From NCBI GenBank assembly GCA_938028625.1, contig CALIZB010000035.1:1-62115 (forward strand): a stretch of 62,115 bases of DNA. The letters run 5' to 3'. This DNA is from an uncultured Bacteroidia bacterium. GTDB taxonomy: Bacteria; Bacteroidota; Bacteroidia; JANWVE01. A program made the position numbers and the translations under genes. A model generated the notes under the pieces. The model worked only from the letters and a program-made list of their open reading frames with translations, made no database searches and was not told the origin of the DNA. This document shows positions 1-62,115 of the stretch, in pieces. Within the stretch, counting starts at the first letter, position 1. Each line of letters begins with the position of its first letter.

Positions 1-2
1 GT

Positions 3-614
3 GTAACTAAATATTACGATAAAGTTCCTACAAAATTTTCGCAAATGAGCAGTGATGAAATTAAGCAACAAGGTGCCAGAATCGTACCTGGCTCGATGGT
101 AAGATATGGTGCTTACATTGCTCCTGGCGCAATCCTAATGCCAAGTTACGTAAACATCGGGGCCTATGTGGATTCTGGCACAATGGTCGACACTTGGGTT
201 ACCGTAGGCTCTTGTGCACAAATTGGTAAAAATGTTCATTTATCAGGGGGGGTAGGCATTGGGGGCGTATTAGAACCTGTACAAGCTAGTCCTGTCATTA
301 TTGAAGATGGGGCATTTATTGGTAGTCGTTGTATAGTTGTAGAGGGTGTAAGAGTAGGTAAAGAAGCTGTACTCGGTGCAAATGTAGTACTGACAGCATC
401 ATCAAAAATCATTGATGTTACAGGCGAAACTCCCGTAGAATACAAAGGATATGTTCCTGAACGTTCTGTAGTAATACCTGGAAGTATTCCTAAAAGATTC
501 CCCGCAGGTGAATATCATGTACCCTGTAATCTCATTGTTGGTAGGCGCAAAGCCAGTACAGACCTCAAAACTTCGCTTAATGATGCCTTACGCGAAAATA
601 ATATATCGGTATGA
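3..614 (+). CDS. dapD: DapD tetrahydrodipicolinate N-succinyltransferase, 5'-truncated by window edge
   Basis: Catalyses succinyl-CoA-dependent N-succinylation of tetrahydrodipicolinate in the succinylase branch of lysine/diaminopimelate synthesis, in the cytoplasm. The visible part is the left-handed beta-helix of hexapeptide repeats and the family signature LMPSYVNIGAYVD, then GSCAQIGKNVHLSGGVGIGG and VLEP, which match the DapD core closely. The frame stays open to base 3 without a stop, through a segment reading YYDKVPTKF that fits DapD, so the Met at base 45 is internal and the true start lies before the window; roughly the first 80 residues are missing. The stop at 612-614 is followed at once by a hairpin repeat. 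It shares its pathway with dapA at 1700-2605. Identity is confident from the repeat core. Confidence 0.95.
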   Translation, partial: VTKYYDKVPTKFSQMSSDEIKQQGARIVPGSMVRYGAYIAPGAILMPSYVNIGAYVDSGTMVDTWVTVGSCAQIGKNVHLSGGVGIGGVLEPVQASPVIIEDGAFIGSRCIVVEGVRVGKEAVLGANVVLTASSKIIDVTGETPVEYKGYVPERSVVIPGSIPKRFPAGEYHVPCNLIVGRRKASTDLKTSLNDALRENNISV

Positions 615-629
615 TTTCTTTTTTATTCA

Positions 630-730
630 GGGCGTGTCCTTCACTTCGTTCAGGTCGGTGCATTCCGCACTTCGCTAGCGCTTCGGTGCTACGCACAGGG
701 TTAATGCCCTTGCTTCATGCCCCTCACGCA
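630..730 (-). repeat. GC-rich modular hairpin repeat, copy A
   Basis: One of four related intergenic elements in the window (others at 3931-4051, 34144-34272, 43453-43567). Read on the minus strand it begins TGCGTGAGG, ends GGACACGCCC and carries the shared block GCACCGACCTGAAC. Its distal hairpin is short: arms CCTGAAC/GTGAAGG with a GAA loop and tandem G-A mismatches. This copy is the most diverged, and its centre differs from the others. It lies between dapD and rsmE and supplies a false upstream ATG for rsmE at 717. Confidence 0.8.
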
Positions 731-746
731 ATTTTATCTTACAATT

Positions 747-1448
747 ATGGAACTATTTTACACTACTGACATAGATTTTCCTTATTTATATCTACAACAT
801 GAAGAAGCTATACATTGTATTAAATCTTTACGAAAAAATATAGGAGATTACATTCACATAACTGACGGATTAGGTAATCACTATTACGGAATAATTACGC
901 AAATAGAAAGAAAAAAGGATATTGTTACCGTACACGCACAAAAACAACAAAATTTTAATAAAAGTCAAAATTTAGGCTTATGTATAGCACCTACTAAAAA
1001 CATAGACAGAATGGAATGGTTGATAGAAAAAGCTGTAGAGTTAGGTGTTTCTCAAATACAATGGATAATTACTGAACGTTCTCAAAGAAAAACCATTCCA
1101 TTAGAACGTATGCAACGCATAGCTATATCGGCAATGAAGCAATCTTTGCAGTATTTTTTACCGAATTTTTATCCTATCATAAACTTTTCAAGTTGGTTAG
1201 AACAACAAAAAATTTTGCAAGGAGTAATTGGATATTGTGGTGAAGATATAGATAAAAAACCTTTGAATACTCTACAAATCACAAATAAACAAAATACATA
1301 TTGGATTTGCATAGGACCCGAAGGGGATTTTACTCAAAATGAAGTAAAACAATCCCTGAACACAGGATTGATACCTGTTTCCATAGGCACACACAGACTG
1401 CGCACCGAAACCGCCGCCTTAACAGCTATATCTTATTTCTATCTATAA
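747..1448 (+). CDS. rsmE: RsmE 16S rRNA m3U1498 methyltransferase
   Basis: SPOUT-fold methyltransferase that N3-methylates U1498 of 16S rRNA using S-adenosylmethionine. The 233-residue product has the family layout: an N-terminal PUA-like barrel (about residues 1-70, with LRKNIGDYIHITDG) and a C-terminal trefoil-knot domain carrying IGPEGDFT and LRTETAA, which form the SAM pocket. I chose the ATG at 747 because the ten extra residues of the longer frame from 717 are encoded by the end of a dispersed repeat, and homologues begin near MELFY. It stands alone between dapD and the convergent dapA. Length is normal for the family. Confidence 0.92.
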   Translation: MELFYTTDIDFPYLYLQHEEAIHCIKSLRKNIGDYIHITDGLGNHYYGIITQIERKKDIVTVHAQKQQNFNKSQNLGLCIAPTKNIDRMEWLIEKAVELGVSQIQWIITERSQRKTIPLERMQRIAISAMKQSLQYFLPNFYPIINFSSWLEQQKILQGVIGYCGEDIDKKPLNTLQITNKQNTYWICIGPEGDFTQNEVKQSLNTGLIPVSIGTHRLRTETAALTAISYFYL

Positions 1449-1516
1449 AAAAATTGTGTATTTTCAATCTAAATGAACACTAAACGCTACAAACTTGCCA
1501 ATCATCTCGTAATTCC

Positions 1517-1687
1517 CTACCGTTTTACTTTATAACTTCCTCTATGCACAATACATCTTTTACCGCAACTATTACAAGCAAATGTAACATAGGTTTGCTT
1601 TTGTAAAGTTTTATCCTGCTGATAATAGCTTAAAATTTGTTCTCGGGCTTTTGCCAAACTTGCGCGGGTGAAGGTAAGAAACCATAT
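1517..1687 (-). pseudogene. Short coding-like remnant with Cys pair, downstream of dapA
   Basis: Read on the minus strand, a frame of 56 codons has no ATG but a protein-like composition, including LAKAREQILSYYQQ and then TFACNSCGKRCIVHRG before a TAG stop. The CNSC plus CGKRC arrangement looks like part of a zinc ribbon. The frame opens after a TGA at 1688-1690 and nearly abuts the dapA stop. It could be the C-terminal stub of a decayed gene. The family is not recognised and chance is not excluded. Confidence 0.3.
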
Positions 1688-1699
1688 TCAGTCAATGGT

Positions 1700-2605
1700 T
1701 TAGCCGAGATTAAAATAATCATTTACTTTTTTGAGTTTTTTCTGCAATTCGCTGTAATATCCGTCTGATGCAGGTACTAACGGAAGACGTACATTTTTCA
1801 AACAAATGCCCATGATTTCTAATGCGGCCTTTACCCCCACAGGATTGCCTTCTGCAAATAAAAAGTCCATACATTCCAATAATCCATAATGGTATTCACG
1901 GGCTTTTTCATAATCTCCTGCCAATGCAAAACGTACTTTTTGGCTTACTTCTCTCGGAAAAATATTGCCTGCCACAGAAATAACGCCTACTGCACCTACA
2001 CTCATAAAAGGTAAAGTTAAACTATCATCACCTGAAACTACTAAAAAATCTTTGGGTTTTTGAGCAACAATGTTCATTACTTGCACTACACTTCCTGCCG
2101 CTTCCTTGACAGCAACAAGGTTTTTATGGTCATTTGCTAATTTGATTATAGTTTCAGAGGTCATGTTAATTCCTGTACGCGGAGGAATGTTATACATGAT
2201 AATTGGCAAATCTGTACTTTTTGCAATGGCAGAATAATGGGCATAAATTCCGTTTTGATTAGGTTTATTGTAATACGGGCAAACCGATAAAATGCCATCT
2301 AATCTGTAATTTTTAGTGTAGTATTCTATTTCTGATATAACTTCTTGCGTATTATTACCCCCTATACCCATTATCACAGGCAATTTACCTTGATTAGCTT
2401 CCAGAACAGTTTCTATAACTGATTTTTTTTCATCTTTGGTTAATGTAGGGCTTTCTCCTGTTGTTCCTATGGGGACGATATATTCTACTCCCCCTTCCAC
2501 TATACGAAAAACCAATCTTTGCAGGGCTTTTGTATCTACCTTATTCTCATTTGTAAAGGGGGTAACTATGGCAACCCCTGTTCCTTTGATATAACTTGTG
2601 TTCAT
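1700..2605 (-). CDS. dapA: 4-hydroxy-tetrahydrodipicolinate synthase DapA
   Basis: Condenses pyruvate with aspartate semialdehyde, the first committed step to diaminopimelate and lysine. The 301-residue product is a TIM barrel with the class I aldolase features of the family: GTTGES at 47-52, the tyrosine pair in CPYYNKP (111-112), Tyr138 in YNIPPRTG and the Schiff-base Lys167 in VAVKEAAGS. All are present, so it should be active. Its start overlaps the end of the upstream DUF6913 gene by four bases (ATGA), indicating translational coupling. dapD, acting later in the same route, is in the same window but on the other strand. Confidence 0.97.
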   Translation of the reverse strand: MNTSYIKGTGVAIVTPFTNENKVDTKALQRLVFRIVEGGVEYIVPIGTTGESPTLTKDEKKSVIETVLEANQGKLPVIMGIGGNNTQEVISEIEYYTKNYRLDGILSVCPYYNKPNQNGIYAHYSAIAKSTDLPIIMYNIPPRTGINMTSETIIKLANDHKNLVAVKEAAGSVVQVMNIVAQKPKDFLVVSGDDSLTLPFMSVGAVGVISVAGNIFPREVSQKVRFALAGDYEKAREYHYGLLECMDFLFAEGNPVGVKAALEIMGICLKNVRLPLVPASDGYYSELQKKLKKVNDYFNLG

Positions 2606-3129
2606 GGTTTTATTTTTTGTAAATAATGGATAATAGAAAGTAAATTTTCATCAGTGATATGTTCGTACACATTTGGAATAACGAGTTCGTAACAGTCCCA
2701 GTTACTATCATGGATACCTACCCGCATAGTAATGTCAATAGCACAGCCAAGATACTGAGCAGCAACATTATCTTTGTCTGTAAGGTCTATAGATACGTCA
2801 AAATGCTGGTCTATAAAGCCATCAACGGCAGAAGTTTTAGGTATGCCAAGCAGATTGGTATGCGAACCGTCTATACGTGTACGTTCATACGTATACGGAA
2901 GCAAAGAGGTTTCTTTTTTGCTTTTCAAAAACTCTACGGTTTTAACCCGTACAGTATGTTTTTTTAACAGGTCTATAAAACGGGCAATAACAGTGGCTTC
3001 TTCAGCGGCGCGCGGCGAAACAAAGAGTATAAAACTTTTGATATCCTGCCATGCAATACTGGAATGCGCAAAGTGTTTTTTATTGTGCAATCTTCTGAAC
3101 TGAAGTCTTTGAATTATCTTGAAAGGCAT
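2602..3129 (-). CDS. DUF6913-type protein coupled to dapA
   Basis: A soluble 175-residue protein without signal peptide or membrane segment. It resembles the Bacteroidota family DUF6913, whose members commonly sit immediately upstream of dapA; I recognise it from that placement and from the general pattern (an RRLHNKKHF-like basic N-terminus, then an alpha/beta segment with FILFVSPRAAEEA, and NWDCYELVIPN near the end). The last four bases overlap dapA. No catalytic motif is evident, and function is unknown; linkage suggests a connection with diaminopimelate supply, which is inference only. Confidence 0.75.
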   Translation of the reverse strand: MPFKIIQRLQFRRLHNKKHFAHSSIAWQDIKSFILFVSPRAAEEATVIARFIDLLKKHTVRVKTVEFLKSKKETSLLPYTYERTRIDGSHTNLLGIPKTSAVDGFIDQHFDVSIDLTDKDNVAAQYLGCAIDITMRVGIHDSNWDCYELVIPNVYEHITDENLLSIIHYLQKIKP

Positions 3130-3209
3130 ACGAATACAAGCAAATTAAAGTAAAAAATATTAAAATTCCATAATTTTTAGGTATTTTTATTGATACAACA
3201 GACGATAAT

Positions 3210-3863
3210 CTATTGAGTGATTGCCCAGTAGACAATGTTTGTTCCCATTTTGAGAGCTTGCTGTCGTACAGGTTCGGGGTCATTGTAAATTTCTTGGTCT
3301 TCCCAGCCATTTCCTAAATCACATTCATAGCTGTAAAAGCATACTAATCTGCCGTCATGAAAAATACCGAAGCCTTGTGGAGGTTTGCCGTCATGTTCAT
3401 GCACTTTGGGCAGTCCTTTTGGAAACGAGAAGGGTTTCTTATAAATCCCAAAATCAAAAGGAAGTTCTACAAAATCATGTTCAGGAAATACTTTTTTCAT
3501 TTCTCTACGAATGTATTTATCTAAACCATAATTGTCGTCAATATGTAAAAATCCTCCTGAAATAAGATAGTTTCTTAAATTCTGAGCTTCTGCATCTGTA
3601 AAAAATACATTTCCATGTCCTGTAAGATGTACCCACGCATACTGAAATAACGCAGGACTGCCTACTTCCACAATATCCTCTTTTTCATGTACTTTAATGA
3701 CAGAATTTTGGTTAATAAACTTAATCAGATTAGGTAAAGAAGTGCGATTACAATACCAGTCACCTCCACCGCCATATTTTAGTTTAGCTATTTTGAATGT
3801 ATTATTCTGACACAAGCCCCATGCTAATCCAAAAAAGAGTATTATGCAAAGTATCTTTTTCAT
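3210..3863 (-). CDS. DUF4159 secreted protein
   Basis: A 217-residue protein with a signal peptide (MKKILCIILFFGLAWGLCQ) followed by a DUF4159 domain: the KLKYGGGGDWYCN opening, LTGHGNVFFTDAEAQNLRNYLISGGFLHIDDNYG in the centre and GWEDQEIYNDPEPVRQQALKMG near the C-terminus are typical. DUF4159 adopts a class I glutamine-amidotransferase-like fold without known chemistry. It is usually found near MoxR/DUF58 genes in Bacteroidota, and here a DUF58 gene lies about 1 kb upstream on the same strand. Probably periplasmic. Identity is good; function is unknown. Confidence 0.85.
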   Translation of the reverse strand: MKKILCIILFFGLAWGLCQNNTFKIAKLKYGGGGDWYCNRTSLPNLIKFINQNSVIKVHEKEDIVEVGSPALFQYAWVHLTGHGNVFFTDAEAQNLRNYLISGGFLHIDDNYGLDKYIRREMKKVFPEHDFVELPFDFGIYKKPFSFPKGLPKVHEHDGKPPQGFGIFHDGRLVCFYSYECDLGNGWEDQEIYNDPEPVRQQALKMGTNIVYWAITQ

Positions 3864-3930
3864 GATACAAAGTTAAGAATAATCTGCAAATTCAGTAGCC
3901 GAAATCCTGTAAAAACCGTGTATTATCCAC

Positions 3931-4051
3931 TGCGTGAGGCATGCGAAGGGTATGCGTTAGCATAGTGCCTTGCACCGTAGCAAAGCGTAGCCCGTAGCAC
4001 GCCGACCTTGCACGCATGAGCATTAGCGAAACGCTGTGCAAGGACACGCCC
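3931..4051 (+). repeat. GC-rich modular hairpin repeat, copy B
   Basis: Starts TGCGTGAGGCATGCG, passes through GGGTATGCGTTAGCATAGTGC and GCGTAGCCCGTAGCACGCCGACC, and ends in a hairpin with perfect 8-base arms CCTTGCAC/GTGCAAGG followed by GGACACGCCC. Closest to copy D at its left end and to copy C at its right end. It lies in the 210-base gap between the minus-strand DUF4159 and DUF4905 genes. Confidence 0.88.
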
Positions 4052-4073
4052 AAATTAAAACCTAAAAAATATA

Positions 4074-4895
4074 CTATTGAAAAGAATAGATATGCAGATT
4101 ATCAGGATATTGTACAAAAAACAAGTGATTTTGATACATATAAAAAGTATCTACGGCAAAACGATGTACGTTCTGTGCTAAACAGACTTCACACAGTTTT
4201 TTATCCTGTAAAGTATTGTATATCACAAGATAGTTGTTCATGCTAGTTTGTGTAGCATCTTTATTCATACTGTAATAACTCAAAATGTGATTTTCCTGAT
4301 AGTTTAGATATTCAGAATAGTGGAATTTAAGCAATGGGGCAAACGTTCTAAAAAAAGTGAGGTGTTCTTTGTTTTCGGGTTTATCCAATAAAACAGACTG
4401 TGGAAATCGCATTTGTTCAAAGGCATCTAATTCTAAATTTTCAGCTTCTTGAATGATGTGAATAGGGATTTGCTCACCAAATTGCTGAATAATTTTACCT
4501 GAAAAATCTAATTCCACAAACTGCCGAAGCCCTTCCTGTGTGAGATAATGCGCAAGAATACTGAAATTTGTTTTTTTTAGCCATGAAAGCTGGGGCTGTT
4601 CCCATAAAAGCATCCTGCTACGAATATCATACGCATATATGCCGTAGTGTTCAGGAATTTCAGGACTACGATACTGATGTGTGTATATAATACCGTTATG
4701 CACATCTTCTATACCTATTAACCAAGGTTCATGCAGTATCCAGTCTGTTACGGTTTGTTTTTGTGTGGCAAGGTCAATAACATGAAAAGAAGTAGTGTAC
4801 TCTGCTCCGTTACGAACTTCTATCACTGCTAAATGCTGACGGGTATCTACACGGACTTTCCATATATTCCCTTTGAAAGAATAAGAATGCAACAT
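4074..4895 (-). CDS. DUF4905-like protein
   Basis: A 273-residue cytoplasmic-looking protein with no signal peptide or membrane helix. The beginning (YSFKGNIWKVRVDTRQHLAVIEVRN) and alternating beta-strand pattern suggest a small propeller-like fold; the sequence resembles DUF4905, a Bacteroidota-restricted family. The ATG at 4895 is preferred because there is no credible upstream Met. It starts four bases downstream of the DUF58 stop on the same strand and so forms an operon with it. No catalytic motif is visible and no function can be given. Confidence 0.7.
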   Translation of the reverse strand: MLHSYSFKGNIWKVRVDTRQHLAVIEVRNGAEYTTSFHVIDLATQKQTVTDWILHEPWLIGIEDVHNGIIYTHQYRSPEIPEHYGIYAYDIRSRMLLWEQPQLSWLKKTNFSILAHYLTQEGLRQFVELDFSGKIIQQFGEQIPIHIIQEAENLELDAFEQMRFPQSVLLDKPENKEHLTFFRTFAPLLKFHYSEYLNYQENHILSYYSMNKDATQTSMNNYLVIYNTLQDKKLCEVCLAQNVHRFAVDTFYMYQNHLFFVQYPDNLHIYSFQ

Positions 4896-4899
4896 GATT

Positions 4900-6210
4900 T
4901 TACAACAAAGATTTGGCTTTAATAGTTAGATATTGATTGATAGCTTTGGCTGTTAAATTCTCGGGAAGGGTATCCAAGGTTAAGACGTTATTTAATTGTA
5001 GATATTTGAATGCTAATAAACGTTGTTCTAAAATTTGTTCTGCTACACCGAGTTGTAAAGCCTGTTCTCTGGTTTTGGGAACTTCCAGAGTTACTTTGTG
5101 TAGTTCTTTATCGCGTAAAGTAACGCACAGGGGCAGATGTTTGGGAGAAAGGCGTGTAAATTCGCGTATAAGTACATCAGAAGCACGGTTATCAATAATG
5201 TCCGTAATCAGTATAATCAATGCTCTTTTATTTACTTTTTTCTTGATATACTGGAAGGCAAGGGAATAATTAGGTTCAGTCATCTCATACTGAACGTTAT
5301 GTAAAAGTTGAGAAATAGCATGTACTTGGGTGATACCTCTTTTGGGTGGCAGATAAGTTTGTATATTTGCACCAAAAACTAAAAGTCCTATATTGTCTTC
5401 TTTGTTTGCACAAATGTAACTTAACATAAGCGTTGCATTGATAGCATAATCTAAACGTTTCATAAAACCGTCAGAATTGCGCATCATACGTCCTGCATCT
5501 AATACTATAATTACATTCTGATTGCGTTCTATCTGATACTGTGCTACTATGGGTTTACCTTTTCTTGCGGTAGCTTTCCAGTTAATTTTGCGGTATTCGT
5601 CATCTTTGGTATATTCTCTTAGACTTTCAAATTCCCGTCCTTCGCCATATTTGCGGATACTTCGCCTGCCTACCTGTTCTAATTGATTTTTTCGTGCTAA
5701 TAACTGATATTTTTTGAGTTTGAGGTATCCTGGATATACAGAGAAACTATTTTCTAATGAATACTCATAATCTTTCCGAACCAATCCGAGTATGCCCAGA
5801 ATGCGCAGATGGACAGTTTGGTACTCATACTTTCCGCGTTCACGCGGGGTAATAGTATAGGTAAAGGTTTGTACTTCGTTTCCCTGAATACCAAAAGGAA
5901 ATATAGCATCACGAATTTGAAAAAATTCAGGCACATCATCTCCCAGAAAGCCTTTCCAATACCGTTTGCTCTTATTATGTAAAGACAAAATGATTTCATT
6001 TTCATCACCCAAAGAAAGTTTTTGAGCTAGCTCCCTACTGATTTCAAATTTTTCTTTGCCTGGAATAAGGCGATAGTCTATAACCATAAAAATTGCCCAT
6101 ACTAAAATGATAACAAAAGCTACAGCTAATAAAAAACTCCAGAAAAAGCTTAGCCCCATACAGGCTACGGCTATGAGTAAAATTAAAAAGGTTCTGTGCG
6201 TGAACGTCAT
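4900..6210 (-). CDS. DUF58 domain protein (MoxR-associated)
   Basis: A 436-residue membrane-anchored protein. Two hydrophobic helices occupy about residues 5-45, then a beta-rich segment, then the DUF58 signature RKYGEGREFESLREYTKDDEYRKINWKATAR, then a von Willebrand A-like domain (VIIVLDAGRMM) with a degenerate metal site. DUF58 proteins accompany MoxR AAA+ ATPases in membrane or periplasmic protein maturation; no moxR is in this window. I chose the ATG at 6210, because the longer frame from 6228 starts at a TTG with no support. It forms an operon with the DUF4905 gene four bases downstream. Confidence 0.9.
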   Translation of the reverse strand: MTFTHRTFLILLIAVACMGLSFFWSFLLAVAFVIILVWAIFMVIDYRLIPGKEKFEISRELAQKLSLGDENEIILSLHNKSKRYWKGFLGDDVPEFFQIRDAIFPFGIQGNEVQTFTYTITPRERGKYEYQTVHLRILGILGLVRKDYEYSLENSFSVYPGYLKLKKYQLLARKNQLEQVGRRSIRKYGEGREFESLREYTKDDEYRKINWKATARKGKPIVAQYQIERNQNVIIVLDAGRMMRNSDGFMKRLDYAINATLMLSYICANKEDNIGLLVFGANIQTYLPPKRGITQVHAISQLLHNVQYEMTEPNYSLAFQYIKKKVNKRALIILITDIIDNRASDVLIREFTRLSPKHLPLCVTLRDKELHKVTLEVPKTREQALQLGVAEQILEQRLLAFKYLQLNNVLTLDTLPENLTAKAINQYLTIKAKSLL

Positions 6211-6256
6211 AGAAAACAAAAGTAGCAAATTTGAATAAAAAAATTACTCCGATAAA

Positions 6257-6285
6257 ACAAAAAAGTCCTGATTTGCCATCAGAAC
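6257..6285 (-). terminator. Rho-independent terminator after the UXS gene
   Basis: On the minus strand an 8-pair stem (GTTCTGAT/ATCAGGAC, one G-U pair, loop GGCAA) is followed directly by TTTTTT. On the plus strand the same position is a C-A mismatch, so the element is built for minus-strand transcription and ends the rpmG-DUF4295-UXS unit. Confidence 0.8.
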
Positions 6286-6294
6286 TTTGAGATA

Positions 6295-7236
6295 TTATTT
6301 TACCTTATTTTTGAAGTACTCGTATGTCAATTTTAGTCCTTCTTGTCGGGATATTTTAGGCGACCAGCCGAGTACAGACTGTGCTTTGGAAATATCTGGT
6401 TTTCGCACTTTGGGGTCATCTTGCGGTAGAGGTTTGAATACAATTTTACTTGTAGTACCTGTAAGTGCTTGTATTTCTTTGGCAAAATCCAATAAAGAAA
6501 TTTCGTCAGGGTTGCCGATATTTACAGGTTCTACCTCGTTACTCATTAACAATCTAAAAATACCCTCTACAAGGTCGGATACATAGCAAAAGCTACGAGT
6601 TTGCGAACCATCTCCAAAAACAGTAATATCCTCTCCGCGTATCGCTTGTCCCATGAATGCAGGAATAGCTCTGCCGTCATCTAAACGCATACGAGGTCCA
6701 TAGGTGTTAAAAATGCGGATAATACGCGTTTCTACGCCATGATAACGATGATACGCCATAGTCATTGCTTCGGCAAAACGTTTGGCTTCATCATATACGC
6801 CGCGCGTACCTATGGGATTAACGTTGCCCCAGTATTCTTCTTTTTGTGGGTGAACCAGAGGGTCGCCGTACACTTCAGAAGTAGAAGCTAACAACATTCT
6901 TGCTTTTTTTGCTTTAGCTAATCCCAAGATTTTATGTGTTCCTAATGCGCCTACTTTAAGCGTTTGAATGGGTAATTTAAGGTAATCAATAGGGCTTGCG
7001 GGAGAAGCAAAATGGAGAATATAATGTAAATCGCCGTGTATATGCACATAATTGGTTACATCATAGTGTATAAAAGAAAAGTCAGGGTTATCAAGTAAAT
7101 GAACAATGTTGTCCATGTTACCTGTAATTAGGTTATCCATAGCAATAACCTGAAATCCTTCGGCAAGCATACGGTCACAAAGGTGCGAACCTAAAAAGCC
7201 CGCACCTCCTGTGATAAGAACACGTTTTTTACTCAT
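6295..7236 (-). CDS. UDP-glucuronate decarboxylase (UXS-type SDR)
   Basis: An extended short-chain dehydrogenase of 313 residues that should convert UDP-glucuronate to UDP-xylose using bound NAD+, feeding cell-surface glycans. The Rossmann motif [11 protein letters not shown] is at residues 10-20, the Ser/Thr site in [14 protein letters not shown] at about 118-131, and the catalytic pair Tyr148-Lys152 in YDEAK. The segment [18 protein letters not shown] and [17 protein letters not shown] are typical of UXS rather than of GalE or RmlB. It begins five bases after the DUF4295 stop, an unusual place for a sugar-nucleotide gene. Confidence 0.9.
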
Positions 7237-7241
7237 GCAAA

Positions 7242-7406
7242 TTATTTAGTGTTTTTATTTTCTTTCAAAACTTCTTGTGCTTTTTCCAAAGGCACCATTA
7301 TTTCTTGAAAAGAGTAGTTACCGTCTTTATTTTTAACGGCTTTTACCACTTTTGCCCAATTTTGTTTTTCACCTGATTTAAAGGTTGCTACTGCTTTCTT
7401 TGCCAT
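7242..7406 (-). CDS. DUF4295 small basic protein
   Basis: A 54-residue basic protein that is easy to miss because of its size. It begins [20 protein letters not shown] and continues with [19 protein letters not shown]; this matches DUF4295, a family of tiny proteins that follow rpmG in Bacteroidota. The start codon overlaps the rpmG stop by one base (TAATG), and an AAGGAGAT sequence upstream could act as a ribosome-binding site. Its link to the ribosome is inferred from gene order and its lysine-rich composition. No biochemical role is known to me. Confidence 0.92.
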
Positions 7407-7594
7407 TATTTAATCTCCTTATGAATAGTTACACGTTTAAGAATAGGATTGTATTTTTTTAGTTCTAACCGCTCAGGGGTATTTTTACGGTTTTTGGTGG
7501 TAATGTACCGTGAAGTACCAGGCATACCACTTGCTTTATGCTCTGTGCATTCTAAAATAACTTGGATACGAGCTTCTTTACTCTTCTTTGCCAT
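7406..7594 (-). CDS. rpmG: 50S ribosomal protein L33
   Basis: A 62-residue L33 with the family core [23 protein letters not shown]. It retains only a single cysteine, so it belongs to the zinc-free (C-minus) type, in contrast to paralogues with two CxxC pairs. The usual Bacteroidota order is rpmB-rpmG-DUF4295-ftsY; here no rpmB precedes it, and a UXS gene takes the place of ftsY. A well-formed promoter lies 22 bases upstream of the ATG. Confidence 0.95.
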
Positions 7595-7616
7595 AACGTT
7601 GCTTCAAATTAGGGCG

Positions 7617-7647
7617 CAAAAGTAAAACAGTAATTTGAAAGTAACAA
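7617..7647 (-). promoter_or_regulatory. Promoter of rpmG-DUF4295-UXS
   Basis: Minus strand: TTG (-33) at 7645-7647, 20 bases, then TACTTTTG (-7) at 7617-7624, matching the Bacteroidota consensus TTG-N17-21-TAnnTTTG. The -7 element ends 22 bases before the rpmG ATG. Confidence 0.75.
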
Positions 7648-7701
7648 ATAAATTTTGAAAACACTACATTTTTGTTGTTGTATTTCAGGAATAAAGTGTT
7701 T

Positions 7702-8163
7702 TTATATGCCTTCTAGTTCTGTTATTTTAAGATACCATCTGTCAGAAAGTTTTTCCACTACAATTTTACCGTTAAGGTCGTTTTCTTTTTCTGTTTTTGG
7801 GATATTTCTGCCATAATAATACAAAAATGCAATAGTTACCTGAAAATTATGGTCTATCAGATGAACAACTTCTTGTTCTTTATTTAGTATAATTTCATCA
7901 AACTCATGGGTACGCATGAAAGCACGTACGCGTTTTACAGCATCAGTATCTATATTTTGATTTCTTCGTAATATGTTGGCTTTAATCTCATTATCAGGGG
8001 TATCTCGTGTAATTCGTTCGCTATAACAGTATAAAATATCAGGAATTCCTTGTAATAAAGATTTTTCTGCTTTTTTAAAATACTTTTTAGGATACTGCGC
8101 TCTACACCCCGCCCAAAACATTATAGATAACAACAGAAAGATTGCATAAATATAATAACGCAT
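7702..8163 (-). CDS. Putative small lipoprotein
   Basis: A 153-residue protein starting MRYYIYAIFLLLSIMFWAGC, which is a lipoprotein-type signal peptide with a plausible lipobox at Cys20. The mature part is mixed alpha/beta, with RRNQNIDTDAVKRVRAFMR and a C-terminal KIVVEKLSDRWYLKITEL strand pair. The start was set at the ATG at 8163; the longer frame begins at TTG. It is a single-gene unit, divergent from the SBBP-repeat gene. I do not recognise a family; an envelope location is inferred from the signal peptide. Confidence 0.7.
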   Translation of the reverse strand: MRYYIYAIFLLLSIMFWAGCRAQYPKKYFKKAEKSLLQGIPDILYCYSERITRDTPDNEIKANILRRNQNIDTDAVKRVRAFMRTHEFDEIILNKEQEVVHLIDHNFQVTIAFLYYYGRNIPKTEKENDLNGKIVVEKLSDRWYLKITELEGI

Positions 8164-8324
8164 AATTACCTGCAAATTTTCAAAAAAAAATGAAAATTAA
8201 AAATACTTTACCGTTACTTTTCTTGTAATTCATAGACTATTCTCTAAATAAAAAACAAAATTGCTCAAATACTAAATTACCAACATCATATAATAACTAC
8301 TTTTATCTTATCCTTTTCAATGTT

Positions 8325-8355
8325 TTGACTACTTTCAATACTTTATCTATGTTTG
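8325..8355 (+). promoter_or_regulatory. Promoter of the SBBP-repeat gene
   Basis: TTG at 8325-8327, 20-base spacer, TATGTTTG at 8348-8355. The TTG inside the -7 element is the first codon of the longest reading frame of the downstream gene, which argues that this longer start is spurious. Confidence 0.75.
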
Positions 8356-8394
8356 CAAAATATATTTTATTCTAACAATTACATATCAATTATC

Positions 8395-11013
8395 ATGAAA
8401 CATATATTTTTACTTTCAGTACTTTTTATACTTTCTTCGCAAGTACAAGCAGAAATCTCTACTCATTTTTTCATAGAAAATAAAGGTCAGTGGGATAAAG
8501 AAGTACTATATTTATGCCGCATAAACGGGCTAAATGCTTGGATTAATAAATCAGGAGTTACATACGATTTTCACAAGTGGAAAAAGCTCAACCGTTTTGA
8601 TGTGCAGTTTATAGATAATAAAAATGACCATTATATCCAATACGGGCATATTATCAAAGTAAATCATGTAAATGCCAATGCAAATCCCTGTTCTGAAACA
8701 AAACAAAAAAATGATGCTTACTACAACTATCTTGTTGGGAATAATCCTGAAAAATGGGCAAGTTATGTTGGTCTATATCAAGAAATTATTGTCAAAAATA
8801 TTTACGAAGGTATAGACCAAAGATGGTATTTTGATGAAGGCAATTTGCGTTATGACTATATTGTATCACCTCTTGCGGATTATAAGAAGATACAACTTTC
8901 TGTACAAGGTTCAGATAAATGCCAAATTAAAGAAAATGATTTAGTATTTAACACCATTTTTGGAGAAGTCCGCCAGTGTAAATTATTTGTCTATCAAAAT
9001 ATTGATGGTGTTAAAAAAGCAGTTCAAGCTAAATGGATACAAAAAAATGAGCATTTTAGCTTTGAGTTAGGTAACTATGACTCTCGCTATCCTTTGATTA
9101 TTGACCCCTTAATTTGGAGTACATACATAGGCGGCACGGCTGATGACCACCCGTGTGATGTTACTCGTGATATTTTTAATAATGTATATATAACAGGTTA
9201 TACTGCATCTGCTTCTTATCCTACTACGGCAGGAGTGTATGATAATACTCATAATGGAGGAGGTTCATACCCGCATGATGTTTTTGTAAGCAAATTAAAT
9301 TCAACGGGAACAACATTATTATACAGTACTTTTATTGGTGGAAGTCAGGGAGAAGTAGCCGAGAAAATAGTAGTGAATAATGCCGGTAATGTATATCTTA
9401 CAGGGGGTACTACATCCTCTGACTTTCCTGTAACCGCGGGCGCGTATGACACTACCTACAACGGTGATGGATTTGCAAGCTGGATATGGGGTGATGTGTT
9501 TATTTTACAACTCAATGCCACAGGTTCTGCTTTGGTATTTTCTACTTTTGTAGGTGGTGATATGGATGACGTAGGCAGAGCTTTATATGTAGATGCTAAC
9601 GGAGATATATATTGTGCAGGTGCGGCAAGGTCTAATTTTCCTGTTACCGCAGGGGCTTTTGATACTGTTTATAGTTTTGGACCTTATGACGGTTTTATAT
9701 TAAAAATGAACGCCACAGCTACCGCACTTATTTACTGTACCTATTACGGCGGTTCAGGTAATGATACAGCTAATGGCATCACCGTAGATGATTCAGGCAA
9801 TGCGTATGTAACAGGAAATACTCATTCCACAGATTTTCCTACCACAGCAGGTGCTTTTGATACTTCTTTTAATGGAGTTTATGATGGATATGTGCTTAAA
9901 ATAAACCCAACAGGAACGGCATTAGTATACTCTACATTCATAGGAGGACCTAATGAGGATAGGCATCTTGGAATTGTGTTAAAAGGTAATTATAACATTG
10001 TTATCGCAGGATTTAGTAACTCTGCTAGTTACCCAACCACAGCAGGCGCTTATGATACTTCTCATAACGGGGATTATGATGTAGTGCTTACAGAAATTGA
10101 TGCCATAGGTAGTAGTTTAGTATATTCTACATACATGGGAGGATTTGGTCCCGATATGGGGTTATGTATAACACAAAGTTTTTCAGGATTTATTTATGTA
10201 TCAGGGTACGCTAATGCAGGTTTTCCAACCACAGCAGGTGCTTATGATACTTCACACAACGGCGACGAAGATGTATTTATTGCCATATTTAACCCTTCTT
10301 TGAGTAGTTTATTATATTGTACCTATATCGGGGGAATTAGCTATGACCGTGCCACAGGAATAATTACTGATAATGCAGGTTATCCCATTGTTACAGGTAG
10401 AACATATTCCCTAGATTATCCTACTACGGTAGGGACTTATGATGTTACCCATAATGGCGCGATGGACGGCTTTGTAACTAAACTTGACCCTTCTATACCT
10501 TTACCCATAATTTCTTTTACTTTGTCTGCAACGTTTGAGCAGAATAATACTGTTCAGTTACAATGGCAATATGCAGGAGCAGAGAAAGCACATCAATACA
10601 GCATAGAATACTGTACCTCTGAACAGCCCACATGGCAGTACCTGACAAATACCCATGAGTCACAATATACAGATGAAATAGCTGTACAACAAACCATTCA
10701 ACAAGGTAAAAACAGTTTGCTCTACAAAGTTAAAGCACTGAATAAAGACGGAGTAACCCTTGTAGAGCAAGTTCAGGAAGTACAGTTATTCAACCATTCA
10801 ACTCTTATACTCTATCCAACCCTGAATAATGGCAGTTTTACCATTCAAAGTTCCTTAAATACAGAAGTAATTATCATAGATATGCAAGGTAAAATTGTTT
10901 TTAGTACTCATATTCAGTCAGGTAAAAATGAACTGCAAATTCCTCTTTCCAAAGGTGTATACTACCTGAAAGCAAGAGATATTCCTGCTGTACAAAAACT
11001 TACAGTATGGTAG
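8395..11013 (+). CDS. SBBP-repeat secreted protein with T9SS type A sorting tail
   Basis: An 872-residue surface or secreted protein. Order: signal peptide (residues 1-20), an N-terminal DUF7948-like domain starting FFIENKGQWDKEV, then a series of SBBP repeats of roughly 55-60 residues (about residues 240-700, each with TTAGAYDTSHNG, a D-x-x-x-x-K/L strand, and LVYSTYIGG), a fibronectin-like segment, and a C-terminal type IX sorting domain (LYPTLNNGSFTI through GVYYLKA). SBBP repeats form a beta-propeller. The ATG at 8395 gives a clean signal peptide and lies 39 bases after the -7 element. The histidine kinase gene follows after 47 bases on the same strand and may be co-transcribed. Confidence 0.9.
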   Translation: MKHIFLLSVLFILSSQVQAEISTHFFIENKGQWDKEVLYLCRINGLNAWINKSGVTYDFHKWKKLNRFDVQFIDNKNDHYIQYGHIIKVNHVNANANPCSETKQKNDAYYNYLVGNNPEKWASYVGLYQEIIVKNIYEGIDQRWYFDEGNLRYDYIVSPLADYKKIQLSVQGSDKCQIKENDLVFNTIFGEVRQCKLFVYQNIDGVKKAVQAKWIQKNEHFSFELGNYDSRYPLIIDPLIWSTYIGGTADDHPCDVTRDIFNNVYITGYTASASYPTTAGVYDNTHNGGGSYPHDVFVSKLNSTGTTLLYSTFIGGSQGEVAEKIVVNNAGNVYLTGGTTSSDFPVTAGAYDTTYNGDGFASWIWGDVFILQLNATGSALVFSTFVGGDMDDVGRALYVDANGDIYCAGAARSNFPVTAGAFDTVYSFGPYDGFILKMNATATALIYCTYYGGSGNDTANGITVDDSGNAYVTGNTHSTDFPTTAGAFDTSFNGVYDGYVLKINPTGTALVYSTFIGGPNEDRHLGIVLKGNYNIVIAGFSNSASYPTTAGAYDTSHNGDYDVVLTEIDAIGSSLVYSTYMGGFGPDMGLCITQSFSGFIYVSGYANAGFPTTAGAYDTSHNGDEDVFIAIFNPSLSSLLYCTYIGGISYDRATGIITDNAGYPIVTGRTYSLDYPTTVGTYDVTHNGAMDGFVTKLDPSIPLPIISFTLSATFEQNNTVQLQWQYAGAEKAHQYSIEYCTSEQPTWQYLTNTHESQYTDEIAVQQTIQQGKNSLLYKVKALNKDGVTLVEQVQEVQLFNHSTLILYPTLNNGSFTIQSSLNTEVIIIDMQGKIVFSTHIQSGKNELQIPLSKGVYYLKARDIPAVQKLTVW
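9118..10490 (+). repeat. In-frame SBBP repeat tract
   Basis: Tandem coding repeats with a period of roughly 170-190 bases within the SBBP gene. The phrases PTTAGAYDT and STYIGG recur, and the DNA around ACCACAGCAGG(T/C)GC is itself strongly conserved between units, pointing to recent duplication or gene conversion in the central copies. Confidence 0.8.
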
Positions 11014-11060
11014 ATGCAAGTTGTGAGGGGGGTATCACAAATTTTGAGTAACTTTAAACA

Positions 11061-13874
11061 ATGAAGAGCAAAAACAAAAGCGCGCTCATGGTATTTTTTA
11101 TGTTAATTCTTTTTTTTGCACAGGCACAAATCCCCCTTACTGTGCCTTTACACCATTTTACACAAATAAAAAACTCTCAAATCTATGATATTGCAGAATT
11201 TGACAAAGAAATATACATAGCTACCAGCAGAGGACTTTTCAAATATAATGGACAAGAATTATATGCCTTTTCATTAGAAAATGGACTGAAAGATGACGAG
11301 CTTTTTAATTTTCAGGTGTATAATAATAAGTTATGGTTTAATTCTATTACAGGCAGATTATACTATCTGTCTATGCAAACAAATGATGTAAAAGAATTTA
11401 CACCCTTTTTACAGGACTATATCAAAACATTTTTTTGGTACAAAGAAACACTATACTATACAAATAACAAAAGCGAACTATGTGTATGGAAGTCTGAATA
11501 CAGAACAAAGAAGGTTATACAAAGTATTTTTAATGTATTAGACTACAAAGTAAAAGAAAACGATTTATATTTATTGCATGCAGATTTTGAGTATTCTATA
11601 CTCTCAACAGATACACATACTTTCAAAAAAAATACTATAAAAAATACTGTTGGAATGGGATATACTATTCCTATTCGTAACCGAAACATGAGTGTACAAA
11701 ATAATATCTACACTTTTTTTAGACAAAAACTTGCACAGATACATATTCATAACCAAACTTTACAAGAAATACCTATACAAGATGTAGGTACTCTATATAG
11801 CATATATCCTACGGAAAACTCTATTTTGATAGGCACTCAAAACGGATTATATCAGTATAAAAATCAAAAAACAGAGTGTATTATCTCTAACTTGTTTGTA
11901 ACTAATATCATTAAAGATAGTGAAGATACTTTTTGGATAACTACCTTTAACGGTGAAATATACATCATACCTGATATTGAAATTCAAACTATTTTTTATT
12001 CTGATAAAAATGTTGCTTCTAACATGAGAAAAGTTCATGTTTTTGATAACCAGGTTATCTGTGGTACAAATACAGGTGAGATACTCATCAATCATCAAGT
12101 GCTAAATTCTGTCAAAAAAAATTATGAAGCAGGCAAACTTAATAGAATATTGGGTATTAACTCAAATCAAAGTAAAGTATATATAACCAGAGATGACGGC
12201 TTTTTTATCTATGACCTAAATAAAAAAACGACTGAGTACATTGGCACTAAATATACTATAAAAAAATTATTACTTACAGATACTACGTATTACATAATAG
12301 GTGCATATTACTCTATTGCCTTAATGGACAAAAAAACCAAACAAACTATCAAACAATATAACTGTTCAAGAGTAGCAGATTTAATTATGTTTAATCATAA
12401 ACCTTTCTTATGCACTTACGATAAAGTTTATTTTATAGAAAAAGATAGTCTAAATGAAGTCCTGAACAATCAGTATAAAGAAAATAAAATACGTTTTGCT
12501 TATTATGATACGCTTCATAGGCGTCTTTACATAGCTCACCAAAAGGGAATACATATCTATAATACTCAACTACAATTACTTAAAAATATACATTTAGACC
12601 CAAACTATATTATCAATAAAATACAAGTTCATAAAGAACAGGTTTATATTGCTTCTCAATTAGGGTTATTTGTAATGGACATCTATGCAGATAATCTTTT
12701 ACCTATTCAGAACCTACATAATTTGAGTATATATGATATTTTTATCCATCAAGACACTTTACATTTTGTTTCTCATGCGGGATATGGAAATATTCCGGTA
12801 AAAAAACTTAATTATACACTACCTAATTTCTCCGTAGAGTATAAATATAAAGAGAAGTATTTAACTAATCGTAACGAAATGATACAGTTACGGTATCCTG
12901 ATAATATATTAGAACTCATTGTAATACCTAAAACGATAAAGTTCAGATATACTACAAATTTTACCTATCAAATTACTGGAAACTCAAACGAAGAGCATAC
13001 AAAATATAATCTATTAGCTATCCCATTTATACAAAGCGGAGTATATCATTTAAATATAAAAACGAACATAGAAAAAAACAACGTACATCAAGATACATTC
13101 AAAGTAAAATATACCTTACCTATATGGAAAGATAGAAATTTTAAGATATTTATTTCAGTAATTATTGCGATTATAGGTCTTTTAGCCTATATGAACCACC
13201 TTATCCAAAAAGAAAAACAAAAGTCTTATTACAAAAAACAAGAGATTGAAAACTTAAAACTTCAATTACAAGCGGTTCAATCTCGTTTGAATCCGCATTT
13301 TATATTTAATGGACTACAATCTTTACAGTACCTTGTAGTAAGCAAACAGAATGATTTAACAAGGGCATATCTTAATGATTTTGCCGCATTAACTCGTAAG
13401 TTTCTCAATTATTCTCAAAAAGAGTTTTGTACTATTGAAGAAGAAATTGCTATTCTCAAACATTACCTTAATTTAGAAAATATAGCTCATGATAATAAAG
13501 TAAAATATACCCTTAATACGCAGATAGAAGATGAAATTATTCTTACTCAGCCTATTATTCCATCTTTAATTTTGCAACCTTTGGTAGAAAATATATTCAA
13601 ACACGCTTTTACAGAGGATTATCTTAATCCTTGTATAGAAATTCGTTTTATAGAAAACATACAGCAAAATAATTTAATCATAGAAATAGAAGATAACGGT
13701 GTGGGTATAAGTAGCGAAATTCTTTCGCACTCCAAAGGACTTTTATTGATACAAGAAAGGTTAAAAATTATCAATCAAACGTATAAAACTAAACATACTA
13801 TTGATATTAAAAATGCAGAAAAATACCCAACAGGAACATTATGTCGTCTAATCCTTCAATTTAATCCGATATGA
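11061..13874 (+). CDS. LytS-family propeller sensor histidine kinase
   Basis: A 937-residue inner-membrane sensor. It has a signal peptide (to about residue 22), a large periplasmic segment of short propeller-like blades (about 30-600), a Y_Y_Y-like beta domain (about 610-680), one membrane helix (FKIFISVIIAIIGLLAY, about 694-712), a coiled coil, and a His_kinase domain with phospho-accepting His746 in LNPHFIFN. The ATPase part shows the N box QPLVENIFKHAF and the G1 box EDNGVGIS. It overlaps the LytTR regulator by four bases (ATGA), giving a paired two-component system. The input ligand is unknown; neighbours suggest control of surface proteins, which is inference. Confidence 0.92.
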   Translation: MKSKNKSALMVFFMLILFFAQAQIPLTVPLHHFTQIKNSQIYDIAEFDKEIYIATSRGLFKYNGQELYAFSLENGLKDDELFNFQVYNNKLWFNSITGRLYYLSMQTNDVKEFTPFLQDYIKTFFWYKETLYYTNNKSELCVWKSEYRTKKVIQSIFNVLDYKVKENDLYLLHADFEYSILSTDTHTFKKNTIKNTVGMGYTIPIRNRNMSVQNNIYTFFRQKLAQIHIHNQTLQEIPIQDVGTLYSIYPTENSILIGTQNGLYQYKNQKTECIISNLFVTNIIKDSEDTFWITTFNGEIYIIPDIEIQTIFYSDKNVASNMRKVHVFDNQVICGTNTGEILINHQVLNSVKKNYEAGKLNRILGINSNQSKVYITRDDGFFIYDLNKKTTEYIGTKYTIKKLLLTDTTYYIIGAYYSIALMDKKTKQTIKQYNCSRVADLIMFNHKPFLCTYDKVYFIEKDSLNEVLNNQYKENKIRFAYYDTLHRRLYIAHQKGIHIYNTQLQLLKNIHLDPNYIINKIQVHKEQVYIASQLGLFVMDIYADNLLPIQNLHNLSIYDIFIHQDTLHFVSHAGYGNIPVKKLNYTLPNFSVEYKYKEKYLTNRNEMIQLRYPDNILELIVIPKTIKFRYTTNFTYQITGNSNEEHTKYNLLAIPFIQSGVYHLNIKTNIEKNNVHQDTFKVKYTLPIWKDRNFKIFISVIIAIIGLLAYMNHLIQKEKQKSYYKKQEIENLKLQLQAVQSRLNPHFIFNGLQSLQYLVVSKQNDLTRAYLNDFAALTRKFLNYSQKEFCTIEEEIAILKHYLNLENIAHDNKVKYTLNTQIEDEIILTQPIIPSLILQPLVENIFKHAFTEDYLNPCIEIRFIENIQQNNLIIEIEDNGVGISSEILSHSKGLLLIQERLKIINQTYKTKHTIDIKNAEKYPTGTLCRLILQFNPI

Positions 13875-14620
13875 AAAAAGAAATTGTAGTACTTATACTA
13901 GAAGATGAACAACTTAGTCGTAAGCATATTCTGTATGAATTACAAGCTATGTCAGAATATAATTTTACTATCTATGAAGCCTCAGATATTCTTACAGCTA
14001 AAAGTTTGCTTATCAAGCATAGACCTGAACTTTTATTGTTAGATATTCAGATAAAGTCTAATATTTCTTTTGAACTTTTAGAGGATTTGCCTTTTTCTGA
14101 TTTTCAGGTTATTTTTATTACAGCTTATGACTATTATGCCCTTAAAGCTATTAAATTTTCAGCTATAGACTATATCTTAAAACCTGTACAAAGTCAAGAG
14201 TTTCAACAAGCCATTAGGCACGCTGTGGAGGAGATGGAAAAAAATAATTTCTATAATAAACTCAAAATGGAACACTTTAAAGATACTTTTGATAAACAAG
14301 AAGAAAGTATTATTATTCACTCTTCAAAAGGTACTTTTAAGGCATATTATCACGAAATTTTATACTTACAATCGGATAGTAATTATACCCATATCTATTT
14401 TGTAAATAGACAACCTGTTTTAGTAGCCAAAACCTTAAAGTTTTATGCAGAACTATTAAAGGAAAATTTTATTCGGACACATCAATCATATCTAGTTAAT
14501 AAAACACATATAGAAAAAATTATCAGTAATAAGCAAAAATGCGTAGTTCGTATAATTAACGGCGTAGAAATTCCTATATCTAGCCGTATGCGGCATATCA
14601 TCAATAATTTATTAGTTTGA
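13871..14620 (+). CDS. LytTR-family response regulator
   Basis: A 249-residue DNA-binding regulator. The receiver domain (1-125) has the acidic pocket EDE at 11-13, phospho-acceptor Asp58 in LLLLDIQ and Lys104 in YILKPV. A LytTR domain occupies about 144-249 (IIIHSSKGTFKAYYHEILYLQSDSNYTHIYF and FIRTHQSYLVNKTHIEKI). It overlaps the kinase gene by four bases, so the pair is almost certainly cognate. A terminator-like hairpin lies 9 bases after its stop. Confidence 0.95.
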   Translation: MKKEIVVLILEDEQLSRKHILYELQAMSEYNFTIYEASDILTAKSLLIKHRPELLLLDIQIKSNISFELLEDLPFSDFQVIFITAYDYYALKAIKFSAIDYILKPVQSQEFQQAIRHAVEEMEKNNFYNKLKMEHFKDTFDKQEESIIIHSSKGTFKAYYHEILYLQSDSNYTHIYFVNRQPVLVAKTLKFYAELLKENFIRTHQSYLVNKTHIEKIISNKQKCVVRIINGVEIPISSRMRHIINNLLV

Positions 14621-14623
14621 ATA

Positions 14624-14648
14624 TAAAAAAGAGGGCATTTAGCCCTCT
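14624..14648 (-). terminator. Hairpin terminator between LytTR gene and sorted protein
   Basis: A perfect 7-base stem AGAGGGC/GCCCTCT with loop ATTTA. On the minus strand it is followed by TTTTTT, so it works best for the minus-strand sorted-protein gene; the plus-strand regulator may share it without a T tract. Confidence 0.8.
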
Positions 14649-14676
14649 AAGTCAACCTTTTACTTGAATGAAAAAG

Positions 14677-15594
14677 TTACATCTTTTCTATTTTTTGCAA
14701 GCAAACCTTATTACTATGAGTATTTTGTAATCTTAAAATGTACATACCTTTGGGCAGTTCTGAGAAGTTAATGGTAATTATACCACCGCTGACGCTTACA
14801 TTAGATTGAACTACATGTTTGCCTGTCATGTCGGAAATAGTCATATTATAGTTACCAGATTCTGTTTCTATGCTTATGTAGTCAATTGTAGGATTAGGAT
14901 ATACTTTGAGCGGTTCTTGTTCAAAAGAAGCATTAGATATACTCATAGGCGTCATGATGGTAAATACAGCATTACTGGTGTCTCCGATTGGGGGATACAT
15001 AAAATGACGGACTTGCACTAAACATTGTGTAGACGCACTACCACCAATAACCCAACTATAACTACCACCACCTACTCCATTTGGAACGTTAGTCTGAATG
15101 ATATTCCATGAACCTCCATTATCTCTTGACTCACCAACGTTCACAGCCGTGACTGGACCTGTTGTATTCCAAGTAATGTTGTATGTGCCGCCAATGTTCC
15201 AATTCTCTCCGCCATTAGGTGAAGTAACTGTAATGGTTGGAGGTTGAATAGTGAATGACGCATCACTCACATCTTCTATGGGTGCCATGCTATTAACTAC
15301 CTTAATAAAACACTTGTTAGAATTAGCGTAAGGTACTGTGATAGTGTGGCTTCCTCCCATACTACTCGAAGGAATTCCTGAGGCTATGGTTGTCCAAGTT
15401 ACCATGTTATCTATGGATAGTAAGATATTCACTGTAGGGGGCATACCTGTAAACGTCCACGTTACGGTTTGTGATGTAAATGAATACCAATTTTCTCCGC
15501 CATTAGGAGAAACTACGTTGATACTTTGGGCACGTAAAGAATTTGCACCCAATACAAGAACAAGCAGAATTGATAATAATGAAAACTGTTTCAT
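14677..15594 (-). CDS. Secreted protein with two PNGGENW domains and T9SS sorting tail
   Basis: A 305-residue exported protein. A signal peptide ends near SLRAQ (residue 23). Two homologous beta-sandwich units of about 95 residues follow, each opening V(T/V)SPNGGENW and continuing with a TWTFTG or TWNTTG strand (the Kre9/KNH-like repeat common in Bacteroidota surface proteins). The last 75 residues are a type A sorting domain: LKVYPNPTIDYISIE, SDMTGKHV, LPKGMYILRL. It should be exported by type IX secretion and attached to or released from the surface. It is convergent with the LytTR gene. The ligand or adhesive role is unknown. Confidence 0.88.
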   Translation of the reverse strand: MKQFSLLSILLVLVLGANSLRAQSINVVSPNGGENWYSFTSQTVTWTFTGMPPTVNILLSIDNMVTWTTIASGIPSSSMGGSHTITVPYANSNKCFIKVVNSMAPIEDVSDASFTIQPPTITVTSPNGGENWNIGGTYNITWNTTGPVTAVNVGESRDNGGSWNIIQTNVPNGVGGGSYSWVIGGSASTQCLVQVRHFMYPPIGDTSNAVFTIMTPMSISNASFEQEPLKVYPNPTIDYISIETESGNYNMTISDMTGKHVVQSNVSVSGGIITINFSELPKGMYILRLQNTHSNKVCLQKIEKM

Positions 15595-15872
15595 AAGTGC
15601 TTACTTAAACGGCAATTCTTATTCCTTGTATCCGAAAAACACCCTGACTTTATTAGACGTCCCAACGTATTGAGAATTTGAGATAATGGTACTTTAAAGA
15701 TTATTTTTGCAACAATTCCGATAGGATAATTCTCAATTTAATATACTGACAATAAACGCTTTACAAAAAAAAGCCCAGACTTAACACAAAAAATTTGGCA
15801 ACTATACACATTTTCATTTATAACTTTGAACTACCAAAGTGGGTTAACACTCCAAAAATGTGTGAATAAAGT

Positions 15873-18197
15873 ATGACAAAAACCTTAGTGATTGTGGAGT
15901 CTCCTGCCAAAGCCAAGTCTATCAACAAGTACCTTGGAAGTAATTATATTGTAAAAGCCTCCGTAGGACATGTAAAAGACTTACCTAAAAATGAACAGGC
16001 TATTGATAAAACCAACGGATTTAAGTTAAATTACGAGATTATCAAGGGGAAGAAGAAAGTGATTGATGAGCTAAAAAAAGCCGCAGGAGAAGTTGATACG
16101 GTATTGCTTGCCACAGACCCTGACCGTGAAGGTGAAGCTATTGCATGGCATATTGCTAATGAGGTTCAGCGAAAAAATAAAAACATATATCGTGTGGTAT
16201 TTAATGAAATTACTAAAAATGCCGTTTTACAGGCAATACAAAACCCACACGCATTAGATATGCACTTGGTACGCGCACAAGAAGCACGCCGTGCATTGGA
16301 CAGATTAGTAGGTTTTGAAATCTCCCCCGTACTTTGGAAAAGTCTCCGTTATGGATTATCCGCAGGTAGAGTACAATCTATTGCATTAGAATGGATAGTA
16401 AACAGAGAATTGGAAATTCAAGCCTTTAAAAGTCAAGAATACTGGACATTAGAAGCTATATTTAGCACAAAAGAAAAAGAAACTTATACAGCACGTTTGT
16501 ACAGTGTATTGAATAAAGTTGTAGGTGATGATACCGAAGATAAAAAGAAACTGCGCATTACTGATGAAGCCATGATGCTTCGCTGTATTGCAGATATTCA
16601 GAAACACAGTTTTGTTATAGACAGTATTGTTACCAAACCGCGTAAGACCAATCCTTATCCGCCGTTTATTACGTCTACATTACAACAAGCCGCCGCAAAT
16701 ACTCTGAAATTTACGCCTAAACGCACTATGAGTATAGCCCAACAACTCTACGAAGGTTTAGATATTGGAGGAGAAACCACAGGTTTAATTACCTATATGC
16801 GTACTGATTCTACAAGGTTAAGTGATGAAGCTATTAACGCTATTAGAGGATATATTCAGCAAAAGTACGGGCAAAAATATCTTCCTGCACAAGCTAATAT
16901 ATACGGAAAAGCCAAAAAAGGCGCTAATATTCAAGATGCACACGAAGCTATACGCCCCACCAGTATGAAAAACGAACCTTCTGTGGTTAAACCCTATCTT
17001 ACTGATGAACAGTTCGCTTTGTATCAACTAATATGGAATAGAACCATTGCCTGCCAAATGGAAGCCGCAGTAGATGAAATTACTACCGTAGATACCGTAA
17101 GTACAGACGAGAAAAAAACGTACCTTTTCAGAACCACAGAAAGCAAACCTGTTTTTGATGGTTACAGAGCAGTATGGCAACACGGAGCTGATGTACAGAA
17201 TGAGGACGAAAACAATGAATGGAACAGCAAACTGCCCAAGAGTCTTAAAGTGAAAGATGTTGTAAAACCTGAAAAATTTAACAAACAACAGCATTTTACC
17301 AAGCCGCCTGCACGCTATAATCCGTCCTCATTGGTAAAAGCATTAGAGGATGCAGGTATCGGCAGACCTAGCACTTATGCCGCTATTATTGATGTGCTTC
17401 AAGAAAGAGAATACGTAGTCCTTAAAGATAAACGTTTTTACCCCACAGAATTAGGTATCAGTGTGAGTAAATTTTTACAGGAACGGTTTAATACTTTTCT
17501 CAATGAAGCCCTTACCCAAAAAATGGAAGCAGGGTTAGATGAAATTGCTCATGGTAAAGAAAAATACGAAAATTTTTTACAAAACTTTTATACACTTTTA
17601 GAACAAGCTGTTAAAGAAGCAGAACAAAATAAAGATAAAGCAGGTAAAGTACTTATTTATCTTAATGATAAGGACGGAAATCGTATTAAATGTGATAAAT
17701 GTGAAACAGGTTATTTAGTAGAAAGATGGAATAAAAGTGGGCGCTTCGCTTCATGTAGCAACTATCCTGAATGTAAAAATATCAAGAATATTAACGAGGA
17801 GGGCGAAATATTCGAACCTAAAAAGCAAGAAGCTATTCTTACAGAAGAAAAATGCCCACTTTGTGGTAAAAAAATGCTTCTTAAAGAAGGTAAATTTGGT
17901 AAATACTACGCTTGTATAGACTATCCTAAGATATGTAAAGGTACACGTCCTTATATAGACCCACAAGCAGAAACATATCCTTGTCCTAAATGTAAAATAG
18001 GTACTGTTTCTGAAAGAAAAGGTAGATTCGGAGTATTTTATCCATGTAACCGTTATCCTGACTGTGATTTTAGTATGAAATCTAAACCCATAGTACAAAA
18101 ATGCAAAAACTGCGATTGTACATTATTGGAAGAAAAAATATCTAAAAAATACGGCACACAATTGATTTGTCCTATGTGTAAAACCATACAGGATTAA
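15873..18197 (+). CDS. topA: DNA topoisomerase I
   Basis: Type IA topoisomerase of 774 residues that relaxes negative supercoils. The TOPRIM domain opens with LVIVESPAKAKSINKYLG and includes LATDPDREGEAIAWH (metal-binding DxD). Catalytic Tyr308 is in GLITYMRTDSTRLS. Four cysteine clusters at the C-terminus (CDKCETGYL..C..YPEC, CPLCGKKM, CPKCKIG, CKNCDC..CPMC) are zinc ribbons typical of bacterial TopA. A -7-like TAACTTTG lies at 15821-15828. Length and motifs are complete. It is convergent with a GT39-like gene ten bases away. Confidence 0.97.
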   Translation: MTKTLVIVESPAKAKSINKYLGSNYIVKASVGHVKDLPKNEQAIDKTNGFKLNYEIIKGKKKVIDELKKAAGEVDTVLLATDPDREGEAIAWHIANEVQRKNKNIYRVVFNEITKNAVLQAIQNPHALDMHLVRAQEARRALDRLVGFEISPVLWKSLRYGLSAGRVQSIALEWIVNRELEIQAFKSQEYWTLEAIFSTKEKETYTARLYSVLNKVVGDDTEDKKKLRITDEAMMLRCIADIQKHSFVIDSIVTKPRKTNPYPPFITSTLQQAAANTLKFTPKRTMSIAQQLYEGLDIGGETTGLITYMRTDSTRLSDEAINAIRGYIQQKYGQKYLPAQANIYGKAKKGANIQDAHEAIRPTSMKNEPSVVKPYLTDEQFALYQLIWNRTIACQMEAAVDEITTVDTVSTDEKKTYLFRTTESKPVFDGYRAVWQHGADVQNEDENNEWNSKLPKSLKVKDVVKPEKFNKQQHFTKPPARYNPSSLVKALEDAGIGRPSTYAAIIDVLQEREYVVLKDKRFYPTELGISVSKFLQERFNTFLNEALTQKMEAGLDEIAHGKEKYENFLQNFYTLLEQAVKEAEQNKDKAGKVLIYLNDKDGNRIKCDKCETGYLVERWNKSGRFASCSNYPECKNIKNINEEGEIFEPKKQEAILTEEKCPLCGKKMLLKEGKFGKYYACIDYPKICKGTRPYIDPQAETYPCPKCKIGTVSERKGRFGVFYPCNRYPDCDFSMKSKPIVQKCKNCDCTLLEEKISKKYGTQLICPMCKTIQD

Positions 18198-18207
18198 AAT
18201 ATATCAT

Positions 18208-19770
18208 TTACTTTATACTTACATATACATCTGCCATATTTGTAGGAACTTTGCGATAATTTTTCAGTAATGTAGGTAGATAGCGTTGTAGTTCTGGAAA
18301 CAAACCAAATTCATCTATAAAAAGAGCTGGAGGATCTTTTTGAAAAGCGTCATATATGTCAGGAAGGGTTTCTTTTTTTGAAATTAGCCTACGGTTTTGG
18401 TTATGCTTAAAAAAAGCCATTTTGTAGTAGGCAATACTGAAATTTGTATATTGTGTAGCACACTTGCGGTTCAGTTTTACATACCATTCTGGGCGGTAGG
18501 AAAGAATAAGAATGCGCTGTTCGGGTTCACTGTGTAAGTCAATTATTTTTTGAAAATTTGCCCATTGCAAAGAAAGGTCATGATACAGCATATAATTTTG
18601 GCTTACCCACCCCTTCGGCTTGATGATTTTTTGAGAAACAAAATACTGATACAGATTAGGACTTGCAATAACCACGTACAAAAACAGATTAAAACTAAAA
18701 AAAGCTGTAATTCCTAGCCAAAAAACTCTTTTAAGCCATTTTTTTTGAAGGGTAAGAAAAAATACCGCCAAGAAAATACTCAAAAATGGTGCAGTTTGCA
18801 ATATGTAGTGAAAATATAAGCGTCTTACACCCAGAATAATTCCTATAAAGGAAGTAATAAAGCATATAATAATAATGGTATGTCCCCTGCGTCTTTGTAT
18901 GTTGTAGGATATTTTTCCAAAATACCATAGTAATGCTCCCCATATACCTAATACAAGAAAAATTCCCCACCCCCTGATAATATCCATCAAACTCTGACTA
19001 ACAGAAAGCGTTTCATGCGGATTTTTACCAATAAGAATGTAATCTAAATTATATACTATTCCAATATCCCAGAAACTCTTCCAATGTCCTGTTATGAAAC
19101 GAATAAAACCATACAGCAAAACAGGGAGAACAAAGAAAAAAAACATTTCAAACAAGTGTTTTGGTTTGGGTGCAAAAACTACTATATATCCCATTATAAT
19201 TCCTACAATATGTGTTATTGCTTGATATTTGAACCAAAAAGCAAAAAACAGACATAGTCCGATTTTTACAAACAGCCATTCGTCATACTGCCCTATATCG
19301 TCAGTGTATTTTATGAGAAAAAACAAGCTCAGTACTACGGGCAGATTCATTAAAAGTTCGCCATTTAATTCCTGCGTATTCCACGGGATACTAGTCAGAA
19401 GAATATAAAAGTAGGCAGGCAATAAAGAAGGTTCGGGTAAAAGCCTGAAATTGTTCACTACATCTACCAGAAGCAATGCAGTAAGATAAATCCAAAGTAT
19501 AGCAAATATTTTAATTGCCATTAGACTGTATTTTCCAAAAATCCTGTATGCAAAAGAATACAGTCCAACCAACAGAGGGGGTTTATTGTCCCAGGCATCA
19601 GTATAGTTTTTTCCTTTCTCCACTACACGCTGTGCGCATATATAATAACTTGCTTCATCTGTAAGAACATGATGCTTATCCAAAGAAGGCAGGCGAAGTA
19701 TAATTACAAAAATCAAGAGAAATATATATGGAACTATACTGTTTTTTTGCTGAAATAGATTGATCCACAT
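18208..19770 (-). CDS. GT39/ArnT-like membrane glycosyltransferase
   Basis: A 520-residue integral membrane protein with about ten hydrophobic helices. The N-terminal luminal loop has LPSLDKHHVLTDEASYYICAQ, where the acidic residues resemble the catalytic Asp/Glu of GT-C family enzymes such as ArnT and PMT; DAWDNKPPLLVGLYSFAYRIFGKYS also fits. It probably transfers a sugar from a polyprenyl-phosphate donor to a lipid or glycan on the periplasmic face. I set the start at the ATG at 19770; the extended frame begins inside the promoter region. A TATCTTTG -7 element is at 19779-19786, eight bases upstream. The gene lies 47 bases after fmt on the same strand. Confidence 0.8.
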   Translation of the reverse strand: MWINLFQQKNSIVPYIFLLIFVIILRLPSLDKHHVLTDEASYYICAQRVVEKGKNYTDAWDNKPPLLVGLYSFAYRIFGKYSLMAIKIFAILWIYLTALLLVDVVNNFRLLPEPSLLPAYFYILLTSIPWNTQELNGELLMNLPVVLSLFFLIKYTDDIGQYDEWLFVKIGLCLFFAFWFKYQAITHIVGIIMGYIVVFAPKPKHLFEMFFFFVLPVLLYGFIRFITGHWKSFWDIGIVYNLDYILIGKNPHETLSVSQSLMDIIRGWGIFLVLGIWGALLWYFGKISYNIQRRRGHTIIIICFITSFIGIILGVRRLYFHYILQTAPFLSIFLAVFFLTLQKKWLKRVFWLGITAFFSFNLFLYVVIASPNLYQYFVSQKIIKPKGWVSQNYMLYHDLSLQWANFQKIIDLHSEPEQRILILSYRPEWYVKLNRKCATQYTNFSIAYYKMAFFKHNQNRRLISKKETLPDIYDAFQKDPPALFIDEFGLFPELQRYLPTLLKNYRKVPTNMADVYVSIK

Positions 19771-19817
19771 TCCTGTTACAAAGATAGACAAACACAATGA
19801 GATAAAAAGATGACCGC

Positions 19818-20741
19818 CTAAAGTTTGTTGCCGCGAAGAAATTCTTTCGTGTACATTTTCTTTTTGCCTTCTTTTTGCAGGGAAAGGATATTTACATAAC
19901 CATCAGACGTGTGCACATGTATATAGGTTTTGTTATCTGTTTCAATATGACCTATAAAATGGGAGTGTGCTTCCAACACAGGCTGTACTTCATGTATTTT
20001 GTAATAATTGCCATTAAGTAATGTCCATGCAGAGGGATAGGGATTTAGTCCTCTGACAAAATTGTAAATTTCTGTTGCTTTTTTATTCCAGTTTATTTGT
20101 GTGTTTTCTTTGCTGAGTTTGGGAGCGGGTTTAAGTTCAGCAAAATCTGGCTGAGGAGTGGGTTTGAGAGTATTTTTCCATAATCCTTCTATGGTTCTCA
20201 GTACTAAGCTACTGCCTTTTTCACACATAATCTGATACAGTTCGCCTGCTGTCATGCTGTTGCTGATAGCAATTTTTTCCTGCAACAAGATATTTCCTGT
20301 ATCAATTTGATTATCAATTAAAAATGTAGTAACACCTGTTTCTTTTTCCCCATTGATAATTGCCCACTGAATAGGTGCGGCACCCCTGTACTGTGGTAGA
20401 TAAGAAGTATGTAAATTAAATGTGCCTAGTTTTGGAATTTTCCACACACTTTCAGGTAAAATACGAAAAGCTACCACTACCTGTATATCGGGTTGCCATT
20501 CATTCAGTGTTTGGACAAAAGACTCTTCTTTCAGGTTTTGAGGTTGTAGTATTGGGATATTATGTTGCAGAGCATATTCCTTTACAGCAGAGAAATGCAT
20601 TTTTCGTCCTCTGCCTGCGGGTTTATCGGGGGTAGTAACTACTCCTTTAACATTGTATCCTGCTTGAAGTATAACATCAAGACAAAAAACTGCAATCTCG
20701 GGAGTTCCCATAAAAACAAGCACAGGTTGTTTTTTTTCCAT
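19818..20741 (-). CDS. fmt: Methionyl-tRNA formyltransferase
   Basis: Formylates initiator Met-tRNA with 10-formyl-tetrahydrofolate. The 307-residue product has VFMGTPEIAVFCLDV at the N-terminus, the catalytic block FNLHTSYLPQYRGAAPIQWAI (Asn-His and the later Asp in NQIDTG) and a C-terminal OB-like tRNA-binding domain. The ATG at 20741 is six bases after a TACTTTTG -7 element (20748-20755); the longer frame begins at the TTG of that element. A start this near the promoter implies a leaderless or near-leaderless mRNA. Complete and presumably active. Confidence 0.96.
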   Translation of the reverse strand: MEKKQPVLVFMGTPEIAVFCLDVILQAGYNVKGVVTTPDKPAGRGRKMHFSAVKEYALQHNIPILQPQNLKEESFVQTLNEWQPDIQVVVAFRILPESVWKIPKLGTFNLHTSYLPQYRGAAPIQWAIINGEKETGVTTFLIDNQIDTGNILLQEKIAISNSMTAGELYQIMCEKGSSLVLRTIEGLWKNTLKPTPQPDFAELKPAPKLSKENTQINWNKKATEIYNFVRGLNPYPSAWTLLNGNYYKIHEVQPVLEAHSHFIGHIETDNKTYIHVHTSDGYVNILSLQKEGKKKMYTKEFLRGNKL

Positions 20742-20773
20742 TACCTGCAAAAGTATAAAAGAAATACCACTGT

Positions 20774-22054
20774 TTATTCTTTTAGCTGATATTTCTGCAT
20801 GTATTTTTGATAAAGTTCTGTTTGAATACTGGTTAGTTGAATTTCTCTACCTTGTACAAAGGCTTTGTAAAGAATACTTGTTTTCATATCTAATGCGTCC
20901 CCTTCACTAATAAATAAAGTAGCTTCTTTACCTACTTCAAGGCTTCCTGTTCTGTCTGCAATACCAAGTATTTGAGCAGTATAAAGCGTAATAGATTTGA
21001 GCGCCTCTTCGTGAGGTAATCCGTAGGCTATAGCAGTACCTGCTAAAAAAGGTAAATTACGCTGTTGCCAAAAACCGTCCATAGAAAGGCAGAATTTTAC
21101 TCCTGCGTCATATAGAATTTTGGGTTTTTTGTAGGGCAAATCAATGTCTTCATCTTCACGGTCAGGCAGGCTGTGGATACGTTCTAGAACCACAGGAATT
21201 TTCTTCTCTGCTAATAATTTAGCTATTTTCCAACTGTCACTTGCCCCAACAAGAACAAGTTTAACCTTGTATTTTTCAGACAGTTCTAATGCAGTATAGA
21301 TTTGTTTAAGTTCATTAGCTACCGCAAAAACGGGAGTTTTTTGTTCAAAAACAGGGAGCATAGCTTCCCAACGTTGGTCAATTTGAGTAACAGTATTAGC
21401 TTTTTTAGCTATATAGTAAGTATAAGCCTCTTCAAATGCTTTAAAGAGTTCTTTGACACGCTTTTCTTGATTTTCTTTTTGTTTTCCTTCTTTGTCTTCT
21501 CCGTATATCCTGAAAGAAGGGATATTTACATACATAGCATCATCTTTTTTGAGAGTAGCATCTTCCCAGTGCCATGCATCTAGATACATTATAGAGGACA
21601 AACCTGAAATTAAACCTGCGGTAGGTGCAATTTGAGCTATTAAAATACCATTATAGCGTACTGTAGGAATAACCTTGGAGTCTGTATTAAATCCGATTTG
21701 TGCGCGTATATTAGGCGTAATCACACCTACTTCGGAATAATCCCGTGTAGCGCGGGCGGCTTCAATTTCTGCTAATCCCAAAATAGTATTGGGAGCGATA
21801 AAACCTGGGTATACATGTTTTCCCTGTGCATCTATAATAGTAGCGTTATTAGGCGCGTTTTGAACATTTCCTATTTGTGTAACTTTCCCATCTTCTATAA
21901 GTATATCTCCCATAAAAGTGCCTTTTTCTGATGCGGTATGCAAAGTTGCCTGCTTTATCCATATCGGGGTTTTGGCAGGGTTAGCAGGAACGGGCTGTTG
22001 TGCGGATACATACCCAGATATACACACAAAGAAAATACAAAACCAGTTTTTCAT
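20774..22054 (-). CDS. Exported amidohydrolase-like protein lacking metal ligands
   Basis: A 426-residue protein with a signal peptide (ending near YVSAQ) and an amidohydrolase-type TIM barrel. The composite beta domain (GDILIEDGKVTQIG, DAQGKHVYPGF) and the C-terminal LEVGKEATLFISEGDAL are clear. The place where the family has HxH after PGF reads IAPNTILGL, and the later strand positions read LVLVGASDSW and CLSMDGFW, so metal-binding histidines are absent. It probably does not hydrolyse amides. I start at the ATG at 22054, preceded by a GGAGG sequence. Bacteroidota carry similar degenerate paralogues. Periplasmic by inference. Confidence 0.85.
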   Translation of the reverse strand: MKNWFCIFFVCISGYVSAQQPVPANPAKTPIWIKQATLHTASEKGTFMGDILIEDGKVTQIGNVQNAPNNATIIDAQGKHVYPGFIAPNTILGLAEIEAARATRDYSEVGVITPNIRAQIGFNTDSKVIPTVRYNGILIAQIAPTAGLISGLSSIMYLDAWHWEDATLKKDDAMYVNIPSFRIYGEDKEGKQKENQEKRVKELFKAFEEAYTYYIAKKANTVTQIDQRWEAMLPVFEQKTPVFAVANELKQIYTALELSEKYKVKLVLVGASDSWKIAKLLAEKKIPVVLERIHSLPDREDEDIDLPYKKPKILYDAGVKFCLSMDGFWQQRNLPFLAGTAIAYGLPHEEALKSITLYTAQILGIADRTGSLEVGKEATLFISEGDALDMKTSILYKAFVQGREIQLTSIQTELYQKYMQKYQLKE

Positions 22055-22189
22055 AATCCTCCGCAAGTTAATAAAAAACTACATACCTGATTTTTTGTTC
22101 AACTCTTACTAAAAGAAAAACACATACCTGTAACCTATATTTCAAAATTTTGTTATAATTTTATACATTTGCAATATCTCGTTTTGTTC

Positions 22190-22666
22190 ATGGATATACA
22201 AACTAAAATATATTCTTACTGTAACGGCAATAAAGACTTGGATAAAGCCCTCAAAGATTTTCCGCAAGAAATGTGGGCTTACAGACCTACACCCCAAAGC
22301 TGGAGCATCAACCAGATTTTGGCACATTTAGCGGATAGTGAAGCTCATGCGTATATACGCCTACGTAAAATTGTGGCTGAACCTGAAAAAATGATAATAG
22401 GTTATGACCAAGATAAATGGGCAGACTATTTGTTTTATGAAAAACAAGATGCTACTTTATCCCTCATGACATTTAAATTTCTGCGTACCGCCAACGGGGA
22501 ACTACTTAAAATTATTCCCAACGAAGTATGGGAACATTATGTGTTTCATGATGAGTACGGTAAAATGACCCTGCATGACTGGTTGGACAGATACGAAAGA
22601 CACTTGCATTTACATATTTTTCAGATGTACAGAAACTTAAAATCTTGGGAGGAGGAAGCTAATTAG
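22190..22666 (+). CDS. DinB/YfiT-type four-helix metal protein
   Basis: A 158-residue four-helix bundle of the DinB superfamily. The first helix pair has YRPTPQSWSINQILAHLADSEAHAY, giving the conserved His of the first metal site, and the C-terminal helix has RYERHLHLHI, which supplies further histidines. Members bind Zn or Ni and include bacillithiol or mycothiol S-transferases; a bshC gene occurs at 40934-42463, so a thiol-transferase role is possible but is only inference. The start is the ATG at 22190, not the TTG inside the -7 element TACATTTG (22164-22171). One base separates its stop from the following barrel protein. Confidence 0.85.
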   Translation: MDIQTKIYSYCNGNKDLDKALKDFPQEMWAYRPTPQSWSINQILAHLADSEAHAYIRLRKIVAEPEKMIIGYDQDKWADYLFYEKQDATLSLMTFKFLRTANGELLKIIPNEVWEHYVFHDEYGKMTLHDWLDRYERHLHLHIFQMYRNLKSWEEEAN

Positions 22667-22667
22667 T

Positions 22668-23411
22668 ATGCAAAAATGTGCTGTATTTTTTTTACTGTTA
22701 CAGATGTTTTATCTTGTTTCTGCACAGGAAAAAGAAGAAACTGCTTATAATCATGCTTTTGTATTCAATGTACCTAAACTGCATTCCACAGGTTCAATTG
22801 GTATAGATTTACAGTATCAGAAAAAACTAGAAAAGTACGAAAAGTACACGGGTTTTCTCAATGTATCTTTTAATGCTATCAAGCACCCGAAGGAGCTTCG
22901 TTATCGTTCCAACTTATATGAAAGCAACAGTTTTGTACTTGGTAAGTTGAATTATTTCACCATTTTGCAGACTACCCTCGGAGTTGATAAAAATTTATTA
23001 GAAACCTCTTTTCTCAATCAAGTAAACGTTAATGCAGGGATAGGCATAGGCCCATCAATAGGTATACTCACCCCATATTATTTAGATATTTATGTTTCGC
23101 AAGTCAATGGTAATCCTGTAACGCCTTACACGATACAAGAACCTTATGACCCTACTAAACATAATGCTACCAATATCTATGGTGCATCAGGGTATTTTAC
23201 AGGGTTTAATAAAAGCACACTTAAAGCAGGGCTGGGTACAAGAATACAGATTCAGACAGATATAGAAGACGGAAGGCATTTTGTACGCGGACTTATGTTT
23301 GGCTTACAAAGTGATTTCTTTTTCAGACCTATTCCTATGGTGTATAAAGCTAAACAGTATCAGGCATTTCATGGTTTGTTTCTGGGTGTATTACTCGGCA
23401 GTAAATGGTAA
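22668..23411 (+). CDS. Outer membrane beta-barrel-like protein
   Basis: A 247-residue exported protein. The signal peptide is MQKCAVFFLLLQMFYLVSAQ. The rest alternates polar and aromatic residues in a way consistent with antiparallel membrane strands (for instance GSIGIDLQYQKKLEKYEKYTGFLNVSFNAI and NVNAGIGIGPSIGIL), and it ends FLGVLLGSKW with a C-terminal aromatic, as barrel proteins do. No named family is recognised. It follows the DinB gene after one base and precedes the GT4 gene after three, so all three belong to one operon. Confidence 0.7.
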   Translation: MQKCAVFFLLLQMFYLVSAQEKEETAYNHAFVFNVPKLHSTGSIGIDLQYQKKLEKYEKYTGFLNVSFNAIKHPKELRYRSNLYESNSFVLGKLNYFTILQTTLGVDKNLLETSFLNQVNVNAGIGIGPSIGILTPYYLDIYVSQVNGNPVTPYTIQEPYDPTKHNATNIYGASGYFTGFNKSTLKAGLGTRIQIQTDIEDGRHFVRGLMFGLQSDFFFRPIPMVYKAKQYQAFHGLFLGVLLGSKW

Positions 23412-23414
23412 AAC

Positions 23415-24650
23415 ATGCACATTGTATATCTGCATCAGTATTTTTGTCCCCCTGGCGGAAGCGGAAATAATCGCTCTTTTGAATTTGCCAAAGAATGGGC
23501 TAAAAATCATACGGTTACAGTAATTACTACCAAAGCGTATTTTCCCAAAAACTATTTTCAAAATCATGTTTTTTTTAATGGTATTTGTCATCTCAATATT
23601 GATAACATTCAGGTCAAGGTACTCAATATTGAGTATTCGCATACCATGAATTACTTTCAACGTATACATGTATTCATAAAATACATGTTAAGTACGCTGA
23701 AATACATAAAACAGAATAAAACTATGGATATCATTTATGCCTCTTCTACTCCTTTAAGCGTAGGCTGGATAGCATACAAACTCTATAAAAAGTATAATAT
23801 CCCTTATTTTTTTGAGGTAGTAGATTTATGGCCTGACGTACCCATAGAAATGGGCATTATTCGTAATCCGCTACTTAAATGGTGGCTCTGGAAATGGGAA
23901 AAAAAAATTTATACTCATGCCAAAGCCATTATTACTCTTTCACAAGGTATGACAGACAGAATAGTCAAAAAAGGTATACCTGCAAATAAAGTTTTTACCC
24001 TTCCAAATGGTACAGATACAAGTTTTTTCAAACCTTGTTCTGAAGAAGTCAAAAAACAATATAAAACCGCACTTGGTTTTAAGGAAAGTGATATTATTGT
24101 ATTGTATTCAGGCACAGTAGGTAGAGCAAATGGCGTACATAATCTTATACAAGTTGCTCATTTAGCTCAAAAAGACGGATTAAATCAAGTAAAATTTGTT
24201 ATTCTCGGTTCAGGAAATAGAATTCATCAGGTCAAAACACTTGCTCAAAAATATCAACTTGATAATGTTTTGTTTTTTGAACCTGTACCTAAAAAAGATA
24301 TTTTACCCTATTTGCATGCGGCAGATATTGGGGTAATTACCTTTGAAAATTATCCCATACTCAACACAAATAGTGCCAATAAGTTTTTTGATTATCTTGC
24401 TGTTGGACTTCCTGTATGTGCAAATTATCAGGGCTGGCAAGCAGATATAGCCCATGAAAAAGCTGGTTTATTTGCACCTTGCAATAACATAAAAATTTTT
24501 TATCAAAATCTTAAAAAGATGGTATTAAATTCAGAAATTCGTATTATATTTGCTCTTCATGCGGTTGAGCTTGTACAACAGTATGACAGAAAATATTTAT
24601 CTCACCAAACCTTAAGCTTGCTTGAAGAAAAACATGAAACTACAAAATGA
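23415..24650 (+). CDS. Glycosyltransferase family 4 (WbuB-like)
   Basis: A 411-residue GT-B enzyme likely to add a sugar to a surface polysaccharide. The N-terminal donor-less domain begins MHIVYLHQYFCPPGGSGNNRSFEFAKEWAKNHTVTVIT, and the C-terminal domain contains VLYSGTVGRANGVHNLIQVA, VILGSGNRIHQVK and VITFENYPILNTNSANKFFDYLAVGLPV, with the EX7E-type pattern replaced by a SANKFFDY form seen in WbuB/WcaI proteins. It is cytosolic or membrane-associated. Its 3' end overlaps the response-regulator gene by 17 bases. Confidence 0.9.
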   Translation: MHIVYLHQYFCPPGGSGNNRSFEFAKEWAKNHTVTVITTKAYFPKNYFQNHVFFNGICHLNIDNIQVKVLNIEYSHTMNYFQRIHVFIKYMLSTLKYIKQNKTMDIIYASSTPLSVGWIAYKLYKKYNIPYFFEVVDLWPDVPIEMGIIRNPLLKWWLWKWEKKIYTHAKAIITLSQGMTDRIVKKGIPANKVFTLPNGTDTSFFKPCSEEVKKQYKTALGFKESDIIVLYSGTVGRANGVHNLIQVAHLAQKDGLNQVKFVILGSGNRIHQVKTLAQKYQLDNVLFFEPVPKKDILPYLHAADIGVITFENYPILNTNSANKFFDYLAVGLPVCANYQGWQADIAHEKAGLFAPCNNIKIFYQNLKKMVLNSEIRIIFALHAVELVQQYDRKYLSHQTLSLLEEKHETTK

Positions 24651-25302
24651 GTCTGAAAAAGAAACTTATAATGTTTTACTTGTAGATGACCACCAAATGT
24701 TTCTTGACGGTCTGGAGTTTATTTTAAGCAAAGAACCTGATTTGTCCGTGATAGCAGAAGCTAATAATGGTAAAAATGCTCTACCGCTTGTAAAAAATAT
24801 GCAAGTAGACCTTGTCATTACCGACATTAATATGCCTGAAATGGACGGTATAACACTTACCAAGCATATAAAACAAGAATATCCTCATATAAAAGTGCTT
24901 GTGTTATCTATGCATAATGAAAAAAGCATTATTAGTCAAATTATGCAAAGTGAAGCAGATGGATACGTGCTTAAAAACTGTCGCAAGCAGGAACTGCTAC
25001 TTGCTATCCGTACTGTACTGGATAATGGCACGTATTATTGTAAAGAAGTAGCAAACCTTATACGGGAGAACTACAAAACTCTGACTAGTCAGGAAAAAAT
25101 AGAACTTACCCCGCGAGAAAAAGAGATACTAGAACTGATTGTGCAGGAATATTCCAGTCAGGAAATTGCAGAGAAATTGCATATCAGTAAAAGAACCGTA
25201 GATACACACCGGATAAACATTATGGAAAAAACTAATTCCAATACACTTATCGGACTGATAAAATATGCTATACAGCATAAAATACTCAATGTATTGATAT
25301 AA
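24634..25302 (+). CDS. NarL/FixJ-type response regulator (LuxR HTH)
   Basis: A 222-residue transcription factor. The receiver has DD at 18-19, phospho-acceptor Asp64 in LVITDINMPEMDG and Lys114 in YVLKN. The LuxR-type HTH follows (LTPREKEILELIVQEYSSQEIAEKLHISKRTVDTHRINIMEK). No histidine kinase is adjacent, so the partner is encoded elsewhere. The start at 24634 is the first ATG; the frame from 24622 begins at TTG. It overlaps the GT4 gene by 17 bases, which couples a regulator to glycan synthesis. Confidence 0.92.
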   Translation: MKLQNESEKETYNVLLVDDHQMFLDGLEFILSKEPDLSVIAEANNGKNALPLVKNMQVDLVITDINMPEMDGITLTKHIKQEYPHIKVLVLSMHNEKSIISQIMQSEADGYVLKNCRKQELLLAIRTVLDNGTYYCKEVANLIRENYKTLTSQEKIELTPREKEILELIVQEYSSQEIAEKLHISKRTVDTHRINIMEKTNSNTLIGLIKYAIQHKILNVLI

Positions 25303-25328
25303 AATTCAGATAGAGTAAAAACAAATAA

Positions 25329-27368
25329 TTACTTAATAATAGCAAACTTACCTGTTTTAATATCTCCGTTATCTAAATTTTTTACAGTGTAGAGATATAG
25401 ACCCGTACTTATATTTTGTTTATTTTGGGAGAGTACGTCCCAAGCATGTTCTCCGCCTGAAAACTGAACCTTTTTGTTGGTAGCATAGTCTTTGAACCAC
25501 TGTATATCACTGCCATTATAGCTATCAGCGTCATGGTTAAGAGTAGCTACAATATCTCCTGCTAATGTATAAATTCTGATTTCTGCCCTGCGGGGAAGGT
25601 TATAGAAATATATTTTTTTACCTCTGTCCCCTTCACCGTCCCATGCGGCGTTTATACGAAATGGATTAGGATAAACTCCTATCTCCGTAGAAACAGGATT
25701 ATCAGGAGTAGTACCTGGGAATACACTTATTGCATTTGCCGTAATACTGGACTCCAAAGATTTGATATTGAGGCTATCTACCCCTTTATCAAAAGCTGTT
25801 ACAACAAACATATACTGCCAGCCGTTAAGTAGTCCGCCGAGTTCGTACTTGAACCAGTATTTTGTCGTATCATTTTGAAAAATCATTGGGCTTGAGAGTT
25901 CTATATTTTTGAATCCATTGTTATATCCAATAGCGTTTCCAGTGGAGTCCCATTGTTGCCACAATTTAAGGTTATTGATTAAGTTTCCATTTTTATCATC
26001 ACCAGGATTTGTACCATAGAGTCTAAATCCTTCAAAATCCTTTCGTTTGGATATAGGATCTATGCTATTTAATGCCGCTCTATCCCAGTAAATAGTAGCT
26101 TTATTACTTTCTAAAACAATCTTGGTTTTGGGAGTAGCAGGAGGTTCGGGCAGGATAAAGCGGTCTATAACACCGTCATTATCTAAATCTTCCCCTGGGT
26201 CTAATACGCCGTTTCCGTTGCTATCTTCTCCGTTATACGCTTGTTGTACCTGTATAGCATTGCTGACTAATTCTGTTCTTGCAAAAGGTGTATCAGAGTT
26301 TGTACCGCTTTGGAGTTTTTTTGCACACAAAAAAGCTATGGTAAAGTTAATTTTTTCACCAGGTAGAACCTGTACAATGGGTCCCATAGTGAGCAGTTGT
26401 ACATTATTTCCAGGGGATTTGAACGCGTCAGGGTTAGATACAAAATCATGTCCTGAACGCATGCGTGCATAGCGCTGAATATCGTCATTAGGTCCTGTAC
26501 CGCTACCAGTACCGTTAAATGTCCAAAAGTTACAGAATACTTTACTGTTGTTCAAGGACGGAGTATACAGTTGATTTCTGAACACTGTACCCAAAAACTT
26601 TATAGCACCATAAGATTGTGCTTGTAAATAGTCTGACGAGATAGGGTTAGCATGAAAAGCATAAACAAGGTTATGTTCAGGCAAAAAACCTCCTCCACCT
26701 TTGTTAAAAAAGGCACTACCGCTTTCTGTGGTAGCCCTTATGTTTCGTACTACCAAATCTGACCAAAAGCCAAGATACACACTGTCCCATACTTCTGTAG
26801 AAGCATTAGTAATATGATAATCTACAATAACAAAGTAATCTGCATAAGAAAAGTTGTACGCATAAGTACGCTGTTCTACATCTGCACCCAAAGGAAATTG
26901 ATGCTGGTCAATGGGGACGGTAGTTCCAGGTACAATTACGTTTTTATCGGTATAAGTACATATTTTATCCTGATGACTGATAGCACTTGCACTGTAAAAT
27001 GAAGAGCTTGTCAGGGAAGAGCGTTCTATAATAGTGCTTCCTACGGGTGCGGTAAATTCGTATCCTCTTTTACCCAGAGCATACCCTGACGGGTCGTCAA
27101 CTGCCCCTGTACTTACGCGTATGCTGCCAAGAACCTTTGCACCTATCCACAGACCGCCTTCAAAAAGATGTTCTGTTTTAGAACCATTAGGATACTGCAT
27201 GGAAGGAGGACCATTGGGGTTAGAACGTACATCAGGTTTGCCAATAGTACCTACATTAGTTACAGACAGACCTAAATTACCTATATCTACGGTAGTTCTT
27301 ACAAAACTTGACTGTGCAAATAAGCAGGCGATTAAGATTGTATTTAGCCAAAGTAAAACACTCTTCAT
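25329..27368 (-). CDS. Large secreted protein with Ca-type DxDxDG loop and FlgD-like/T9SS tail
   Basis: A 679-residue exported protein. The signal peptide is about residues 1-19. The long N-terminal region (20-430) contains GGLWIGAKV and a WDSVYLGFWSDLVVRNI segment. A calcium-loop-like run EDSNGNGVLDPGEDLDNDGVIDRF follows, then a fibronectin-like part, and the C-terminus (IGVYPNPFRINAAW through NDIKTGKFAIIK-like residues) is a sorting/FlgD-like domain. It is typical of type IX secretion cargo. It stands convergent with the LuxR regulator (26-base gap). The substrate or binding role is not known. Confidence 0.82.
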   Translation of the reverse strand: MKSVLLWLNTILIACLFAQSSFVRTTVDIGNLGLSVTNVGTIGKPDVRSNPNGPPSMQYPNGSKTEHLFEGGLWIGAKVLGSIRVSTGAVDDPSGYALGKRGYEFTAPVGSTIIERSSLTSSSFYSASAISHQDKICTYTDKNVIVPGTTVPIDQHQFPLGADVEQRTYAYNFSYADYFVIVDYHITNASTEVWDSVYLGFWSDLVVRNIRATTESGSAFFNKGGGGFLPEHNLVYAFHANPISSDYLQAQSYGAIKFLGTVFRNQLYTPSLNNSKVFCNFWTFNGTGSGTGPNDDIQRYARMRSGHDFVSNPDAFKSPGNNVQLLTMGPIVQVLPGEKINFTIAFLCAKKLQSGTNSDTPFARTELVSNAIQVQQAYNGEDSNGNGVLDPGEDLDNDGVIDRFILPEPPATPKTKIVLESNKATIYWDRAALNSIDPISKRKDFEGFRLYGTNPGDDKNGNLINNLKLWQQWDSTGNAIGYNNGFKNIELSSPMIFQNDTTKYWFKYELGGLLNGWQYMFVVTAFDKGVDSLNIKSLESSITANAISVFPGTTPDNPVSTEIGVYPNPFRINAAWDGEGDRGKKIYFYNLPRRAEIRIYTLAGDIVATLNHDADSYNGSDIQWFKDYATNKKVQFSGGEHAWDVLSQNKQNISTGLYLYTVKNLDNGDIKTGKFAIIK

Positions 27369-27457
27369 AACTGCAAATATGAGTTAATTATACAGATTTA
27401 GCAAATTATGAAATTATTAAGTAGAGAAAAGTATATCATAAAAGCCTGCTTTCATGT

Positions 27458-27559
27458 CTACTCTATCATCACAAAAGCACTCCAATGGTAAGGTTCTTTA
27501 TATTGTTTTCTAATTTGTTTTTGTGCGGTTTTAGAAGCAATATGTTTTCTTACACTTTT
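27458..27559 (-). pseudogene. CHAT-domain C-terminal remnant (probable)
   Basis: In the 237-base gap between two minus-strand genes, a frame of about 33 codons ends in TAG and reads, near its end, QIRKQYKEPYHWSAFVMIE. This resembles the conserved C-terminus of CHAT (caspase-like) domains, where the last strand reads PYYWAAFVLIG. There is no start codon, and a TGA opens the frame, so it is at best a stub of a lost gene. The match is short and chance is possible. Confidence 0.4.
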
Positions 27560-27605
27560 TCACTTCAAAAATACTAAAAAAGAAAATGGGTCTGCATATG
27601 ATATT

Positions 27606-28745
27606 CTATACACCAAAACACCATCTAAGCCAAAATACAATCCATTGAAAAAAGTTCTTCCAGTTTTTTTTAGTGTTTCTTTGAGGTTTTACCTTATTAT
27701 GATGATATTCTAATACACAGCATTCGTGTTTGTGGTCCTCTACTTGTAGATTTCCTATCAATTGAATGATTGTATTTTCTCTATCTTTGGGATTAGGCGT
27801 ATCTGAATTTTTTTGCCATAGTTTTTGCTCTTCTTCAATAGCTTTGAGCTGTGCAGGTGATAATCTTTCTTTAGCAAGTTCGGTCAAGTCGGGCTTGCCT
27901 GCGCGTTCCCATGCGGTACGCCAGAAAGAACCTATTCGTAAAATAGCTTTACGCATACGGCGTTCTACCTGTCCGTTGAGGCGTCTGTGGTACTCTGTGG
28001 AGAATTCTTTGGAATATACTTTAACCAAAACACCGTTACGATTTTCAAAACTGTATTTTTTATCAGCAGGAAAGGATTTTGTGAGTTCTTTTTCAAAAGA
28101 GAGTACACTGTCTAATGCGGCATGAGATTCCAGTACAGTTGTCCAAGCTTCTTCTAAAGTGTTTTTAATAAAATACGCTTTTCCTACAAAGAAATTGTAT
28201 TTCTCACCAAAAAGCTCTGGCAAGCGGGATTCCCAAAAACCATGTATGCCTTTTTGTCCTGTGAGTTGTCCGTTGTAATTTTCAGTAGTATGCAAAGGCA
28301 CATGAGCATCACCTACGTAGTGTCCAAGTTCTGTGCTGTATTTAAGTATTTTTTCAAGATTTTTTTCTTTGAAGGCATTTGTTAATTGTGATAAACTGAC
28401 CTGAATATGCCAGGGTACTATTCCATAGGCGAGCAAGGTGTCTTCTGTATACATGGTTTTGGCATCTTCCCACCTGCGCGGAACATTCAGAAACGGGTAT
28501 TTGCCATAGTGGTCTACATCAATAAAATGACGGGGTGCTTCATAGGTTACGGCATACCTGCGGCTATCAGGGTCTGTAGCATGTTCGGTAATAAATTCAA
28601 TATGGGCTTTGTAGAAAGGTATCATTTCAGGGGGAAGAGTAAATACGGCCAAACGATTTATCCGCTGATGCGCCCAGAAGCCCCATGAAAATCCCGTCTG
28701 TACATATAAAACTCCACAAAGCAGTGTAAGAATGACTTTTTTCAT
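27606..28745 (-). CDS. Secreted zinc-dependent phospholipase C / S1-P1 nuclease-like protein
   Basis: A 379-residue exported protein of the zinc-dependent PLC/S1-P1 fold. After the signal peptide comes GFSWGFWAHQRINRLA, where the first mature Trp and His resemble the N-terminal zinc-ligand pattern. Further ligands are likely in RHFIDVDHYG, LGHYVGDAHVPLHTTENYNG and IHGFWESRLPE. It may hydrolyse phosphodiester bonds in phospholipids or nucleic acids in the periplasm or outside the cell. The C-terminal 60 residues (after RENTIIQLIG) are rich in His, Lys and Trp and add an unusual basic tail. It starts three bases downstream of the HU-SPOR gene stop on the same strand. Confidence 0.8.
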   Translation of the reverse strand: MKKVILTLLCGVLYVQTGFSWGFWAHQRINRLAVFTLPPEMIPFYKAHIEFITEHATDPDSRRYAVTYEAPRHFIDVDHYGKYPFLNVPRRWEDAKTMYTEDTLLAYGIVPWHIQVSLSQLTNAFKEKNLEKILKYSTELGHYVGDAHVPLHTTENYNGQLTGQKGIHGFWESRLPELFGEKYNFFVGKAYFIKNTLEEAWTTVLESHAALDSVLSFEKELTKSFPADKKYSFENRNGVLVKVYSKEFSTEYHRRLNGQVERRMRKAILRIGSFWRTAWERAGKPDLTELAKERLSPAQLKAIEEEQKLWQKNSDTPNPKDRENTIIQLIGNLQVEDHKHECCVLEYHHNKVKPQRNTKKNWKNFFQWIVFWLRWCFGV

Positions 28746-28748
28746 AAC

Positions 28749-29873
28749 TTACTGATATAAAATCCAGAGGTCTGATTTCCCTGTTTTAGATTTGAATTCT
28801 GCTAAACTATTTAAGGCATCTTGTTCTTTATCCGATTGGTGTATATACAAGCGATACTTGTTTCCTTGATGAGAAGTAGTAATGTGTGCATCAAAACCTT
28901 TACTTCGCCATGTATTAAGATGTTGGTTAGCTATGTCTGGATTGATAAAAGAAGCAACAATAATGTAATACGAACCTGTATTGCCTGTGGCTTCATTAAC
29001 AATGCTTGAATTGGTAGGAGCGTTGCTGGTTGTTGTATTGTTATGTACTTCTTCCTGCACTTTTGTATTGTTTTCATGCTGTAAAGTATCTTTATGCGTC
29101 TGGTGCTGTACAGAGTCTTGATGAGTTGTGTTGTTTTTAGATTTGAGCGAATCATGTTTTTTATGGTATACATGCAAAGCGTCCAGAGATGGAAAGAAAT
29201 AACTTAATCCAAATACAAGAATAATAAAAAGGGATATAAGGCCTGTACTTATACCAATAATAAGCATTTTTTTAGAAGATTTTTTTTCAGTTTTCTCTTG
29301 TTCTTCTTTTTTTTCAATAACTTCGAGGCTTTTTTTGAGTTCCTGTGCGGTGATTTTGGCTACTGTATTAGAATTTTTACTGAAATTACTGCCGACTTTA
29401 TGTATCTCTTCTTTTGGGGTTTCGTTTTTTTCTGAACCTGTGAGTGTACTGCGAGAAACAGGAAGGAAATGGGCTTCTCCCAAGCCGTAGTAAAAAGGAC
29501 TGTCTGCAAAGGCATCGGGGTTTTGCTGAAAAGTAATTTGTTTAGTGTTTTTGTTATACAAAAATCTGCCGAGTTTGTCTAAGGGATATTCATTTTTGCT
29601 TTCCAGCACGGCTTTGAGTTGCGTTACAAACTGCTGTATTTTTAATTCTGCTTCTTTTTGGGTAAGGTTCTGTGTTACAGAAATGTATTTTATAAAGGCA
29701 TCACTGTTTGAAACTTCGGGGCTAAATTCAATGTATGCAGTAGGAGGTACAAAGACCTTGTCTGCCACGTCCGCCTTAGCAGACTTGTGCTTGCGTTCCA
29801 ATGTACCTATCCCTTCAAAAGACACTTTTTTGAATTCATAAAAATATTCGGCTATGAGTTTGGGTGGAATCAT
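28749..29873 (-). CDS. HU-CCDC81/SPOR-domain membrane protein
   Basis: A 374-residue protein. Two N-terminal CCDC81-like HU domains (about 1-130: LIAEYFYEFKKVSFEGIGTLER, NEYPLDKLGRFLY) precede a charged linker, one membrane helix (MLIIGISTGLISLFIILVFGLSYF, about 203-226), a Thr/His/Gln/Asn-rich periplasmic linker, and a C-terminal SPOR domain (YYIIVASFINPDIANQHLNTW, about 300-374) that binds denuded peptidoglycan at division sites. The HU part suggests a cytosolic DNA or protein contact, so the molecule may link chromosome and septum. The ATG is four bases from the -7 element TATCTTTG at 29878-29885. Confidence 0.9.
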   Translation of the reverse strand: MIPPKLIAEYFYEFKKVSFEGIGTLERKHKSAKADVADKVFVPPTAYIEFSPEVSNSDAFIKYISVTQNLTQKEAELKIQQFVTQLKAVLESKNEYPLDKLGRFLYNKNTKQITFQQNPDAFADSPFYYGLGEAHFLPVSRSTLTGSEKNETPKEEIHKVGSNFSKNSNTVAKITAQELKKSLEVIEKKEEQEKTEKKSSKKMLIIGISTGLISLFIILVFGLSYFFPSLDALHVYHKKHDSLKSKNNTTHQDSVQHQTHKDTLQHENNTKVQEEVHNNTTTSNAPTNSSIVNEATGNTGSYYIIVASFINPDIANQHLNTWRSKGFDAHITTSHQGNKYRLYIHQSDKEQDALNSLAEFKSKTGKSDLWILYQ

Positions 29874-29877
29874 AGGT

Positions 29878-29908
29878 CAAAGATAATAGACAAAGAGCAT
29901 AGAAACAA
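29878..29908 (-). promoter_or_regulatory. Promoter of the HU-SPOR gene
   Basis: Minus strand: TTG at 29906-29908, 20-base spacer, TATCTTTG at 29878-29885, then four bases to the ATG. This geometry predicts a leaderless or near-leaderless transcript. Confidence 0.75.
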
Positions 29909-29979
29909 AATTATTTCTACATTATTGATTATCAAAAGCATGCATAAATATACTATGGCATCAGAATTGACAGTAAAAA

Positions 29980-31545
29980 CTATTTGGTATCTAAAGTAAT
30001 AACAGGGATAATCATCTCTTCCATAGAAATACCACCATGTTGAAAAGTATCTCTGTAATAATTTACGTAGTAATTATAGTTGTTAGGATAAGCAAAGAAG
30101 TAATTTTCTTTGGCAAAAACATACGTAGAAGTTACGTTGGTTTTTGGGAGTTTTGCTTCTGTAGGGTTTTTAACCGTGAATACATGTCTTGAGTCTTCAT
30201 AATTAAGGTTTTTTCCGTGTTTATAGCGTAAATTAGTAGTAGTATCTCTATCGCCTATGATGCGAGTAGGTTTGGTAACCATGATACTACCATGGTCTGT
30301 GGTAAGAATGATGCGTACTTTTTGGTGAGAAAGTTCTTTGAATATATCCAAAAGAGGAGAGTGTTCAAACCAGGATTTGGTAAGACTTCTATAAGCGGCT
30401 TCGTCGCGGGCGAGTTCGCGTATCATGTTCATTTCTGCACGGCTATGGGAGAGGATATCAATAAAATTATACACAATCACGTTCAGTTTATTTTGATACA
30501 AGTCTTTGAGGTTATCTAATACATCTTTACCATGTTGATAATTGATAACTTTCTTATAGGCAAATTTAGTATTGATTTTATGTTGTTTTAGTTGATGTGT
30601 AAGCAGTTCTGCTTCATGGAGGTTTTTTCCTTCTTCTTCGTCATCATCTACCCAATAATTTGGGAATTTTTGGGCAATTTCAGAGGGGAACATACCTGCA
30701 AAAATAGCATTTCTGCAATATCCTGTGGCTGTGGGAAGAATAGAATAATAAGTACTCTCTTCACTTACCGTAAAATATTCCTCAATAATGGGCTGTAAGG
30801 TTTTCCACTGGTCATAGCGCATACAATCTACAAGGACAAAAAACACGGATTCTATACTATTGTCATCCAAATGGGAAAACACTTTCTCTTTCATAACAAA
30901 AGGCGAGAGCAACGGCGTATCTTCGTCATTAAGGTTTTTTAACCACAGTAAATAATTGTCTTCTACAAAATCACTAAAATTGACATTAGCTTCATTTTTT
31001 TGAGTATTGAGAACTTCTATCATGCCGTTATCTTTACTATTGGCTAATTCTGTATCCCAAAAAACAATGCGCTTATAAACTTCTGCCCACTGGTCAGCAT
31101 TAAGATTGTATGACATAACATCATTAAGCAGTCTAAAATCTTGCTGATAGCGTTCCATAGCCGCTTGTGACTCTAATTTTTTGTTATCTAATATCTTTTT
31201 GCAAGCAGAGAGAATCTGCATAGGATTTACTGGCTTGATAAGATAGTCTGCAATTTTGTTTCCAATAGCACTTTCCATAATGCGTTCCTCTTCACTTTTG
31301 GTAATCATGACTACGGGCAGATTAGGTTTGAATAGTTTTATTTTGGATAAAGCCTCTAATCCTGTAATACCCGGCATGTTTTCATCTAGAAATATAATAT
31401 CAAAATTTTGATTTTTAATGCTTTCAATAGCATCATAGCCACTGTCTACCGCAGTAACTTCGTACCCTTTTTGAGATAAAAAAATGATGTGGGGCTTTAA
31501 TAAATCAATTTCATCATCTGCCCACAAAATATTCACTTTCTGCAT
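29980..31545 (-). CDS. porX: PorX: response regulator with PglZ phosphatase-like domain
   Basis: A 521-residue regulator of type IX secretion. A CheY-like receiver (1-120) has ADDE at 9-12, phospho-acceptor Asp54 in IIFLDENMPGITG and Lys in YLIKPVNP. A helical linker leads to a PglZ/alkaline-phosphatase-like domain (about 200-521) with FVLVDCMRYDQW, PTATGYCRNAIFAGMFP and LTTDHGS, which carry the zinc-binding and catalytic Thr positions. Known PorX proteins work with PorY and the sigma factor SigP in T9SS control. The start at 31545 is four bases after a -7 element; two longer in-frame starts overlap the promoter. Confidence 0.95.
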   Translation of the reverse strand: MQKVNILWADDEIDLLKPHIIFLSQKGYEVTAVDSGYDAIESIKNQNFDIIFLDENMPGITGLEALSKIKLFKPNLPVVMITKSEEERIMESAIGNKIADYLIKPVNPMQILSACKKILDNKKLESQAAMERYQQDFRLLNDVMSYNLNADQWAEVYKRIVFWDTELANSKDNGMIEVLNTQKNEANVNFSDFVEDNYLLWLKNLNDEDTPLLSPFVMKEKVFSHLDDNSIESVFFVLVDCMRYDQWKTLQPIIEEYFTVSEESTYYSILPTATGYCRNAIFAGMFPSEIAQKFPNYWVDDDEEEGKNLHEAELLTHQLKQHKINTKFAYKKVINYQHGKDVLDNLKDLYQNKLNVIVYNFIDILSHSRAEMNMIRELARDEAAYRSLTKSWFEHSPLLDIFKELSHQKVRIILTTDHGSIMVTKPTRIIGDRDTTTNLRYKHGKNLNYEDSRHVFTVKNPTEAKLPKTNVTSTYVFAKENYFFAYPNNYNYYVNYYRDTFQHGGISMEEMIIPVITLDTK

Positions 31546-31549
31546 AATG

Positions 31550-31578
31550 CAAAAGTACATAAAAAGACTTGAATACAA
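31550..31578 (-). promoter_or_regulatory. Promoter of porX
   Basis: Minus strand: TTG at 31576-31578, 18-base spacer, TACTTTTG at 31550-31557, then four bases to the ATG at 31545. The TTG of the -33 box is the first codon of the longest open frame, which is therefore not the true start. Confidence 0.75.
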
Positions 31579-31631
31579 ATATACACTTTTTTATCCTCTT
31601 GCTAAAATGGTTTAACCGTTTCAAAAAATCA

Positions 31632-31650
31632 ATTTAGATTTTGTCTAAAT
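31632..31650 (+). promoter_or_regulatory. 19-base palindromic operator at TonB-receptor promoter
   Basis: Perfect inverted repeat ATTTAGA - TTTTG - TCTAAAT. It covers the -33 TTG (31641-31643) of the receptor promoter, so a bound repressor would block RNA polymerase. The layout fits a metal-dependent regulator of Fur or DtxR/MntR type; which one is inference. Confidence 0.7.
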
Positions 31651-31671
31651 AAATATAAACATGTATTTTTG
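31641..31671 (+). promoter_or_regulatory. Promoter of the TonB-dependent receptor
   Basis: TTG at 31641-31643, 20-base spacer, TATTTTTG at 31664-31671; the receptor ATG follows nine bases later at 31681. Confidence 0.75.
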
Positions 31672-31680
31672 CAAGCAGAT

Positions 31681-34116
31681 ATGTATTCTTGTCGTTGGTT
31701 TTGGATAATTACATGGATTTTCTTATATTTTACACAAGGATTTTGTCAGAAATTTACCTTGTCAGGAAAGATTAGCATAGCAAAAAATGAGATAAAAAAC
31801 AACTCAGAAGTAATAGAACAAGGTTTTGTAGTACTTAAAGGAAGTACTATTCAAACCCAAGCAGATGCTCAGGGAAATTATGTACTTAAAAATATACCCA
31901 AAGGGCGTTATGTAGTAGTCGCTTTTGCATTAGGAAAAAGTATTGAAGAAAAAGAAATATACCTTCAAAAAGACACCGTGCTTAATTTTACTTTACAAAA
32001 TCTTGAAGAGCAGTATAATGCAGTAGTTATTCAGGCAGAACGAGAAAAAACGTTCGGACTACAAAGAATGAAAAGCATAGAAAATTTTGGTATTTATGAA
32101 GGAAAAAAAACCGAAGTTATTCTGCTTGATGATATTTATGCAAATTTATCCACGAATAATCCACGTCAAGTATACGCGCGTATTACAGGATTAAACGTAT
32201 GGGAAAGCGACCAATCAGGGCTACAATTAGGTATAGGCGGAAGGGGATTAAGTCCTAACCGAACCGCAAATTTTAATGTACGTCAGAACGGATACGATAT
32301 TTCTGCTGATGCACTTGGATATCCCGAAGCCTACTATACTCCTCCTACGGAAGCCTTAGAACGCATAGAAATTATACGTGGTGCGGCATCTTTGCAGTAT
32401 GGTACACAATTTGGAGGCATGCTTAATTTTCGGTTCAAATCTCCTGAAACAGAGAAAAAAATACGCTTCACTTCACGACAGTCTACAGGTTCATGGGGAT
32501 TTTTCAGTAGTTTTAATAGTATTTCAGGTACAGTAAAAAAATTCAGCTATTATACCTATTATCAGCTCAGGCGTGCAGACGGCTACAGACCTAATTCTAA
32601 ATTTTATTCTCATAACTTTTTTACCTCACTCAATTATGAAATATCTTCACGCATTTCTATAAATGCAGAGTTTACCAAAATGAATTATCTTGCCCAACAA
32701 CCAGGCGGACTAACAGATAAGGCTTTTCAAAATAATCCGCGTCAATCTTTTCGTGAACGCAACTGGTTTAATATAGACTGGAATCTCGCCGCTGTGAATC
32801 TTACTTACAAAATATCAGAACATACTCAACTCAATATGCGAAATTTTGGTCTACTCGCACACAGAAAAGCCGTAGGAAATTTAGAACGCATCAATGTAGT
32901 GGATTTTGGCAAAGAAAGAACACTTATTGAAGGCGTATTTCAAAATATTGGTAATGAAACAAGATTACTACATGACTACAAAATTAAAAGCCAAAAACAT
33001 GCGTTTTTAGCAGGTATGCGTTTGTATTCTGGTAAAACTACGGCAAGGCAGGGTTTGGGTTCAGCAGGTAAAGATGCCAATTTTACTTATCTTAATCCTC
33101 AAAATTTAGAAGATTCTGACTATGATTTTCCAAGTAAAAACATAGCTTTTTTTACAGAGAACATATTTAACATTACTTCAAAATTCAGCATTACACCAGG
33201 AATACGCTGGGAATATATTCATACACAGGCAAATGGTTACTACAAACAATATGTAAAAGATGGTGCAGGAAATATCCTTGTGGAGAAAAAAATATATGAA
33301 AGTACAGTAAGAATGCGTAGTTTTCTATTGGCAGGAATGGGATTAAGCTACAAGGTTAAACCTATAGCAGAACTGTATGCAAATATATCCCAAAACTATC
33401 GTGCTATCAATTTTTCAGACTTACGAATTAATAATCCCAATTTGCGCATAGACCCAAATATCCGTGATGAGAAAGGATACACAGCAGATTTAGGCATACG
33501 CGGAAGCAAAAACGGCTTTTTTTCGTATGAACTAACTTTATTTTATCTGTATTACAACGGTAAAATTGGACAGGTTTTACGCACTGATACTATTCTTTTT
33601 AATGACTATCGTTTTCGCACTAATGTATCTGATGCTGTAAACAAAGGAATAGAAGCCTTTGCAGAACTGAATATACTACGTCTTTTCAATGTACACTCAT
33701 GGCAGTACAATATATTTACTAACATATCTTGGATTGATGCACGTTATACAGGCACACAAGACAACAGTATCCGAAACAAAAAAGTAGAAATGGTGCCTCC
33801 TATGGTAGTACGTGTAGGTAATACTGTACGATATAAAAAATTAGGGGGAACAATTCAATATGCTTATACCGCAGAACACTTTTCTGATGCTACTAATGCT
33901 ATTCGCACTGCTACTGCTGTGGAAGGCATTATACCTGCATACAGCATTACAGATATTTCTGTATATTATCAGTGGAAATTTTTGCGTATAGAAGCAAGTG
34001 TGAATAATCTATTTAATGTTTCTTACTTTACACGCAGGGCAGAATCGTACCCTGGACCAGGCATTATCCCCGCTGATGGAAGAGCTTTCTACACTACGGT
34101 ACAGGTAGTATTTTAG
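31681..34116 (+). CDS. TonB-dependent receptor, FecA/siderophore type
   Basis: An 811-residue outer-membrane active transporter. The signal peptide is followed by a carboxypeptidase-regulatory-like domain (about 28-110: VVLKGSTIQTQADAQGNYVLKNIPKGRY), the plug (about 130-250: ARITGLNVWESDQSGLQLGIGGRG, then ERIEIIRGAASLQYGTQFGG) and a 22-stranded barrel ending in FYTTVQVVF. The plug's ligand loops and the form of the barrel resemble Fe(III) dicitrate or siderophore receptors. The palindrome on its promoter supports metal-controlled expression. The start at 31681 is preferred; the TTG of the -7 element opens the longer frame. Substrate is not determined. Confidence 0.92.
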   Translation: MYSCRWFWIITWIFLYFTQGFCQKFTLSGKISIAKNEIKNNSEVIEQGFVVLKGSTIQTQADAQGNYVLKNIPKGRYVVVAFALGKSIEEKEIYLQKDTVLNFTLQNLEEQYNAVVIQAEREKTFGLQRMKSIENFGIYEGKKTEVILLDDIYANLSTNNPRQVYARITGLNVWESDQSGLQLGIGGRGLSPNRTANFNVRQNGYDISADALGYPEAYYTPPTEALERIEIIRGAASLQYGTQFGGMLNFRFKSPETEKKIRFTSRQSTGSWGFFSSFNSISGTVKKFSYYTYYQLRRADGYRPNSKFYSHNFFTSLNYEISSRISINAEFTKMNYLAQQPGGLTDKAFQNNPRQSFRERNWFNIDWNLAAVNLTYKISEHTQLNMRNFGLLAHRKAVGNLERINVVDFGKERTLIEGVFQNIGNETRLLHDYKIKSQKHAFLAGMRLYSGKTTARQGLGSAGKDANFTYLNPQNLEDSDYDFPSKNIAFFTENIFNITSKFSITPGIRWEYIHTQANGYYKQYVKDGAGNILVEKKIYESTVRMRSFLLAGMGLSYKVKPIAELYANISQNYRAINFSDLRINNPNLRIDPNIRDEKGYTADLGIRGSKNGFFSYELTLFYLYYNGKIGQVLRTDTILFNDYRFRTNVSDAVNKGIEAFAELNILRLFNVHSWQYNIFTNISWIDARYTGTQDNSIRNKKVEMVPPMVVRVGNTVRYKKLGGTIQYAYTAEHFSDATNAIRTATAVEGIIPAYSITDISVYYQWKFLRIEASVNNLFNVSYFTRRAESYPGPGIIPADGRAFYTTVQVVF

Positions 34117-34143
34117 TTTTTTTGGTCATGGTATTTATAGATT

Positions 34144-34272
34144 GTGTCCTTGCACAGCGTTTCGCTTGCACTCATGCGTGCAAGGTCGGCGTGCTACGGG
34201 CTACAAAACATAATGGTGATTGAGTAGCGATGGCGTACCGAAATCACGCACACCCTCCGCATGCCTCACGCA
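34144..34272 (-). repeat. GC-rich modular hairpin repeat, copy C with replaced centre
   Basis: Minus-strand ends match copies B and D: TGCGTGAGGCATGCGGAGGGT at one side and TAGCCCGTAGCACGCCGACC plus the hairpin CCTTGCAC/GTGCAAGG at the other. About 45 bases in the middle (34206-34250) are unrelated and include GATTTCGGTACGCCATCGC. It lies between convergent TonB-receptor and rdgB genes. Confidence 0.85.
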
Positions 34273-34304
34273 ATCCCTAAGTCCTTGAAAAATAAATATC
34301 AGGG

Positions 34305-34877
34305 TCAAAACTGTTCAAAAAACTCTACTAACTTTTTAATTGCCTTCCCACGATGACTGATTTTGTTTTTCTCATCTAATGTCATTTGTGCGTATGTTTT
34401 ATCGTACCCGTCAGGAATAAAAATAGGGTCATAGCCAAAACCTTGTTCTCCAATAGGCTCTTTTGTAATTATTCCGTAAGTAATTCCTTCAAAATACCGA
34501 AAACTATTCTCATCATAATAGACCATTACCGTTTTGAACCTTGCTTTTCGGTTAGTTTCATTTTGCATCTCTTGCAATACTTTTTCTATATTTTTCTGAT
34601 TGTCGCGTGAACCCGAATAATAAGCAGAATGCACACCAGGTCTATTATTTAAAGCGGTAATTTCTAACCCAGAATCATCAGCAATGCAAGGTATCCCGCA
34701 GAGATTAAAAATGCTTTTGGCTTTTAATAAAGCGTTCTGAACAAAAGTTTCTGCTGTTTCAGGAATATCTACATCAAGCCCCACTTCTTTCAGGGTAAGC
34801 AGTTCAATTTTAGACAACAAAGGTTTTATCTCCTCAATTTTATGTAGGTTGTTGGTAGCCAATACCACTTTCAGCAT
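34305..34877 (-). CDS. rdgB: XTP/dITP pyrophosphatase (RdgB/HAM1 family)
   Basis: A 190-residue house-cleaning enzyme that hydrolyses deaminated purine triphosphates (dITP, XTP) to monophosphates. Key motifs are VVLATNNLHKIEEI at the N-terminus, ETFVQNALLKAKSIF, CIADDSGLEITALNNRPGVHSAYYSG, and the C-terminal GFGYDPIFIPDGYDKTYAQMTLDEKNKISHRGKA, all with the expected Lys, Asp and His. The ATG at 34877 lies three bases after a TATTTTTG -7 element (34881-34888); the longer frame begins at the TTG of that element. Complete. Confidence 0.95.
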   Translation of the reverse strand: MLKVVLATNNLHKIEEIKPLLSKIELLTLKEVGLDVDIPETAETFVQNALLKAKSIFNLCGIPCIADDSGLEITALNNRPGVHSAYYSGSRDNQKNIEKVLQEMQNETNRKARFKTVMVYYDENSFRYFEGITYGIITKEPIGEQGFGYDPIFIPDGYDKTYAQMTLDEKNKISHRGKAIKKLVEFFEQF

Positions 34878-35060
34878 GTACAAAAATACAATTTTTTTAC
34901 TTATTTAAAGTCTCATACCTTATTCTCAAAATTTATCTTTATGCTTTATATGGATTAACTTTCTATGAAAATTATCGCTTATATTTTAAAGGAGAAAATT
35001 TATTTTCAATTCTGTAATAAAAAATACATATATTTGTATGTCTAAAATTTATTTTCAATT

Positions 35061-35480
35061 ATGATACAACAAATTCTAGAACAGGTAAAACAACAACTGC
35101 AAAATAATCCTAATCTCAATCAGGAGCAAATTCAGCAGATTCTCAATGTTACACAAAGTTCTTTAATGCAAAATATGCAGCAAGCAATGAAAATGGGAGA
35201 TATTAACAATCTTATGAACCTGTTTAATAATCAGGCTTCGGATACAGAAAAAAATAGTTTTCAACAAAACTTGATGCAAACCCTCATGCAAAATATGCAA
35301 AACAGTATGAACATGGGTCAGAATAGTCAAAACATTGTCAATACCATAGTAAATCAAACGGTAAATAGTTTTACCAGTAGTGAAACAGGTACAGCAGAAA
35401 ACGTTACAGATTTTATGAACAAATTCAACTTTGGCGGAGATAACTCTAATATTCAGGATATATTCAATAAGCTGTTTTAG
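35061..35480 (+). CDS. Gln/Asn/Met-rich small protein
   Basis: A 139-residue protein, unusually rich in Gln, Asn and Met, with segments such as QQILEQVKQQLQNNPNLNQEQIQQIL and LMQTLMQNMQNSMNMGQ. The first 45 residues look like an amphipathic helical pair, and the end (DFMNKFNFGG to IFNKLF) looks like a short conserved motif. No signal peptide or membrane helix. It recalls small DUF937/YidB-like helical proteins of Bacteroidota, but I do not claim a family. It lies alone between rdgB and the TMEM14-like gene. Confidence 0.6.
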   Translation: MIQQILEQVKQQLQNNPNLNQEQIQQILNVTQSSLMQNMQQAMKMGDINNLMNLFNNQASDTEKNSFQQNLMQTLMQNMQNSMNMGQNSQNIVNTIVNQTVNSFTSSETGTAENVTDFMNKFNFGGDNSNIQDIFNKLF

Positions 35481-35551
35481 TCATAAATTCAGTGTAAAAT
35501 TTTTATATTTTGCAGTATAACGTATACTTTATTGTATCTTTGCCTGTCAAT

Positions 35552-35878
35552 ATGAATACATTAGCACTTTCTACTTTGATATTTGCTGTTTTTATGCTTG
35601 CAGGCGGGTATCTCGGATATGTACAGGCACGTAGTAAAGCGTCCCTAATTGCAGGTTCTGCCTTTGCGGCTTTATTGGCTTTGGCCACTTTTCTTATTGC
35701 TAGTGAAGATAAAAGCACTTCGCATTATGGGGTTATATTAGCCACTATTTTAAGTGTTGTTAATCTTGTTTTTGGGCTGATGCGATACTTCAAAACACGC
35801 AAGGTTATGCCCGCAGGAATTATTGCTATTATGAGTTTTTCCTTACTCATACTTTGTGTATTAGAATTAACTCGTTAG
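35552..35878 (+). CDS. TMEM14-family small membrane protein
   Basis: A 108-residue protein with four membrane helices and the TMEM14 signature GGYLGYVQARSKASLIAG near residue 17. The start at 35552 (MNTLALST) leaves a natural first helix; the longer frame from 35510 is a TTG in a -7-like element. Eukaryotic TMEM14 proteins are linked to heme or fatty-acid handling, but the bacterial role is unknown. A TATCTTTG sequence lies 14 bases upstream of the ATG. Confidence 0.85.
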   Translation: MNTLALSTLIFAVFMLAGGYLGYVQARSKASLIAGSAFAALLALATFLIASEDKSTSHYGVILATILSVVNLVFGLMRYFKTRKVMPAGIIAIMSFSLLILCVLELTR

Positions 35879-35904
35879 TTTTGTGCCGTTTTTAATTACC
35901 TTGC

Positions 35905-36840
35905 ATGAAAGACAAAAAACTTTCAGTGGTTATTCCTATATTTAATGAAGAGCCTAATATTGAACTTTTATACCAACGCTTACGTCAGGTATTGGAAAAT
36001 ATAGCGTATTCATGGGATTTAATTTTTGTTAATGATGGTAGTAGAGATAATTCAGGAAATATTGTAAAACAACTGCGAGAAAAAGATAAGCGTGTAAAAT
36101 ATATTGAATTTGCACGGAATTTTGGGCATCAAATCGCGGTTACAGCAGGGGTAAATCATGCTTCGGGAGATATGGTAGTTATTATTGACGCAGATTTACA
36201 AGACCCCCCCGAACTCATTCTTGACATGGTACAAAAATGGGAAGAAGGATACGAAGTAGTATATGCTAAACGTAAAAAGCGTAAAGGAGAAACATGGTTC
36301 AAGCTATGGACAGCACGTGTATTTTATCGTTTGTTGAGAAAAATAACCAGTTTTGATATTCCATTAGATACAGGTGATTTTCGTTTAATGGATAAAAAAG
36401 TAGCAGACAACTTGCGTAATATGCCTGAACGTAGCCGTTTTATCAGGGGTATGGTAGCATGGTCAGGATTTAGAACTATTGGCATTGAATATGAAAGAGA
36501 TGAACGCCACGCGGGAGAAACTAAATACCCATTCAAAAAAATGCTGCGCTTTGCTATAGACGGTATCACTTCATTTTCTTACTTCCCATTACAATTAGCA
36601 TCTTATCTGGGAATTTTTTTCTCTGTTATCAGTTTTATTGCTATAACTGTGGTATTGTATTTACACTTTTTTACCAACAAAACTATTCATGGCTGGACTT
36701 CCACTATTCTTGCGGTATTATTCATTGGAGGAATACAACTTTTTACTTTGGGAATTATCGGGGAATATCTTGCACGTATAGGTACAGATGTAAAACAACG
36801 CCCTATTTATGTAATCCGTGAAAAAGAATTAGACGATTAA
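35905..36840 (+). CDS. GT2 family glycosyltransferase (GtrB/DPM1-like)
   Basis: A 311-residue enzyme that likely transfers a hexose from a nucleotide donor to undecaprenyl phosphate. The GT-A domain has VVIPIFNEEPNIELLY, VNDGSRDNS, and the DxD motif in VIIDADLQDPPE; RNFGHQIAVTAGVNHA and LDTGDFRLMDKK are typical of the GtrB group. Two C-terminal helices (SYFPLQLASYLGIFFSVISFIAITVV and STILAVLFIGGIQLFTLGIIGEYLARI) anchor it to the membrane. The following nhaD gene starts five bases later, suggesting an operon. Confidence 0.92.
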   Translation: MKDKKLSVVIPIFNEEPNIELLYQRLRQVLENIAYSWDLIFVNDGSRDNSGNIVKQLREKDKRVKYIEFARNFGHQIAVTAGVNHASGDMVVIIDADLQDPPELILDMVQKWEEGYEVVYAKRKKRKGETWFKLWTARVFYRLLRKITSFDIPLDTGDFRLMDKKVADNLRNMPERSRFIRGMVAWSGFRTIGIEYERDERHAGETKYPFKKMLRFAIDGITSFSYFPLQLASYLGIFFSVISFIAITVVLYLHFFTNKTIHGWTSTILAVLFIGGIQLFTLGIIGEYLARIGTDVKQRPIYVIREKELDD

Positions 36841-36844
36841 ATAT

Positions 36845-38107
36845 ATGATAGTTACCATTTTAGTTATTTTTATCGTGGGATATGCTTTGATTTCCGTAGA
36901 GCATGCTGTAAGTATCAATAAAACCGCTACGGCGCTCATCATGGCAGGTATATGCTGGATATGCTATAATGTGTATGTAGGAGATATACATGCTGTAATA
37001 CCCAAATTAAGTCATCATTTATCTGATATTGCAGAGATTATGCTCTTTTTAGTAGGGGCTATGACTATCGTAGAACTCATAGACTCTCATAACGGATTTC
37101 AATTTATTGTAGACCAGCTGCACATAAAAAGTAAACGAAAACTCTTATGGGTAGTGGCTTTTATTTCTTTTTTTCTCTCTGCTATTTTGGATAATCTTAC
37201 TTCTTCTATTGTGATGGTGTCTTTACTTCGTAAATTTATTGGTAAAGCGGAAGATAGAAAGTTTTTTGCAGGTATTATTATAATTGCCGCTAATGCAGGA
37301 GGTGCATTTAGCCCCATTGGAGATGTTACAACTACTATGCTTTGGGTAACGCAAAGAATATCTACAACGGAGGTTATTTTTCGTTTATTTCTACCCAGTC
37401 TAACCTGTCTTTTAGTACCTTTAACGTGGTTACATTTCAGGATAAAAGGAGAAATTACTCCACCTGAACAGAATATATTAGAAGAAGAAAAGAAAATAAA
37501 AGGCAGTCTACTGATGCTCATTCTTGGAACAGGTATTTTATTAGCTGTACCTACTTTTAAGACCATTACGCATCTGCCGCCGTATTTAGGTATGTTATTA
37601 GGTTTAGGCTTGATATGGTTAGTAGCCGATGTTATACACAAACACGAAGAACAAGAAGATATACAAAAACTCTCTGCTAATTATGCACTTACTCGTATAG
37701 ATGTACCCAGTATATTATTCTTTTTTGGTATTTTGGCAAGCGTAGCTGTTTTAGAAGAGGTTCATATTTTATCTCAATTTGCAGAAAAACTCAATACTGT
37801 TATTCCCTCTGAAAAGGGAGTTGCTTTGATATTAGGTATAGTTTCGTCCATAGTAGATAACGTGCCTTTGGTAGCCGCATCTATGGGCATGTATTCTATG
37901 CAAACCTACCCTATGGATTCAAGTTTCTGGCATTTGATTGCGTATTGTGCAGGTACAGGAGGAAGCCTTCTTGTTATAGGTTCTGCCGCAGGAGTAACCG
38001 TTATGGGCATGGAAAAAATTACTTTTTCTTGGTACCTCAAAAACATGTCAGGACTAGCGCTAATGGGATATTTAGCAGGTATTTTAGTGTATATTCTCTT
38101 ATTTTAA
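36845..38107 (+). CDS. nhaD: NhaD-type Na+/H+ antiporter
   Basis: A 420-residue polytopic membrane protein of the IT/ArsB superfamily, NhaD group, exchanging Na+ (or Li+) for H+. It begins with VGYALISVEHAVSINKTATALIMAG, has SAILDNLTSSIVMVSLLRKFI with the conserved Asp-Asn pair, ANAGGAFSPIGDVTTTMLW, and a second symmetric half with VSSIVDNVPLVAASMG and CAGTGGSLLVIGSAAGVTVMGME. All the polar ion-path positions appear intact. About 11-12 helices. It lies just downstream of GT2. Confidence 0.93.
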   Translation: MIVTILVIFIVGYALISVEHAVSINKTATALIMAGICWICYNVYVGDIHAVIPKLSHHLSDIAEIMLFLVGAMTIVELIDSHNGFQFIVDQLHIKSKRKLLWVVAFISFFLSAILDNLTSSIVMVSLLRKFIGKAEDRKFFAGIIIIAANAGGAFSPIGDVTTTMLWVTQRISTTEVIFRLFLPSLTCLLVPLTWLHFRIKGEITPPEQNILEEEKKIKGSLLMLILGTGILLAVPTFKTITHLPPYLGMLLGLGLIWLVADVIHKHEEQEDIQKLSANYALTRIDVPSILFFFGILASVAVLEEVHILSQFAEKLNTVIPSEKGVALILGIVSSIVDNVPLVAASMGMYSMQTYPMDSSFWHLIAYCAGTGGSLLVIGSAAGVTVMGMEKITFSWYLKNMSGLALMGYLAGILVYILLF

Positions 38108-38149
38108 TACCATTCGGAAAACTTACTTTAATTTTTTTGTTCCTATAAC

Positions 38150-39586
38150 ATGGATAAAATTAACCTTGTGTGGCTAAAAAGAGATATTCGCACCCAAGAC
38201 CATGAACCGCTTCACCTTGCAGAACAACACAACTTACCTTACCTAATCCTGTTTATTTTTGAACCGCTAATTATTCAATATCCTGATGCCTCTCCGCGCC
38301 ATTTACAGTTTCAATATCACTGCATTAAAGAAATGAATGAAACACTATATTCATTTGGACATAAAGTACATGTTTTTTATGGTGATGCTATACATATTTT
38401 TGAGTTTTTAACCCAAAAATATGAAGTAAAAAACATATTCAGTTATCAGGAAACAGGCTTAAATCACACTTTTGAACGGGATAAAAAGCTAAAATTATTT
38501 TTTCAAAGTAAAGGTATACAATGGCAGGAAATTCAAAAAGCAGGAGTACAAAGAGGTTCTTTGTATGTAAGAGAAAAATGGCAAGAAAATTTTCAAGGCT
38601 ATGTAGATAAACCTGCTATAAACAATACTTTTTCATCAGAAAAAACAATTCTATTAACACATAACCCTTTTGAGTTACCGTTTTATCTTCAAAATAATCT
38701 ACAAAACTATCCCTCACAATATCAGCCTGCGGGAGAAAAATACGCATGGAAGTACTTAACCACTTTTGTAAAGGAAAGAGGCATAAAATACATGCAGAGT
38801 ATATCCAAACCACAGGAAAGCAGATACCACAGTAGCAGACTATCACCGTATCTTGCATGGGGAAGTTTGTCCATAAGGCAAGTGTATCAAACTGTTATTC
38901 AAAGTGAAAATTATGTCAGATACCCAAGAAGTTATGAAGCATTTATCTCGCGTTTATGGTGGCAGAGTTACTTTATCCAAAAATTAGAAAAAAAGCCAAA
39001 CTATGAAACGAACTGCATTCAACCTGCTTTTGAAGATATACCATTCGGTCAAGATGAAGTAAAGTTAAACGCATGGAAAAAAGGTAAAACAGGCATTCCA
39101 CTCATAGATGCGTGTATGAGATGTTTACATTCAACAGGATGGATAAACTTCCGTATGCGTGCTATGCTTGTATCTTTTTTATGCCATTATCTTGAAATAG
39201 ACTGGAAATTAGGCATGTATCATTTAGCACAACTTTTTTTAGATTATGAACCAGGTATACACTATCCCCAGTTTCAGATGCAGGCAGGTGTTTCTGGCAA
39301 TCCTATTATCAGAGCATACAACCCCATCAAACAAAGTAAAGAAAAAGACCCCGATGCTATATTTATCAAAAAATGGCTTCCTGAACTCTCTCTTTTGCCC
39401 AAAGAACTTATTCATGAACCGTGGAAAATCAGTAGCATAGAAGCAAAAATGTATAACTTTTCATTAGAAAAAGATTATTGCAATCCTATCATTATTCCTG
39501 AAAAAGCAGATTTTACCTTGCTTAAAAAACTATGGAAAATAAAAAAACTTATCAAGAGCAATAAACCCGAAATAAAGCAGGAATAA
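38150..39586 (+). CDS. Cryptochrome/DNA photolyase family protein
   Basis: A 478-residue flavoprotein. The N-terminal alpha/beta domain (INLVWLKRDIRTQDHEPL) binds an antenna pigment, and the C-terminal helical domain has the FAD-binding signatures SRYHSSRLSPYLAWGSLSIRQVY, AFISRLWWQSYFIQ, TGIPLIDACMRCLHSTGWINFRMR and DWKLGMYHLAQLFLDYEPGIHYPQFQMQAG. It repairs pyrimidine dimers with light, or acts as a light sensor; sequence alone does not separate these. The usual WFRRDLR start is altered to WLKRDIR. A short gap separates it from uppP. Confidence 0.9.
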   Translation: MDKINLVWLKRDIRTQDHEPLHLAEQHNLPYLILFIFEPLIIQYPDASPRHLQFQYHCIKEMNETLYSFGHKVHVFYGDAIHIFEFLTQKYEVKNIFSYQETGLNHTFERDKKLKLFFQSKGIQWQEIQKAGVQRGSLYVREKWQENFQGYVDKPAINNTFSSEKTILLTHNPFELPFYLQNNLQNYPSQYQPAGEKYAWKYLTTFVKERGIKYMQSISKPQESRYHSSRLSPYLAWGSLSIRQVYQTVIQSENYVRYPRSYEAFISRLWWQSYFIQKLEKKPNYETNCIQPAFEDIPFGQDEVKLNAWKKGKTGIPLIDACMRCLHSTGWINFRMRAMLVSFLCHYLEIDWKLGMYHLAQLFLDYEPGIHYPQFQMQAGVSGNPIIRAYNPIKQSKEKDPDAIFIKKWLPELSLLPKELIHEPWKISSIEAKMYNFSLEKDYCNPIIIPEKADFTLLKKLWKIKKLIKSNKPEIKQE

Positions 39587-39598
39587 ATAAATCTTCTT

Positions 39599-39606
39599 TA
39601 CCTTTG
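39599..39606 (+). promoter_or_regulatory. -7 element of uppP, four bases before ATG
   Basis: TACCTTTG ending at 39606 with the ATG at 39611. No clear -33 TTG at standard spacing. Confidence 0.5.
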
Positions 39607-39610
39607 TGGC

Positions 39611-40402
39611 ATGAGCGTTATTCAAGCCATTATTTTAGCTATTATTGAAGGTATTACGGAGTTTTTACCTATCTCTTCTACGGGACACATGATTATTGCT
39701 TCTTCCTCTATGGGCATAGCAGAACAAGATTTTACTAAAACCTACACCGTAATGATACAGTTTGGAGCTATTTTATCCGTGTTAGTTTTGTATTGGAAAC
39801 GCTTAATTCAAAGTATAGATATTTATTTCAAATTAGCTTATGCATTTATCCCTACGGCTATACTCGGTTTTTTACTCAATGACGTGATAGATAATTTATT
39901 AGAAAGTCCGCTTACAGTAGCTATTACGCTTATTCTAGGGGGAGTTATTCTTATTTTTGTAGACAAATGGTTTAAACAACCCGAAAAAGAACCTGAAACG
40001 TTGAATTTAAATCCTGTTTCAGCTGTAAAAATTGGCTTATTTCAAGCTATTTCAATGATTCCTGGGGTTTCAAGGTCTGCGGCAAGCATTATTGGCGGTA
40101 TGATAGTCGGTTTAACTCGCAAACAAGCCGCTGAATTTTCATTTTTACTCGCCATTCCTACTATGTTCGCCGCCGCAGGATACAAACTGTACAAATATCT
40201 TAAACTCATGAAACAAAATGCCACCTCTCTTTCTGATACAGATTTTATCAATTTAATTGTAGGTAATCTTGTAGCTTTTATCGTAGCCGTGATAGCTATT
40301 AAGGCATTTATTCATTTACTTACAAGATATGGCTTTAAATGGTTTGGTGTGTATAGAATTATTGTAGGCGTTATTATTTTGGCAGTATTACTTTTGAAAT
40401 AA
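39611..40402 (+). CDS. uppP: Undecaprenyl-diphosphatase (BacA/UppP)
   Basis: A 263-residue, eight-helix integral enzyme that removes a phosphate from undecaprenyl diphosphate to recycle the lipid carrier. The two active-site motifs are present: EGITEFLPISSTGHM (residues 14-28) and PGVSRSAASI (about 154-163), with the Glu-rich and Arg positions intact. It also contributes to bacitracin tolerance. Thirteen bases separate it from the SpoU methylase. It is a natural partner of the lipid-linked sugar transferases in this window. Confidence 0.96.
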   Translation: MSVIQAIILAIIEGITEFLPISSTGHMIIASSSMGIAEQDFTKTYTVMIQFGAILSVLVLYWKRLIQSIDIYFKLAYAFIPTAILGFLLNDVIDNLLESPLTVAITLILGGVILIFVDKWFKQPEKEPETLNLNPVSAVKIGLFQAISMIPGVSRSAASIIGGMIVGLTRKQAAEFSFLLAIPTMFAAAGYKLYKYLKLMKQNATSLSDTDFINLIVGNLVAFIVAVIAIKAFIHLLTRYGFKWFGVYRIIVGVIILAVLLLK

Positions 40403-40415
40403 GATAAATCTTAAC

Positions 40416-40958
40416 ATGGCTGACGAACTTGAAAAACTCAAATTAGATGCATTAGGGCGACTTTCCATAGAAGAGTTTAAGCAAAGTAATAAGTTTCCCG
40501 CAGTAGTTGTATTAGAAAATGTGCGTTCTGCTATGAACGTAGGCGCTATTTTTCGCACTGCTGATGCTTTTGCCATAGAAAAACTTTACTTATGTGGGTA
40601 TACACCTACGCCCCCGCATAAAGACATCATGCGTACCGCACTCGGTAGTGTAGAAAGTGTAAATTGGGAACATCACGCAGATACACAAACCGTTCTTAAT
40701 GTGCTTAAAAATCAAGGCTATACAATTTGTGGAGTAGAACAAACTAATAAAAGTATAGAGCTACAAAATATCTCTATAATGCCCAAAGTAGCTTTTATTG
40801 TAGGCAATGAAGTTGACGGAGTAAATGAAGAAACTTTATTACAATGTGATGCTATCCTAGAAATTCCGCAGTTTGGGACAAAACATTCTCTAAATGTAAG
40901 TGTAGCTACGAGTATTGTTTTATGGCACTGGCTTTATGTTTCCCAAATCCAAAAATAG
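40416..40958 (+). CDS. TrmH/SpoU-type RNA 2'-O-methyltransferase
   Basis: A 180-residue SPOUT methyltransferase with the three SpoU motifs: NVRSAMNVGAIFRTADAF, FIVGNEVDGV and LNVSVATSIVLWHW. The short length without an N-terminal RNA-binding domain resembles TrmL- or TrmH-like tRNA methylases; the target nucleotide is not determined by sequence. The 3' end overlaps the convergent bshC by 25 bases. Confidence 0.9.
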   Translation: MADELEKLKLDALGRLSIEEFKQSNKFPAVVVLENVRSAMNVGAIFRTADAFAIEKLYLCGYTPTPPHKDIMRTALGSVESVNWEHHADTQTVLNVLKNQGYTICGVEQTNKSIELQNISIMPKVAFIVGNEVDGVNEETLLQCDAILEIPQFGTKHSLNVSVATSIVLWHWLYVSQIQK

Positions 40959-42463
40959 GGTTCAGTAATAGGTTTTTGCAAAATATTTTCCCAAAGTGTG
41001 TTACCATATATTGCATACGTGCTTAAATAGCTAAATATGCGTTCCTGCCACTTTCCATAAGGTAAAACGGCATCATACAAATCGGTTATTTTTTGAGTAA
41101 AAATGCTTTCTCTTTTTTGTGTTTCTTTACGAATTTTGGTATAAAAGTGCTTCCATTGCTTTTCTATGCGGGTTACAGTTGCCATAGCGGATTGTTCCAA
41201 ACCTAATTTTTGATTTCGTGCAAAATGAAGTAAAGCAGTATTAAAATGCTCTAACTGCTGTTCTAACTCTGTAAATTCTTTATTTTGAGATACTTGTTTT
41301 TCAAAATATCTTGCTATAAATGCGTTTTTTTGAGTATTAAGCAAAGTAAGCAAGTCTAATTTGTATTTTTGTAAAGCAGAAATTTGTTTTGTAGACAGCT
41401 GAACACCAAAATAACGCGGTACTAATACAGGAAATGGCACTTGAAAGGCTTCAAACGTAGATTTTATCTGTAACCAATACGCAATCTCCGTAGGTCCGCC
41501 GATATATGCTATATTAGGAAGTATAAGCTCTTGGTAAATAGGTCTTAACAAAACATTTGGGCTAATATGCTGCGGTTTATTTGGATTGATAACATGAATA
41601 TCATTATTCCATTTCTCGCGCAGATTATTTTGATAAATGTAAAAAAGATTGACTCTATTAGGATTAGCATACGTTTTATAGCCTGATGCGTGTAATTCAT
41701 CAATAGTTTTTAGAACCGTTTTGTAAGTTACATTTTCTTTGATTTCTTTTTCTGCAATCGGTAAAAATTTAGCTTTTAATTCGGGTACATGTGCATCTAA
41801 AACTAATATGCCAAGATGTCCAAATAGTTTTTGAATAAATAAACGTATGGCTTGGCTTAGTGTAAAATTAGATGTAAAGCATTGAGAGAGAAGTTGATTT
41901 GTATGATTAGCATATAATCCTTTGTCTAATGTATTGAAAAGTATTTCCAACGTATTCTCAATATTATACAAAGGTAAGTTACCTGTAATTCCTTGATAAT
42001 TGGTAGGATAGTGAATTTTCTCTCTGTCTGCGTATAAGGTTTGAATTTCAGCTACATCATGGTCTTCGGAAGCTAACCAGAATATAGGTACAATTTTGTA
42101 CTTATCTGATTGATTTTGCAAGGTGCGTGTATATGCAACCGTTGCCAAAATTTTATATGCAACAAACCAAGGTCCTCCAAAAAGACACAGTTGGTGTCCC
42201 GTAGTAACAGTAAAGGTATTTTCATTCTTTAGAGCAAGTAGATTTTGTTTTTGTTCAGGATACAGAGAAATATCTTGATACTGCTTTGTTAAAACAGTGT
42301 ATAGAGTATTACGGTCTATATTTTTATGCTTTTGCAGTTGTATAAGCGTTTCAATAGATGCCGTAGCATAATGTGCATTGTAGTAAGGTTGTAGCGTTTC
42401 TGAATTTTGTATGTAATCACGAAATAAATTCGGAAGTGCGTTTATTTCACTGAGAGAAATCAT
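40934..42463 (-). CDS. bshC: Bacillithiol synthase BshC
   Basis: A 509-residue cysteine-adding enzyme that joins Cys to glucosaminyl-malate in the last step of bacillithiol synthesis. Characteristic segments are TGHQLCLFGGPWFVAYKILATVAYTRTLQ, VPIFWLASEDHDVAEIQTLY and IAYIGGPTEIAYWLQIKSTFEAFQVPFPVLVPR, plus a C-terminal coiled coil. bshA and bshB are not in the window. Its presence implies this organism uses bacillithiol as its main low-molecular-weight thiol. It is convergent with the SpoU gene (25-base overlap). The four-helix gene precedes it by nine bases on the same strand. Confidence 0.95.
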   Translation of the reverse strand: MISLSEINALPNLFRDYIQNSETLQPYYNAHYATASIETLIQLQKHKNIDRNTLYTVLTKQYQDISLYPEQKQNLLALKNENTFTVTTGHQLCLFGGPWFVAYKILATVAYTRTLQNQSDKYKIVPIFWLASEDHDVAEIQTLYADREKIHYPTNYQGITGNLPLYNIENTLEILFNTLDKGLYANHTNQLLSQCFTSNFTLSQAIRLFIQKLFGHLGILVLDAHVPELKAKFLPIAEKEIKENVTYKTVLKTIDELHASGYKTYANPNRVNLFYIYQNNLREKWNNDIHVINPNKPQHISPNVLLRPIYQELILPNIAYIGGPTEIAYWLQIKSTFEAFQVPFPVLVPRYFGVQLSTKQISALQKYKLDLLTLLNTQKNAFIARYFEKQVSQNKEFTELEQQLEHFNTALLHFARNQKLGLEQSAMATVTRIEKQWKHFYTKIRKETQKRESIFTQKITDLYDAVLPYGKWQERIFSYLSTYAIYGNTLWENILQKPITEPYFWIWET

Positions 42464-42472
42464 ATTTTAATT

Positions 42473-42871
42473 TTAAGGTGTATTTTGTGCATTTTTACTT
42501 TGTTCTATTGTCCATTTCATAAGATATTTGACTTCAAATACCGTAAAAATAAGATATGTAACAAAAAAAGCTACTACAAATTGTACTTTGAAAGGTTTAT
42601 ATTGCCATATACAGATGAGGGTAGCAGTTATACTCAACGCAAACTTAATGAGCATACTACTGATAATCTTATTCATAAATTGATAATGTTGAGTATTCTG
42701 TATTCCTTGGTAGATTATCCATGTAGAGAGTACAGCAATAGTGCCTGAGGTGAGTACAGCAATGCTAGCGACCCATATTCCCACCTGGTCAGCCCATAGA
42801 TAAAATATAGGTAACAAAATAAGTGTAGTAATCAAAATGAGTAAAGACAGGTTTTTAAGGTAATTTTTCAT
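42473..42871 (-). CDS. Four-helix membrane protein, AtpI-like
   Basis: A 132-residue protein with four hydrophobic segments (SLLILITTLILLPIFYLW; VASIAVLTSGTIAVLSTWIIY; MLIKFALSITATLICIW; FVVAFFVTYLIFTVFEV). The pattern and the C-terminal FEVKYLMKW recall the AtpI-like protein that sits before F0F1 ATP synthase genes in some Bacteroidota, but no atp genes are here, so this is tentative. The ATG at 42871 is seven bases from a -7 element (42879-42886). It forms an operon with bshC. Confidence 0.6.
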   Translation of the reverse strand: MKNYLKNLSLLILITTLILLPIFYLWADQVGIWVASIAVLTSGTIAVLSTWIIYQGIQNTQHYQFMNKIISSMLIKFALSITATLICIWQYKPFKVQFVVAFFVTYLIFTVFEVKYLMKWTIEQSKNAQNTP

Positions 42872-42893
42872 ATTTTCGCAAAAATACAGAAAT

Positions 42894-43379
42894 ATGCACA
42901 CACTTTGGGCAGAGATAATAGTTAGTATAGGTTTATTGCTGATAAAACATGATTTTCATGCGTCTATGACAAAAATAGAGTATTCTACTAAAAATCAGTC
43001 TTTGCAGTGTATTATGCATGTATTTACTGATGATTTAGAACTTGCTCTATCTAACTTTCACCAAAGAGAAATAAAATATCAGGAAAATAAAACAGATACC
43101 GAAATTATACCTTACTTGAAAAGTGTTTTTATAGTGAGAACAAACAAAAATAAAATCTTACCAATAGAATACATAGGTTCTGCTCGCAAACCTAATACCG
43201 TGCAACTTTACTTTGAATTACCTTGCTCCAAAAGCGAACTAAAACAACTTTCTATCACGCATAGTCTACTTTTTAATGAATTTAACGACCAAGTAAATAC
43301 TATCAATTTTTATGTACTTGGCGAGAAAAAAAGTTTGGTATTTACTAATTCCGAAGGCACAAAGGTGATAACATTTTGA
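42894..43379 (+). CDS. DUF6702 family protein
   Basis: A 161-residue exported or envelope protein. The opening after a short hydrophobic N-terminus reads KHDFHASMTKIEYSTKNQSLQCIMHVFTDDLELAL, the pattern of DUF6702 in Bacteroidota (Hx-F-x-S-x-T-x-I-x-Y ... FTDDLE). The remaining sequence alternates beta-strands, including KPNTVQLYFELPCS. Function is unknown. The gene diverges from the four-helix gene; the two start codons are only 22 bases apart, so their promoters interlock. Confidence 0.75.
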   Translation: MHTLWAEIIVSIGLLLIKHDFHASMTKIEYSTKNQSLQCIMHVFTDDLELALSNFHQREIKYQENKTDTEIIPYLKSVFIVRTNKNKILPIEYIGSARKPNTVQLYFELPCSKSELKQLSITHSLLFNEFNDQVNTINFYVLGEKKSLVFTNSEGTKVITF

Positions 43380-43452
43380 TAAATGAGTATTTTTTGTCTA
43401 AAATTGAGTAATTAGCTTAACAATAGATTTGAATTTTTTTGAGGGTTAGAGT

Positions 43453-43567
43453 TGCGTGAGGCATGCGGAGGGTATGCGTTAGCATAGTGCGAAGCACCGC
43501 AGCGTGAGCGTAGCCCGTAGCACGCCGACCTGAACCCTGAGCTTGCCGAAGGGTGAAGGACACGCCC
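43453..43567 (+). repeat. GC-rich modular hairpin repeat, copy D
   Basis: Starts TGCGTGAGGCATGCGGAGGGTATGCG and ends GGACACGCCC like copy B. The distal hairpin differs: arms CCTGAACCCT/AGGGTGAAGG with two central G-A mismatches. It lies between convergent DUF6702 and CdiI-like genes. Confidence 0.88.
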
Positions 43568-43598
43568 AAAAAATAAAAATTTACTTGTGTAATATCAG

Positions 43599-44018
43599 TT
43601 ATTGCGTATTTGTATGTTTTTTAATCGCTATGGTAATTTTTCTCTGAATGATATTATCTGGTATGGCTTTGTATTGAGCAGAATTTTTGAAATTCTTTAA
43701 ATGTTCTATCCAGCGTTGCCACTGAACTTGTACTGAATAGGGAATATCCTGTGGGAGCAGTTCGCATACAGCTACTAACAAATCTCCTTCGTAGAATTTA
43801 GCTTTTATCCATAAATCCTGTTGCAAAAGAGATAAAGCCAAAGGTAAAATATACTCAGAGTATAGTTTGCGTTCTGTAAGAATGCGTATATCATCAGGCG
43901 TAAAATCCTGCAAAGGTTTTATCATAAGGCGATTTACCTTTTTATCTTCCACACTTATAGGTGCATTTTCTAATTCAGGATAATATACTGCTCCTGCAAG
44001 TTCAGCCAAAGTTTGCAT
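43599..44018 (-). CDS. CdiI_3-like contact-dependent inhibition immunity protein
   Basis: A 139-residue cytosolic protein. It resembles the CdiI_3 immunity family: MQTLAELAG at the start, KPLQDFTPDDIRILTERKL, then YILPLALSLLQQDLW and FYEGDLLVAVCEL, in the order and spacing of that family (KPLxxFxxxDLRxLI ... LVPLALxxL ... YPGDLLxAVL). Such proteins neutralise a toxin delivered by a contact-dependent system. No toxin or secretion gene is adjacent, so it may be an orphan immunity gene or have another use. The start was set at the ATG at 44018. Confidence 0.7.
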   Translation of the reverse strand: MQTLAELAGAVYYPELENAPISVEDKKVNRLMIKPLQDFTPDDIRILTERKLYSEYILPLALSLLQQDLWIKAKFYEGDLLVAVCELLPQDIPYSVQVQWQRWIEHLKNFKNSAQYKAIPDNIIQRKITIAIKKHTNTQ

Positions 44019-44065
44019 ATATGTATAACAATATCTCAAAAGATAAAATTACTATTTGATATTTC

Positions 44066-44095
44066 TTGTCATATAAGACTTTTACTTTACTTTTG
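44066..44095 (+). promoter_or_regulatory. Promoter of the APC permease
   Basis: TTG at 44066-44068, 19-base spacer, TACTTTTG at 44088-44095; the ATG follows after five bases at 44101. Confidence 0.75.
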
Positions 44096-44100
44096 CTTGT

Positions 44101-45480
44101 ATGGCAAATGCGTTTAAGAAAGAAATCCGTTTGTATGACGCCGTAATGCTGGTAGCAGGCACTATGATAGGTTCAGGAATTTATTTGGTTACAGCAGACA
44201 TAGCACGTAATGTACAAAGTGCAGGATATATGTTGTTAGTTTGGGTCATATCGGGGGTTATTACCTTATTTGGCGCATTAAGTTACGGAGAACTCACCAG
44301 CATGATGCCCAAAGCAGGCGGACAGTACGTATTTTTACAGCGTTCGTACAACAACATGGTGGCTTTTTTGTATGGTTGGACGCTTTTTATGGTTATTCAG
44401 ACAGGAACAATAGCCGCCGTAGGCATAGGGTTTGCTAAATTCACAGGAGTTTTTATTCCTGTATTATCAGAAAGTTTTTTAGAAATAGGTGTATTCAAAC
44501 TCACTTATCAGCAGTTTTTGGCTGTATTTACGATATTTTTGCTCACATATATGAACACGCGCGGGGTAAAATATGGCAAGTATATACAAAATTTGTTTGG
44601 GAGTACAAAAATCATTGCGCTGATAGTGCTGGTATTAGCAGGCTTTTTTATGATGAATAGTGAGGTAATCAAGCAAAATTTTACTCATGCATGGCAATTT
44701 AATTCCACCACACAAAATAATTCTTTATTAGTTGCAATAGGCATAGGTTTAGTAGGTGCTTTATTTTCTAGTGATGCATGGAATAATATCTCTTTTGCAG
44801 GAGATGAGGTAGTTAATCCACAAAAAACGATAAGAAAAAGTTTGTTTATAGGTGTGTTGTTAGTTGTGGTTTTGTATGTATTAGTGAATGTTGTGTATCT
44901 AAGCATTTTACCTATTACGGATATACAACATGCACCTGAGGACAGAGTAGCCATTGCGGTAGCCGCACAAACAGGAGGAAAGTGGTTAATTTATCTGCTT
45001 ACCATACTAATTATGATTTCTACATTCAGTTGTTTGAATGGTTGTATTTTATCAGGGGCAAGAGTATATTATCAGATGGCAAAAGATGGACTATTTTTTA
45101 GACAAGTAGGCAAACTTAATGTACATGGTGTTCCTGCAAAATCCTTATGGTATCAGGGTGTATGGGCGAGTGTACTTTGTTTTTCAGGTACATACAGCAA
45201 TTTGCTGAACTATGTTATGTTTGCTGTGATTGTATTTTATATTCTGACCATTGCGGGGCTTTTTATTTTGCGCAAAAAAGAACCTGATGCAGAAAGACCC
45301 TACAAAACTCCTGGTTATCCTGTTATTCCTGCTTTGTACATTGTTTTTACCACAATATTTATTATTTTGCTGTTAATGAGCAGTTCTGAATATGCCGCAG
45401 GTAGTTTAGTTATTGTATGTGCAGGTATTCCTGCGTATTATGGGTTTAAGAAAATGAGTTTTAAGAGCAATAAAACATAG
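44101..45480 (+). CDS. APC-family amino acid permease
   Basis: A 459-residue transporter with twelve predicted helices. It begins IRLYDAVMLVAGTMIGSGIYLV, the TM1 signature of the amino acid-polyamine-organocation superfamily (GSGIF), then GALSYGELTSMMPKAGGQYVFLQRSY in TM2-3, and SDAWNNISFAGDEVVNPQKTIRKS in TM6-7. The form resembles the LAT or cationic amino acid branch. Substrate not assigned. It probably forms a single-gene unit. Confidence 0.9.
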   Translation: MANAFKKEIRLYDAVMLVAGTMIGSGIYLVTADIARNVQSAGYMLLVWVISGVITLFGALSYGELTSMMPKAGGQYVFLQRSYNNMVAFLYGWTLFMVIQTGTIAAVGIGFAKFTGVFIPVLSESFLEIGVFKLTYQQFLAVFTIFLLTYMNTRGVKYGKYIQNLFGSTKIIALIVLVLAGFFMMNSEVIKQNFTHAWQFNSTTQNNSLLVAIGIGLVGALFSSDAWNNISFAGDEVVNPQKTIRKSLFIGVLLVVVLYVLVNVVYLSILPITDIQHAPEDRVAIAVAAQTGGKWLIYLLTILIMISTFSCLNGCILSGARVYYQMAKDGLFFRQVGKLNVHGVPAKSLWYQGVWASVLCFSGTYSNLLNYVMFAVIVFYILTIAGLFILRKKEPDAERPYKTPGYPVIPALYIVFTTIFIILLLMSSSEYAAGSLVIVCAGIPAYYGFKKMSFKSNKT

Positions 45481-45558
45481 TATTTTTTTGAAACACTTAA
45501 AAATCAAGCACGTAGAACAGTAAAAATTGTTTTTAGTTGTTTTTTTAAATAAAAAATT

Positions 45559-45588
45559 TTGTAGATTACAAAATGACTATTACTTTTG
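45559..45588 (+). promoter_or_regulatory. Promoter of rpsF-ssb-rpsR-rplI
   Basis: TTG at 45559-45561, 19-base spacer, TACTTTTG at 45581-45588; the rpsF ATG lies 23 bases downstream at 45612. The longest open frame starts inside this promoter. Confidence 0.78.
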
Positions 45589-45611
45589 CAGTCCTGATTT
45601 TATTGACAAAT

Positions 45612-45965
45612 ATGCCACAGTACGAAACAACGTTTATTTTGACACCTACGCTGAGCGTGGAAGAGGCTAAAACAGCATTTGAAAAATTTTTGAATGTTGC
45701 CAAAGAAGGGGGCGCTACGATAATCCATACAGAAGAGATGGGCTTAAAAACTTTAGCCTATCCTATCAAGAAAAAAACAAGCGGATATTACTTTTATTTT
45801 GAGTTTCAGGCACCAGGTACACTCATCAGCAAGTTAGAGCGTGAATATCAGATAGACACGAATGTGTTACGTTTTTTAACGGTAACTTTAGACAAACACG
45901 CTATTGCTTTCAATATCAAAAGACGTGAGGGTGCTTTCAACCAACCTAAAACTACTACAGAGTAA
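45612..45965 (+). CDS. rpsF: 30S ribosomal protein S6
   Basis: A 117-residue S6 that binds 16S rRNA with S18. The core is YETTFILTPTLSVEEAKTAFEKF, LAYPIKKKTSGYYFYFEFQAP and LRFLTVTLDKHA. I chose the ATG at 45612 because the S6 family begins near MPQYET; the thirteen extra residues of the longer frame come from promoter sequence. First gene of an operon with ssb, rpsR and rplI. Confidence 0.96.
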   Translation: MPQYETTFILTPTLSVEEAKTAFEKFLNVAKEGGATIIHTEEMGLKTLAYPIKKKTSGYYFYFEFQAPGTLISKLEREYQIDTNVLRFLTVTLDKHAIAFNIKRREGAFNQPKTTTE

Positions 45966-46010
45966 TTATTTTATCAAAAAGCAAACATTTAACCTAAAAT
46001 ACAGATAACG

Positions 46011-46460
46011 ATGGCTGATTTAAAGATGCCCGAAATCAACAGTGTAGTTGTTGTGGGCAATTTGACAAAAGATCCTATGTTCAGAGAAACAAGTTCCGGT
46101 ACTCCTGTTGTAAACTTTACCATTGCTTCTAACCGTAAATACAAAGATGCAATGGGCAACTGGCAAGAAGACGTTTGCTATGTAGGGGTTGTAGCATGGA
46201 ACAAATTAGCAGAAAGCTGTAAAAACAACCTTAAACGCGGTTCTGCTGTACTTATAGACGGGGAACTGCAAAGCCGCAGTTGGAAAACAGAAGAAGGACA
46301 CAACCGCAGCGTTGTGGAAATCAAAGCAAGAAGAATTCAGTTCCTGAATAAAAATTATAAGAAACAGAGTAATGACAACAATCACTTTATTGCAGAAGAA
46401 GATGAAGACAGCTACATGGAAGACCCTAAATTCTTAAACGAAAACATGAATCACGAATAG
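46011..46460 (+). CDS. ssb: Single-stranded DNA-binding protein
   Basis: A 149-residue OB-fold SSB. The core NSVVVVGNLTKDPMFRETSSGTPVVNFTIASNRKY, WQEDVCYVGVVAWNKLAESCKNNLKRG and LIDGELQSRSWKTEEGHNRSVVEIKARRIQFL are typical. It covers single-stranded DNA in replication and repair. The C-terminus is acidic (AEEDEDSYMEDPKFLNENMNHE-like) but lacks the usual DDDIPF tip that recruits partner proteins. Another ssb may exist elsewhere. Placed between rpsF and rpsR. Confidence 0.92.
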   Translation: MADLKMPEINSVVVVGNLTKDPMFRETSSGTPVVNFTIASNRKYKDAMGNWQEDVCYVGVVAWNKLAESCKNNLKRGSAVLIDGELQSRSWKTEEGHNRSVVEIKARRIQFLNKNYKKQSNDNNHFIAEEDEDSYMEDPKFLNENMNHE

Positions 46461-46482
46461 AGATTAAAATATAGTTAATCGT

Positions 46483-46767
46483 ATGAAAAAACAAATCATA
46501 GGGCAGGAAGCGCCACAGTTGATACAGCCCCCTGCCACCATAGGTACAGAGGTTAAAAAGAAGTACTGTCGTTTCAAAAAATCAGGCATCAAGCATATAG
46601 ATTACAGAGATGTAAACTTTTTGATGAAGTTTTTGAACGAACAAGGCAAAATTTTACCTCGCCGTATCACTGGTACCAGCTTAAAATTTCAACGTAAAAT
46701 CGCTATCGCCGTAAAGCGCGCAAGGCATTTAGCCATTTTACCTTATGTTGCAGACGGATTAAAATAG
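46483..46767 (+). CDS. rpsR: 30S ribosomal protein S18
   Basis: A 94-residue S18. The family core [64 protein letters not shown] is present, after an N-terminal extension of about 25 residues. It pairs with S6 on the small subunit platform. Twenty-two bases after ssb and twelve before rplI. Confidence 0.97.
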
Positions 46768-46779
46768 GAGGAAAGCATT

Positions 46780-47232
46780 ATGGAAATTATCTTAAAACAA
46801 GACATTAAAGGATTAGGTCTGAAAGATGACATTATTAAAGTAAAAGATGGTTATGCCAATAACTTTCTTATCCCCAGAGGCATGGCAGTTCCTGCTACAG
46901 CTTCAAACAAAAAAGTTCTGGCAGAAAACCTCAGACAAATTGCCTTAAAACAGGAAAAAATTAAAGCCATAGCACAAGAAAAAGCTAGTAAATTAGAAGG
47001 TGTTTCTGTCCAGATTGTTGCTTTAACTGGTGAGGACGGCAGAATATTTGGTTCTGTAACTACCAACCAGATTGCAGAAGCCCTAAAAAACAAAGGGATT
47101 GAAGTGGACAGAAGACGCATCATCATTGATGATGAGATTAAATTTATTGGCACTTATACAGCTACCATTAACTTGCACCGTGAAATCAAAGTGAAAATAG
47201 GTCTGGAAATTGTGAAAAAAGACAAAGAGTAA
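46780..47232 (+). CDS. rplI: 50S ribosomal protein L9
   Basis: A 150-residue L9 with the two-domain dumbbell: N-terminal MEIILKQDIKGLGLKDDIIKVKDGYANNFLIPRGMAVPAT and a long connecting helix, then the C-terminal rRNA domain (GSVTTNQIAEALKNKGIEVDRRRIII). A clear AGGAGG lies nine bases before the start, a rare strong Shine-Dalgarno in this window. Last gene of the S6 operon; a terminator follows. Confidence 0.97.
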   Translation: MEIILKQDIKGLGLKDDIIKVKDGYANNFLIPRGMAVPATASNKKVLAENLRQIALKQEKIKAIAQEKASKLEGVSVQIVALTGEDGRIFGSVTTNQIAEALKNKGIEVDRRRIIIDDEIKFIGTYTATINLHREIKVKIGLEIVKKDKE

Positions 47233-47257
47233 ACTCTGTAACTTTTTTAGCTCATAA

Positions 47258-47299
47258 TGAAAAAACACCTGCCATAAAAACTGTGCAGGCGTTTTTTTT
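47258..47299. terminator. Bidirectional terminator between rplI and wecB
   Basis: Nine-base arms AACACCTGC/GCAGGCGTT (one A-C mismatch on plus, a G-U pair on minus) with a 12-base loop. Plus side is followed by TTTTTTTT; minus side by TTTTTCATT. Serves both convergent genes. Confidence 0.82.
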
Positions 47300-47309
47300 A
47301 TCTCTGCTG

Positions 47310-48455
47310 TTACAACAGTGCCTCAATTTCGGAGAGCATAAACTCGCCCGCCTTTCCGTTGCCGTACAGGGGTTTGTATTCTTGCTTTACTTCATTTCTG
47401 AGTGTATTAAAGAGTGAAACAATCTTTTCTGTATCCGTATCCGCAATGTGCGCATAACCGTTTTCCACAAGTTCTACCCATTCGGTTTCGGGGCGGAGAA
47501 TAATACAGGATTTTTTCCAGAAATAACTTTCCTTTTGCACTCCTCCGCTGTCTGTAAGTACTAATCTGCAATATTTTTCCAACAGGTTCATTTCCAAAAA
47601 AGACACGGGCGGAATAAGATGTAAGTTTGTTTGTTTAAGTTTGAGTTTCCATTCTGCACTTAAAAGTTCTTCAATTTTCTTGGCAGTGCGCGGGTGTACG
47701 GGAAAGATGACTGGAGTACTCTCCGCAATAGTAAGCAGGGCTTTGAGAATGGCTGTTAGCTTTTCGAGGTTATCTGTATTTTGATTTCTGTGTACCGTGC
47801 AAAGCACATAATCCATTTCTTTTATAGGCAGATTAGCTATGGTTTGGTATTTTTTTTCAGCTATTTCTCCAAAGTACAACGTATTGTCATACATAATATC
47901 CCCACTATGTATAACTTTTGGATTATTGATATGATAAGGCGCTAGATTATTAAGTTTAAAGCCCTCTTGAACAAGATTTTTGATTGCTTGCTCCGTAGGA
48001 CAAAACAATAATGTACTCACATGGTCAGTGTGAATGCGGTTAATTTCTTCGGGCATAGTTTTGTTAAAAGAACGCAGTCCTGCTTCTATATGAAATACAG
48101 GAACACCAAGTTTAGATGCCGCAATAGCTCCTGCAAGGGTAGAATTGGTATCTCCGTATAAAACAATTCCGTCAAAAGTTGTTTCTAAAAGGACTTTTTC
48201 TATGCCTTCTATCATCATAGCGGTTTGTTTGCCATGTGAAGCACTGCCTACATTCAGATTTATATCAGGTGTGGGAATGCCGAGTTCCTCAAAAAAAACA
48301 GCGCTCATATTCGTATCATAATGCTGTCCTGTATGTAAAATAACTTCCTGTATTCTGTCAGAATAGCTTTTTAATATAGCTCTGCTTAACCCTGCCGCCT
48401 TAATAATCTGCGGTCTTGCCCCAATAACCGTAAGTAACTTTATTTTATTTTTCAC
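47310..48455 (-). CDS. wecB: UDP-N-acetylglucosamine 2-epimerase (non-hydrolysing)
   Basis: A 381-residue GT-B-like enzyme that interconverts UDP-GlcNAc and UDP-ManNAc for surface glycan synthesis. Motifs: VIGARPQIIKAAGLSRAI at the start, HTGQHYDTNMSAVFFEELGIPTPDINLNVGS, YGDTNSTLAGAIAASKLGVPVFHIEAGLRSFNKTMPEEINR and LTDSGGVQKESYFWKKSCIILRPETEWVELV. All key residues are present. The start codon is GTG (48453-48455), four bases after the -7 element. It is a single-gene unit. Confidence 0.95.
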   Translation of the reverse strand: MKNKIKLLTVIGARPQIIKAAGLSRAILKSYSDRIQEVILHTGQHYDTNMSAVFFEELGIPTPDINLNVGSASHGKQTAMMIEGIEKVLLETTFDGIVLYGDTNSTLAGAIAASKLGVPVFHIEAGLRSFNKTMPEEINRIHTDHVSTLLFCPTEQAIKNLVQEGFKLNNLAPYHINNPKVIHSGDIMYDNTLYFGEIAEKKYQTIANLPIKEMDYVLCTVHRNQNTDNLEKLTAILKALLTIAESTPVIFPVHPRTAKKIEELLSAEWKLKLKQTNLHLIPPVSFLEMNLLEKYCRLVLTDSGGVQKESYFWKKSCIILRPETEWVELVENGYAHIADTDTEKIVSLFNTLRNEVKQEYKPLYGNGKAGEFMLSEIEALL

Positions 48456-48459
48456 ACTG

Positions 48460-48490
48460 CAAAAATACGTTTAGAAAAAAGAATTACCAA
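48460..48490 (-). promoter_or_regulatory. Promoter of wecB
   Basis: Minus strand: TTG at 48488-48490, 20-base spacer, TATTTTTG at 48460-48467, then four bases to the GTG start. Near-leaderless geometry with a non-ATG start. Confidence 0.72.
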
Positions 48491-48615
48491 TTCTGGCAGG
48501 TTGATATGCTTTTCAAAATTTTTATTCCTCATAATCAGTATGTTACAATGTTAAGTAAAAAATATTACGACTTTCATTTTGATTTGCAGAAAAAATATAT
48601 TATTTTCGTACTATT

Positions 48616-49326
48616 ATGAAATGGGTAGTTATTGTGTTAGTTTTATGGATAAATATAATGGTTTTATATGCACAAAGTCCGCAGTCATATACCAAAAATG
48701 AGGATTATGAATACAGTTCTATACAAGAAGCCTTAAAAAACCCGAATGAAGTATACAGGCTTACCCTAAAAAATGAAAGACTAACCACCTTTCCTTCTGA
48801 GATATTTCAATTCAGAAATTTGAGATACCTAAATTTAAGCTACAATGAAATTAAGGAAATTCCCGTAGAAATATATAAACTCAGCCAATTAGAAGTATTG
48901 ATACTAGACCACAATTTTATTCAAACTATTCCGCATACCATAGGAACTTTACAAAAACTAACCGAATTAAACCTTATAAGAAATGCTATTAGTTCAATTC
49001 CTGTGGAAATAGGATTGCTTACACAGCTAAACACACTTTGTTTGGAAGAAAATTTTATCCGAAAAATACCTGCGGAGATAGGCAATCTCAAACAGCTACG
49101 TTATTTAGGATTAAGTGAAAATGAAATTACTTTGCTTCCCGAAAGCGTACAGGGACTAACCGCACTAGAAGTACTCACATTAAGCAGTAATCACATCAAA
49201 GCCCTACCCCCTTGTATCAAAGAGATGAAACACATCAAAGAACTGTATATCAGGCAAAATCATATTCCTGACTTTGAAAAAAAAGTCATAAAAAAATCTT
49301 TATCTCAAACGATTTGCTATCTTTGA
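48616..49326 (+). CDS. Leucine-rich repeat exported protein
   Basis: A 236-residue protein with a signal peptide (ending near LYAQS) and about seven LRR units of 22-23 residues from residue 50 on, following the pattern LxxLxLxxNxIxxIPxEIxxLxxL (for instance LEVLILDHNFIQTIPHTIG and LRYLGLSENEITLLPES). Such proteins form a curved binding surface. No catalytic domain. The gene is followed after three bases by the M61-like gene, so they share an operon; binding partner unknown. Confidence 0.9.
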   Translation: MKWVVIVLVLWINIMVLYAQSPQSYTKNEDYEYSSIQEALKNPNEVYRLTLKNERLTTFPSEIFQFRNLRYLNLSYNEIKEIPVEIYKLSQLEVLILDHNFIQTIPHTIGTLQKLTELNLIRNAISSIPVEIGLLTQLNTLCLEENFIRKIPAEIGNLKQLRYLGLSENEITLLPESVQGLTALEVLTLSSNHIKALPPCIKEMKHIKELYIRQNHIPDFEKKVIKKSLSQTICYL

Positions 49327-49329
49327 GTT

Positions 49330-50883
49330 ATGAAAAACCGTTTTGTACTGGTATGCACTTTTGTAATTTTCTGGACACAGATTTTTGCGCAGCAGGTGTA
49401 TCTGTATGAAGTAAATGTATCCAAAATAGAACATGACCAGTTAAGAATTATTCTTCACTGTCCTAAAATCAGTCAGAAACAGATTCATTTTTATTTTCCT
49501 GCCTATATCCCGAACAATTATGCGGCAGTTAACTACGGCAGGTTTGTATCTAAATTTTCTGTCAAAAATGCCAAAGGACAGTATCTAAATTTTACACAAA
49601 AAGATATGAACACGTATTTTATTCCTAACGCACAAGATATTCGCACCATAGAATATATCATAGATGATACTTGGGACTTTGTAGAGGATAAAAACTATGT
49701 ATTTGGCACATCAGGTACCAATATAGAACAGGACTGTATACTGCTCAATGCAGGCGGCGTATTCGGATACTTTGAAAATTATCAGAACATTCCTTTTCAT
49801 ATCAAAATCACACACGATAATCATTGGTATACGCATTCTTCCCTGTTTATTCAAGAAAAAAAAGAACATCACACTGTTTTTCTTGCTTCCAACTACAACC
49901 GTCTGGTAGATAATCCTATTATTGCCACCAAAAAACAAGACACTTTGCTGGTAAAAAAAGACAAAATGGAGTGTGCGGTTTCTGTATATGCGTCTTTTAA
50001 CTATTCCAAAGACAGTATCCGTGCTATTGTAAGCAGAGCTTTGAGTAATGTACAGAACTATCTGCAATATCCTATCAGCAAACAGTATCACCTTATTTTG
50101 TACCTTCGCAAAAAAGATGAACAAAACAAGCATCTCAGAGATATAGGGGCTTTTGGTTCTACGGAACATACTAATTGTTCTGTTATTCATATTCCTGAGG
50201 ATATTGAAGACTACCACCCCCTAAAAACCCCTTATCTCAAACGAATGGAACAGCTTTTAGCCTATAATTTTATCTATGCCACCTTCAATACCAATTTACC
50301 CAGTGCTTACTACGCAGATTTTAACTTTCAAAAACCCATATCTACGGCGCATAATTGGTTTTATACAAGTTTTCCGCATTATATTTCACTTTTGATGAGT
50401 AATTATAGCAATTTGGATAAACTTTGCTCTTGGATGAGTAAAAAAGCCTCTCTTGCAAAAACCTATCCCGAAGGCGTACCACTGAATAATTTAAGTTTAC
50501 ACATCACAGATTATCCTAATCCCTATGATATGTTCAATTATTTTTTTGATTATGGAGTTTTACTTATGTTTTGTTTAGATGTAGAGATTATTACCCAAAG
50601 CAAAGGCGAAAAAAATCTCTTGGAAGTTATCAAATCTTTGAATAAAAAATTTGATAAAGAACGCCCCTTCAACGAAAACGAACTTATTCCTGCTATTGCA
50701 GAACAAAGTTACCCTGAAATTAGTAAGTTTTTTGAACTTTATTTTGAAAAAGCTAATAAGCCCGACTATGCCAAATACGCCCATCAGGTAGGATTAAAGT
50801 ATGAAGAAGGAATTTTTATCCCATTAGATACTCAAAACGCACAACAAAAACAATATCTTAAAAAATGGTTACATATTCCTTAA
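49330..50883 (+). CDS. M61 peptidase-like secreted protein without zinc motif
   Basis: A 517-residue exported protein. After the signal peptide comes a beta-sandwich N-domain resembling the M61 glycyl aminopeptidase family (VNVSKIEHDQLRIILHC, FYFPAYIPNNYAAVNYGRFVSKFSV). The C-terminal helical part also fits (FFDYGVLLMFCLDVEIITQSKGEKNLLEVIKSLNKKF and FFELYFEKANKPDYAKYAHQVGL). At the position where M61 enzymes have HEXXH the sequence reads LLAYNFIYATFN, so there is no zinc-binding site. Probably a binding or scaffold protein. Operon with the LRR gene and the next small gene. Confidence 0.75.
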   Translation: MKNRFVLVCTFVIFWTQIFAQQVYLYEVNVSKIEHDQLRIILHCPKISQKQIHFYFPAYIPNNYAAVNYGRFVSKFSVKNAKGQYLNFTQKDMNTYFIPNAQDIRTIEYIIDDTWDFVEDKNYVFGTSGTNIEQDCILLNAGGVFGYFENYQNIPFHIKITHDNHWYTHSSLFIQEKKEHHTVFLASNYNRLVDNPIIATKKQDTLLVKKDKMECAVSVYASFNYSKDSIRAIVSRALSNVQNYLQYPISKQYHLILYLRKKDEQNKHLRDIGAFGSTEHTNCSVIHIPEDIEDYHPLKTPYLKRMEQLLAYNFIYATFNTNLPSAYYADFNFQKPISTAHNWFYTSFPHYISLLMSNYSNLDKLCSWMSKKASLAKTYPEGVPLNNLSLHITDYPNPYDMFNYFFDYGVLLMFCLDVEIITQSKGEKNLLEVIKSLNKKFDKERPFNENELIPAIAEQSYPEISKFFELYFEKANKPDYAKYAHQVGLKYEEGIFIPLDTQNAQQKQYLKKWLHIP

Positions 50884-51404
50884 AACAATTCGCTCTTTTT
50901 TTGTGTATTTTTATGTACGCATCAGGCTACGCACAGAATGTAGAAAAGTTCCTTTATAAAAAACGAAAAAAAATGGTACAACCGATAGAAATTACTCTTT
51001 CAGAATATGCGGGACCTGTTCCACCGCCTTTGGTCTATGAAATAGATGTGCATATTTTTTTGAAAAACAAAAAAGTATGCTTGACGCACAAAGAAAAAGC
51101 TGAAAAAAAAGGTACACAATGGGGTAAAAACATTGATGATTGCCTTATACTTTCTGAAAGTCAGGTAAAAACTCTTGCACAAGCACTGTTAGACGCAGAT
51201 TTTCCCAAATGGCAGGACAAGCGTTTTACAGAAAAAGAACATACCGCTGTAGGATTAAGTTTTAACTACCTTACTGTCCATTGGGGAGATAAAAAAATAA
51301 CTTTTGAGTATTTTCTCAAAGATTTAGAGAACGAAAACTACATTAAACAAAAAACTTTTATTGCTTTTATCAAAGGGTTTTATGCTTCACTACAAAATAA
51401 ATAA
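50865..51404 (+). CDS. Small exported protein of unknown function
   Basis: A 179-residue protein with a signal peptide (ending near SGYAQ). It contains the segment MVQPIEITLSEYAGPVPPPLVYEIDVHIF and later SFNYLTVHWGDKKITFEYF; the overall shape is a small beta-rich domain. It overlaps the M61-like gene by 19 bases, so the two are translated together. No family recognised. Likely periplasmic. Confidence 0.75.
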   Translation: MVTYSLKQFALFLCIFMYASGYAQNVEKFLYKKRKKMVQPIEITLSEYAGPVPPPLVYEIDVHIFLKNKKVCLTHKEKAEKKGTQWGKNIDDCLILSESQVKTLAQALLDADFPKWQDKRFTEKEHTAVGLSFNYLTVHWGDKKITFEYFLKDLENENYIKQKTFIAFIKGFYASLQNK

Positions 51405-51471
51405 ACTTTCAAATACTTGAAATAAACAAGATGTTTTAACTCAATAAGAAAACTATAATTTTGCATTTGAG

Positions 51472-52107
51472 ATGACAAAAATCTTTTTGCAACAAATCCA
51501 CGATTTACATGAAGCACGCTATGCTGCGGCGATGGATATAGATTTTATTGGGTTCAACTTTGACCCTGTTCTGGGTACGGTGCTTACGTTTGAAGAAGTA
51601 CTCGGTATTCAAGAGTGGATTACAGGTGTCAAGAAAGTAGCTATATTTGGTGAACAAAGTATTGAAGAGATACAAATATTTTTAAGTAAAATCCAAGTAG
51701 ATTATGTGCAGATAAACACATGGACACCTGCGTCTGAATTGACAAAACTACATGTTCCTATAATAAAAAAAATTCCGATAGTGCATGACGTCAGTTTTGA
51801 ACAGCTGAACTTTCTGGCAGAACCTTATAAGAACGTTGCAGATTACTTTCTGTTAGACGGATACAATCACAACATTACTTGGGGCAGTTTTGATAATCAG
51901 CCTTTTGAATGGAAAGTAATTGCTAAAATATGTCAGGTTTATCCTTGTTTTGTAGGTTTTAACCTTACTCCACAAACGGTTTCGGAAGTTATAGAACAAA
52001 TTAAACCTTTTGGAGTTGCGGTACATAAAGGAATACGAAATGAAGTTCAGGAATTAGATTTTGACGCTATAGAAAAGATTATTGAAATGAGAACAACAAA
52101 ACTGTAA
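51472..52107 (+). CDS. TrpF-like (phosphoribosylanthranilate isomerase-like) protein
   Basis: A 211-residue TIM-barrel protein aligned in outline with TrpF: IGFNFDP, KKVAIFG, DYVQINTW (for VQLHG), IIKKIPI, YFLLDGYN, WGSFDNQPFEW and FVGFNLTPQTVSEVI (for LAGGLxPENV), GVAVHKGIRNEVQELD. The catalytic Cys of the KICG start is replaced (KIFLQQ), while the catalytic Asp in LLD remains. There are no other trp genes in the window. The protein may have lost isomerase activity or use another residue. A TAATTTTG -7 element at 51456-51463 precedes it by eight bases. Confidence 0.75.
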   Translation: MTKIFLQQIHDLHEARYAAAMDIDFIGFNFDPVLGTVLTFEEVLGIQEWITGVKKVAIFGEQSIEEIQIFLSKIQVDYVQINTWTPASELTKLHVPIIKKIPIVHDVSFEQLNFLAEPYKNVADYFLLDGYNHNITWGSFDNQPFEWKVIAKICQVYPCFVGFNLTPQTVSEVIEQIKPFGVAVHKGIRNEVQELDFDAIEKIIEMRTTKL

Positions 52108-52110
52108 AAA

Positions 52111-52989
52111 ATGATGTCAAGTATTAAAAATACAGCTATTAACAGTAATATAAGGAGTTTTTTATATGTAATACTGGGTATTTTTTCAGCGGCATTTGGT
52201 TTAAAGGGCTTTTTAGCAGGTAGCAATTTTATTGATGGTGGGGCAACAGGTATTTCTATGCTTATTTCTATACTATCCAAAACGCCATTATGGTTATGGA
52301 TTTTATTACTTAATATTCCTTTCATTTTTTTAGGTTACAGGGTAATAGGAAGAGATTTTGCTACTCGCACTGCATTAGCCATTACAGGACTTACCTTAGT
52401 AGTAGCTTTTGTTCATTTTCCAATTATCACTCAAGACAAACTGCTGATAGCTATATTCGGAGGGTTTTTTCTCGGCGCAGGCATTGGTTTTTCGGTGCGG
52501 GGAAGTGCGGTGATAGATGGCACTGAAGTTTTAGCTATATTTTTAGCCCGAAGGTTCAATACTACCATAGGAGATATTATTCTGGTTATTAATATACTCA
52601 TTTTCTTGACAGCGGCTTATTTACTTTCCACAGAAGCGGCACTTTATTCCATGATTACCTACCTTGCCGCATCTAAAACATTAGATTTTGTTGTAGAAGG
52701 AATAGAAGAGTATATCGGTGTTATTATTATCTCACCGCACAGTGAACAAATTCGCTTAATGATTATTCAAGAAATGCGCAGAGGAGTCACTTTATATTCA
52801 GGCAAGCGAGGATATGGTTCTCACGGACACCGACAGGAAATAGATATTGTATATACTGTAATTACAAGATTAGAACTATCTAAACTCAAAGCAGAAATAG
52901 ATAAAATAGACACAGAGGCTTTTGTTGTTATAAGCAGCGTAAAAGATGTTAAAGGCGGATTGGTTAAAAAAAGACCTCTCAAACATTAA
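52111..52989 (+). CDS. YitT family membrane protein
   Basis: A 292-residue protein with five to six helices in the N-terminal YitT/DUF161 part (FLAGSNFIDGGATGISMLISILSKTPLWLW, FGGFFLGAGIGFSVRGSAVIDGTEVLA) and a C-terminal cytosolic DUF2179 domain (VIIISPHSEQIRLMIIQEMRRGVTLYSGKRGYG and VYTVITRLELSKLKAEIDKID). The family is conserved; its substrate is not established. It starts three bases after the TrpF-like gene and is probably co-transcribed. Confidence 0.92.
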   Translation: MMSSIKNTAINSNIRSFLYVILGIFSAAFGLKGFLAGSNFIDGGATGISMLISILSKTPLWLWILLLNIPFIFLGYRVIGRDFATRTALAITGLTLVVAFVHFPIITQDKLLIAIFGGFFLGAGIGFSVRGSAVIDGTEVLAIFLARRFNTTIGDIILVINILIFLTAAYLLSTEAALYSMITYLAASKTLDFVVEGIEEYIGVIIISPHSEQIRLMIIQEMRRGVTLYSGKRGYGSHGHRQEIDIVYTVITRLELSKLKAEIDKIDTEAFVVISSVKDVKGGLVKKRPLKH

Positions 52990-53011
52990 ATTTATAGTAT
53001 TGAAAACTGTT

Positions 53012-53638
53012 TTATATGGTAATAACGATAGGTTCAAAAGATTTTTTATACTTTCTATTTAACACAGACGCATTGACAAAGGTACACCCATTTTGTGCGT
53101 ATATTCCGTAAGCCTCATGAATATGTCCAAATACATGCAGTTTTAATTGATTGAGTGTATTTATGGTATTCATTAAATCCGCACACCCTACATTATGCCC
53201 TTTGTAGGTGGTATCTAAAATGTTTTTTGGAGGTCCATGAGTAATAAGGACATTCGTATGCAAAGGAATTTTCTGCCAATAAGCCGCAATTTCCTCTCCT
53301 CTATTCTTTCCAAAAGACCAATTAAAGAACTTGGGCGTATAAGGTGAACCCCAAAAGTACAGATGTTCTATCTCAACTCCGCTGTCCTCTAAATAAATCA
53401 TATTTGAAGGTACATTTTGTATAATTTTTTCTTTTTCTTTTTCAAATGCTTTGTCATGATTTCCTGCAACAAAAATTTTATACTTGTGAGGTAGTTCACT
53501 ATACCAAAGTAAAAAATCATCTATTTCTTGCCAACTTCCTGTGCGACTAAAATCTCCTGCATGTATCAGCACATCACCTGCAGGAACATCTGTACTGTGA
53601 TGCTGTCCGTGTGTATCTGACAGGCATATAATCTGCAT
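53012..53638 (-). CDS. Metallophosphoesterase (MPPED-like)
   Basis: A 208-residue calcineurin-like phosphoesterase. Metal-binding motifs are complete: LSDTHGQH, LIHAGDFS, VAGNHDKAF, LITHGPP and VFGHIHEAYG. The short form and the WGSPYTPKFFNW segment match the MPPED1/2 (239AB-type) group, whose members have modest phosphodiesterase activity. It lies three bases after the winged-helix gene on the same strand. Its natural substrate is unknown. Confidence 0.92.
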   Translation of the reverse strand: MQIICLSDTHGQHHSTDVPAGDVLIHAGDFSRTGSWQEIDDFLLWYSELPHKYKIFVAGNHDKAFEKEKEKIIQNVPSNMIYLEDSGVEIEHLYFWGSPYTPKFFNWSFGKNRGEEIAAYWQKIPLHTNVLITHGPPKNILDTTYKGHNVGCADLMNTINTLNQLKLHVFGHIHEAYGIYAQNGCTFVNASVLNRKYKKSFEPIVITI

Positions 53639-53641
53639 GGT

Positions 53642-54337
53642 TTATTTCTTTTTTGGCTTGACTACCTTTTTAACCACAGGAGTTTTTGTTTTTTCTACAG
53701 ATGCACTTTCTTTTTGTACGGTTTCTGTTTCCGTTTTTATTTTTTTCTCTTGGGTATAAGTCCTCTCCTCATTATCATTTGTCTTATGATTCTCTTTGTC
53801 TTTTCTTATTTTTATTTTGAGAGCATTCTTATTGGCTGAGGAATAAGACTTGGGCTTTTTACCTATACCTAATTTTGCTTTTACCTTTCTCCAATTTGCT
53901 TGTACTTTTTGTGTAATCTCCACCGCTTTGTCAAGGTTAAGATGTACCCAGTAATGCTGTTTATTTTTAAGCATACCTGCATCTACAACCATAATCAGCC
54001 CAAGCTCTGAAAGTCGTTTGAACGCCCTGTTTACAGGTTTGTACCCTATACAAAAAGCGTACTGATAATACTGATAATTGGTAAGCATAGGTACATCTCT
54101 GTATTCCCATGTACCGTCAGTCAACTGAACAGGCATATACCATAAAATAATTCTGTGCAAAAGGTGTGCGGCTATTATATGAGCATAGTCTGGCTGAGAA
54201 CTGGGCTTTTCCTCACCGCGCAACAGTGAGTACCACCTGTTAGGAACAGAACGTACATCAATCTGGGTGAGTTTTTTGAAGGTTTCAGGGAGGTCTTCAA
54301 AATTTTTGGCGGTTTTTATACTTTCGTCAGTGTTCAT
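53642..54337 (-). CDS. Winged-helix DNA-binding protein with lysine-rich tail
   Basis: A 231-residue protein. Residues 40-140 resemble a replication-initiator-type or phage-like winged helix (AHIIAAHLLHRIILWYMPVQLTDGTWEYRDVP then YYQYAFCIGYKPVNRAFKRLSELGLI, a helix-turn-helix ending in KRLxELGLI). From about 150 it is a basic, low-complexity tail rich in Lys, Glu and Thr that could bind DNA non-specifically. The start at 54337 is the ATG; the longer frame begins in the -7-like TTATTTTTG. No phage genes surround it. Specific function unknown. Confidence 0.65.
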   Translation of the reverse strand: MNTDESIKTAKNFEDLPETFKKLTQIDVRSVPNRWYSLLRGEEKPSSQPDYAHIIAAHLLHRIILWYMPVQLTDGTWEYRDVPMLTNYQYYQYAFCIGYKPVNRAFKRLSELGLIMVVDAGMLKNKQHYWVHLNLDKAVEITQKVQANWRKVKAKLGIGKKPKSYSSANKNALKIKIRKDKENHKTNDNEERTYTQEKKIKTETETVQKESASVEKTKTPVVKKVVKPKKK

Positions 54338-54390
54338 AAATCTTATGTTATGCAAAAATAATAAAATTTGCGTGTTCAGGATTATTTTCT

Positions 54391-55263
54391 TTACTTTATT
54401 CCTTTCTCTTCTACCTGAATAACTTCTTTTTCAGTTACACTGCTTCCTGCTTTGTTGATAAAAGCAACTACATGGCAGTTTTTAGCGTTCCACGCACTAT
54501 TTAATATGTAAGAATAATTTTTAGTAAAAGTTGTTCCTGCATTAGCTATTCCCCCTGTGCTTATTTCATCTCCCCAAGTACTATTTACAGCACCTCTTAA
54601 TACATGCCTATGAACATAATCAGGGACATTTTCAGGGATTTTACTATAATCTTTTTGCATGCTTATGCAACTATCTTCTGTAATATATACTGCTAATTTG
54701 TAATCACCTGTAAGCGTTTTAAGGAACTTTCCTTCTACCTTTATATTTACCTGTCTTGTACTTTCATTGTATTGATTAGTAATTTTAAGTGAAGCGTCAG
54801 GCGGGGTGCTAATGATAGAGGCGATTTTTGCGCCCCAATCGTCTTTATCTAAGGCAGGACTTACATTATCAAAGGCTTTTCTGTTTACAAAACCTTTGGG
54901 TAGTCCAAGGGCGTCAAAAGGACCAAAAGTGCCATCTATTTCTTGTCCTGTGGGGGTTCTGTAATCCGTAACATAGCCATTTCCCAAGTCTAACTTTGCA
55001 AAAGAACTCAGATGTATACTCATAATCACTAATTTATTCCCATAGGTATTAGATAAACTATGTGCAATTTCATGTGCGCGCGGGCAGTTTCCGCACTTGT
55101 GTCCTGTAAAATCTTCCAGAAGAACTTTCCTTACGGCAACAGTATCTGAACTTCCACCCCCGCCATTACTGGCAGTTTCTCTGTATGGTTTTTCTATAAC
55201 ATCACAACGGTTAAACACTAAAACCACGACTAATGCAATTAATAATAGCACCCAGCGTTTCAT
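54391..55263 (-). CDS. Omp28-related lipoprotein with CxxC
   Basis: A 290-residue outer-membrane lipoprotein. The signal is MKRWVLLLIALVVVLVFNRC, with the lipidated Cys20. The mature domain belongs to the Omp28 family: LLEDFTGHKCGNCPRAHEIAHSLSNTYGNKLVIMSIH, a thioredoxin-like segment with a CxxC pair, then PFDALGLPKGFVNRK and a C-terminal beta region. The CxxC suggests redox chemistry at the cell surface, though Omp28 function is not settled. The start is the ATG at 55263, giving a proper lipobox. Divergent from the OmpA gene. Confidence 0.88.
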   Translation of the reverse strand: MKRWVLLLIALVVVLVFNRCDVIEKPYRETASNGGGGSSDTVAVRKVLLEDFTGHKCGNCPRAHEIAHSLSNTYGNKLVIMSIHLSSFAKLDLGNGYVTDYRTPTGQEIDGTFGPFDALGLPKGFVNRKAFDNVSPALDKDDWGAKIASIISTPPDASLKITNQYNESTRQVNIKVEGKFLKTLTGDYKLAVYITEDSCISMQKDYSKIPENVPDYVHRHVLRGAVNSTWGDEISTGGIANAGTTFTKNYSYILNSAWNAKNCHVVAFINKAGSSVTEKEVIQVEEKGIK

Positions 55264-55435
55264 ACATACAAAAATACAAAAAAAATAATTTGAACGTAAC
55301 CGTAAGAACATAATTTGTTTTTCATAAAATCTGTATTCCTTATTTATTCAAAAAACTCAAACCCCTGTAACAGGTTCAGCACAGCCAAAAGCAATATTTT
55401 TTCAGAAAGTATAGACTGAAAAATAAAAAATACCT

Positions 55436-55443
55436 TATCTTTG
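55436..55443 (+). promoter_or_regulatory. -7 element of the PorE-like OmpA gene
   Basis: TATCTTTG at 55436-55443, 34 bases before the ATG; no -33 TTG at standard spacing is apparent. Confidence 0.5.
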
Positions 55444-55477
55444 CAATAGTTTTTTATTCATTGGATATTATCTTGGT

Positions 55478-57100
55478 ATGTTAAATAAAGTGATATATGT
55501 ATTTGGAATAACTTTTTTTACCCTTACTTGCTACTCTGCTTTTAAGTTTAGTTCAGTAAATGTAGGTGGTTCTGTTATGGACACTGGTAATAAAGTGTTT
55601 CAAGATAAAGTTTCTCATAAAAATCAAAAATTTACACCACTTAATATCCATGATATGATTGTAGTAGAACATGTTTCTGAATTATGCTCTCCTTATGACG
55701 ACTATGAAACTGCTTTCCGCGATGATAACTCTATTCTTTTTACTTCCACTCGCCCCGGCGGAGTAGGGGGTGAAGATATATGGTCCTCTAAAAAAGACCC
55801 AAGTACAGGCAAATGGAGTGAACCTAAAAATGTAACTATATTTAATACTAGAGAAAATGAAGGTAGCCCTTTTGTAACGGCTGACGGTAGTCGTGTGTAT
55901 TTAACCCGAGATGCAGGTAAAGACAGGATGTGTGATATTTTTGTAAGTGATATATCTGGTGGTAAACCTAGTAGTCCACGGTCTTTATCTGGTGGTGTAA
56001 ATTCTAATTCATGGGACGCGCATCCTTGCGTTTCGCCTGATGGTAGATATTTAGTATTCTCTTCACTTCGTAGTGGCGGATTCGGGCAACATGACATTTA
56101 TATTTGTGAAAAACAAGGAGATACATGGAGCACCCCGAAGAATATGGGAAGTACTATCAATACGGCTTTTTCAGAAATATCACCTTTCATAACGCAAGAC
56201 GGCAGTAGTTATGTACTTTATTTTACTTCTAACGGACAAAAAAGAGCAGACGCTTACGATATTTATCGTTCTTTCTTGATTGGTTCAGAATGGTCTACCC
56301 CCGAAAAACTGCAGTTCCCCGTTAATACAGAAGCTGATGAAAAATACTTTTGTATCACTCCAAGCGGTGAATATGGCTATTTTGCTTCTAACCGTAGAGG
56401 TATTACAGGTACAAAAGACAGTAAAGGCGCACATGATATTTACAGAGTAAAAATGAGTTATCTTAAAAAAGATAAAATGGTTAATGTTACAGGGCAAGTT
56501 TCTGACGCTACTTCCAATGCAGGTATCAATGCTAAAATCATCATTACTGATATTACCAAAAACGCTATTAACCAAACTATAACAGCAGACGCATCAGGGC
56601 GATTTAAATCTAATCTCCCCGTAGGACGCACTTATGTTATTCAGGTATCCAAAGATGGCTATATCTTTACCACAGATAACTTCACTATCCCTGATAACGC
56701 CAATGACTTTACAATACCCGCCTTTAAACTGACCAAAAAAGGCGTAGGTGCAAAAGGTACTCTCAAAAATATCGTATTCATGGACGCAAAGAGCAACCAA
56801 ATCAATGTAAAAGCCTCTCAGAAAGAATTAGAATTCCTCGTCAATCTTATGTTAGATAATCCTGACCTGAAAGTAAAAATTATAGGACATGTAGCCAACG
56901 ATATGTCCGCTGACTTAGCCAATAAACTTTCTTATGAACGCGCCGCAGCAGTGGTCAATTATCTTGTAAGAAACAACATAAATGTTTCCCGTTTGAAAGC
57001 AGAAGGAATGGGTTCTAAACAACCTATTGCAGATAACGGTACTCCCGAAGGCAGAAAAGCTAATCAACGCATTGAATTTGTGATTACGAGTGACGAATAA
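55478..57100 (+). CDS. OmpA-domain protein with PD40 propeller (PorE-like)
   Basis: A 540-residue envelope protein. Order: N-terminal signal, a WD40-like PD40 beta-propeller (about 70-330: NSILFTSTRPGGVGGEDIW, GRYLVFSSLRSGGFGQHDIY, YFASNRRG), a carboxypeptidase-regulatory-like domain (about 335-410: VNVTGQVSDATSNAGINAKI) and a C-terminal OmpA peptidoglycan-binding domain (about 425-540: PDLKVKIIGHVAND, LSYERAAAVVNYLV, GMGSKQPIADN). PorE, which anchors type IX secretion to peptidoglycan, has TPR, WD40, CRD and OmpA parts; this protein has all except the TPR. It is convergent with the SUMF1-like gene, six bases apart. Confidence 0.88.
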   Translation: MLNKVIYVFGITFFTLTCYSAFKFSSVNVGGSVMDTGNKVFQDKVSHKNQKFTPLNIHDMIVVEHVSELCSPYDDYETAFRDDNSILFTSTRPGGVGGEDIWSSKKDPSTGKWSEPKNVTIFNTRENEGSPFVTADGSRVYLTRDAGKDRMCDIFVSDISGGKPSSPRSLSGGVNSNSWDAHPCVSPDGRYLVFSSLRSGGFGQHDIYICEKQGDTWSTPKNMGSTINTAFSEISPFITQDGSSYVLYFTSNGQKRADAYDIYRSFLIGSEWSTPEKLQFPVNTEADEKYFCITPSGEYGYFASNRRGITGTKDSKGAHDIYRVKMSYLKKDKMVNVTGQVSDATSNAGINAKIIITDITKNAINQTITADASGRFKSNLPVGRTYVIQVSKDGYIFTTDNFTIPDNANDFTIPAFKLTKKGVGAKGTLKNIVFMDAKSNQINVKASQKELEFLVNLMLDNPDLKVKIIGHVANDMSADLANKLSYERAAAVVNYLVRNNINVSRLKAEGMGSKQPIADNGTPEGRKANQRIEFVITSDE

Positions 57101-57106
57101 CTGACA

Positions 57107-58669
57107 CTATTTTGGTTGCGGTACAAGTGTATTCCAGTCGGTAAAAATAAGCGCACCTGCATTTTTTTCAGGAAAATTGGGTTCAAAACGTACCCCAAGC
57201 ACATCTTTGTATAGGCGAGATAACGTGTACATCCATTCGTCAGCACGATAGCCCACATACCGCAAATGAAAAGCATCTAAATTGGTTTTAGCCGCGCGTA
57301 TGTATACAGGTCTGTGAATACCTTTGGCAAAATCCTCAAATCCACGTTGTAACGTTTTATATTTGATATTGATATTTTTATCGCCTGCGTACTGTGGAGG
57401 TCCTTTTTCCATGAGTACATTCTGCCAATGATAAGCCATAGGATTATTAAACCATCTCGGAAAGGAACAAGATGCAAAACCACTTTCTGACGCCATAATT
57501 CCCGTTAAAAACAACGGATGTACTTTGTATTTTTGGGTAACGTCTACAATCAGTTGTGCCATTTCTTTGGGTGTAATAATTTTTTGCCCATCAATAGCTT
57601 CATGAAAATACAAACAATTTGGATAAAAATCATGAATGTACAGTGCTAAACGCTCTATAAATGCCTGTGAATAACAGTCTAACGGAGTGGGATTTTCATA
57701 ATGAGAGGTTTCATACTTATAGAAATCATGTTGTACTTTTGGAATAAGCTGTACCTTGTTTTTATCCGCAGGGATATTTGCCTTGATAGGACGTACACAA
57801 CGAAAACCGATTTCATAATTGTAATTGCTTGGTGCATTATAGCTTCTGTAATGTACGGTTAAAAACTTAGGTGAAGGACTTCCCCATGAACCGCCACGCA
57901 TTACTTTGGTTCGTCCTGTTTTAGGTCCTTTGGGATTATATCTTGGGCTGTTTTTGTAATAATTTTCATCATACCAGTCATTGCACCACTGCCATACGTT
58001 GCCGCTCATATTGTATAATCCGTAGCCATTTTGTTTTTGTGATTTTACCGTTGCCAGACGCCACCAATTACCTATCTTGAAACCTCTTTCTGTATCATAA
58101 TTAGCATATTCATCTTTAAATTCATCTCCCCATGGATAGTTTTTTTGATGCAGTCCTCCTCTTGCGGCATACTCCCACTCCGCTTCTGTGGGCAAACGAT
58201 AACCATTTGCTGTGCTGTCCCATTCATATACAGGATAGCCCCATGCGTCTAATTTATCCGTTTTTTTGTAAGCAGGAGTTAAACCTTCTTTTTTACTCCG
58301 CCAATTACAAAAATCTGCCGCATGATACCAACTTACCCCACTTACAGGCTGTTCAGGCTGATGATACGTTTCATAATACCAATACTTAGCTACTGTTCCG
58401 CCTTCGTTCACATACTGTTCAAAATCAGAGTAAATGACAGGGCATTCGTCCATATAAAAAGCAGAAACAAAAACCGTATGCGTATCTTTTCCTGAACCCA
58501 TTACAAAACTGCCCGAAGGTATTTTTACCATCTTCTTTAAACCGTAATATTCGTTAGGTGCGGTATATTCTGTCAGTTTGTACATCTTGTTTTTATCTTG
58601 CTTTTTACCTTTACAAGAGATTAACAAAAGTGCAATCATCACAAACACAAATGAAAAAATCTGCTTCAT
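57107..58669 (-). CDS. SUMF1-like lipoprotein fused to a glucosaminidase-like domain
   Basis: A 520-residue lipoprotein (MKQIFSFVFVMIALLLISC, Cys19). The N-terminal half (about 50-305) is a formylglycine-enzyme-like domain: MVKIPSGSFVMGSG, FYMDECPVIYSDFEQYV, PVSGVSWYHAADFCNW, YRLPTEAEWEYAARGG, YPWG, GLYNMSGNVWQWCNDWY and IGFRCVRP. The catalytic cysteines of true FGE are missing, as in GldJ/GldK of type IX secretion. The C-terminal half (about 340-520) has FLTGIMASESGFASCSFPRWFNNP, with a possible catalytic Glu, and YKTLQRGFEDFAKGI, resembling glucosaminidase or lytic transglycosylase domains. The start is the ATG at 58669. Confidence 0.8.
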   Translation of the reverse strand: MKQIFSFVFVMIALLLISCKGKKQDKNKMYKLTEYTAPNEYYGLKKMVKIPSGSFVMGSGKDTHTVFVSAFYMDECPVIYSDFEQYVNEGGTVAKYWYYETYHQPEQPVSGVSWYHAADFCNWRSKKEGLTPAYKKTDKLDAWGYPVYEWDSTANGYRLPTEAEWEYAARGGLHQKNYPWGDEFKDEYANYDTERGFKIGNWWRLATVKSQKQNGYGLYNMSGNVWQWCNDWYDENYYKNSPRYNPKGPKTGRTKVMRGGSWGSPSPKFLTVHYRSYNAPSNYNYEIGFRCVRPIKANIPADKNKVQLIPKVQHDFYKYETSHYENPTPLDCYSQAFIERLALYIHDFYPNCLYFHEAIDGQKIITPKEMAQLIVDVTQKYKVHPLFLTGIMASESGFASCSFPRWFNNPMAYHWQNVLMEKGPPQYAGDKNINIKYKTLQRGFEDFAKGIHRPVYIRAAKTNLDAFHLRYVGYRADEWMYTLSRLYKDVLGVRFEPNFPEKNAGALIFTDWNTLVPQPK

Positions 58670-58723
58670 AATGCGAAATAACAAAAAACCGTATAATAGC
58701 CGCTTATAATATCATTCAAAACC

Positions 58724-59677
58724 TTAACGCAAATAGTTACTAGTTTTTATTCTATGGTTTTTTATCTGTTGTACAGCCTGCAAACTGCGTGGCGTAGGGC
58801 GTACTAAAATATCTTCTTCTATACCAATAATCCGTGATGTGTCTTGTAAACAAGGTAAAACTTTCATTTCAGGATACAGGGAAAGTAAAGTTTCTTTTAT
58901 TTTGTTTTTTTGAGTTTTACTGACAATGATATACTCAGGGCGCTGAGCTAATACAAACTCACGTGTAAGTACAGGATAAGCTGTATTTGTAATACCGCTT
59001 GCAATATTCTCTCCCCCTGCTAATCGTATTACATCATTCATAAAACTGTTTTTGCCTGCTGTGTACAAAGGTTGCGTACCTATAACTAACCACATCTTTG
59101 GGCGTTTGAGAATACTTTCTTGACTGTATTTTTCAAGAATATTTTCTATACTGTCTGCGAGGAAATTTGCTTTCTTTTCTGTTTTCAAAAGTTTTCCCAA
59201 AAGTTGCATACTTCGGGGTATGTCTTTGAGAGTAGAGTAATTGATAAAAAATACAGGAATATTGTGTGGCTTGAACTGTTCTGTGATTTTTACACTCATT
59301 ACTTCGGTAGAGGTTAAAATAAGGTCAGGTTGTAAGGCTAATACCTGCTCTGTGCTTACATTGGGATATACCACTAATTTTTTAGGGTGTTTTTGTGCCG
59401 CTTCGGGATAATTACAGTGTTCTGTAACCGCTACTAATTTATCTTCCGCTCCAATAGTATAGAGGATTTCTGTAATACTGGGTACTAAACACACCACACG
59501 CTTTGGATTTTCCCTGAATACATGCGTTTGCTGTACATCATCAGTGAAAGATAAATCAGCATTTGGCTTTTTTGGGGTTGTACAGGCTGAATGAAAGGCA
59601 ATATATGCAAACAAAGATACTGTGAAAAGTATTTCTCTCCTGTTTCTCTGTACAAATTTTTTTTCTGTGATTTGCAT
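58724..59677 (-). CDS. BtuF/FepB-like helical-backbone metal receptor lipoprotein
   Basis: A 317-residue periplasmic binding protein for an ABC transporter of cobalamin or ferric siderophore. Lobes carry RVVCLVPSITEILYTIGAEDKLVAVTEHCNYP, LQPDLILTSTEVMS and the long backbone helix between about residues 170 and 190; WLVIGTQPLYTAGKNSFMNDVIRLAGGENI is family-typical. The N-terminus has AFHSAC with a lipidation Cys near residue 32. No permease or ATPase gene is beside it. Divergent from DUF1599. Confidence 0.88.
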   Translation of the reverse strand: MQITEKKFVQRNRREILFTVSLFAYIAFHSACTTPKKPNADLSFTDDVQQTHVFRENPKRVVCLVPSITEILYTIGAEDKLVAVTEHCNYPEAAQKHPKKLVVYPNVSTEQVLALQPDLILTSTEVMSVKITEQFKPHNIPVFFINYSTLKDIPRSMQLLGKLLKTEKKANFLADSIENILEKYSQESILKRPKMWLVIGTQPLYTAGKNSFMNDVIRLAGGENIASGITNTAYPVLTREFVLAQRPEYIIVSKTQKNKIKETLLSLYPEMKVLPCLQDTSRIIGIEEDILVRPTPRSLQAVQQIKNHRIKTSNYLR

Positions 59678-59701
59678 AGTTGCAAGTATAGCATTTATCT
59701 T

Positions 59702-59730
59702 TTGTACCTGTGTATTTTTCTGTATTTTTG
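59702..59730 (+). promoter_or_regulatory. Promoter of DUF1599-pabB
   Basis: TTG at 59702-59704, 18-base spacer, TATTTTTG at 59723-59730; the ATG follows after six bases at 59737, a near-leaderless arrangement. Confidence 0.75.
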
Positions 59731-59736
59731 CTCATC

Positions 59737-60267
59737 ATGAACACAACCGTTGAACAGTATAAAACACAAATAGCACAATGTAAAGATATTTTTATGAAAA
59801 AAGCACAAGATTATGGCACTTCGTGGCAGATTTTACGGCTTCCTTCCCTTACAGACCAGATTTACATAAAGTTGCTTCGTATACGTAACATAGAAGAAAC
59901 AAAAACACAAAAAATTGAAGATAGTATCATCTGTGAATATCAGGGCGTTGTAAATTATTGTATAATCGCATTACTTAAAATTCATTATTCAGATGCAGAT
60001 TTTTCAAATTTATTGCTTTTATCCAAAAAATATGATGAACAGGTACAGAGAGTTCTGGATTTGATGCAAAATAAAAATCAGGATTATGGAGAAGCATGGC
60101 GCGTGATGCGTGTAAGCAGTCTTACGGATTTATGTCTTATGAAAATACAGCGGCTTAAATCTATCGAAGATAATAATGGCAAAACCATAGCTTCGGAAGG
60201 GGCAGAAGCCAACTATATGGACATTATGAACTACTGCGTATTTGCACTTATTCGTTTATGCAATTAG
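59737..60267 (+). CDS. DUF1599 tandem-domain protein
   Basis: A 176-residue protein made of two homologous halves: CKDIFMKKAQDYGTSWQILRLPSLTDQIYIKLLRIRNIEE and VLDLMQNKNQDYGEAWRVMRVSSLTDLCLMKIQRLKSIED, each with K-x-x-DYGxxWxxxRxxSLTD. This is DUF1599 (nucleotide-modification-associated domain 1), thought to act on nucleotides or modified bases. The start at 59737 is the ATG; the longer frame begins in the promoter. It overlaps pabB by ten bases, an unusual partner. Confidence 0.88.
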   Translation: MNTTVEQYKTQIAQCKDIFMKKAQDYGTSWQILRLPSLTDQIYIKLLRIRNIEETKTQKIEDSIICEYQGVVNYCIIALLKIHYSDADFSNLLLLSKKYDEQVQRVLDLMQNKNQDYGEAWRVMRVSSLTDLCLMKIQRLKSIEDNNGKTIASEGAEANYMDIMNYCVFALIRLCN

Positions 60268-61487
60268 AAGATTTAAAGGAAAAATGGTTAGATATTGTAA
60301 GTCAGTATGAAGTATGCCTGTATTTAGACAGCAACCGTGATACACAGGACAGATACACACGCTATGAATGTATAGCTACAGCTGGGCTACAAGATAAATG
60401 TGAAATTTTTTCAGATTGGCAACCTGCATTTAATTTTGTTAAGCAAAATAAAGGAAAATGGATATTTTTTGCTTTTGCGTATGAAGCATACAATGCACCT
60501 CTTTCTTTGCCGTACAAACCTTACACACAGCCCACAGCTGTTTTATGGACACCCAAATATTGGATAACGCTCTCCAAAAATGAGGAAATACAAAGCAATA
60601 ACCTTCCATTTTTTGAACAAAAGGTTTCTGATTTAGAAAAACCTGTTCACTGTATTGAATTACAGCCTGTATGGACAAGAGAAGACTATTTTTCCCGTTT
60701 TAACAAGGTTATTCACCATATCAGGGAAGGTGATGTATATGAGTTAAATTTATGTCAGCTTTTTATGGCAAATGTCCCTGAATTAAACACTTTGGCTGTA
60801 TTCAAAAAAATTCAGAATCAGACAAAAATGCCGTACAGTGCCTACTGGAAATACGCTCCCTATACAGTTATGAGTACATCTCCTGAGCGCATGGTTGCCC
60901 TTCGCAAAGATACTCTTATTGCACAACCGATGAAAGGTACACAACGTAAAACCTCTGAAAATGACACAAAAAGCAAAGTTTTATTACAGCAATCTCTTAA
61001 AAATCGTGCAGAAAACGTTATGATTACAGATTTGATGCGTAATGATTTAGCTAAAAGTTGTATAACAGGTAGTATAGAAGTTGAGCATTTATTTGAAGTG
61101 TTAGACTATGGCAATGTGTATCAGATGATTTCTACAATAAAAGGAACAATTTTACCTGAATACCATTTTTTACATGCTTTTTATAATGTATTTCCTGCGG
61201 GTTCTATGACAGGCGCGCCAAAAAAACGAAGCGTACAAATTATACAAGAGCTAGAAAATAGTCCAAGAGGTTGGTTTTCAGGTAGTATAGGATATATCAG
61301 CCCTTTTCAGGAAGCAGACAGCAACGTGCTTATCCGTAGTTTGTGTTACAATTCAGACTCACAGGAACTGCTTTTACACACAGGGGGAGCTGTAGTCTAT
61401 CATTCTGATGCTGTACAGGAATATGAAGAAACCCTCCTTAAAGCAGAGCGAATACGAGATATACTGACAGGGAAAAATACTCTCTGA
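60258..61487 (+). CDS. pabB: Aminodeoxychorismate synthase component I
   Basis: A 409-residue chorismate-utilising enzyme for p-aminobenzoate, hence folate. Core motifs: HIREGDVYELNLCQLF, MSTSPERMVAL, AQPMKGTQRKT (with the PIKGT-type Lys that favours PabB over TrpE), NRAENVMITDLMRNDLAKSC, VFPAGSMTGAPKKRSVQIIQELE and GWFSGSIGYI. The glutaminase subunit is not adjacent. It overlaps DUF1599 by ten bases. Alternative: an anthranilate synthase component, less likely because of the Lys motif. Confidence 0.92.
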   Translation: MQLEDLKEKWLDIVSQYEVCLYLDSNRDTQDRYTRYECIATAGLQDKCEIFSDWQPAFNFVKQNKGKWIFFAFAYEAYNAPLSLPYKPYTQPTAVLWTPKYWITLSKNEEIQSNNLPFFEQKVSDLEKPVHCIELQPVWTREDYFSRFNKVIHHIREGDVYELNLCQLFMANVPELNTLAVFKKIQNQTKMPYSAYWKYAPYTVMSTSPERMVALRKDTLIAQPMKGTQRKTSENDTKSKVLLQQSLKNRAENVMITDLMRNDLAKSCITGSIEVEHLFEVLDYGNVYQMISTIKGTILPEYHFLHAFYNVFPAGSMTGAPKKRSVQIIQELENSPRGWFSGSIGYISPFQEADSNVLIRSLCYNSDSQELLLHTGGAVVYHSDAVQEYEETLLKAERIRDILTGKNTL

Positions 61488-61495
61488 AAAGATAT

Positions 61496-62115
61496 TTATG
61501 CTCTTTTTTCCCATTCAAAAACCGCAAGATTTTTGCTGTTCAGGTCAAAATCATTCCTACTAAATAAATCTCTTTACCTTCATTCATATATTTTTCGTAG
61601 TATTTTTTAGTTTTAATCTGTTGTAAAGCACTTTCATTATGGTGTGCCATCTTGAACTCAAATACATAGAGTTTCTCCCTCAATTGCAAGGTTAAATCTA
61701 TTCTGCCAATATTCGTATGGTCTTCTATGATACAATTTAAGCCGATTCCCTTGAAAAACGCATATATAACAGAACCATAAAATCCTTCATAATCTTTTAC
61801 CTGCTGACTGTATGTGTAACTTATACCTGAAAACAAAGTTTTTAGCTATTTCTCAAATAAGGTAAAATCGCTGTTATTTAACGCTTTCCATGTATTTACC
61901 GTAAGGTTACCTAACAAAAAATTCGTATCCGTAAAACTTCTTAACAACGCTTGATTTAGGCTGTATTCTACTTCAAAATTTGGATAGCCCAATTCATACA
62001 TGGCTATTCCCGTAGTTTGAAAACGGTCTTTTATGGTTAAATACCCTGTTTGCCATAGTACAGATACGATGGGTAAGTCTTGTATATCAAAGGTAGAAAG
62101 TAAAATTTCATCTGT
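61496..62115 (-). pseudogene. Decayed AAA-ATPase/PD-(D/E)XK nuclease gene, partial
   Basis: The C-terminal part of an AAA-ATPase-like protein with a PD-(D/E)XK nuclease domain, entering from the right edge. From there it reads LSTFDIQDLPIVSVLWQTGYLTI, then ELGYPNFEVEYSLNQALL, and reaches an in-frame TAG at 61846-61848. Past the stop the same frame continues LKTLFSGISYTYS, DYEGFYGSVIYAFFKGIGL, then the nuclease site GRIDLTL...YVFEFK. A second lesion follows: at the A4 tract 61547-61550 one base is missing, and the other frame completes the ending FDLNSKNLAVFEWEKRA to a stop at 61496. The family is common and variable in Bacteroidota. Not functional as a single protein. Confidence 0.85.

Follow-up and report, generated by a model that had tools for sequence, protein, structure and literature searches.

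The four repeats identified in the window (the whole 62,115-nt stretch of DNA analysed) belong to a family of dispersed repeats of about 100-170 nt, here designated E, that share one multibranched fold. E is probably the basic piece of a non-coding mobile family, in which inverted pairs of E also form the ends of larger, composite-like units. The family was analysed in the genome of the window (G000) and in two congeners: G001, the sister species, which carries more than 1,000 copies, and G002. Reciprocal best protein hits among the three genomes showed a mean identity of about 70%.

All four elements lie where the first-pass annotation had placed them, on the same strands (Table 1). Each was matched in a profile search with a model built from 150 copies (E-value 7e-14 to 6e-27), which is a re-finding rather than an independent discovery, because three of the four window copies are among the loci of the model's 30 seeds and all four had previously been scored. 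The annotation had also described common ends and a common inner block. Of these, TGCGTGAGG is indeed present in all four elements, but each longer sub-motif is present in only three. The inner block CGTAGCACGCCGACCT occurs three times in the window when up to 3 mismatches are allowed, where 0.09 occurrences would be expected. It is missing from the element at 630, which has GCGGAATGCACCGACCT in its place and is also without the CATGCG left block. The element at 34144 has lost its terminal bases and has GGACACaatc where GGACACGCCC is expected. The left block and the right end taken singly within the window are weaker evidence, with 3 and 5 loose matches, respectively, each equalled by 1 of 100 shuffles. 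The elements had been described as lying between genes, and this holds also for the 630 element: it overlaps a called ORF (717-1448), but is intergenic because the start of the G001 orthologue corresponds to the ATG at 747. No pairing of E was found inside the window, where the four elements are 3, 30 and 9 kb apart. The inner module of E3 recurs in one other aligned copy (L021). In 45 copies of G000, A made up 67-84% of the first six positions of the 3' flank, against 35% in the intergenic background.

Table 1. Positions of E elements and their parts in the window.
Feature	Position	Strand	Remark
E1, solitary E	630..730	-	GGGGCATG/ATGCACC arm type, short 3' hairpin
A-rich 3' flank of E1	616..629	-	minus-strand reading TGAATAAAAAAGAA
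E2, solitary E, complete	3931..4051	+	largest stability gain over shuffles of the four (z -3.0)
E2 closing stem, 5' side GCGTG	3932..3936	+	partner 4045-4049; covariation, single-strand DNA fold
E2 closing stem, 3' side CACGC	4045..4049	+	covariation, single-strand DNA fold
A-rich 3' flank of E2	4052..4066	+	
E3, solitary E	34144..34272	-	alternative inner module GTGATT...AATCAC, decayed 3' end
E4, solitary E, complete	43453..43567	+	ACCCTGAGCTTGCCGAAGGGT 3' hairpin
A-rich 3' flank of E4	43568..43579	+	

E folds into a single multibranched structure in which the element's own ends close the stem. In 150 copies, 98.8% of cells were paired, against 23-48% in slid controls. Compensatory double-change cells numbered 310, against 75 in shuffles, and further standard pair types showed no excess (29 against 28.9). 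The modular make-up noted in the window was borne out, since arms and hairpins are swapped as complementary sets. The stem pairs comprised 3,680 Watson-Crick, 10 G-U, 5 A-C and 38 other pairs. G-U thus accounted for 10 of 3,690 pairs (0.3%) in E, whereas 19 of 225 pairs were G-U in tRNA stems taken from the same DNA. This near absence of wobble pairs in E points to folded DNA rather than RNA. Folded as single-stranded DNA, E2 is predicted to reach -29.2 kcal/mol (z -3.0), with none of 200 shuffles equally stable; the folds of E1, E3 and E4 showed only a moderate gain over shuffles (z -1.0, -1.5 and -2.2).

A genome-wide consensus search supported the reading as a family: counted by the end pattern, there were about 58 copies in G000, with a common covarying structure, about 1,321 in G001 and about 242 in G002, against 4, 45 and 5 for a reversed-pattern control. 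Other methods gave 42 BLAST matches (a few of them fragments of one element) and 57 covariance-model matches in G000. The density in the examined G001 DNA was about 580 copies per Mb. Among 392 other Bacteroidia genomes examined, 22 contained relatives of E, and relatives were also present in Fibrobacter.

Copies occur in both orientations and between unrelated genes. At the orthologous site of E1 in G001, the same two genes are 7 bp apart, without the element and without the A-run. An occupied and an empty orthologous site were also compared for one G001 unit; both comparisons are cross-species, with additional differences in the flanks. Target duplications of 4-8 bp showed no excess over shuffled flanks in 153 units and 123 solitary copies. 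The strand of E was not associated with GC skew (24 of 47), and mobility on the lagging strand is therefore not supported. One element each was compared with 50,697 phage and 72,556 plasmid records and one exact E pattern with viral contigs, and no match was found. The suggestion that the elements are small non-autonomous mobile elements is thus sustained, with a common fold added, by the gaps in copy number, the empty site of E1, the dispersed units and the recurrent core-deleted joint described below.

In G000, E is solitary. In G001 and G002, pairs of E with their 3' ends outward make units with a fixed core. The core measured 335-339 bp in 74 and 320-350 bp in 108 of the 156 outward pairs in the examined G001 DNA, and 106-108 bp in 14 of 18 in the examined G002 DNA. 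The units are bounded by inverted terminal repeats, TTTTTGGGCGTG...CACGCCCAAAAA, and by rough arithmetic they make up about a seventh of the examined G001 DNA. Left and right arms were of different subtypes in all 11 G002 units inspected. A core-deleted form with the single joint CCGCAC/GTAGCC was found 12 times in 386 kb of G002 and not at all in the examined DNA of G001 and G000; the search pattern required this joint, and the counts cover it alone. The profile count of E in G002 takes in core-deleted forms scored as partial E.

Some of the units contain nuclease genes. Loci of Rpn-like PD-(D/E)XK genes in G001 and G002 lay inside outward E pairs in all eight cases with both sides visible, and an outward E was present in 8 of 10 with one side visible. 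AAA-ATPase/PDDEXK_9 loci were bracketed by an E pair in two of the four with both sides visible. Ordinary ORFs of at least 150 aa, called by length without a gene finder, were inside E pairs in none of 383 cases in G001 and 1 of 267 in G002 (1 of 650 in total). Two more 5'-facing pairs in G002 surround ordinary or unannotated genes, with the core-deleted form as one or both borders. The eight Rpn units form two groups, of six and two, whose interiors align at 75-95% and 77%, and they have no outer flanks in common. The junction with the spacer inside three G001 Rpn units is identical. Neither of two distant homologues (29% identity) was bracketed by E, and no such nuclease was near E in 13 E-bearing loci from other genera and Fibrobacter.

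Assignment of these proteins rests on sequence comparison. In the alignment, D10, D58, E76, Q78 and R88 are invariant in all nine putative Rpn-like members. TIGR01784 matched five of the nine, with a best E-value of 7.9e-9 and one score, 28.6 bits, below the 52.1 cut-off, and PF04754 matched one (E-value 0.0011). An AAA protein (locus L144) passed the Pfam cut-offs for PF09820 (159.3 bits) and PF08011 (56 bits). PADLOC gave no match for the Rpn-like or the AAA proteins.

On the explanation that we favour, E would fold over its whole length, whether as single-stranded DNA or in a cruciform, and the single multibranched structure so formed would join both ends at the GCGTG/CACGC closing stem adjoining the A-run. 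A single E would spread alone, as in the window, and two inverted E with 3' ends outward would serve as the termini of a larger unit, much as in a composite transposon. Units of this kind contain a gene for an Rpn-like nuclease or an AAA-ATPase/PDDEXK_9 protein, or else the fixed non-coding core, or they have lost the core together with the inner halves. We infer that an enzyme recognises the folded DNA and the outer 3' ends. The most speculative step is to identify this enzyme with the PD-(D/E)XK protein encoded within the units, which in genomes like G000 would have to reach solitary E in trans.

In the window's genome, E was present in the visible flanks of none of 10 Rpn loci and none of 12 AAA/PDDEXK_9 loci. 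The spread of E there accordingly needs no linkage to these genes, and Rpn multiplies without E. With only solitary E in G000 and no E around the Rpn loci examined there, the proposed mover is no more than a candidate. There is a chance only somewhat short of even that E is moved by another, unrecognised enzyme and that the Rpn and AAA/PDDEXK_9 genes ride along as passengers or, being mobile in their own right, have inserted into E-E units. Both gene families are multi-copy in G000 with their examined loci free of E, two different nuclease families occupy the same position, and the G001 Rpn junction is compatible with insertion into the 337-bp spacer. Against this, the pairs with a full E at both borders in the examined DNA, from two species, contained no genes other than those of the Rpn and AAA/PDDEXK_9 families, and the Rpn unit has dispersed whole, with E marking its outer limit.

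If the nucleases are instead the movers, E could provide the ends of a transposon of a categorically new kind: its long, multibranched, folded DNA ends would be acted on by PD-(D/E)XK proteins, both Rpn and AAA/PDDEXK_9, E-nuclease-E units would be autonomous, and E-core-E, core-deleted and single E would be non-autonomous and moved in trans. We regard this full scheme as unlikely. Rpn proteins have long been labelled putative transposases; were the scheme true, that label would become literal, with the substrate supplied.

The first-pass annotation had also listed REP-like elements moved by a distant transposase, with a RAYT/IS200-like enzyme as the one to look for; such a mover is not supported. 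E might belong to the REPs as an atypical family, its mover being a TnpA-REP-type Y1 (HUH) transposase that the genus has since lost, perhaps one of the Bacteroidetes subclass whose genes have atypical structures on their flanks. The absence of target duplication, the intergenic sites, the inverted pairs and the DNA fold are all compatible with an HUH-type mover. In the available text of PMC6006769, TnpA-REP subclass 2.6 is found mostly in Bacteroidetes and has 'atypical secondary structures' on its flanks, copies of which recur elsewhere in the genome; an inverted REP pair with a central deletion is described there as giving a 'double foot' form, which the core-deleted form of E closely resembles. 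However, Y1_Tnp (PF01797) had no match in any of the three genus genomes (91-99% complete) despite the abundance of E in G001, in a search that was positive in 5 of 14 control genomes, and Y1 was present in just 13 of 22 other E-bearing genomes. Of the 30 Y1 loci covered (about 10 more Y1 places lie outside this count), one (L376) had a weak E-like match (25.8 bits), about 280 bp from the gene. A Y1 mover is thus doubtful.

A role of E as structured RNA, or as a structure at mRNA 3' ends, that serves some function (stability or termination, for instance) wherever a copy lies is still less probable; E would then have some mobility but owe its persistence to selection. The first-pass annotation had listed structured RNA as an option. 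The strong covariation speaks for it; the scarcity of G-U pairs, with A-C pairs rare as well, and the lack of an Rfam match speak against it. Rfam gave no match at the gathering score over the whole window and none at E-value 1 in seven related loci, and two matches around E2 (E-value near 4) both lie beyond the element. The copy number of E also differs more than 20-fold between congeners.

The placement of solitary copies is an observation that the mobile-DNA explanation did not predict. Of the 45 solitary G000 copies with a neighbour within 400 bp, 40 have their 3' side towards a stop codon. The structure therefore comes after the stop in that mRNA, which would also suit a role at mRNA 3' ends, and in 33 of 47 cases E lies on the strand opposite to that of most genes in its stretch. 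G001 shows the stop-codon bias only weakly (194 stop, 146 start), in G002 it does not reach significance (36 and 23), and a preference for T-rich target DNA behind genes would yield an identical bias. A terminator was considered and rejected, because the T-run precedes the structure in the neighbouring mRNA instead of trailing it.

Retroposition, in which E would be a SINE-like RNA copied into A/T-rich sites with the A-run as its tail, is highly improbable: the 3' side is A-rich in most copies and the empty site of E1 lacks the A-run, but reverse transcriptase (PF00078, positive in 3 of 14 control genomes) was matched in none of the three genus genomes, and E has no target duplications and few G-U pairs.

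E makes up a large share of the G001 genome, yet the two movers tested, Y1 and reverse transcriptase, gave no match. That Bacteroidia and Fibrobacter have this fold in common suggests a widespread family absent from Rfam. Searched by title, abstract or passage, the open-access literature yielded no description of the element. The E-bracketed Rpn copies in two species offer a concrete candidate substrate for Rpn, and the way in which E surrounds nuclease genes may shed light on the movement of such repeats.

As a mobile DNA family, E resembles MITEs and composite transposons in its inverted ends, non-coding cores, gene-bearing and gene-free units, internal deletions and high copy number. It differs in the lack of detected target duplication, in its long and folded ends and in having no transposase identified in a search that covered the Y1 family. 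Folded-strand recombination is known from integron attC sites, which have R/L boxes and are acted on by the IntI integrase. With REP/REPIN and RAYT systems, as far as described in the available text of PMC6006769, E shares short folded intergenic repeats, often in inverted pairs and in many copies, and an analogue of the 'double foot'. REPs, which have a GTAG/GTGG foot, are however single hairpins of 21-65 nt, whereas E is multibranched and 100-170 nt long, the genomes richest in E have no Y1 match, and E pairs carry fixed cores and genes. The CGTC-tagged REPs in the accessible part of PMC3733652 are likewise palindromic repeats of several phyla including Bacteroidetes, without a dedicated transposase, but are short single hairpins with stems of 8-9 bp, whereas E has several branches and a conserved GCGTGAGG...CCGACC...CACGCC. 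Rpn (YhgA-like, Transposase_31) is described in the available text of PMC5350276, where D11, D63, E82, Q84 and R94 of RpnA are named; the five residues of the Rpn-like proteins match these in the same order and with nearly the same spacing. That text describes the sites of Rpn action as hard to identify and names no DNA ends, whereas here copies of Rpn-like genes are bracketed by E in two species.

The four copies (E1 to E4) of the repeat family, hereafter E, about 100-170 nt long, were confirmed in the window at the positions proposed by the first-pass annotation, and all of them were intergenic. An alignment of the copies showed exchangeable parts, in agreement with its claim of one family with a modular make-up. 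The left end TGCGTGAGG was indeed common to all four copies, while the inner block and the full right end, also proposed to be shared, were each found in three. The proposed tandem and convergent pairs did not hold: the copies were unpaired in the window, with successive distances of about 3, 30, and 9 kb.

Coordinates of E copies and of other features noted in the window and in single fetched loci (L-numbers)
Feature	Sequence	Position	Strand	Remark
E1	window	630-730	-	
E2	window	3931-4051	+	
E3	window	34144-34272	-	
E4	window	43453-43567	+	
CdiI_3 (PF18616)	window	43599-44039		CDI immunity-like protein, directly adjoins E4
886-aa ORF	window	8353-11013		repeat protein
42-nt repeat	window	9216-10457		seven copies in the 886-aa ORF, spacing 192-213 bp
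AT-rich core	L085 (G001)	4883-5229		repeated inverted motifs TTTACCTTGT...ACAAGGTTAAA, also in other cores
816-aa ORF	L117 (G002)	7360-9810		no Pfam or PADLOC match; E on one side, core-deleted form on the other
Divergent E-like structure	L376 (other class member)	2134-2277		Y1 transposase gene lies about 280 bp away; 25.8 bits

A genome-wide covariance-model search gave 57 matches in the window's genome (G000), not merely the four. BLAST with E2 gave 42 matches there, a few of which were fragments of a single element, and the 14-base left-end pattern occurred 58 times versus 4 for the reversed pattern. In two congeneric genomes, the pattern occurred 1,321 times (reversed control, 45; G001) and 242 times (control, 5; G002). 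In the DNA examined, there were 47 copies in 652 kb of G000, 370 in 637 kb of G001, and 69 in 386 kb of G002. In the genome set searched, the order is represented by these three genomes. BLAST matches were found in none of 37 other members of the class. A class-wide covariance-model scan, with stricter filters and at most nine candidates scored per genome, was positive in 25 of 395 genomes; leaving out the genus, the figure was 22 of 392 (top score, 69 bits). Outside the class, the matches listed (the first 80 of at least 110) included at least three loci with the exact pattern in Fibrobacter intestinalis ATCC 43854 and at least one in a Fibrobacteres MAG, and four Fibrobacter/Fibrobacteres loci scored 68-78 bits with the covariance model. 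These folded mobile repeats form a widespread family that is apparently not described in the sources searched.

The fold of E is well supported. The ends are joined by a closing stem, GCGTG/CACGC, which encloses a long arm together with small hairpins and a 3' hairpin that varies, and the arms are exchanged whole, as complementary sets. RNAalifold analysis of 30 copies gave 26 pairs, 11 of them with compensatory changes. When the best 150 of 204 matches were aligned to the model, which favours the model, 98.8% of 3,733 cells were paired, with 310 double-change cells and double changes in 14 pairs; the corresponding values for shuffled controls were 90.7%, 75, and 8.8. Sliding the pair partners lowered pairing to 23-48%, and further pair types in this alignment were not above the shuffles (29 vs 28.9). 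Folding as single-stranded DNA, compared with shuffles, gave a clear signal for E2 (z = -3.0), a moderate one for E4 (-2.2), and weak ones for E3 (-1.5) and E1 (-1.0). The 150 copies contained 3,680 Watson-Crick, 10 G-U, 5 A-C, and 38 other pairs, whereas in the same DNA 19 distinct tRNAs had 19 G-U among the 225 pairs of their acceptor and T stems. Judged from these pair types, the scarcity of G-U would point to a constraint on DNA, or to template-switch correction of imperfect palindromes, rather than to RNA; this is a trend and not proof, because related copies are not independent.

Mobility of E is also well supported. Syntenic gene pairs were compared across the three genome pairs (35, 54, and 30 comparisons), and E was involved in only three, namely two occupied/empty sites and L122/L144 with elements in both genomes; a fourth, L173, was a false call. 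The G001 site orthologous to E1 had 7 bp between the flanking genes and no element, and the site of one G001 unit (two E in inverted orientation) was, in the window's genome, an overlap of two genes without a unit. The exact insertion product was unreadable at both sites because of extra flanking changes, and no target duplication was found in 153 units and 123 solitary copies. Adenine made up 67-84% in the first six 3'-flank positions (45 copies) versus a background of 35%. The 3' side was toward a stop codon in 40 of the 45 solitary copies of the window's genome with a neighbour within 400 bp; stop and start neighbours on this side numbered 194 vs 146 in G001 and 36 vs 23 in G002. This bias could come from the choice of target or, alternatively, from a role downstream of genes.

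Adjacent copies alternated in G001, with 156 pairs 5'-facing, 156 3'-facing, and 18 tandem. The core enclosed by 5'-facing pairs did not exceed 360 bp in 149 of the 156 cases and measured 335-339 bp in 74; 14 of 18 such pairs in G002 enclosed 106-108 bp. The six in G000 were spaced 2.8 to 12 kb, and E is therefore solitary there. G001 cores were homologous (mean identity 75%, 54 cores) and contained internal repeats; with 40 candidates scored per genome, they had 36 matches in G002 and none in G000. Their lengths clustered near 130, 195, 265-276, and 337 bp, as though they grew in steps of about 68 bp. Arm subtype differed between left and right in all 11 G002 units examined. G002 also possessed a core-deleted form, spanning 91-106 bp in the pattern matches, that has lost the core together with the inner half of each arm, so that two outward 3' halves meet at the joint CCGCAC/GTAGCC. 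A pattern demanding this joint with at most three changes found 12 cases in 386 kb of G002, 11 with the exact joint, and none in the examined DNA of G001 and G000. The repetition of one deletion suggests that this form spread after arising, and also that nothing beyond the outer 3' halves is needed in cis.

Seven 5'-facing pairs in G001 exceeded 360 bp, and two contained an ORF of at least 90 aa, one coding an Rpn-like and the other an AAA-ATPase/PDDEXK_9 protein, both of PD-(D/E)XK nuclease families. Four longer pairs were found in G002, one with an Rpn-like gene and one (L122) with an AAA/PDDEXK_9 gene, whose ORF call extends into the left E. The other two in G002, L110 and L117, with the core-deleted form at one or both borders, contained OmpA and radical-SAM genes and the 816-aa ORF without Pfam match, respectively. 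Ordinary ORFs (at least 150 aa) lay within 400 bp of both pair members in 0 of 383 cases in G001 and 1 of 267 in G002, the L117 ORF. E-bracketed units carry nuclease genes in two species.

Rpn-like genes were multi-copy in all three genomes (40, 19, and 16 matches; 30 loci fetched). Among the 18 distinct loci fetched from G001 and G002, all eight visible on both sides were inside an E pair, and eight of the ten one-sided loci had an outward E (L213 had none and L215 had one in another orientation). Close AAA/PDDEXK_9 homologues in these genomes were bracketed at two of four two-sided loci, with one E at a third, and had E at 11 of 12 one-sided loci; two distant homologues were not bracketed. 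In G000, E was found at none of 10 Rpn loci and none of 12 AAA loci fetched. The many Rpn-like genes there (L192-L217) were often tandem or at contig ends with no E nearby, and a promoter-like TATTTTTGTGC motif was located just upstream of several. The interiors of six Rpn units aligned mutually at 75-95%, either in part or along the full length, L210 and L218 aligned solely with each other (77%), and the outer flanks of the eight showed no match between loci. Three G001 Rpn units had a single spacer junction in common. Identity was 92% between one Rpn protein of G001 and one of G002, where reciprocal best hits between these genomes averaged 71%.

The PD-(D/E)XK proteins inside units are candidate movers of E by position only. 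The Rpn-like protein may instead be cargo, with a possible defence role by analogy with Rpn as a toxin-antitoxin phage defence, described in a preprint (PMC10327210); PADLOC gave no match for either cargo protein. TIGR01784 matched five of nine Rpn-like members weakly (best E-value 7.9e-9) and PF04754 matched one, and D10, D58, E76, Q78, and R88 were invariant in all nine. RpnA, according to PMC5350276, has D11, D63, E82, Q84, and R94, with identical E-to-Q and Q-to-R spacing, and is reported there as a nonspecific, low-activity endonuclease that promotes RecA-independent recombination, with action sites described as hard to identify. A RAYT/IS200-like transposase, the mover suggested at first, found no support within the genus, where Y1_Tnp had no match in any of the three genomes. 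Reverse transcriptase had no match in them either. Y1 was present in 13 of the 22 other E-bearing genomes, and 30 Y1 loci examined in such genomes gave one E-like match, which was weak. The nearest published lead for the mover is a TnpA-REP subclass of Bacteroidetes that, according to PMC6006769, has atypical structures on its flanks.

Follow-up and report, generated by a model that had tools for sequence, protein, structure and literature searches.

A gene on the minus strand at 57107..58669 of the window (the whole 62,115-nucleotide stretch of DNA that was analysed, from an uncultured Bacteroidia bacterium) encodes a 520 aa protein in which a SUMF1/FGE-like domain is fused to a GH73-like domain. 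As judged from sequence comparison and a predicted structure, the protein is probably an N-acetylglucosaminidase tethered to a membrane in the periplasm, and its SUMF1 half would act as a non-catalytic docking or regulatory module. The SUMF1-GH73 fusion is a real, ancient and rare protein family. Both the GH73 and the SUMF1 kinds of protein are already known, and what is new here is the unusual module at the N-terminus of a wall hydrolase of GH73 type, a combination that is rare and conserved over two phyla. A search of the open literature, with subscription papers outside its scope, found no paper joining SUMF1/FGE with a glucosaminidase.

The gene has an ATG start, and its coordinates include the stop codon. 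The product begins with a signal peptide (58613..58669, minus strand) that carries a lipobox, LLISC (...LLLISC-19), recognised in the sequence. The cysteine is aligned in both genus orthologues; these come from two other species and are 81-82% identical to the window protein. Cys19 is predicted to be lipidated. No acidic run or surface-export motif is present in the sequence that follows it (KGKKQDKNK), and the protein would face the periplasm. Other carriers are anchored differently. Two proteins from the Leptospira class (L039 and L041) have a cysteine near the lipobox position, the lipobox being judged by eye, three proteins (L038, L048 and L049) have an apparent cleavable signal with no lipobox, and L050 has an apparent N-terminal membrane helix, so that export, rather than lipidation, is the common feature.

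The SUMF1/FGE-like domain covers aa 45-293 (57791..58537, minus strand) and was assigned by its match to PF03781 (E=2e-51), by alignment to FGE structures and by its clade in a phylogenetic tree (see below). The whole domain, about 250 aa, aligns with the formylglycine-generating enzyme of S. coelicolor (6muj, 1e-32). In the alignment to solved FGEs, RGGSYLC..SYC of the S. coelicolor enzyme is replaced by RGGSWGS..PSPK in the window protein, which differs from FGE in lacking both copper-binding catalytic cysteines and in being fused to a GH73 domain. Since both cysteines are absent, an FGE-kind enzymatic activity of this half is unlikely.

The C-terminal half is confirmed, by profile matches and a structural model, as a divergent GH73 glucosaminidase. 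The match of the window protein to PF01832 (Glucosaminidase), at aa 372-480 (57230..57556, minus strand), has E=0.0012 and 19.9 bits, below the curated cut-off of 30.2. The same profile is matched by seven of the seven fusion homologues tested (best 1.3e-6 in Pfam), so the weak match of the window protein is not due to chance, and two family members exceed the cut-off (L049, 32.1 bits; G296, 30.4 bits). These profile scores place the fusion family in GH73/PF01832, the window protein by itself being sub-threshold. An AlphaFold model of the C-terminal region (aa 311-520; 57110..57739, minus strand), built on six sequences, gave a pLDDT of 73.9 and a pTM of 0.76, the active-site loop (about aa 399-430) being modelled with low confidence; a full-length model with three close orthologues had a pLDDT of 33, was unusable and was discarded. 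The five best PDB matches found by Foldseek are all GH73-type wall hydrolases. The top match is the C. difficile Ecd09610 glucosaminidase (8yxk; probability 1.00, TM 0.61 by target length, with a modest E of 4.2e-3), and the other four are 3fi7 (Listeria Auto), 6fxp (S. aureus SagB), 3vwo (a peptidoglycan hydrolase of Sphingomonas sp. A1) and 7pj4 (pneumococcal LytB). The best viral structural match is a Bacillus phage glucosaminidase. A search of PDB sequences with the C-terminal alignment profile yielded nothing beyond weak noise, to glutamate dehydrogenase (E 0.03).

Glu395 (codon 57485..57487, minus strand), the glutamate of GIMASESGFAS, aligns with the invariant general-acid glutamate of GH73 enzymes (PMC4752226, PMC7170848), and is itself invariant in 10/10 members of the fusion family, across two phyla. 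In a profile alignment with 30 Bacteroidia GH73 domains it corresponds to the LESG glutamate, and an NN pair and the segment KYK.L..GF also align; this profile-profile alignment is colinear and weak (probability 22%, E 1e-3), and serves for residue correspondence only. The residues Y474-R-A-D477 (57239..57250, minus strand), placed by eye from the sequence and the family alignment, are the probable positional counterpart of YA(S/T)D, a GH73 substrate-binding motif (PMC7170848). Among the 10 members the tyrosine is kept in nine and the aspartate in seven, the motif being lost or changed in those from the Leptospira class.

An earlier note on this DNA, written from the sequence, had described a lipoprotein with a SUMF1 fold lacking the catalytic cysteine, joined to a domain resembling a muramidase or glucosaminidase. 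The first part is borne out by the PF03781 match, the replacement of both FGE cysteines and the lipobox at Cys19, and the fusion itself is found with the same domain order in every complete homologue. For the second half, the description as muramidase or glucosaminidase can be narrowed to GH73 glucosaminidase-like. The glycosidase fold that the note expected of the C-terminal region was recovered in the model, and the glutamate it pointed out proved to be present throughout the family.

Compared with GH73 glucosaminidases of the PF01832 family (FlgJ, Auto, SagB, AtlA, LytB and C. difficile Ecd09610), the fusion shares the predicted fold, the position of the general-acid glutamate, the NN motif and an exported location, and the window protein has a probable Tyr-x-x-Asp counterpart of YA(S/T)D. 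It differs in its low identity to the nearest solved structure (about 15%), in the absence of a second hairpin glutamate, in a family-specific block, SFPRW(F/Y)N(N/S)PMA(Y/F)HW, and in having SUMF1 as its partner domain instead of LysM, SH3 or flagellar domains. The block SFPRWFNNPMAYHW would serve to recognise further members of the family.

The second carboxylate of FlgJ-type enzymes is absent from the fusion protein, and no second carboxylate is conserved at this place in the family. Together with the degenerate YA(S/T)D counterpart of the Leptospira-class proteins, this means that part of the family could bind the wall and have no enzymatic activity. If this held for the family as a whole, the GH73 domain would be a non-catalytic, peptidoglycan-binding wall anchor that fixes the SUMF1 module and its ligand under the outer membrane, and the divergent sequence, with PF01832 scores below the cut-off in most members, would fit such a role. 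An anchor is nonetheless unlikely, given the invariance of Glu395 across two phyla and the fusion of a second wall-cutting domain in one member (G930, see below). Furthermore, the second carboxylate seems to be missing from the active GH73 enzymes AtlWM, AcmA and LytB as well, in which catalysis may be substrate-assisted (PMC4752226).

Homologues were sought by a scan of 84,980 genomes and by genome searches by lineage. The C-terminal domain occurs in 3/295 sampled genomes of the class, each from a different species within the genus of the window. For the phylum, it occurs in 1/395 sampled genomes, the window's own. It was also found in 4/399 genomes from the order of the Crocinitomicaceae MAG G296 (G296 itself, G800, G910 and G930), and in 3/48 genomes of the Leptospira class, all MAGs. 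The SUMF1 domain is N-terminal to the GH73-like domain in every complete gene, one gene (L040) being cut by a contig end. Identity between lineages is about equal for the two halves (e.g., 0.48/0.48 and 0.45/0.43), indicating that the fusion has apparently been kept as a unit for a long time. Its recurrence in a few genomes of Bacteroidota and the Leptospira class points to a real but rare family and not to a specialised type IX part. Faulty binning is not an obvious explanation for the spirochaete placement, since three separate MAGs carry the gene, in two of them on contigs 82 and 150 kb long, and a fliM-like gene lies nearby in L039. A phage origin was dropped, as no relatives were found in phage and viral collections. 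No plasmid record covers most of the query and, among the matches listed, the similarity is to the SUMF1 part.

The homologue in G930 (L050 382-2685, plus strand; 767 aa) has three domains, SUMF1, GH73-like and a C-terminal Amidase_2 (8.4e-24), and likely combines two wall-cutting activities in one protein, as read from its domain content. It resembles the bifunctional amidase-glucosaminidase autolysins (Atl type) in joining a GH73-like domain with Amidase_2, and differs from them in being Gram-negative, with SUMF1 at the N-terminus and the amidase at the C-terminus. The Amidase_2 family (N-acetylmuramoyl-L-alanine amidase) acts on the same polymer, so its presence points to peptidoglycan as the substrate.

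It is rather improbable that the SUMF1 half is a lectin-like or substrate-recognition domain of a protein that processes a GlcNAc polymer other than the wall, such as a glycoprotein or exopolysaccharide. In the Treponema variable protein, which is among the PDB matches, the FGE fold serves as a variable ligand-binding scaffold, and PF01832 is named for endo-glucosaminidase; both would suit a substrate of this kind. However, the GH73 enzymes that have been characterised cut peptidoglycan (PMC4752226, PMC7170848), the amidase of the G930 protein favours the same substrate, and the window protein has no surface-export motif behind its lipid cysteine. A PF01832 match over the cut-off is present in 95/119 sampled Bacteroidia. 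The genome of the window (G000, 99% complete) has no canonical GH73, the fusion being its sole PF01832-like gene, and no other GH73-like gene was found in the window's genus, so the fusion may be the only GH73-kind glucosaminidase of the lineage. Replacement of a canonical GH73 by the fusion was rejected as a general account, as it would explain the situation in G930 and in the genus of the window, but three other Bacteroidota carriers have both.

The earlier note had classed the protein with the type IX lipoproteins GldJ and GldK, a link that the analysis does not support. The likeness is real in that the fusion shares with GldK/PorK and GldJ the SUMF1/FGE fold lacking the catalytic cysteine, the lipoprotein nature and an RGGSW motif, and its best NCBIfam match is GldK (TIGR03525; 4.7e-40, 138 bits, cut-off 350). 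The window genome, however, encodes a separate canonical GldK, followed by GldL, on another contig, and a separate canonical GldJ beside a PorP-like gene; SprA is also encoded. When 43 SUMF1 domains, including nine fusions and with GldJ as a single row on a long branch, were placed in a maximum-likelihood tree, the nine fusion domains formed one clade (99/95), and a branch with 100/100 support set GldK/GldJ apart from the fusions, true FGEs and other SUMF1 proteins. After RGGSW the fusion has GS where the type IX proteins have KD; it also carries a wall-hydrolase domain and occurs in Leptospira-class genomes.

Two elements of GldK are also missing. The alignment has a gap in the fusion family at the place of the large GldK insertion; in PorK, the InsH insertion is the ring-forming (self-association) element (PMC12421860). 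The GldK cysteine loop, RN..GC.L.NFKP.RG, has its cysteine in 23/23 GldKs, and is a gap in the window protein and in FL050, FL038 and FL041. The GldK/PorK cysteine is reported to be completely invariant and needed for secretion, and in F. johnsoniae GldK it is Cys343, which links SprF/PorG (PMC12635249). The cysteine column of the 23 GldKs is taken here, from the alignment, as the counterpart of Cys343. Membership of GldK/GldJ was rejected because of the separate genes, the tree, the missing insertion and loop, the differing gene neighbours, and the Leptospira-class carriers that lack SprA.

Regarding those carriers, two of the three have no SprA match; in the third there is a distant SprA-like protein that scores below the cut-off, and nine other genomes of the class also have this protein but not the fusion. 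SprA is present in each of the six Bacteroidota carriers that were tested. A convergent gene next to the fusion (55478-57100, plus strand) encodes a protein with a PD40 beta-propeller, a carboxypeptidase-regulatory domain and OmpA, and has weak similarity to PorE (205 bits, cut-off 600) and CHU_0125 (198 bits, cut-off 620), being neither by score; the G930 homologue adjoins genes of PorP/SprF and PD40-OmpA type. These observations, with the GldK match, could be accommodated by a role in the type IX/gliding machine, in which a ring or track lipoprotein of the GldJ/GldK type uses its glucosaminidase half to open the wall or to grip it. Set against the tree, the missing GldK elements, the Leptospira-class carriers and the absence of the fusion from most sampled Bacteroidota, such a function is very improbable, and there is no positive evidence for functional contact of the fusion with the type IX machine in Bacteroidota.

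Gene neighbours differ among carriers, with no conserved neighbourhood, and no gld genes lie beside the fusion gene. A link between the fusion and the PD40-OmpA gene was not retained: the G930 counterpart is just 28% identical over part of its length, and none was seen in other neighbourhoods, two genus contigs having little sequence beyond the fusion on this side. Upstream of the fusion gene is a gene for a BtuF/TroA-like substrate-binding protein (58724-59677, minus strand). A homologue of it (64% identical) adjoins the fusion in G002 in divergent orientation, so the two genes do not form a conserved operon.

A tethered glucosaminidase could work as follows. After export, the fusion protein would be anchored through the lipid on Cys19 to an envelope membrane, probably at the periplasmic face of the outer membrane. 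The GH73 domain would cut the GlcNAc-MurNAc bond of peptidoglycan with Glu395 as the general acid and, as the second glutamate of FlgJ-type enzymes is missing, the N-acetyl group of the substrate itself may assist catalysis. The former substrate groove of the SUMF1 domain may bind a partner protein or glycan, thereby placing or controlling the hydrolase. By analogy, PorK offers a precedent for this role, as its FGE substrate groove has been converted to a protein-docking surface (PMC12421860). A more specific proposal, tentative and on balance doubtful, is that the family represents a second, independent repurposing of the FGE fold, in which docking of a partner would place or activate the wall-cutting enzyme that is part of the same chain, in an envelope process that is common to Bacteroidota and Leptospira-class bacteria and is other than type IX secretion. 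The SUMF1 fold is so far known as an enzyme or as a secretion-ring scaffold, and the fusions are a small, defined family for asking how it targets or restrains a cell-wall hydrolase. They also illustrate that, in a Bacteroidota genome, finding a SUMF1 lipoprotein with no FGE cysteines is not enough to assign it a GldK/GldJ role.

Two observations were made on SprA. In 10/48 Leptospira-class genomes (L094, L095, L096 and L097; G328, G299, G333 and others) a protein roughly 2000 aa long is encoded that is similar to part of SprA (best 103 bits, cut-off 200), and this may be a distantly related form of the type IX translocon in bacteria other than Bacteroidota. The window genome, which has a full-length SprA on contig C5, carries a second, short SprA match (G000:C101:6728-7237, minus strand; profile 2149-2318, 154 bits) in a 172-aa open frame, perhaps a contig-edge fragment or a partial duplicate.
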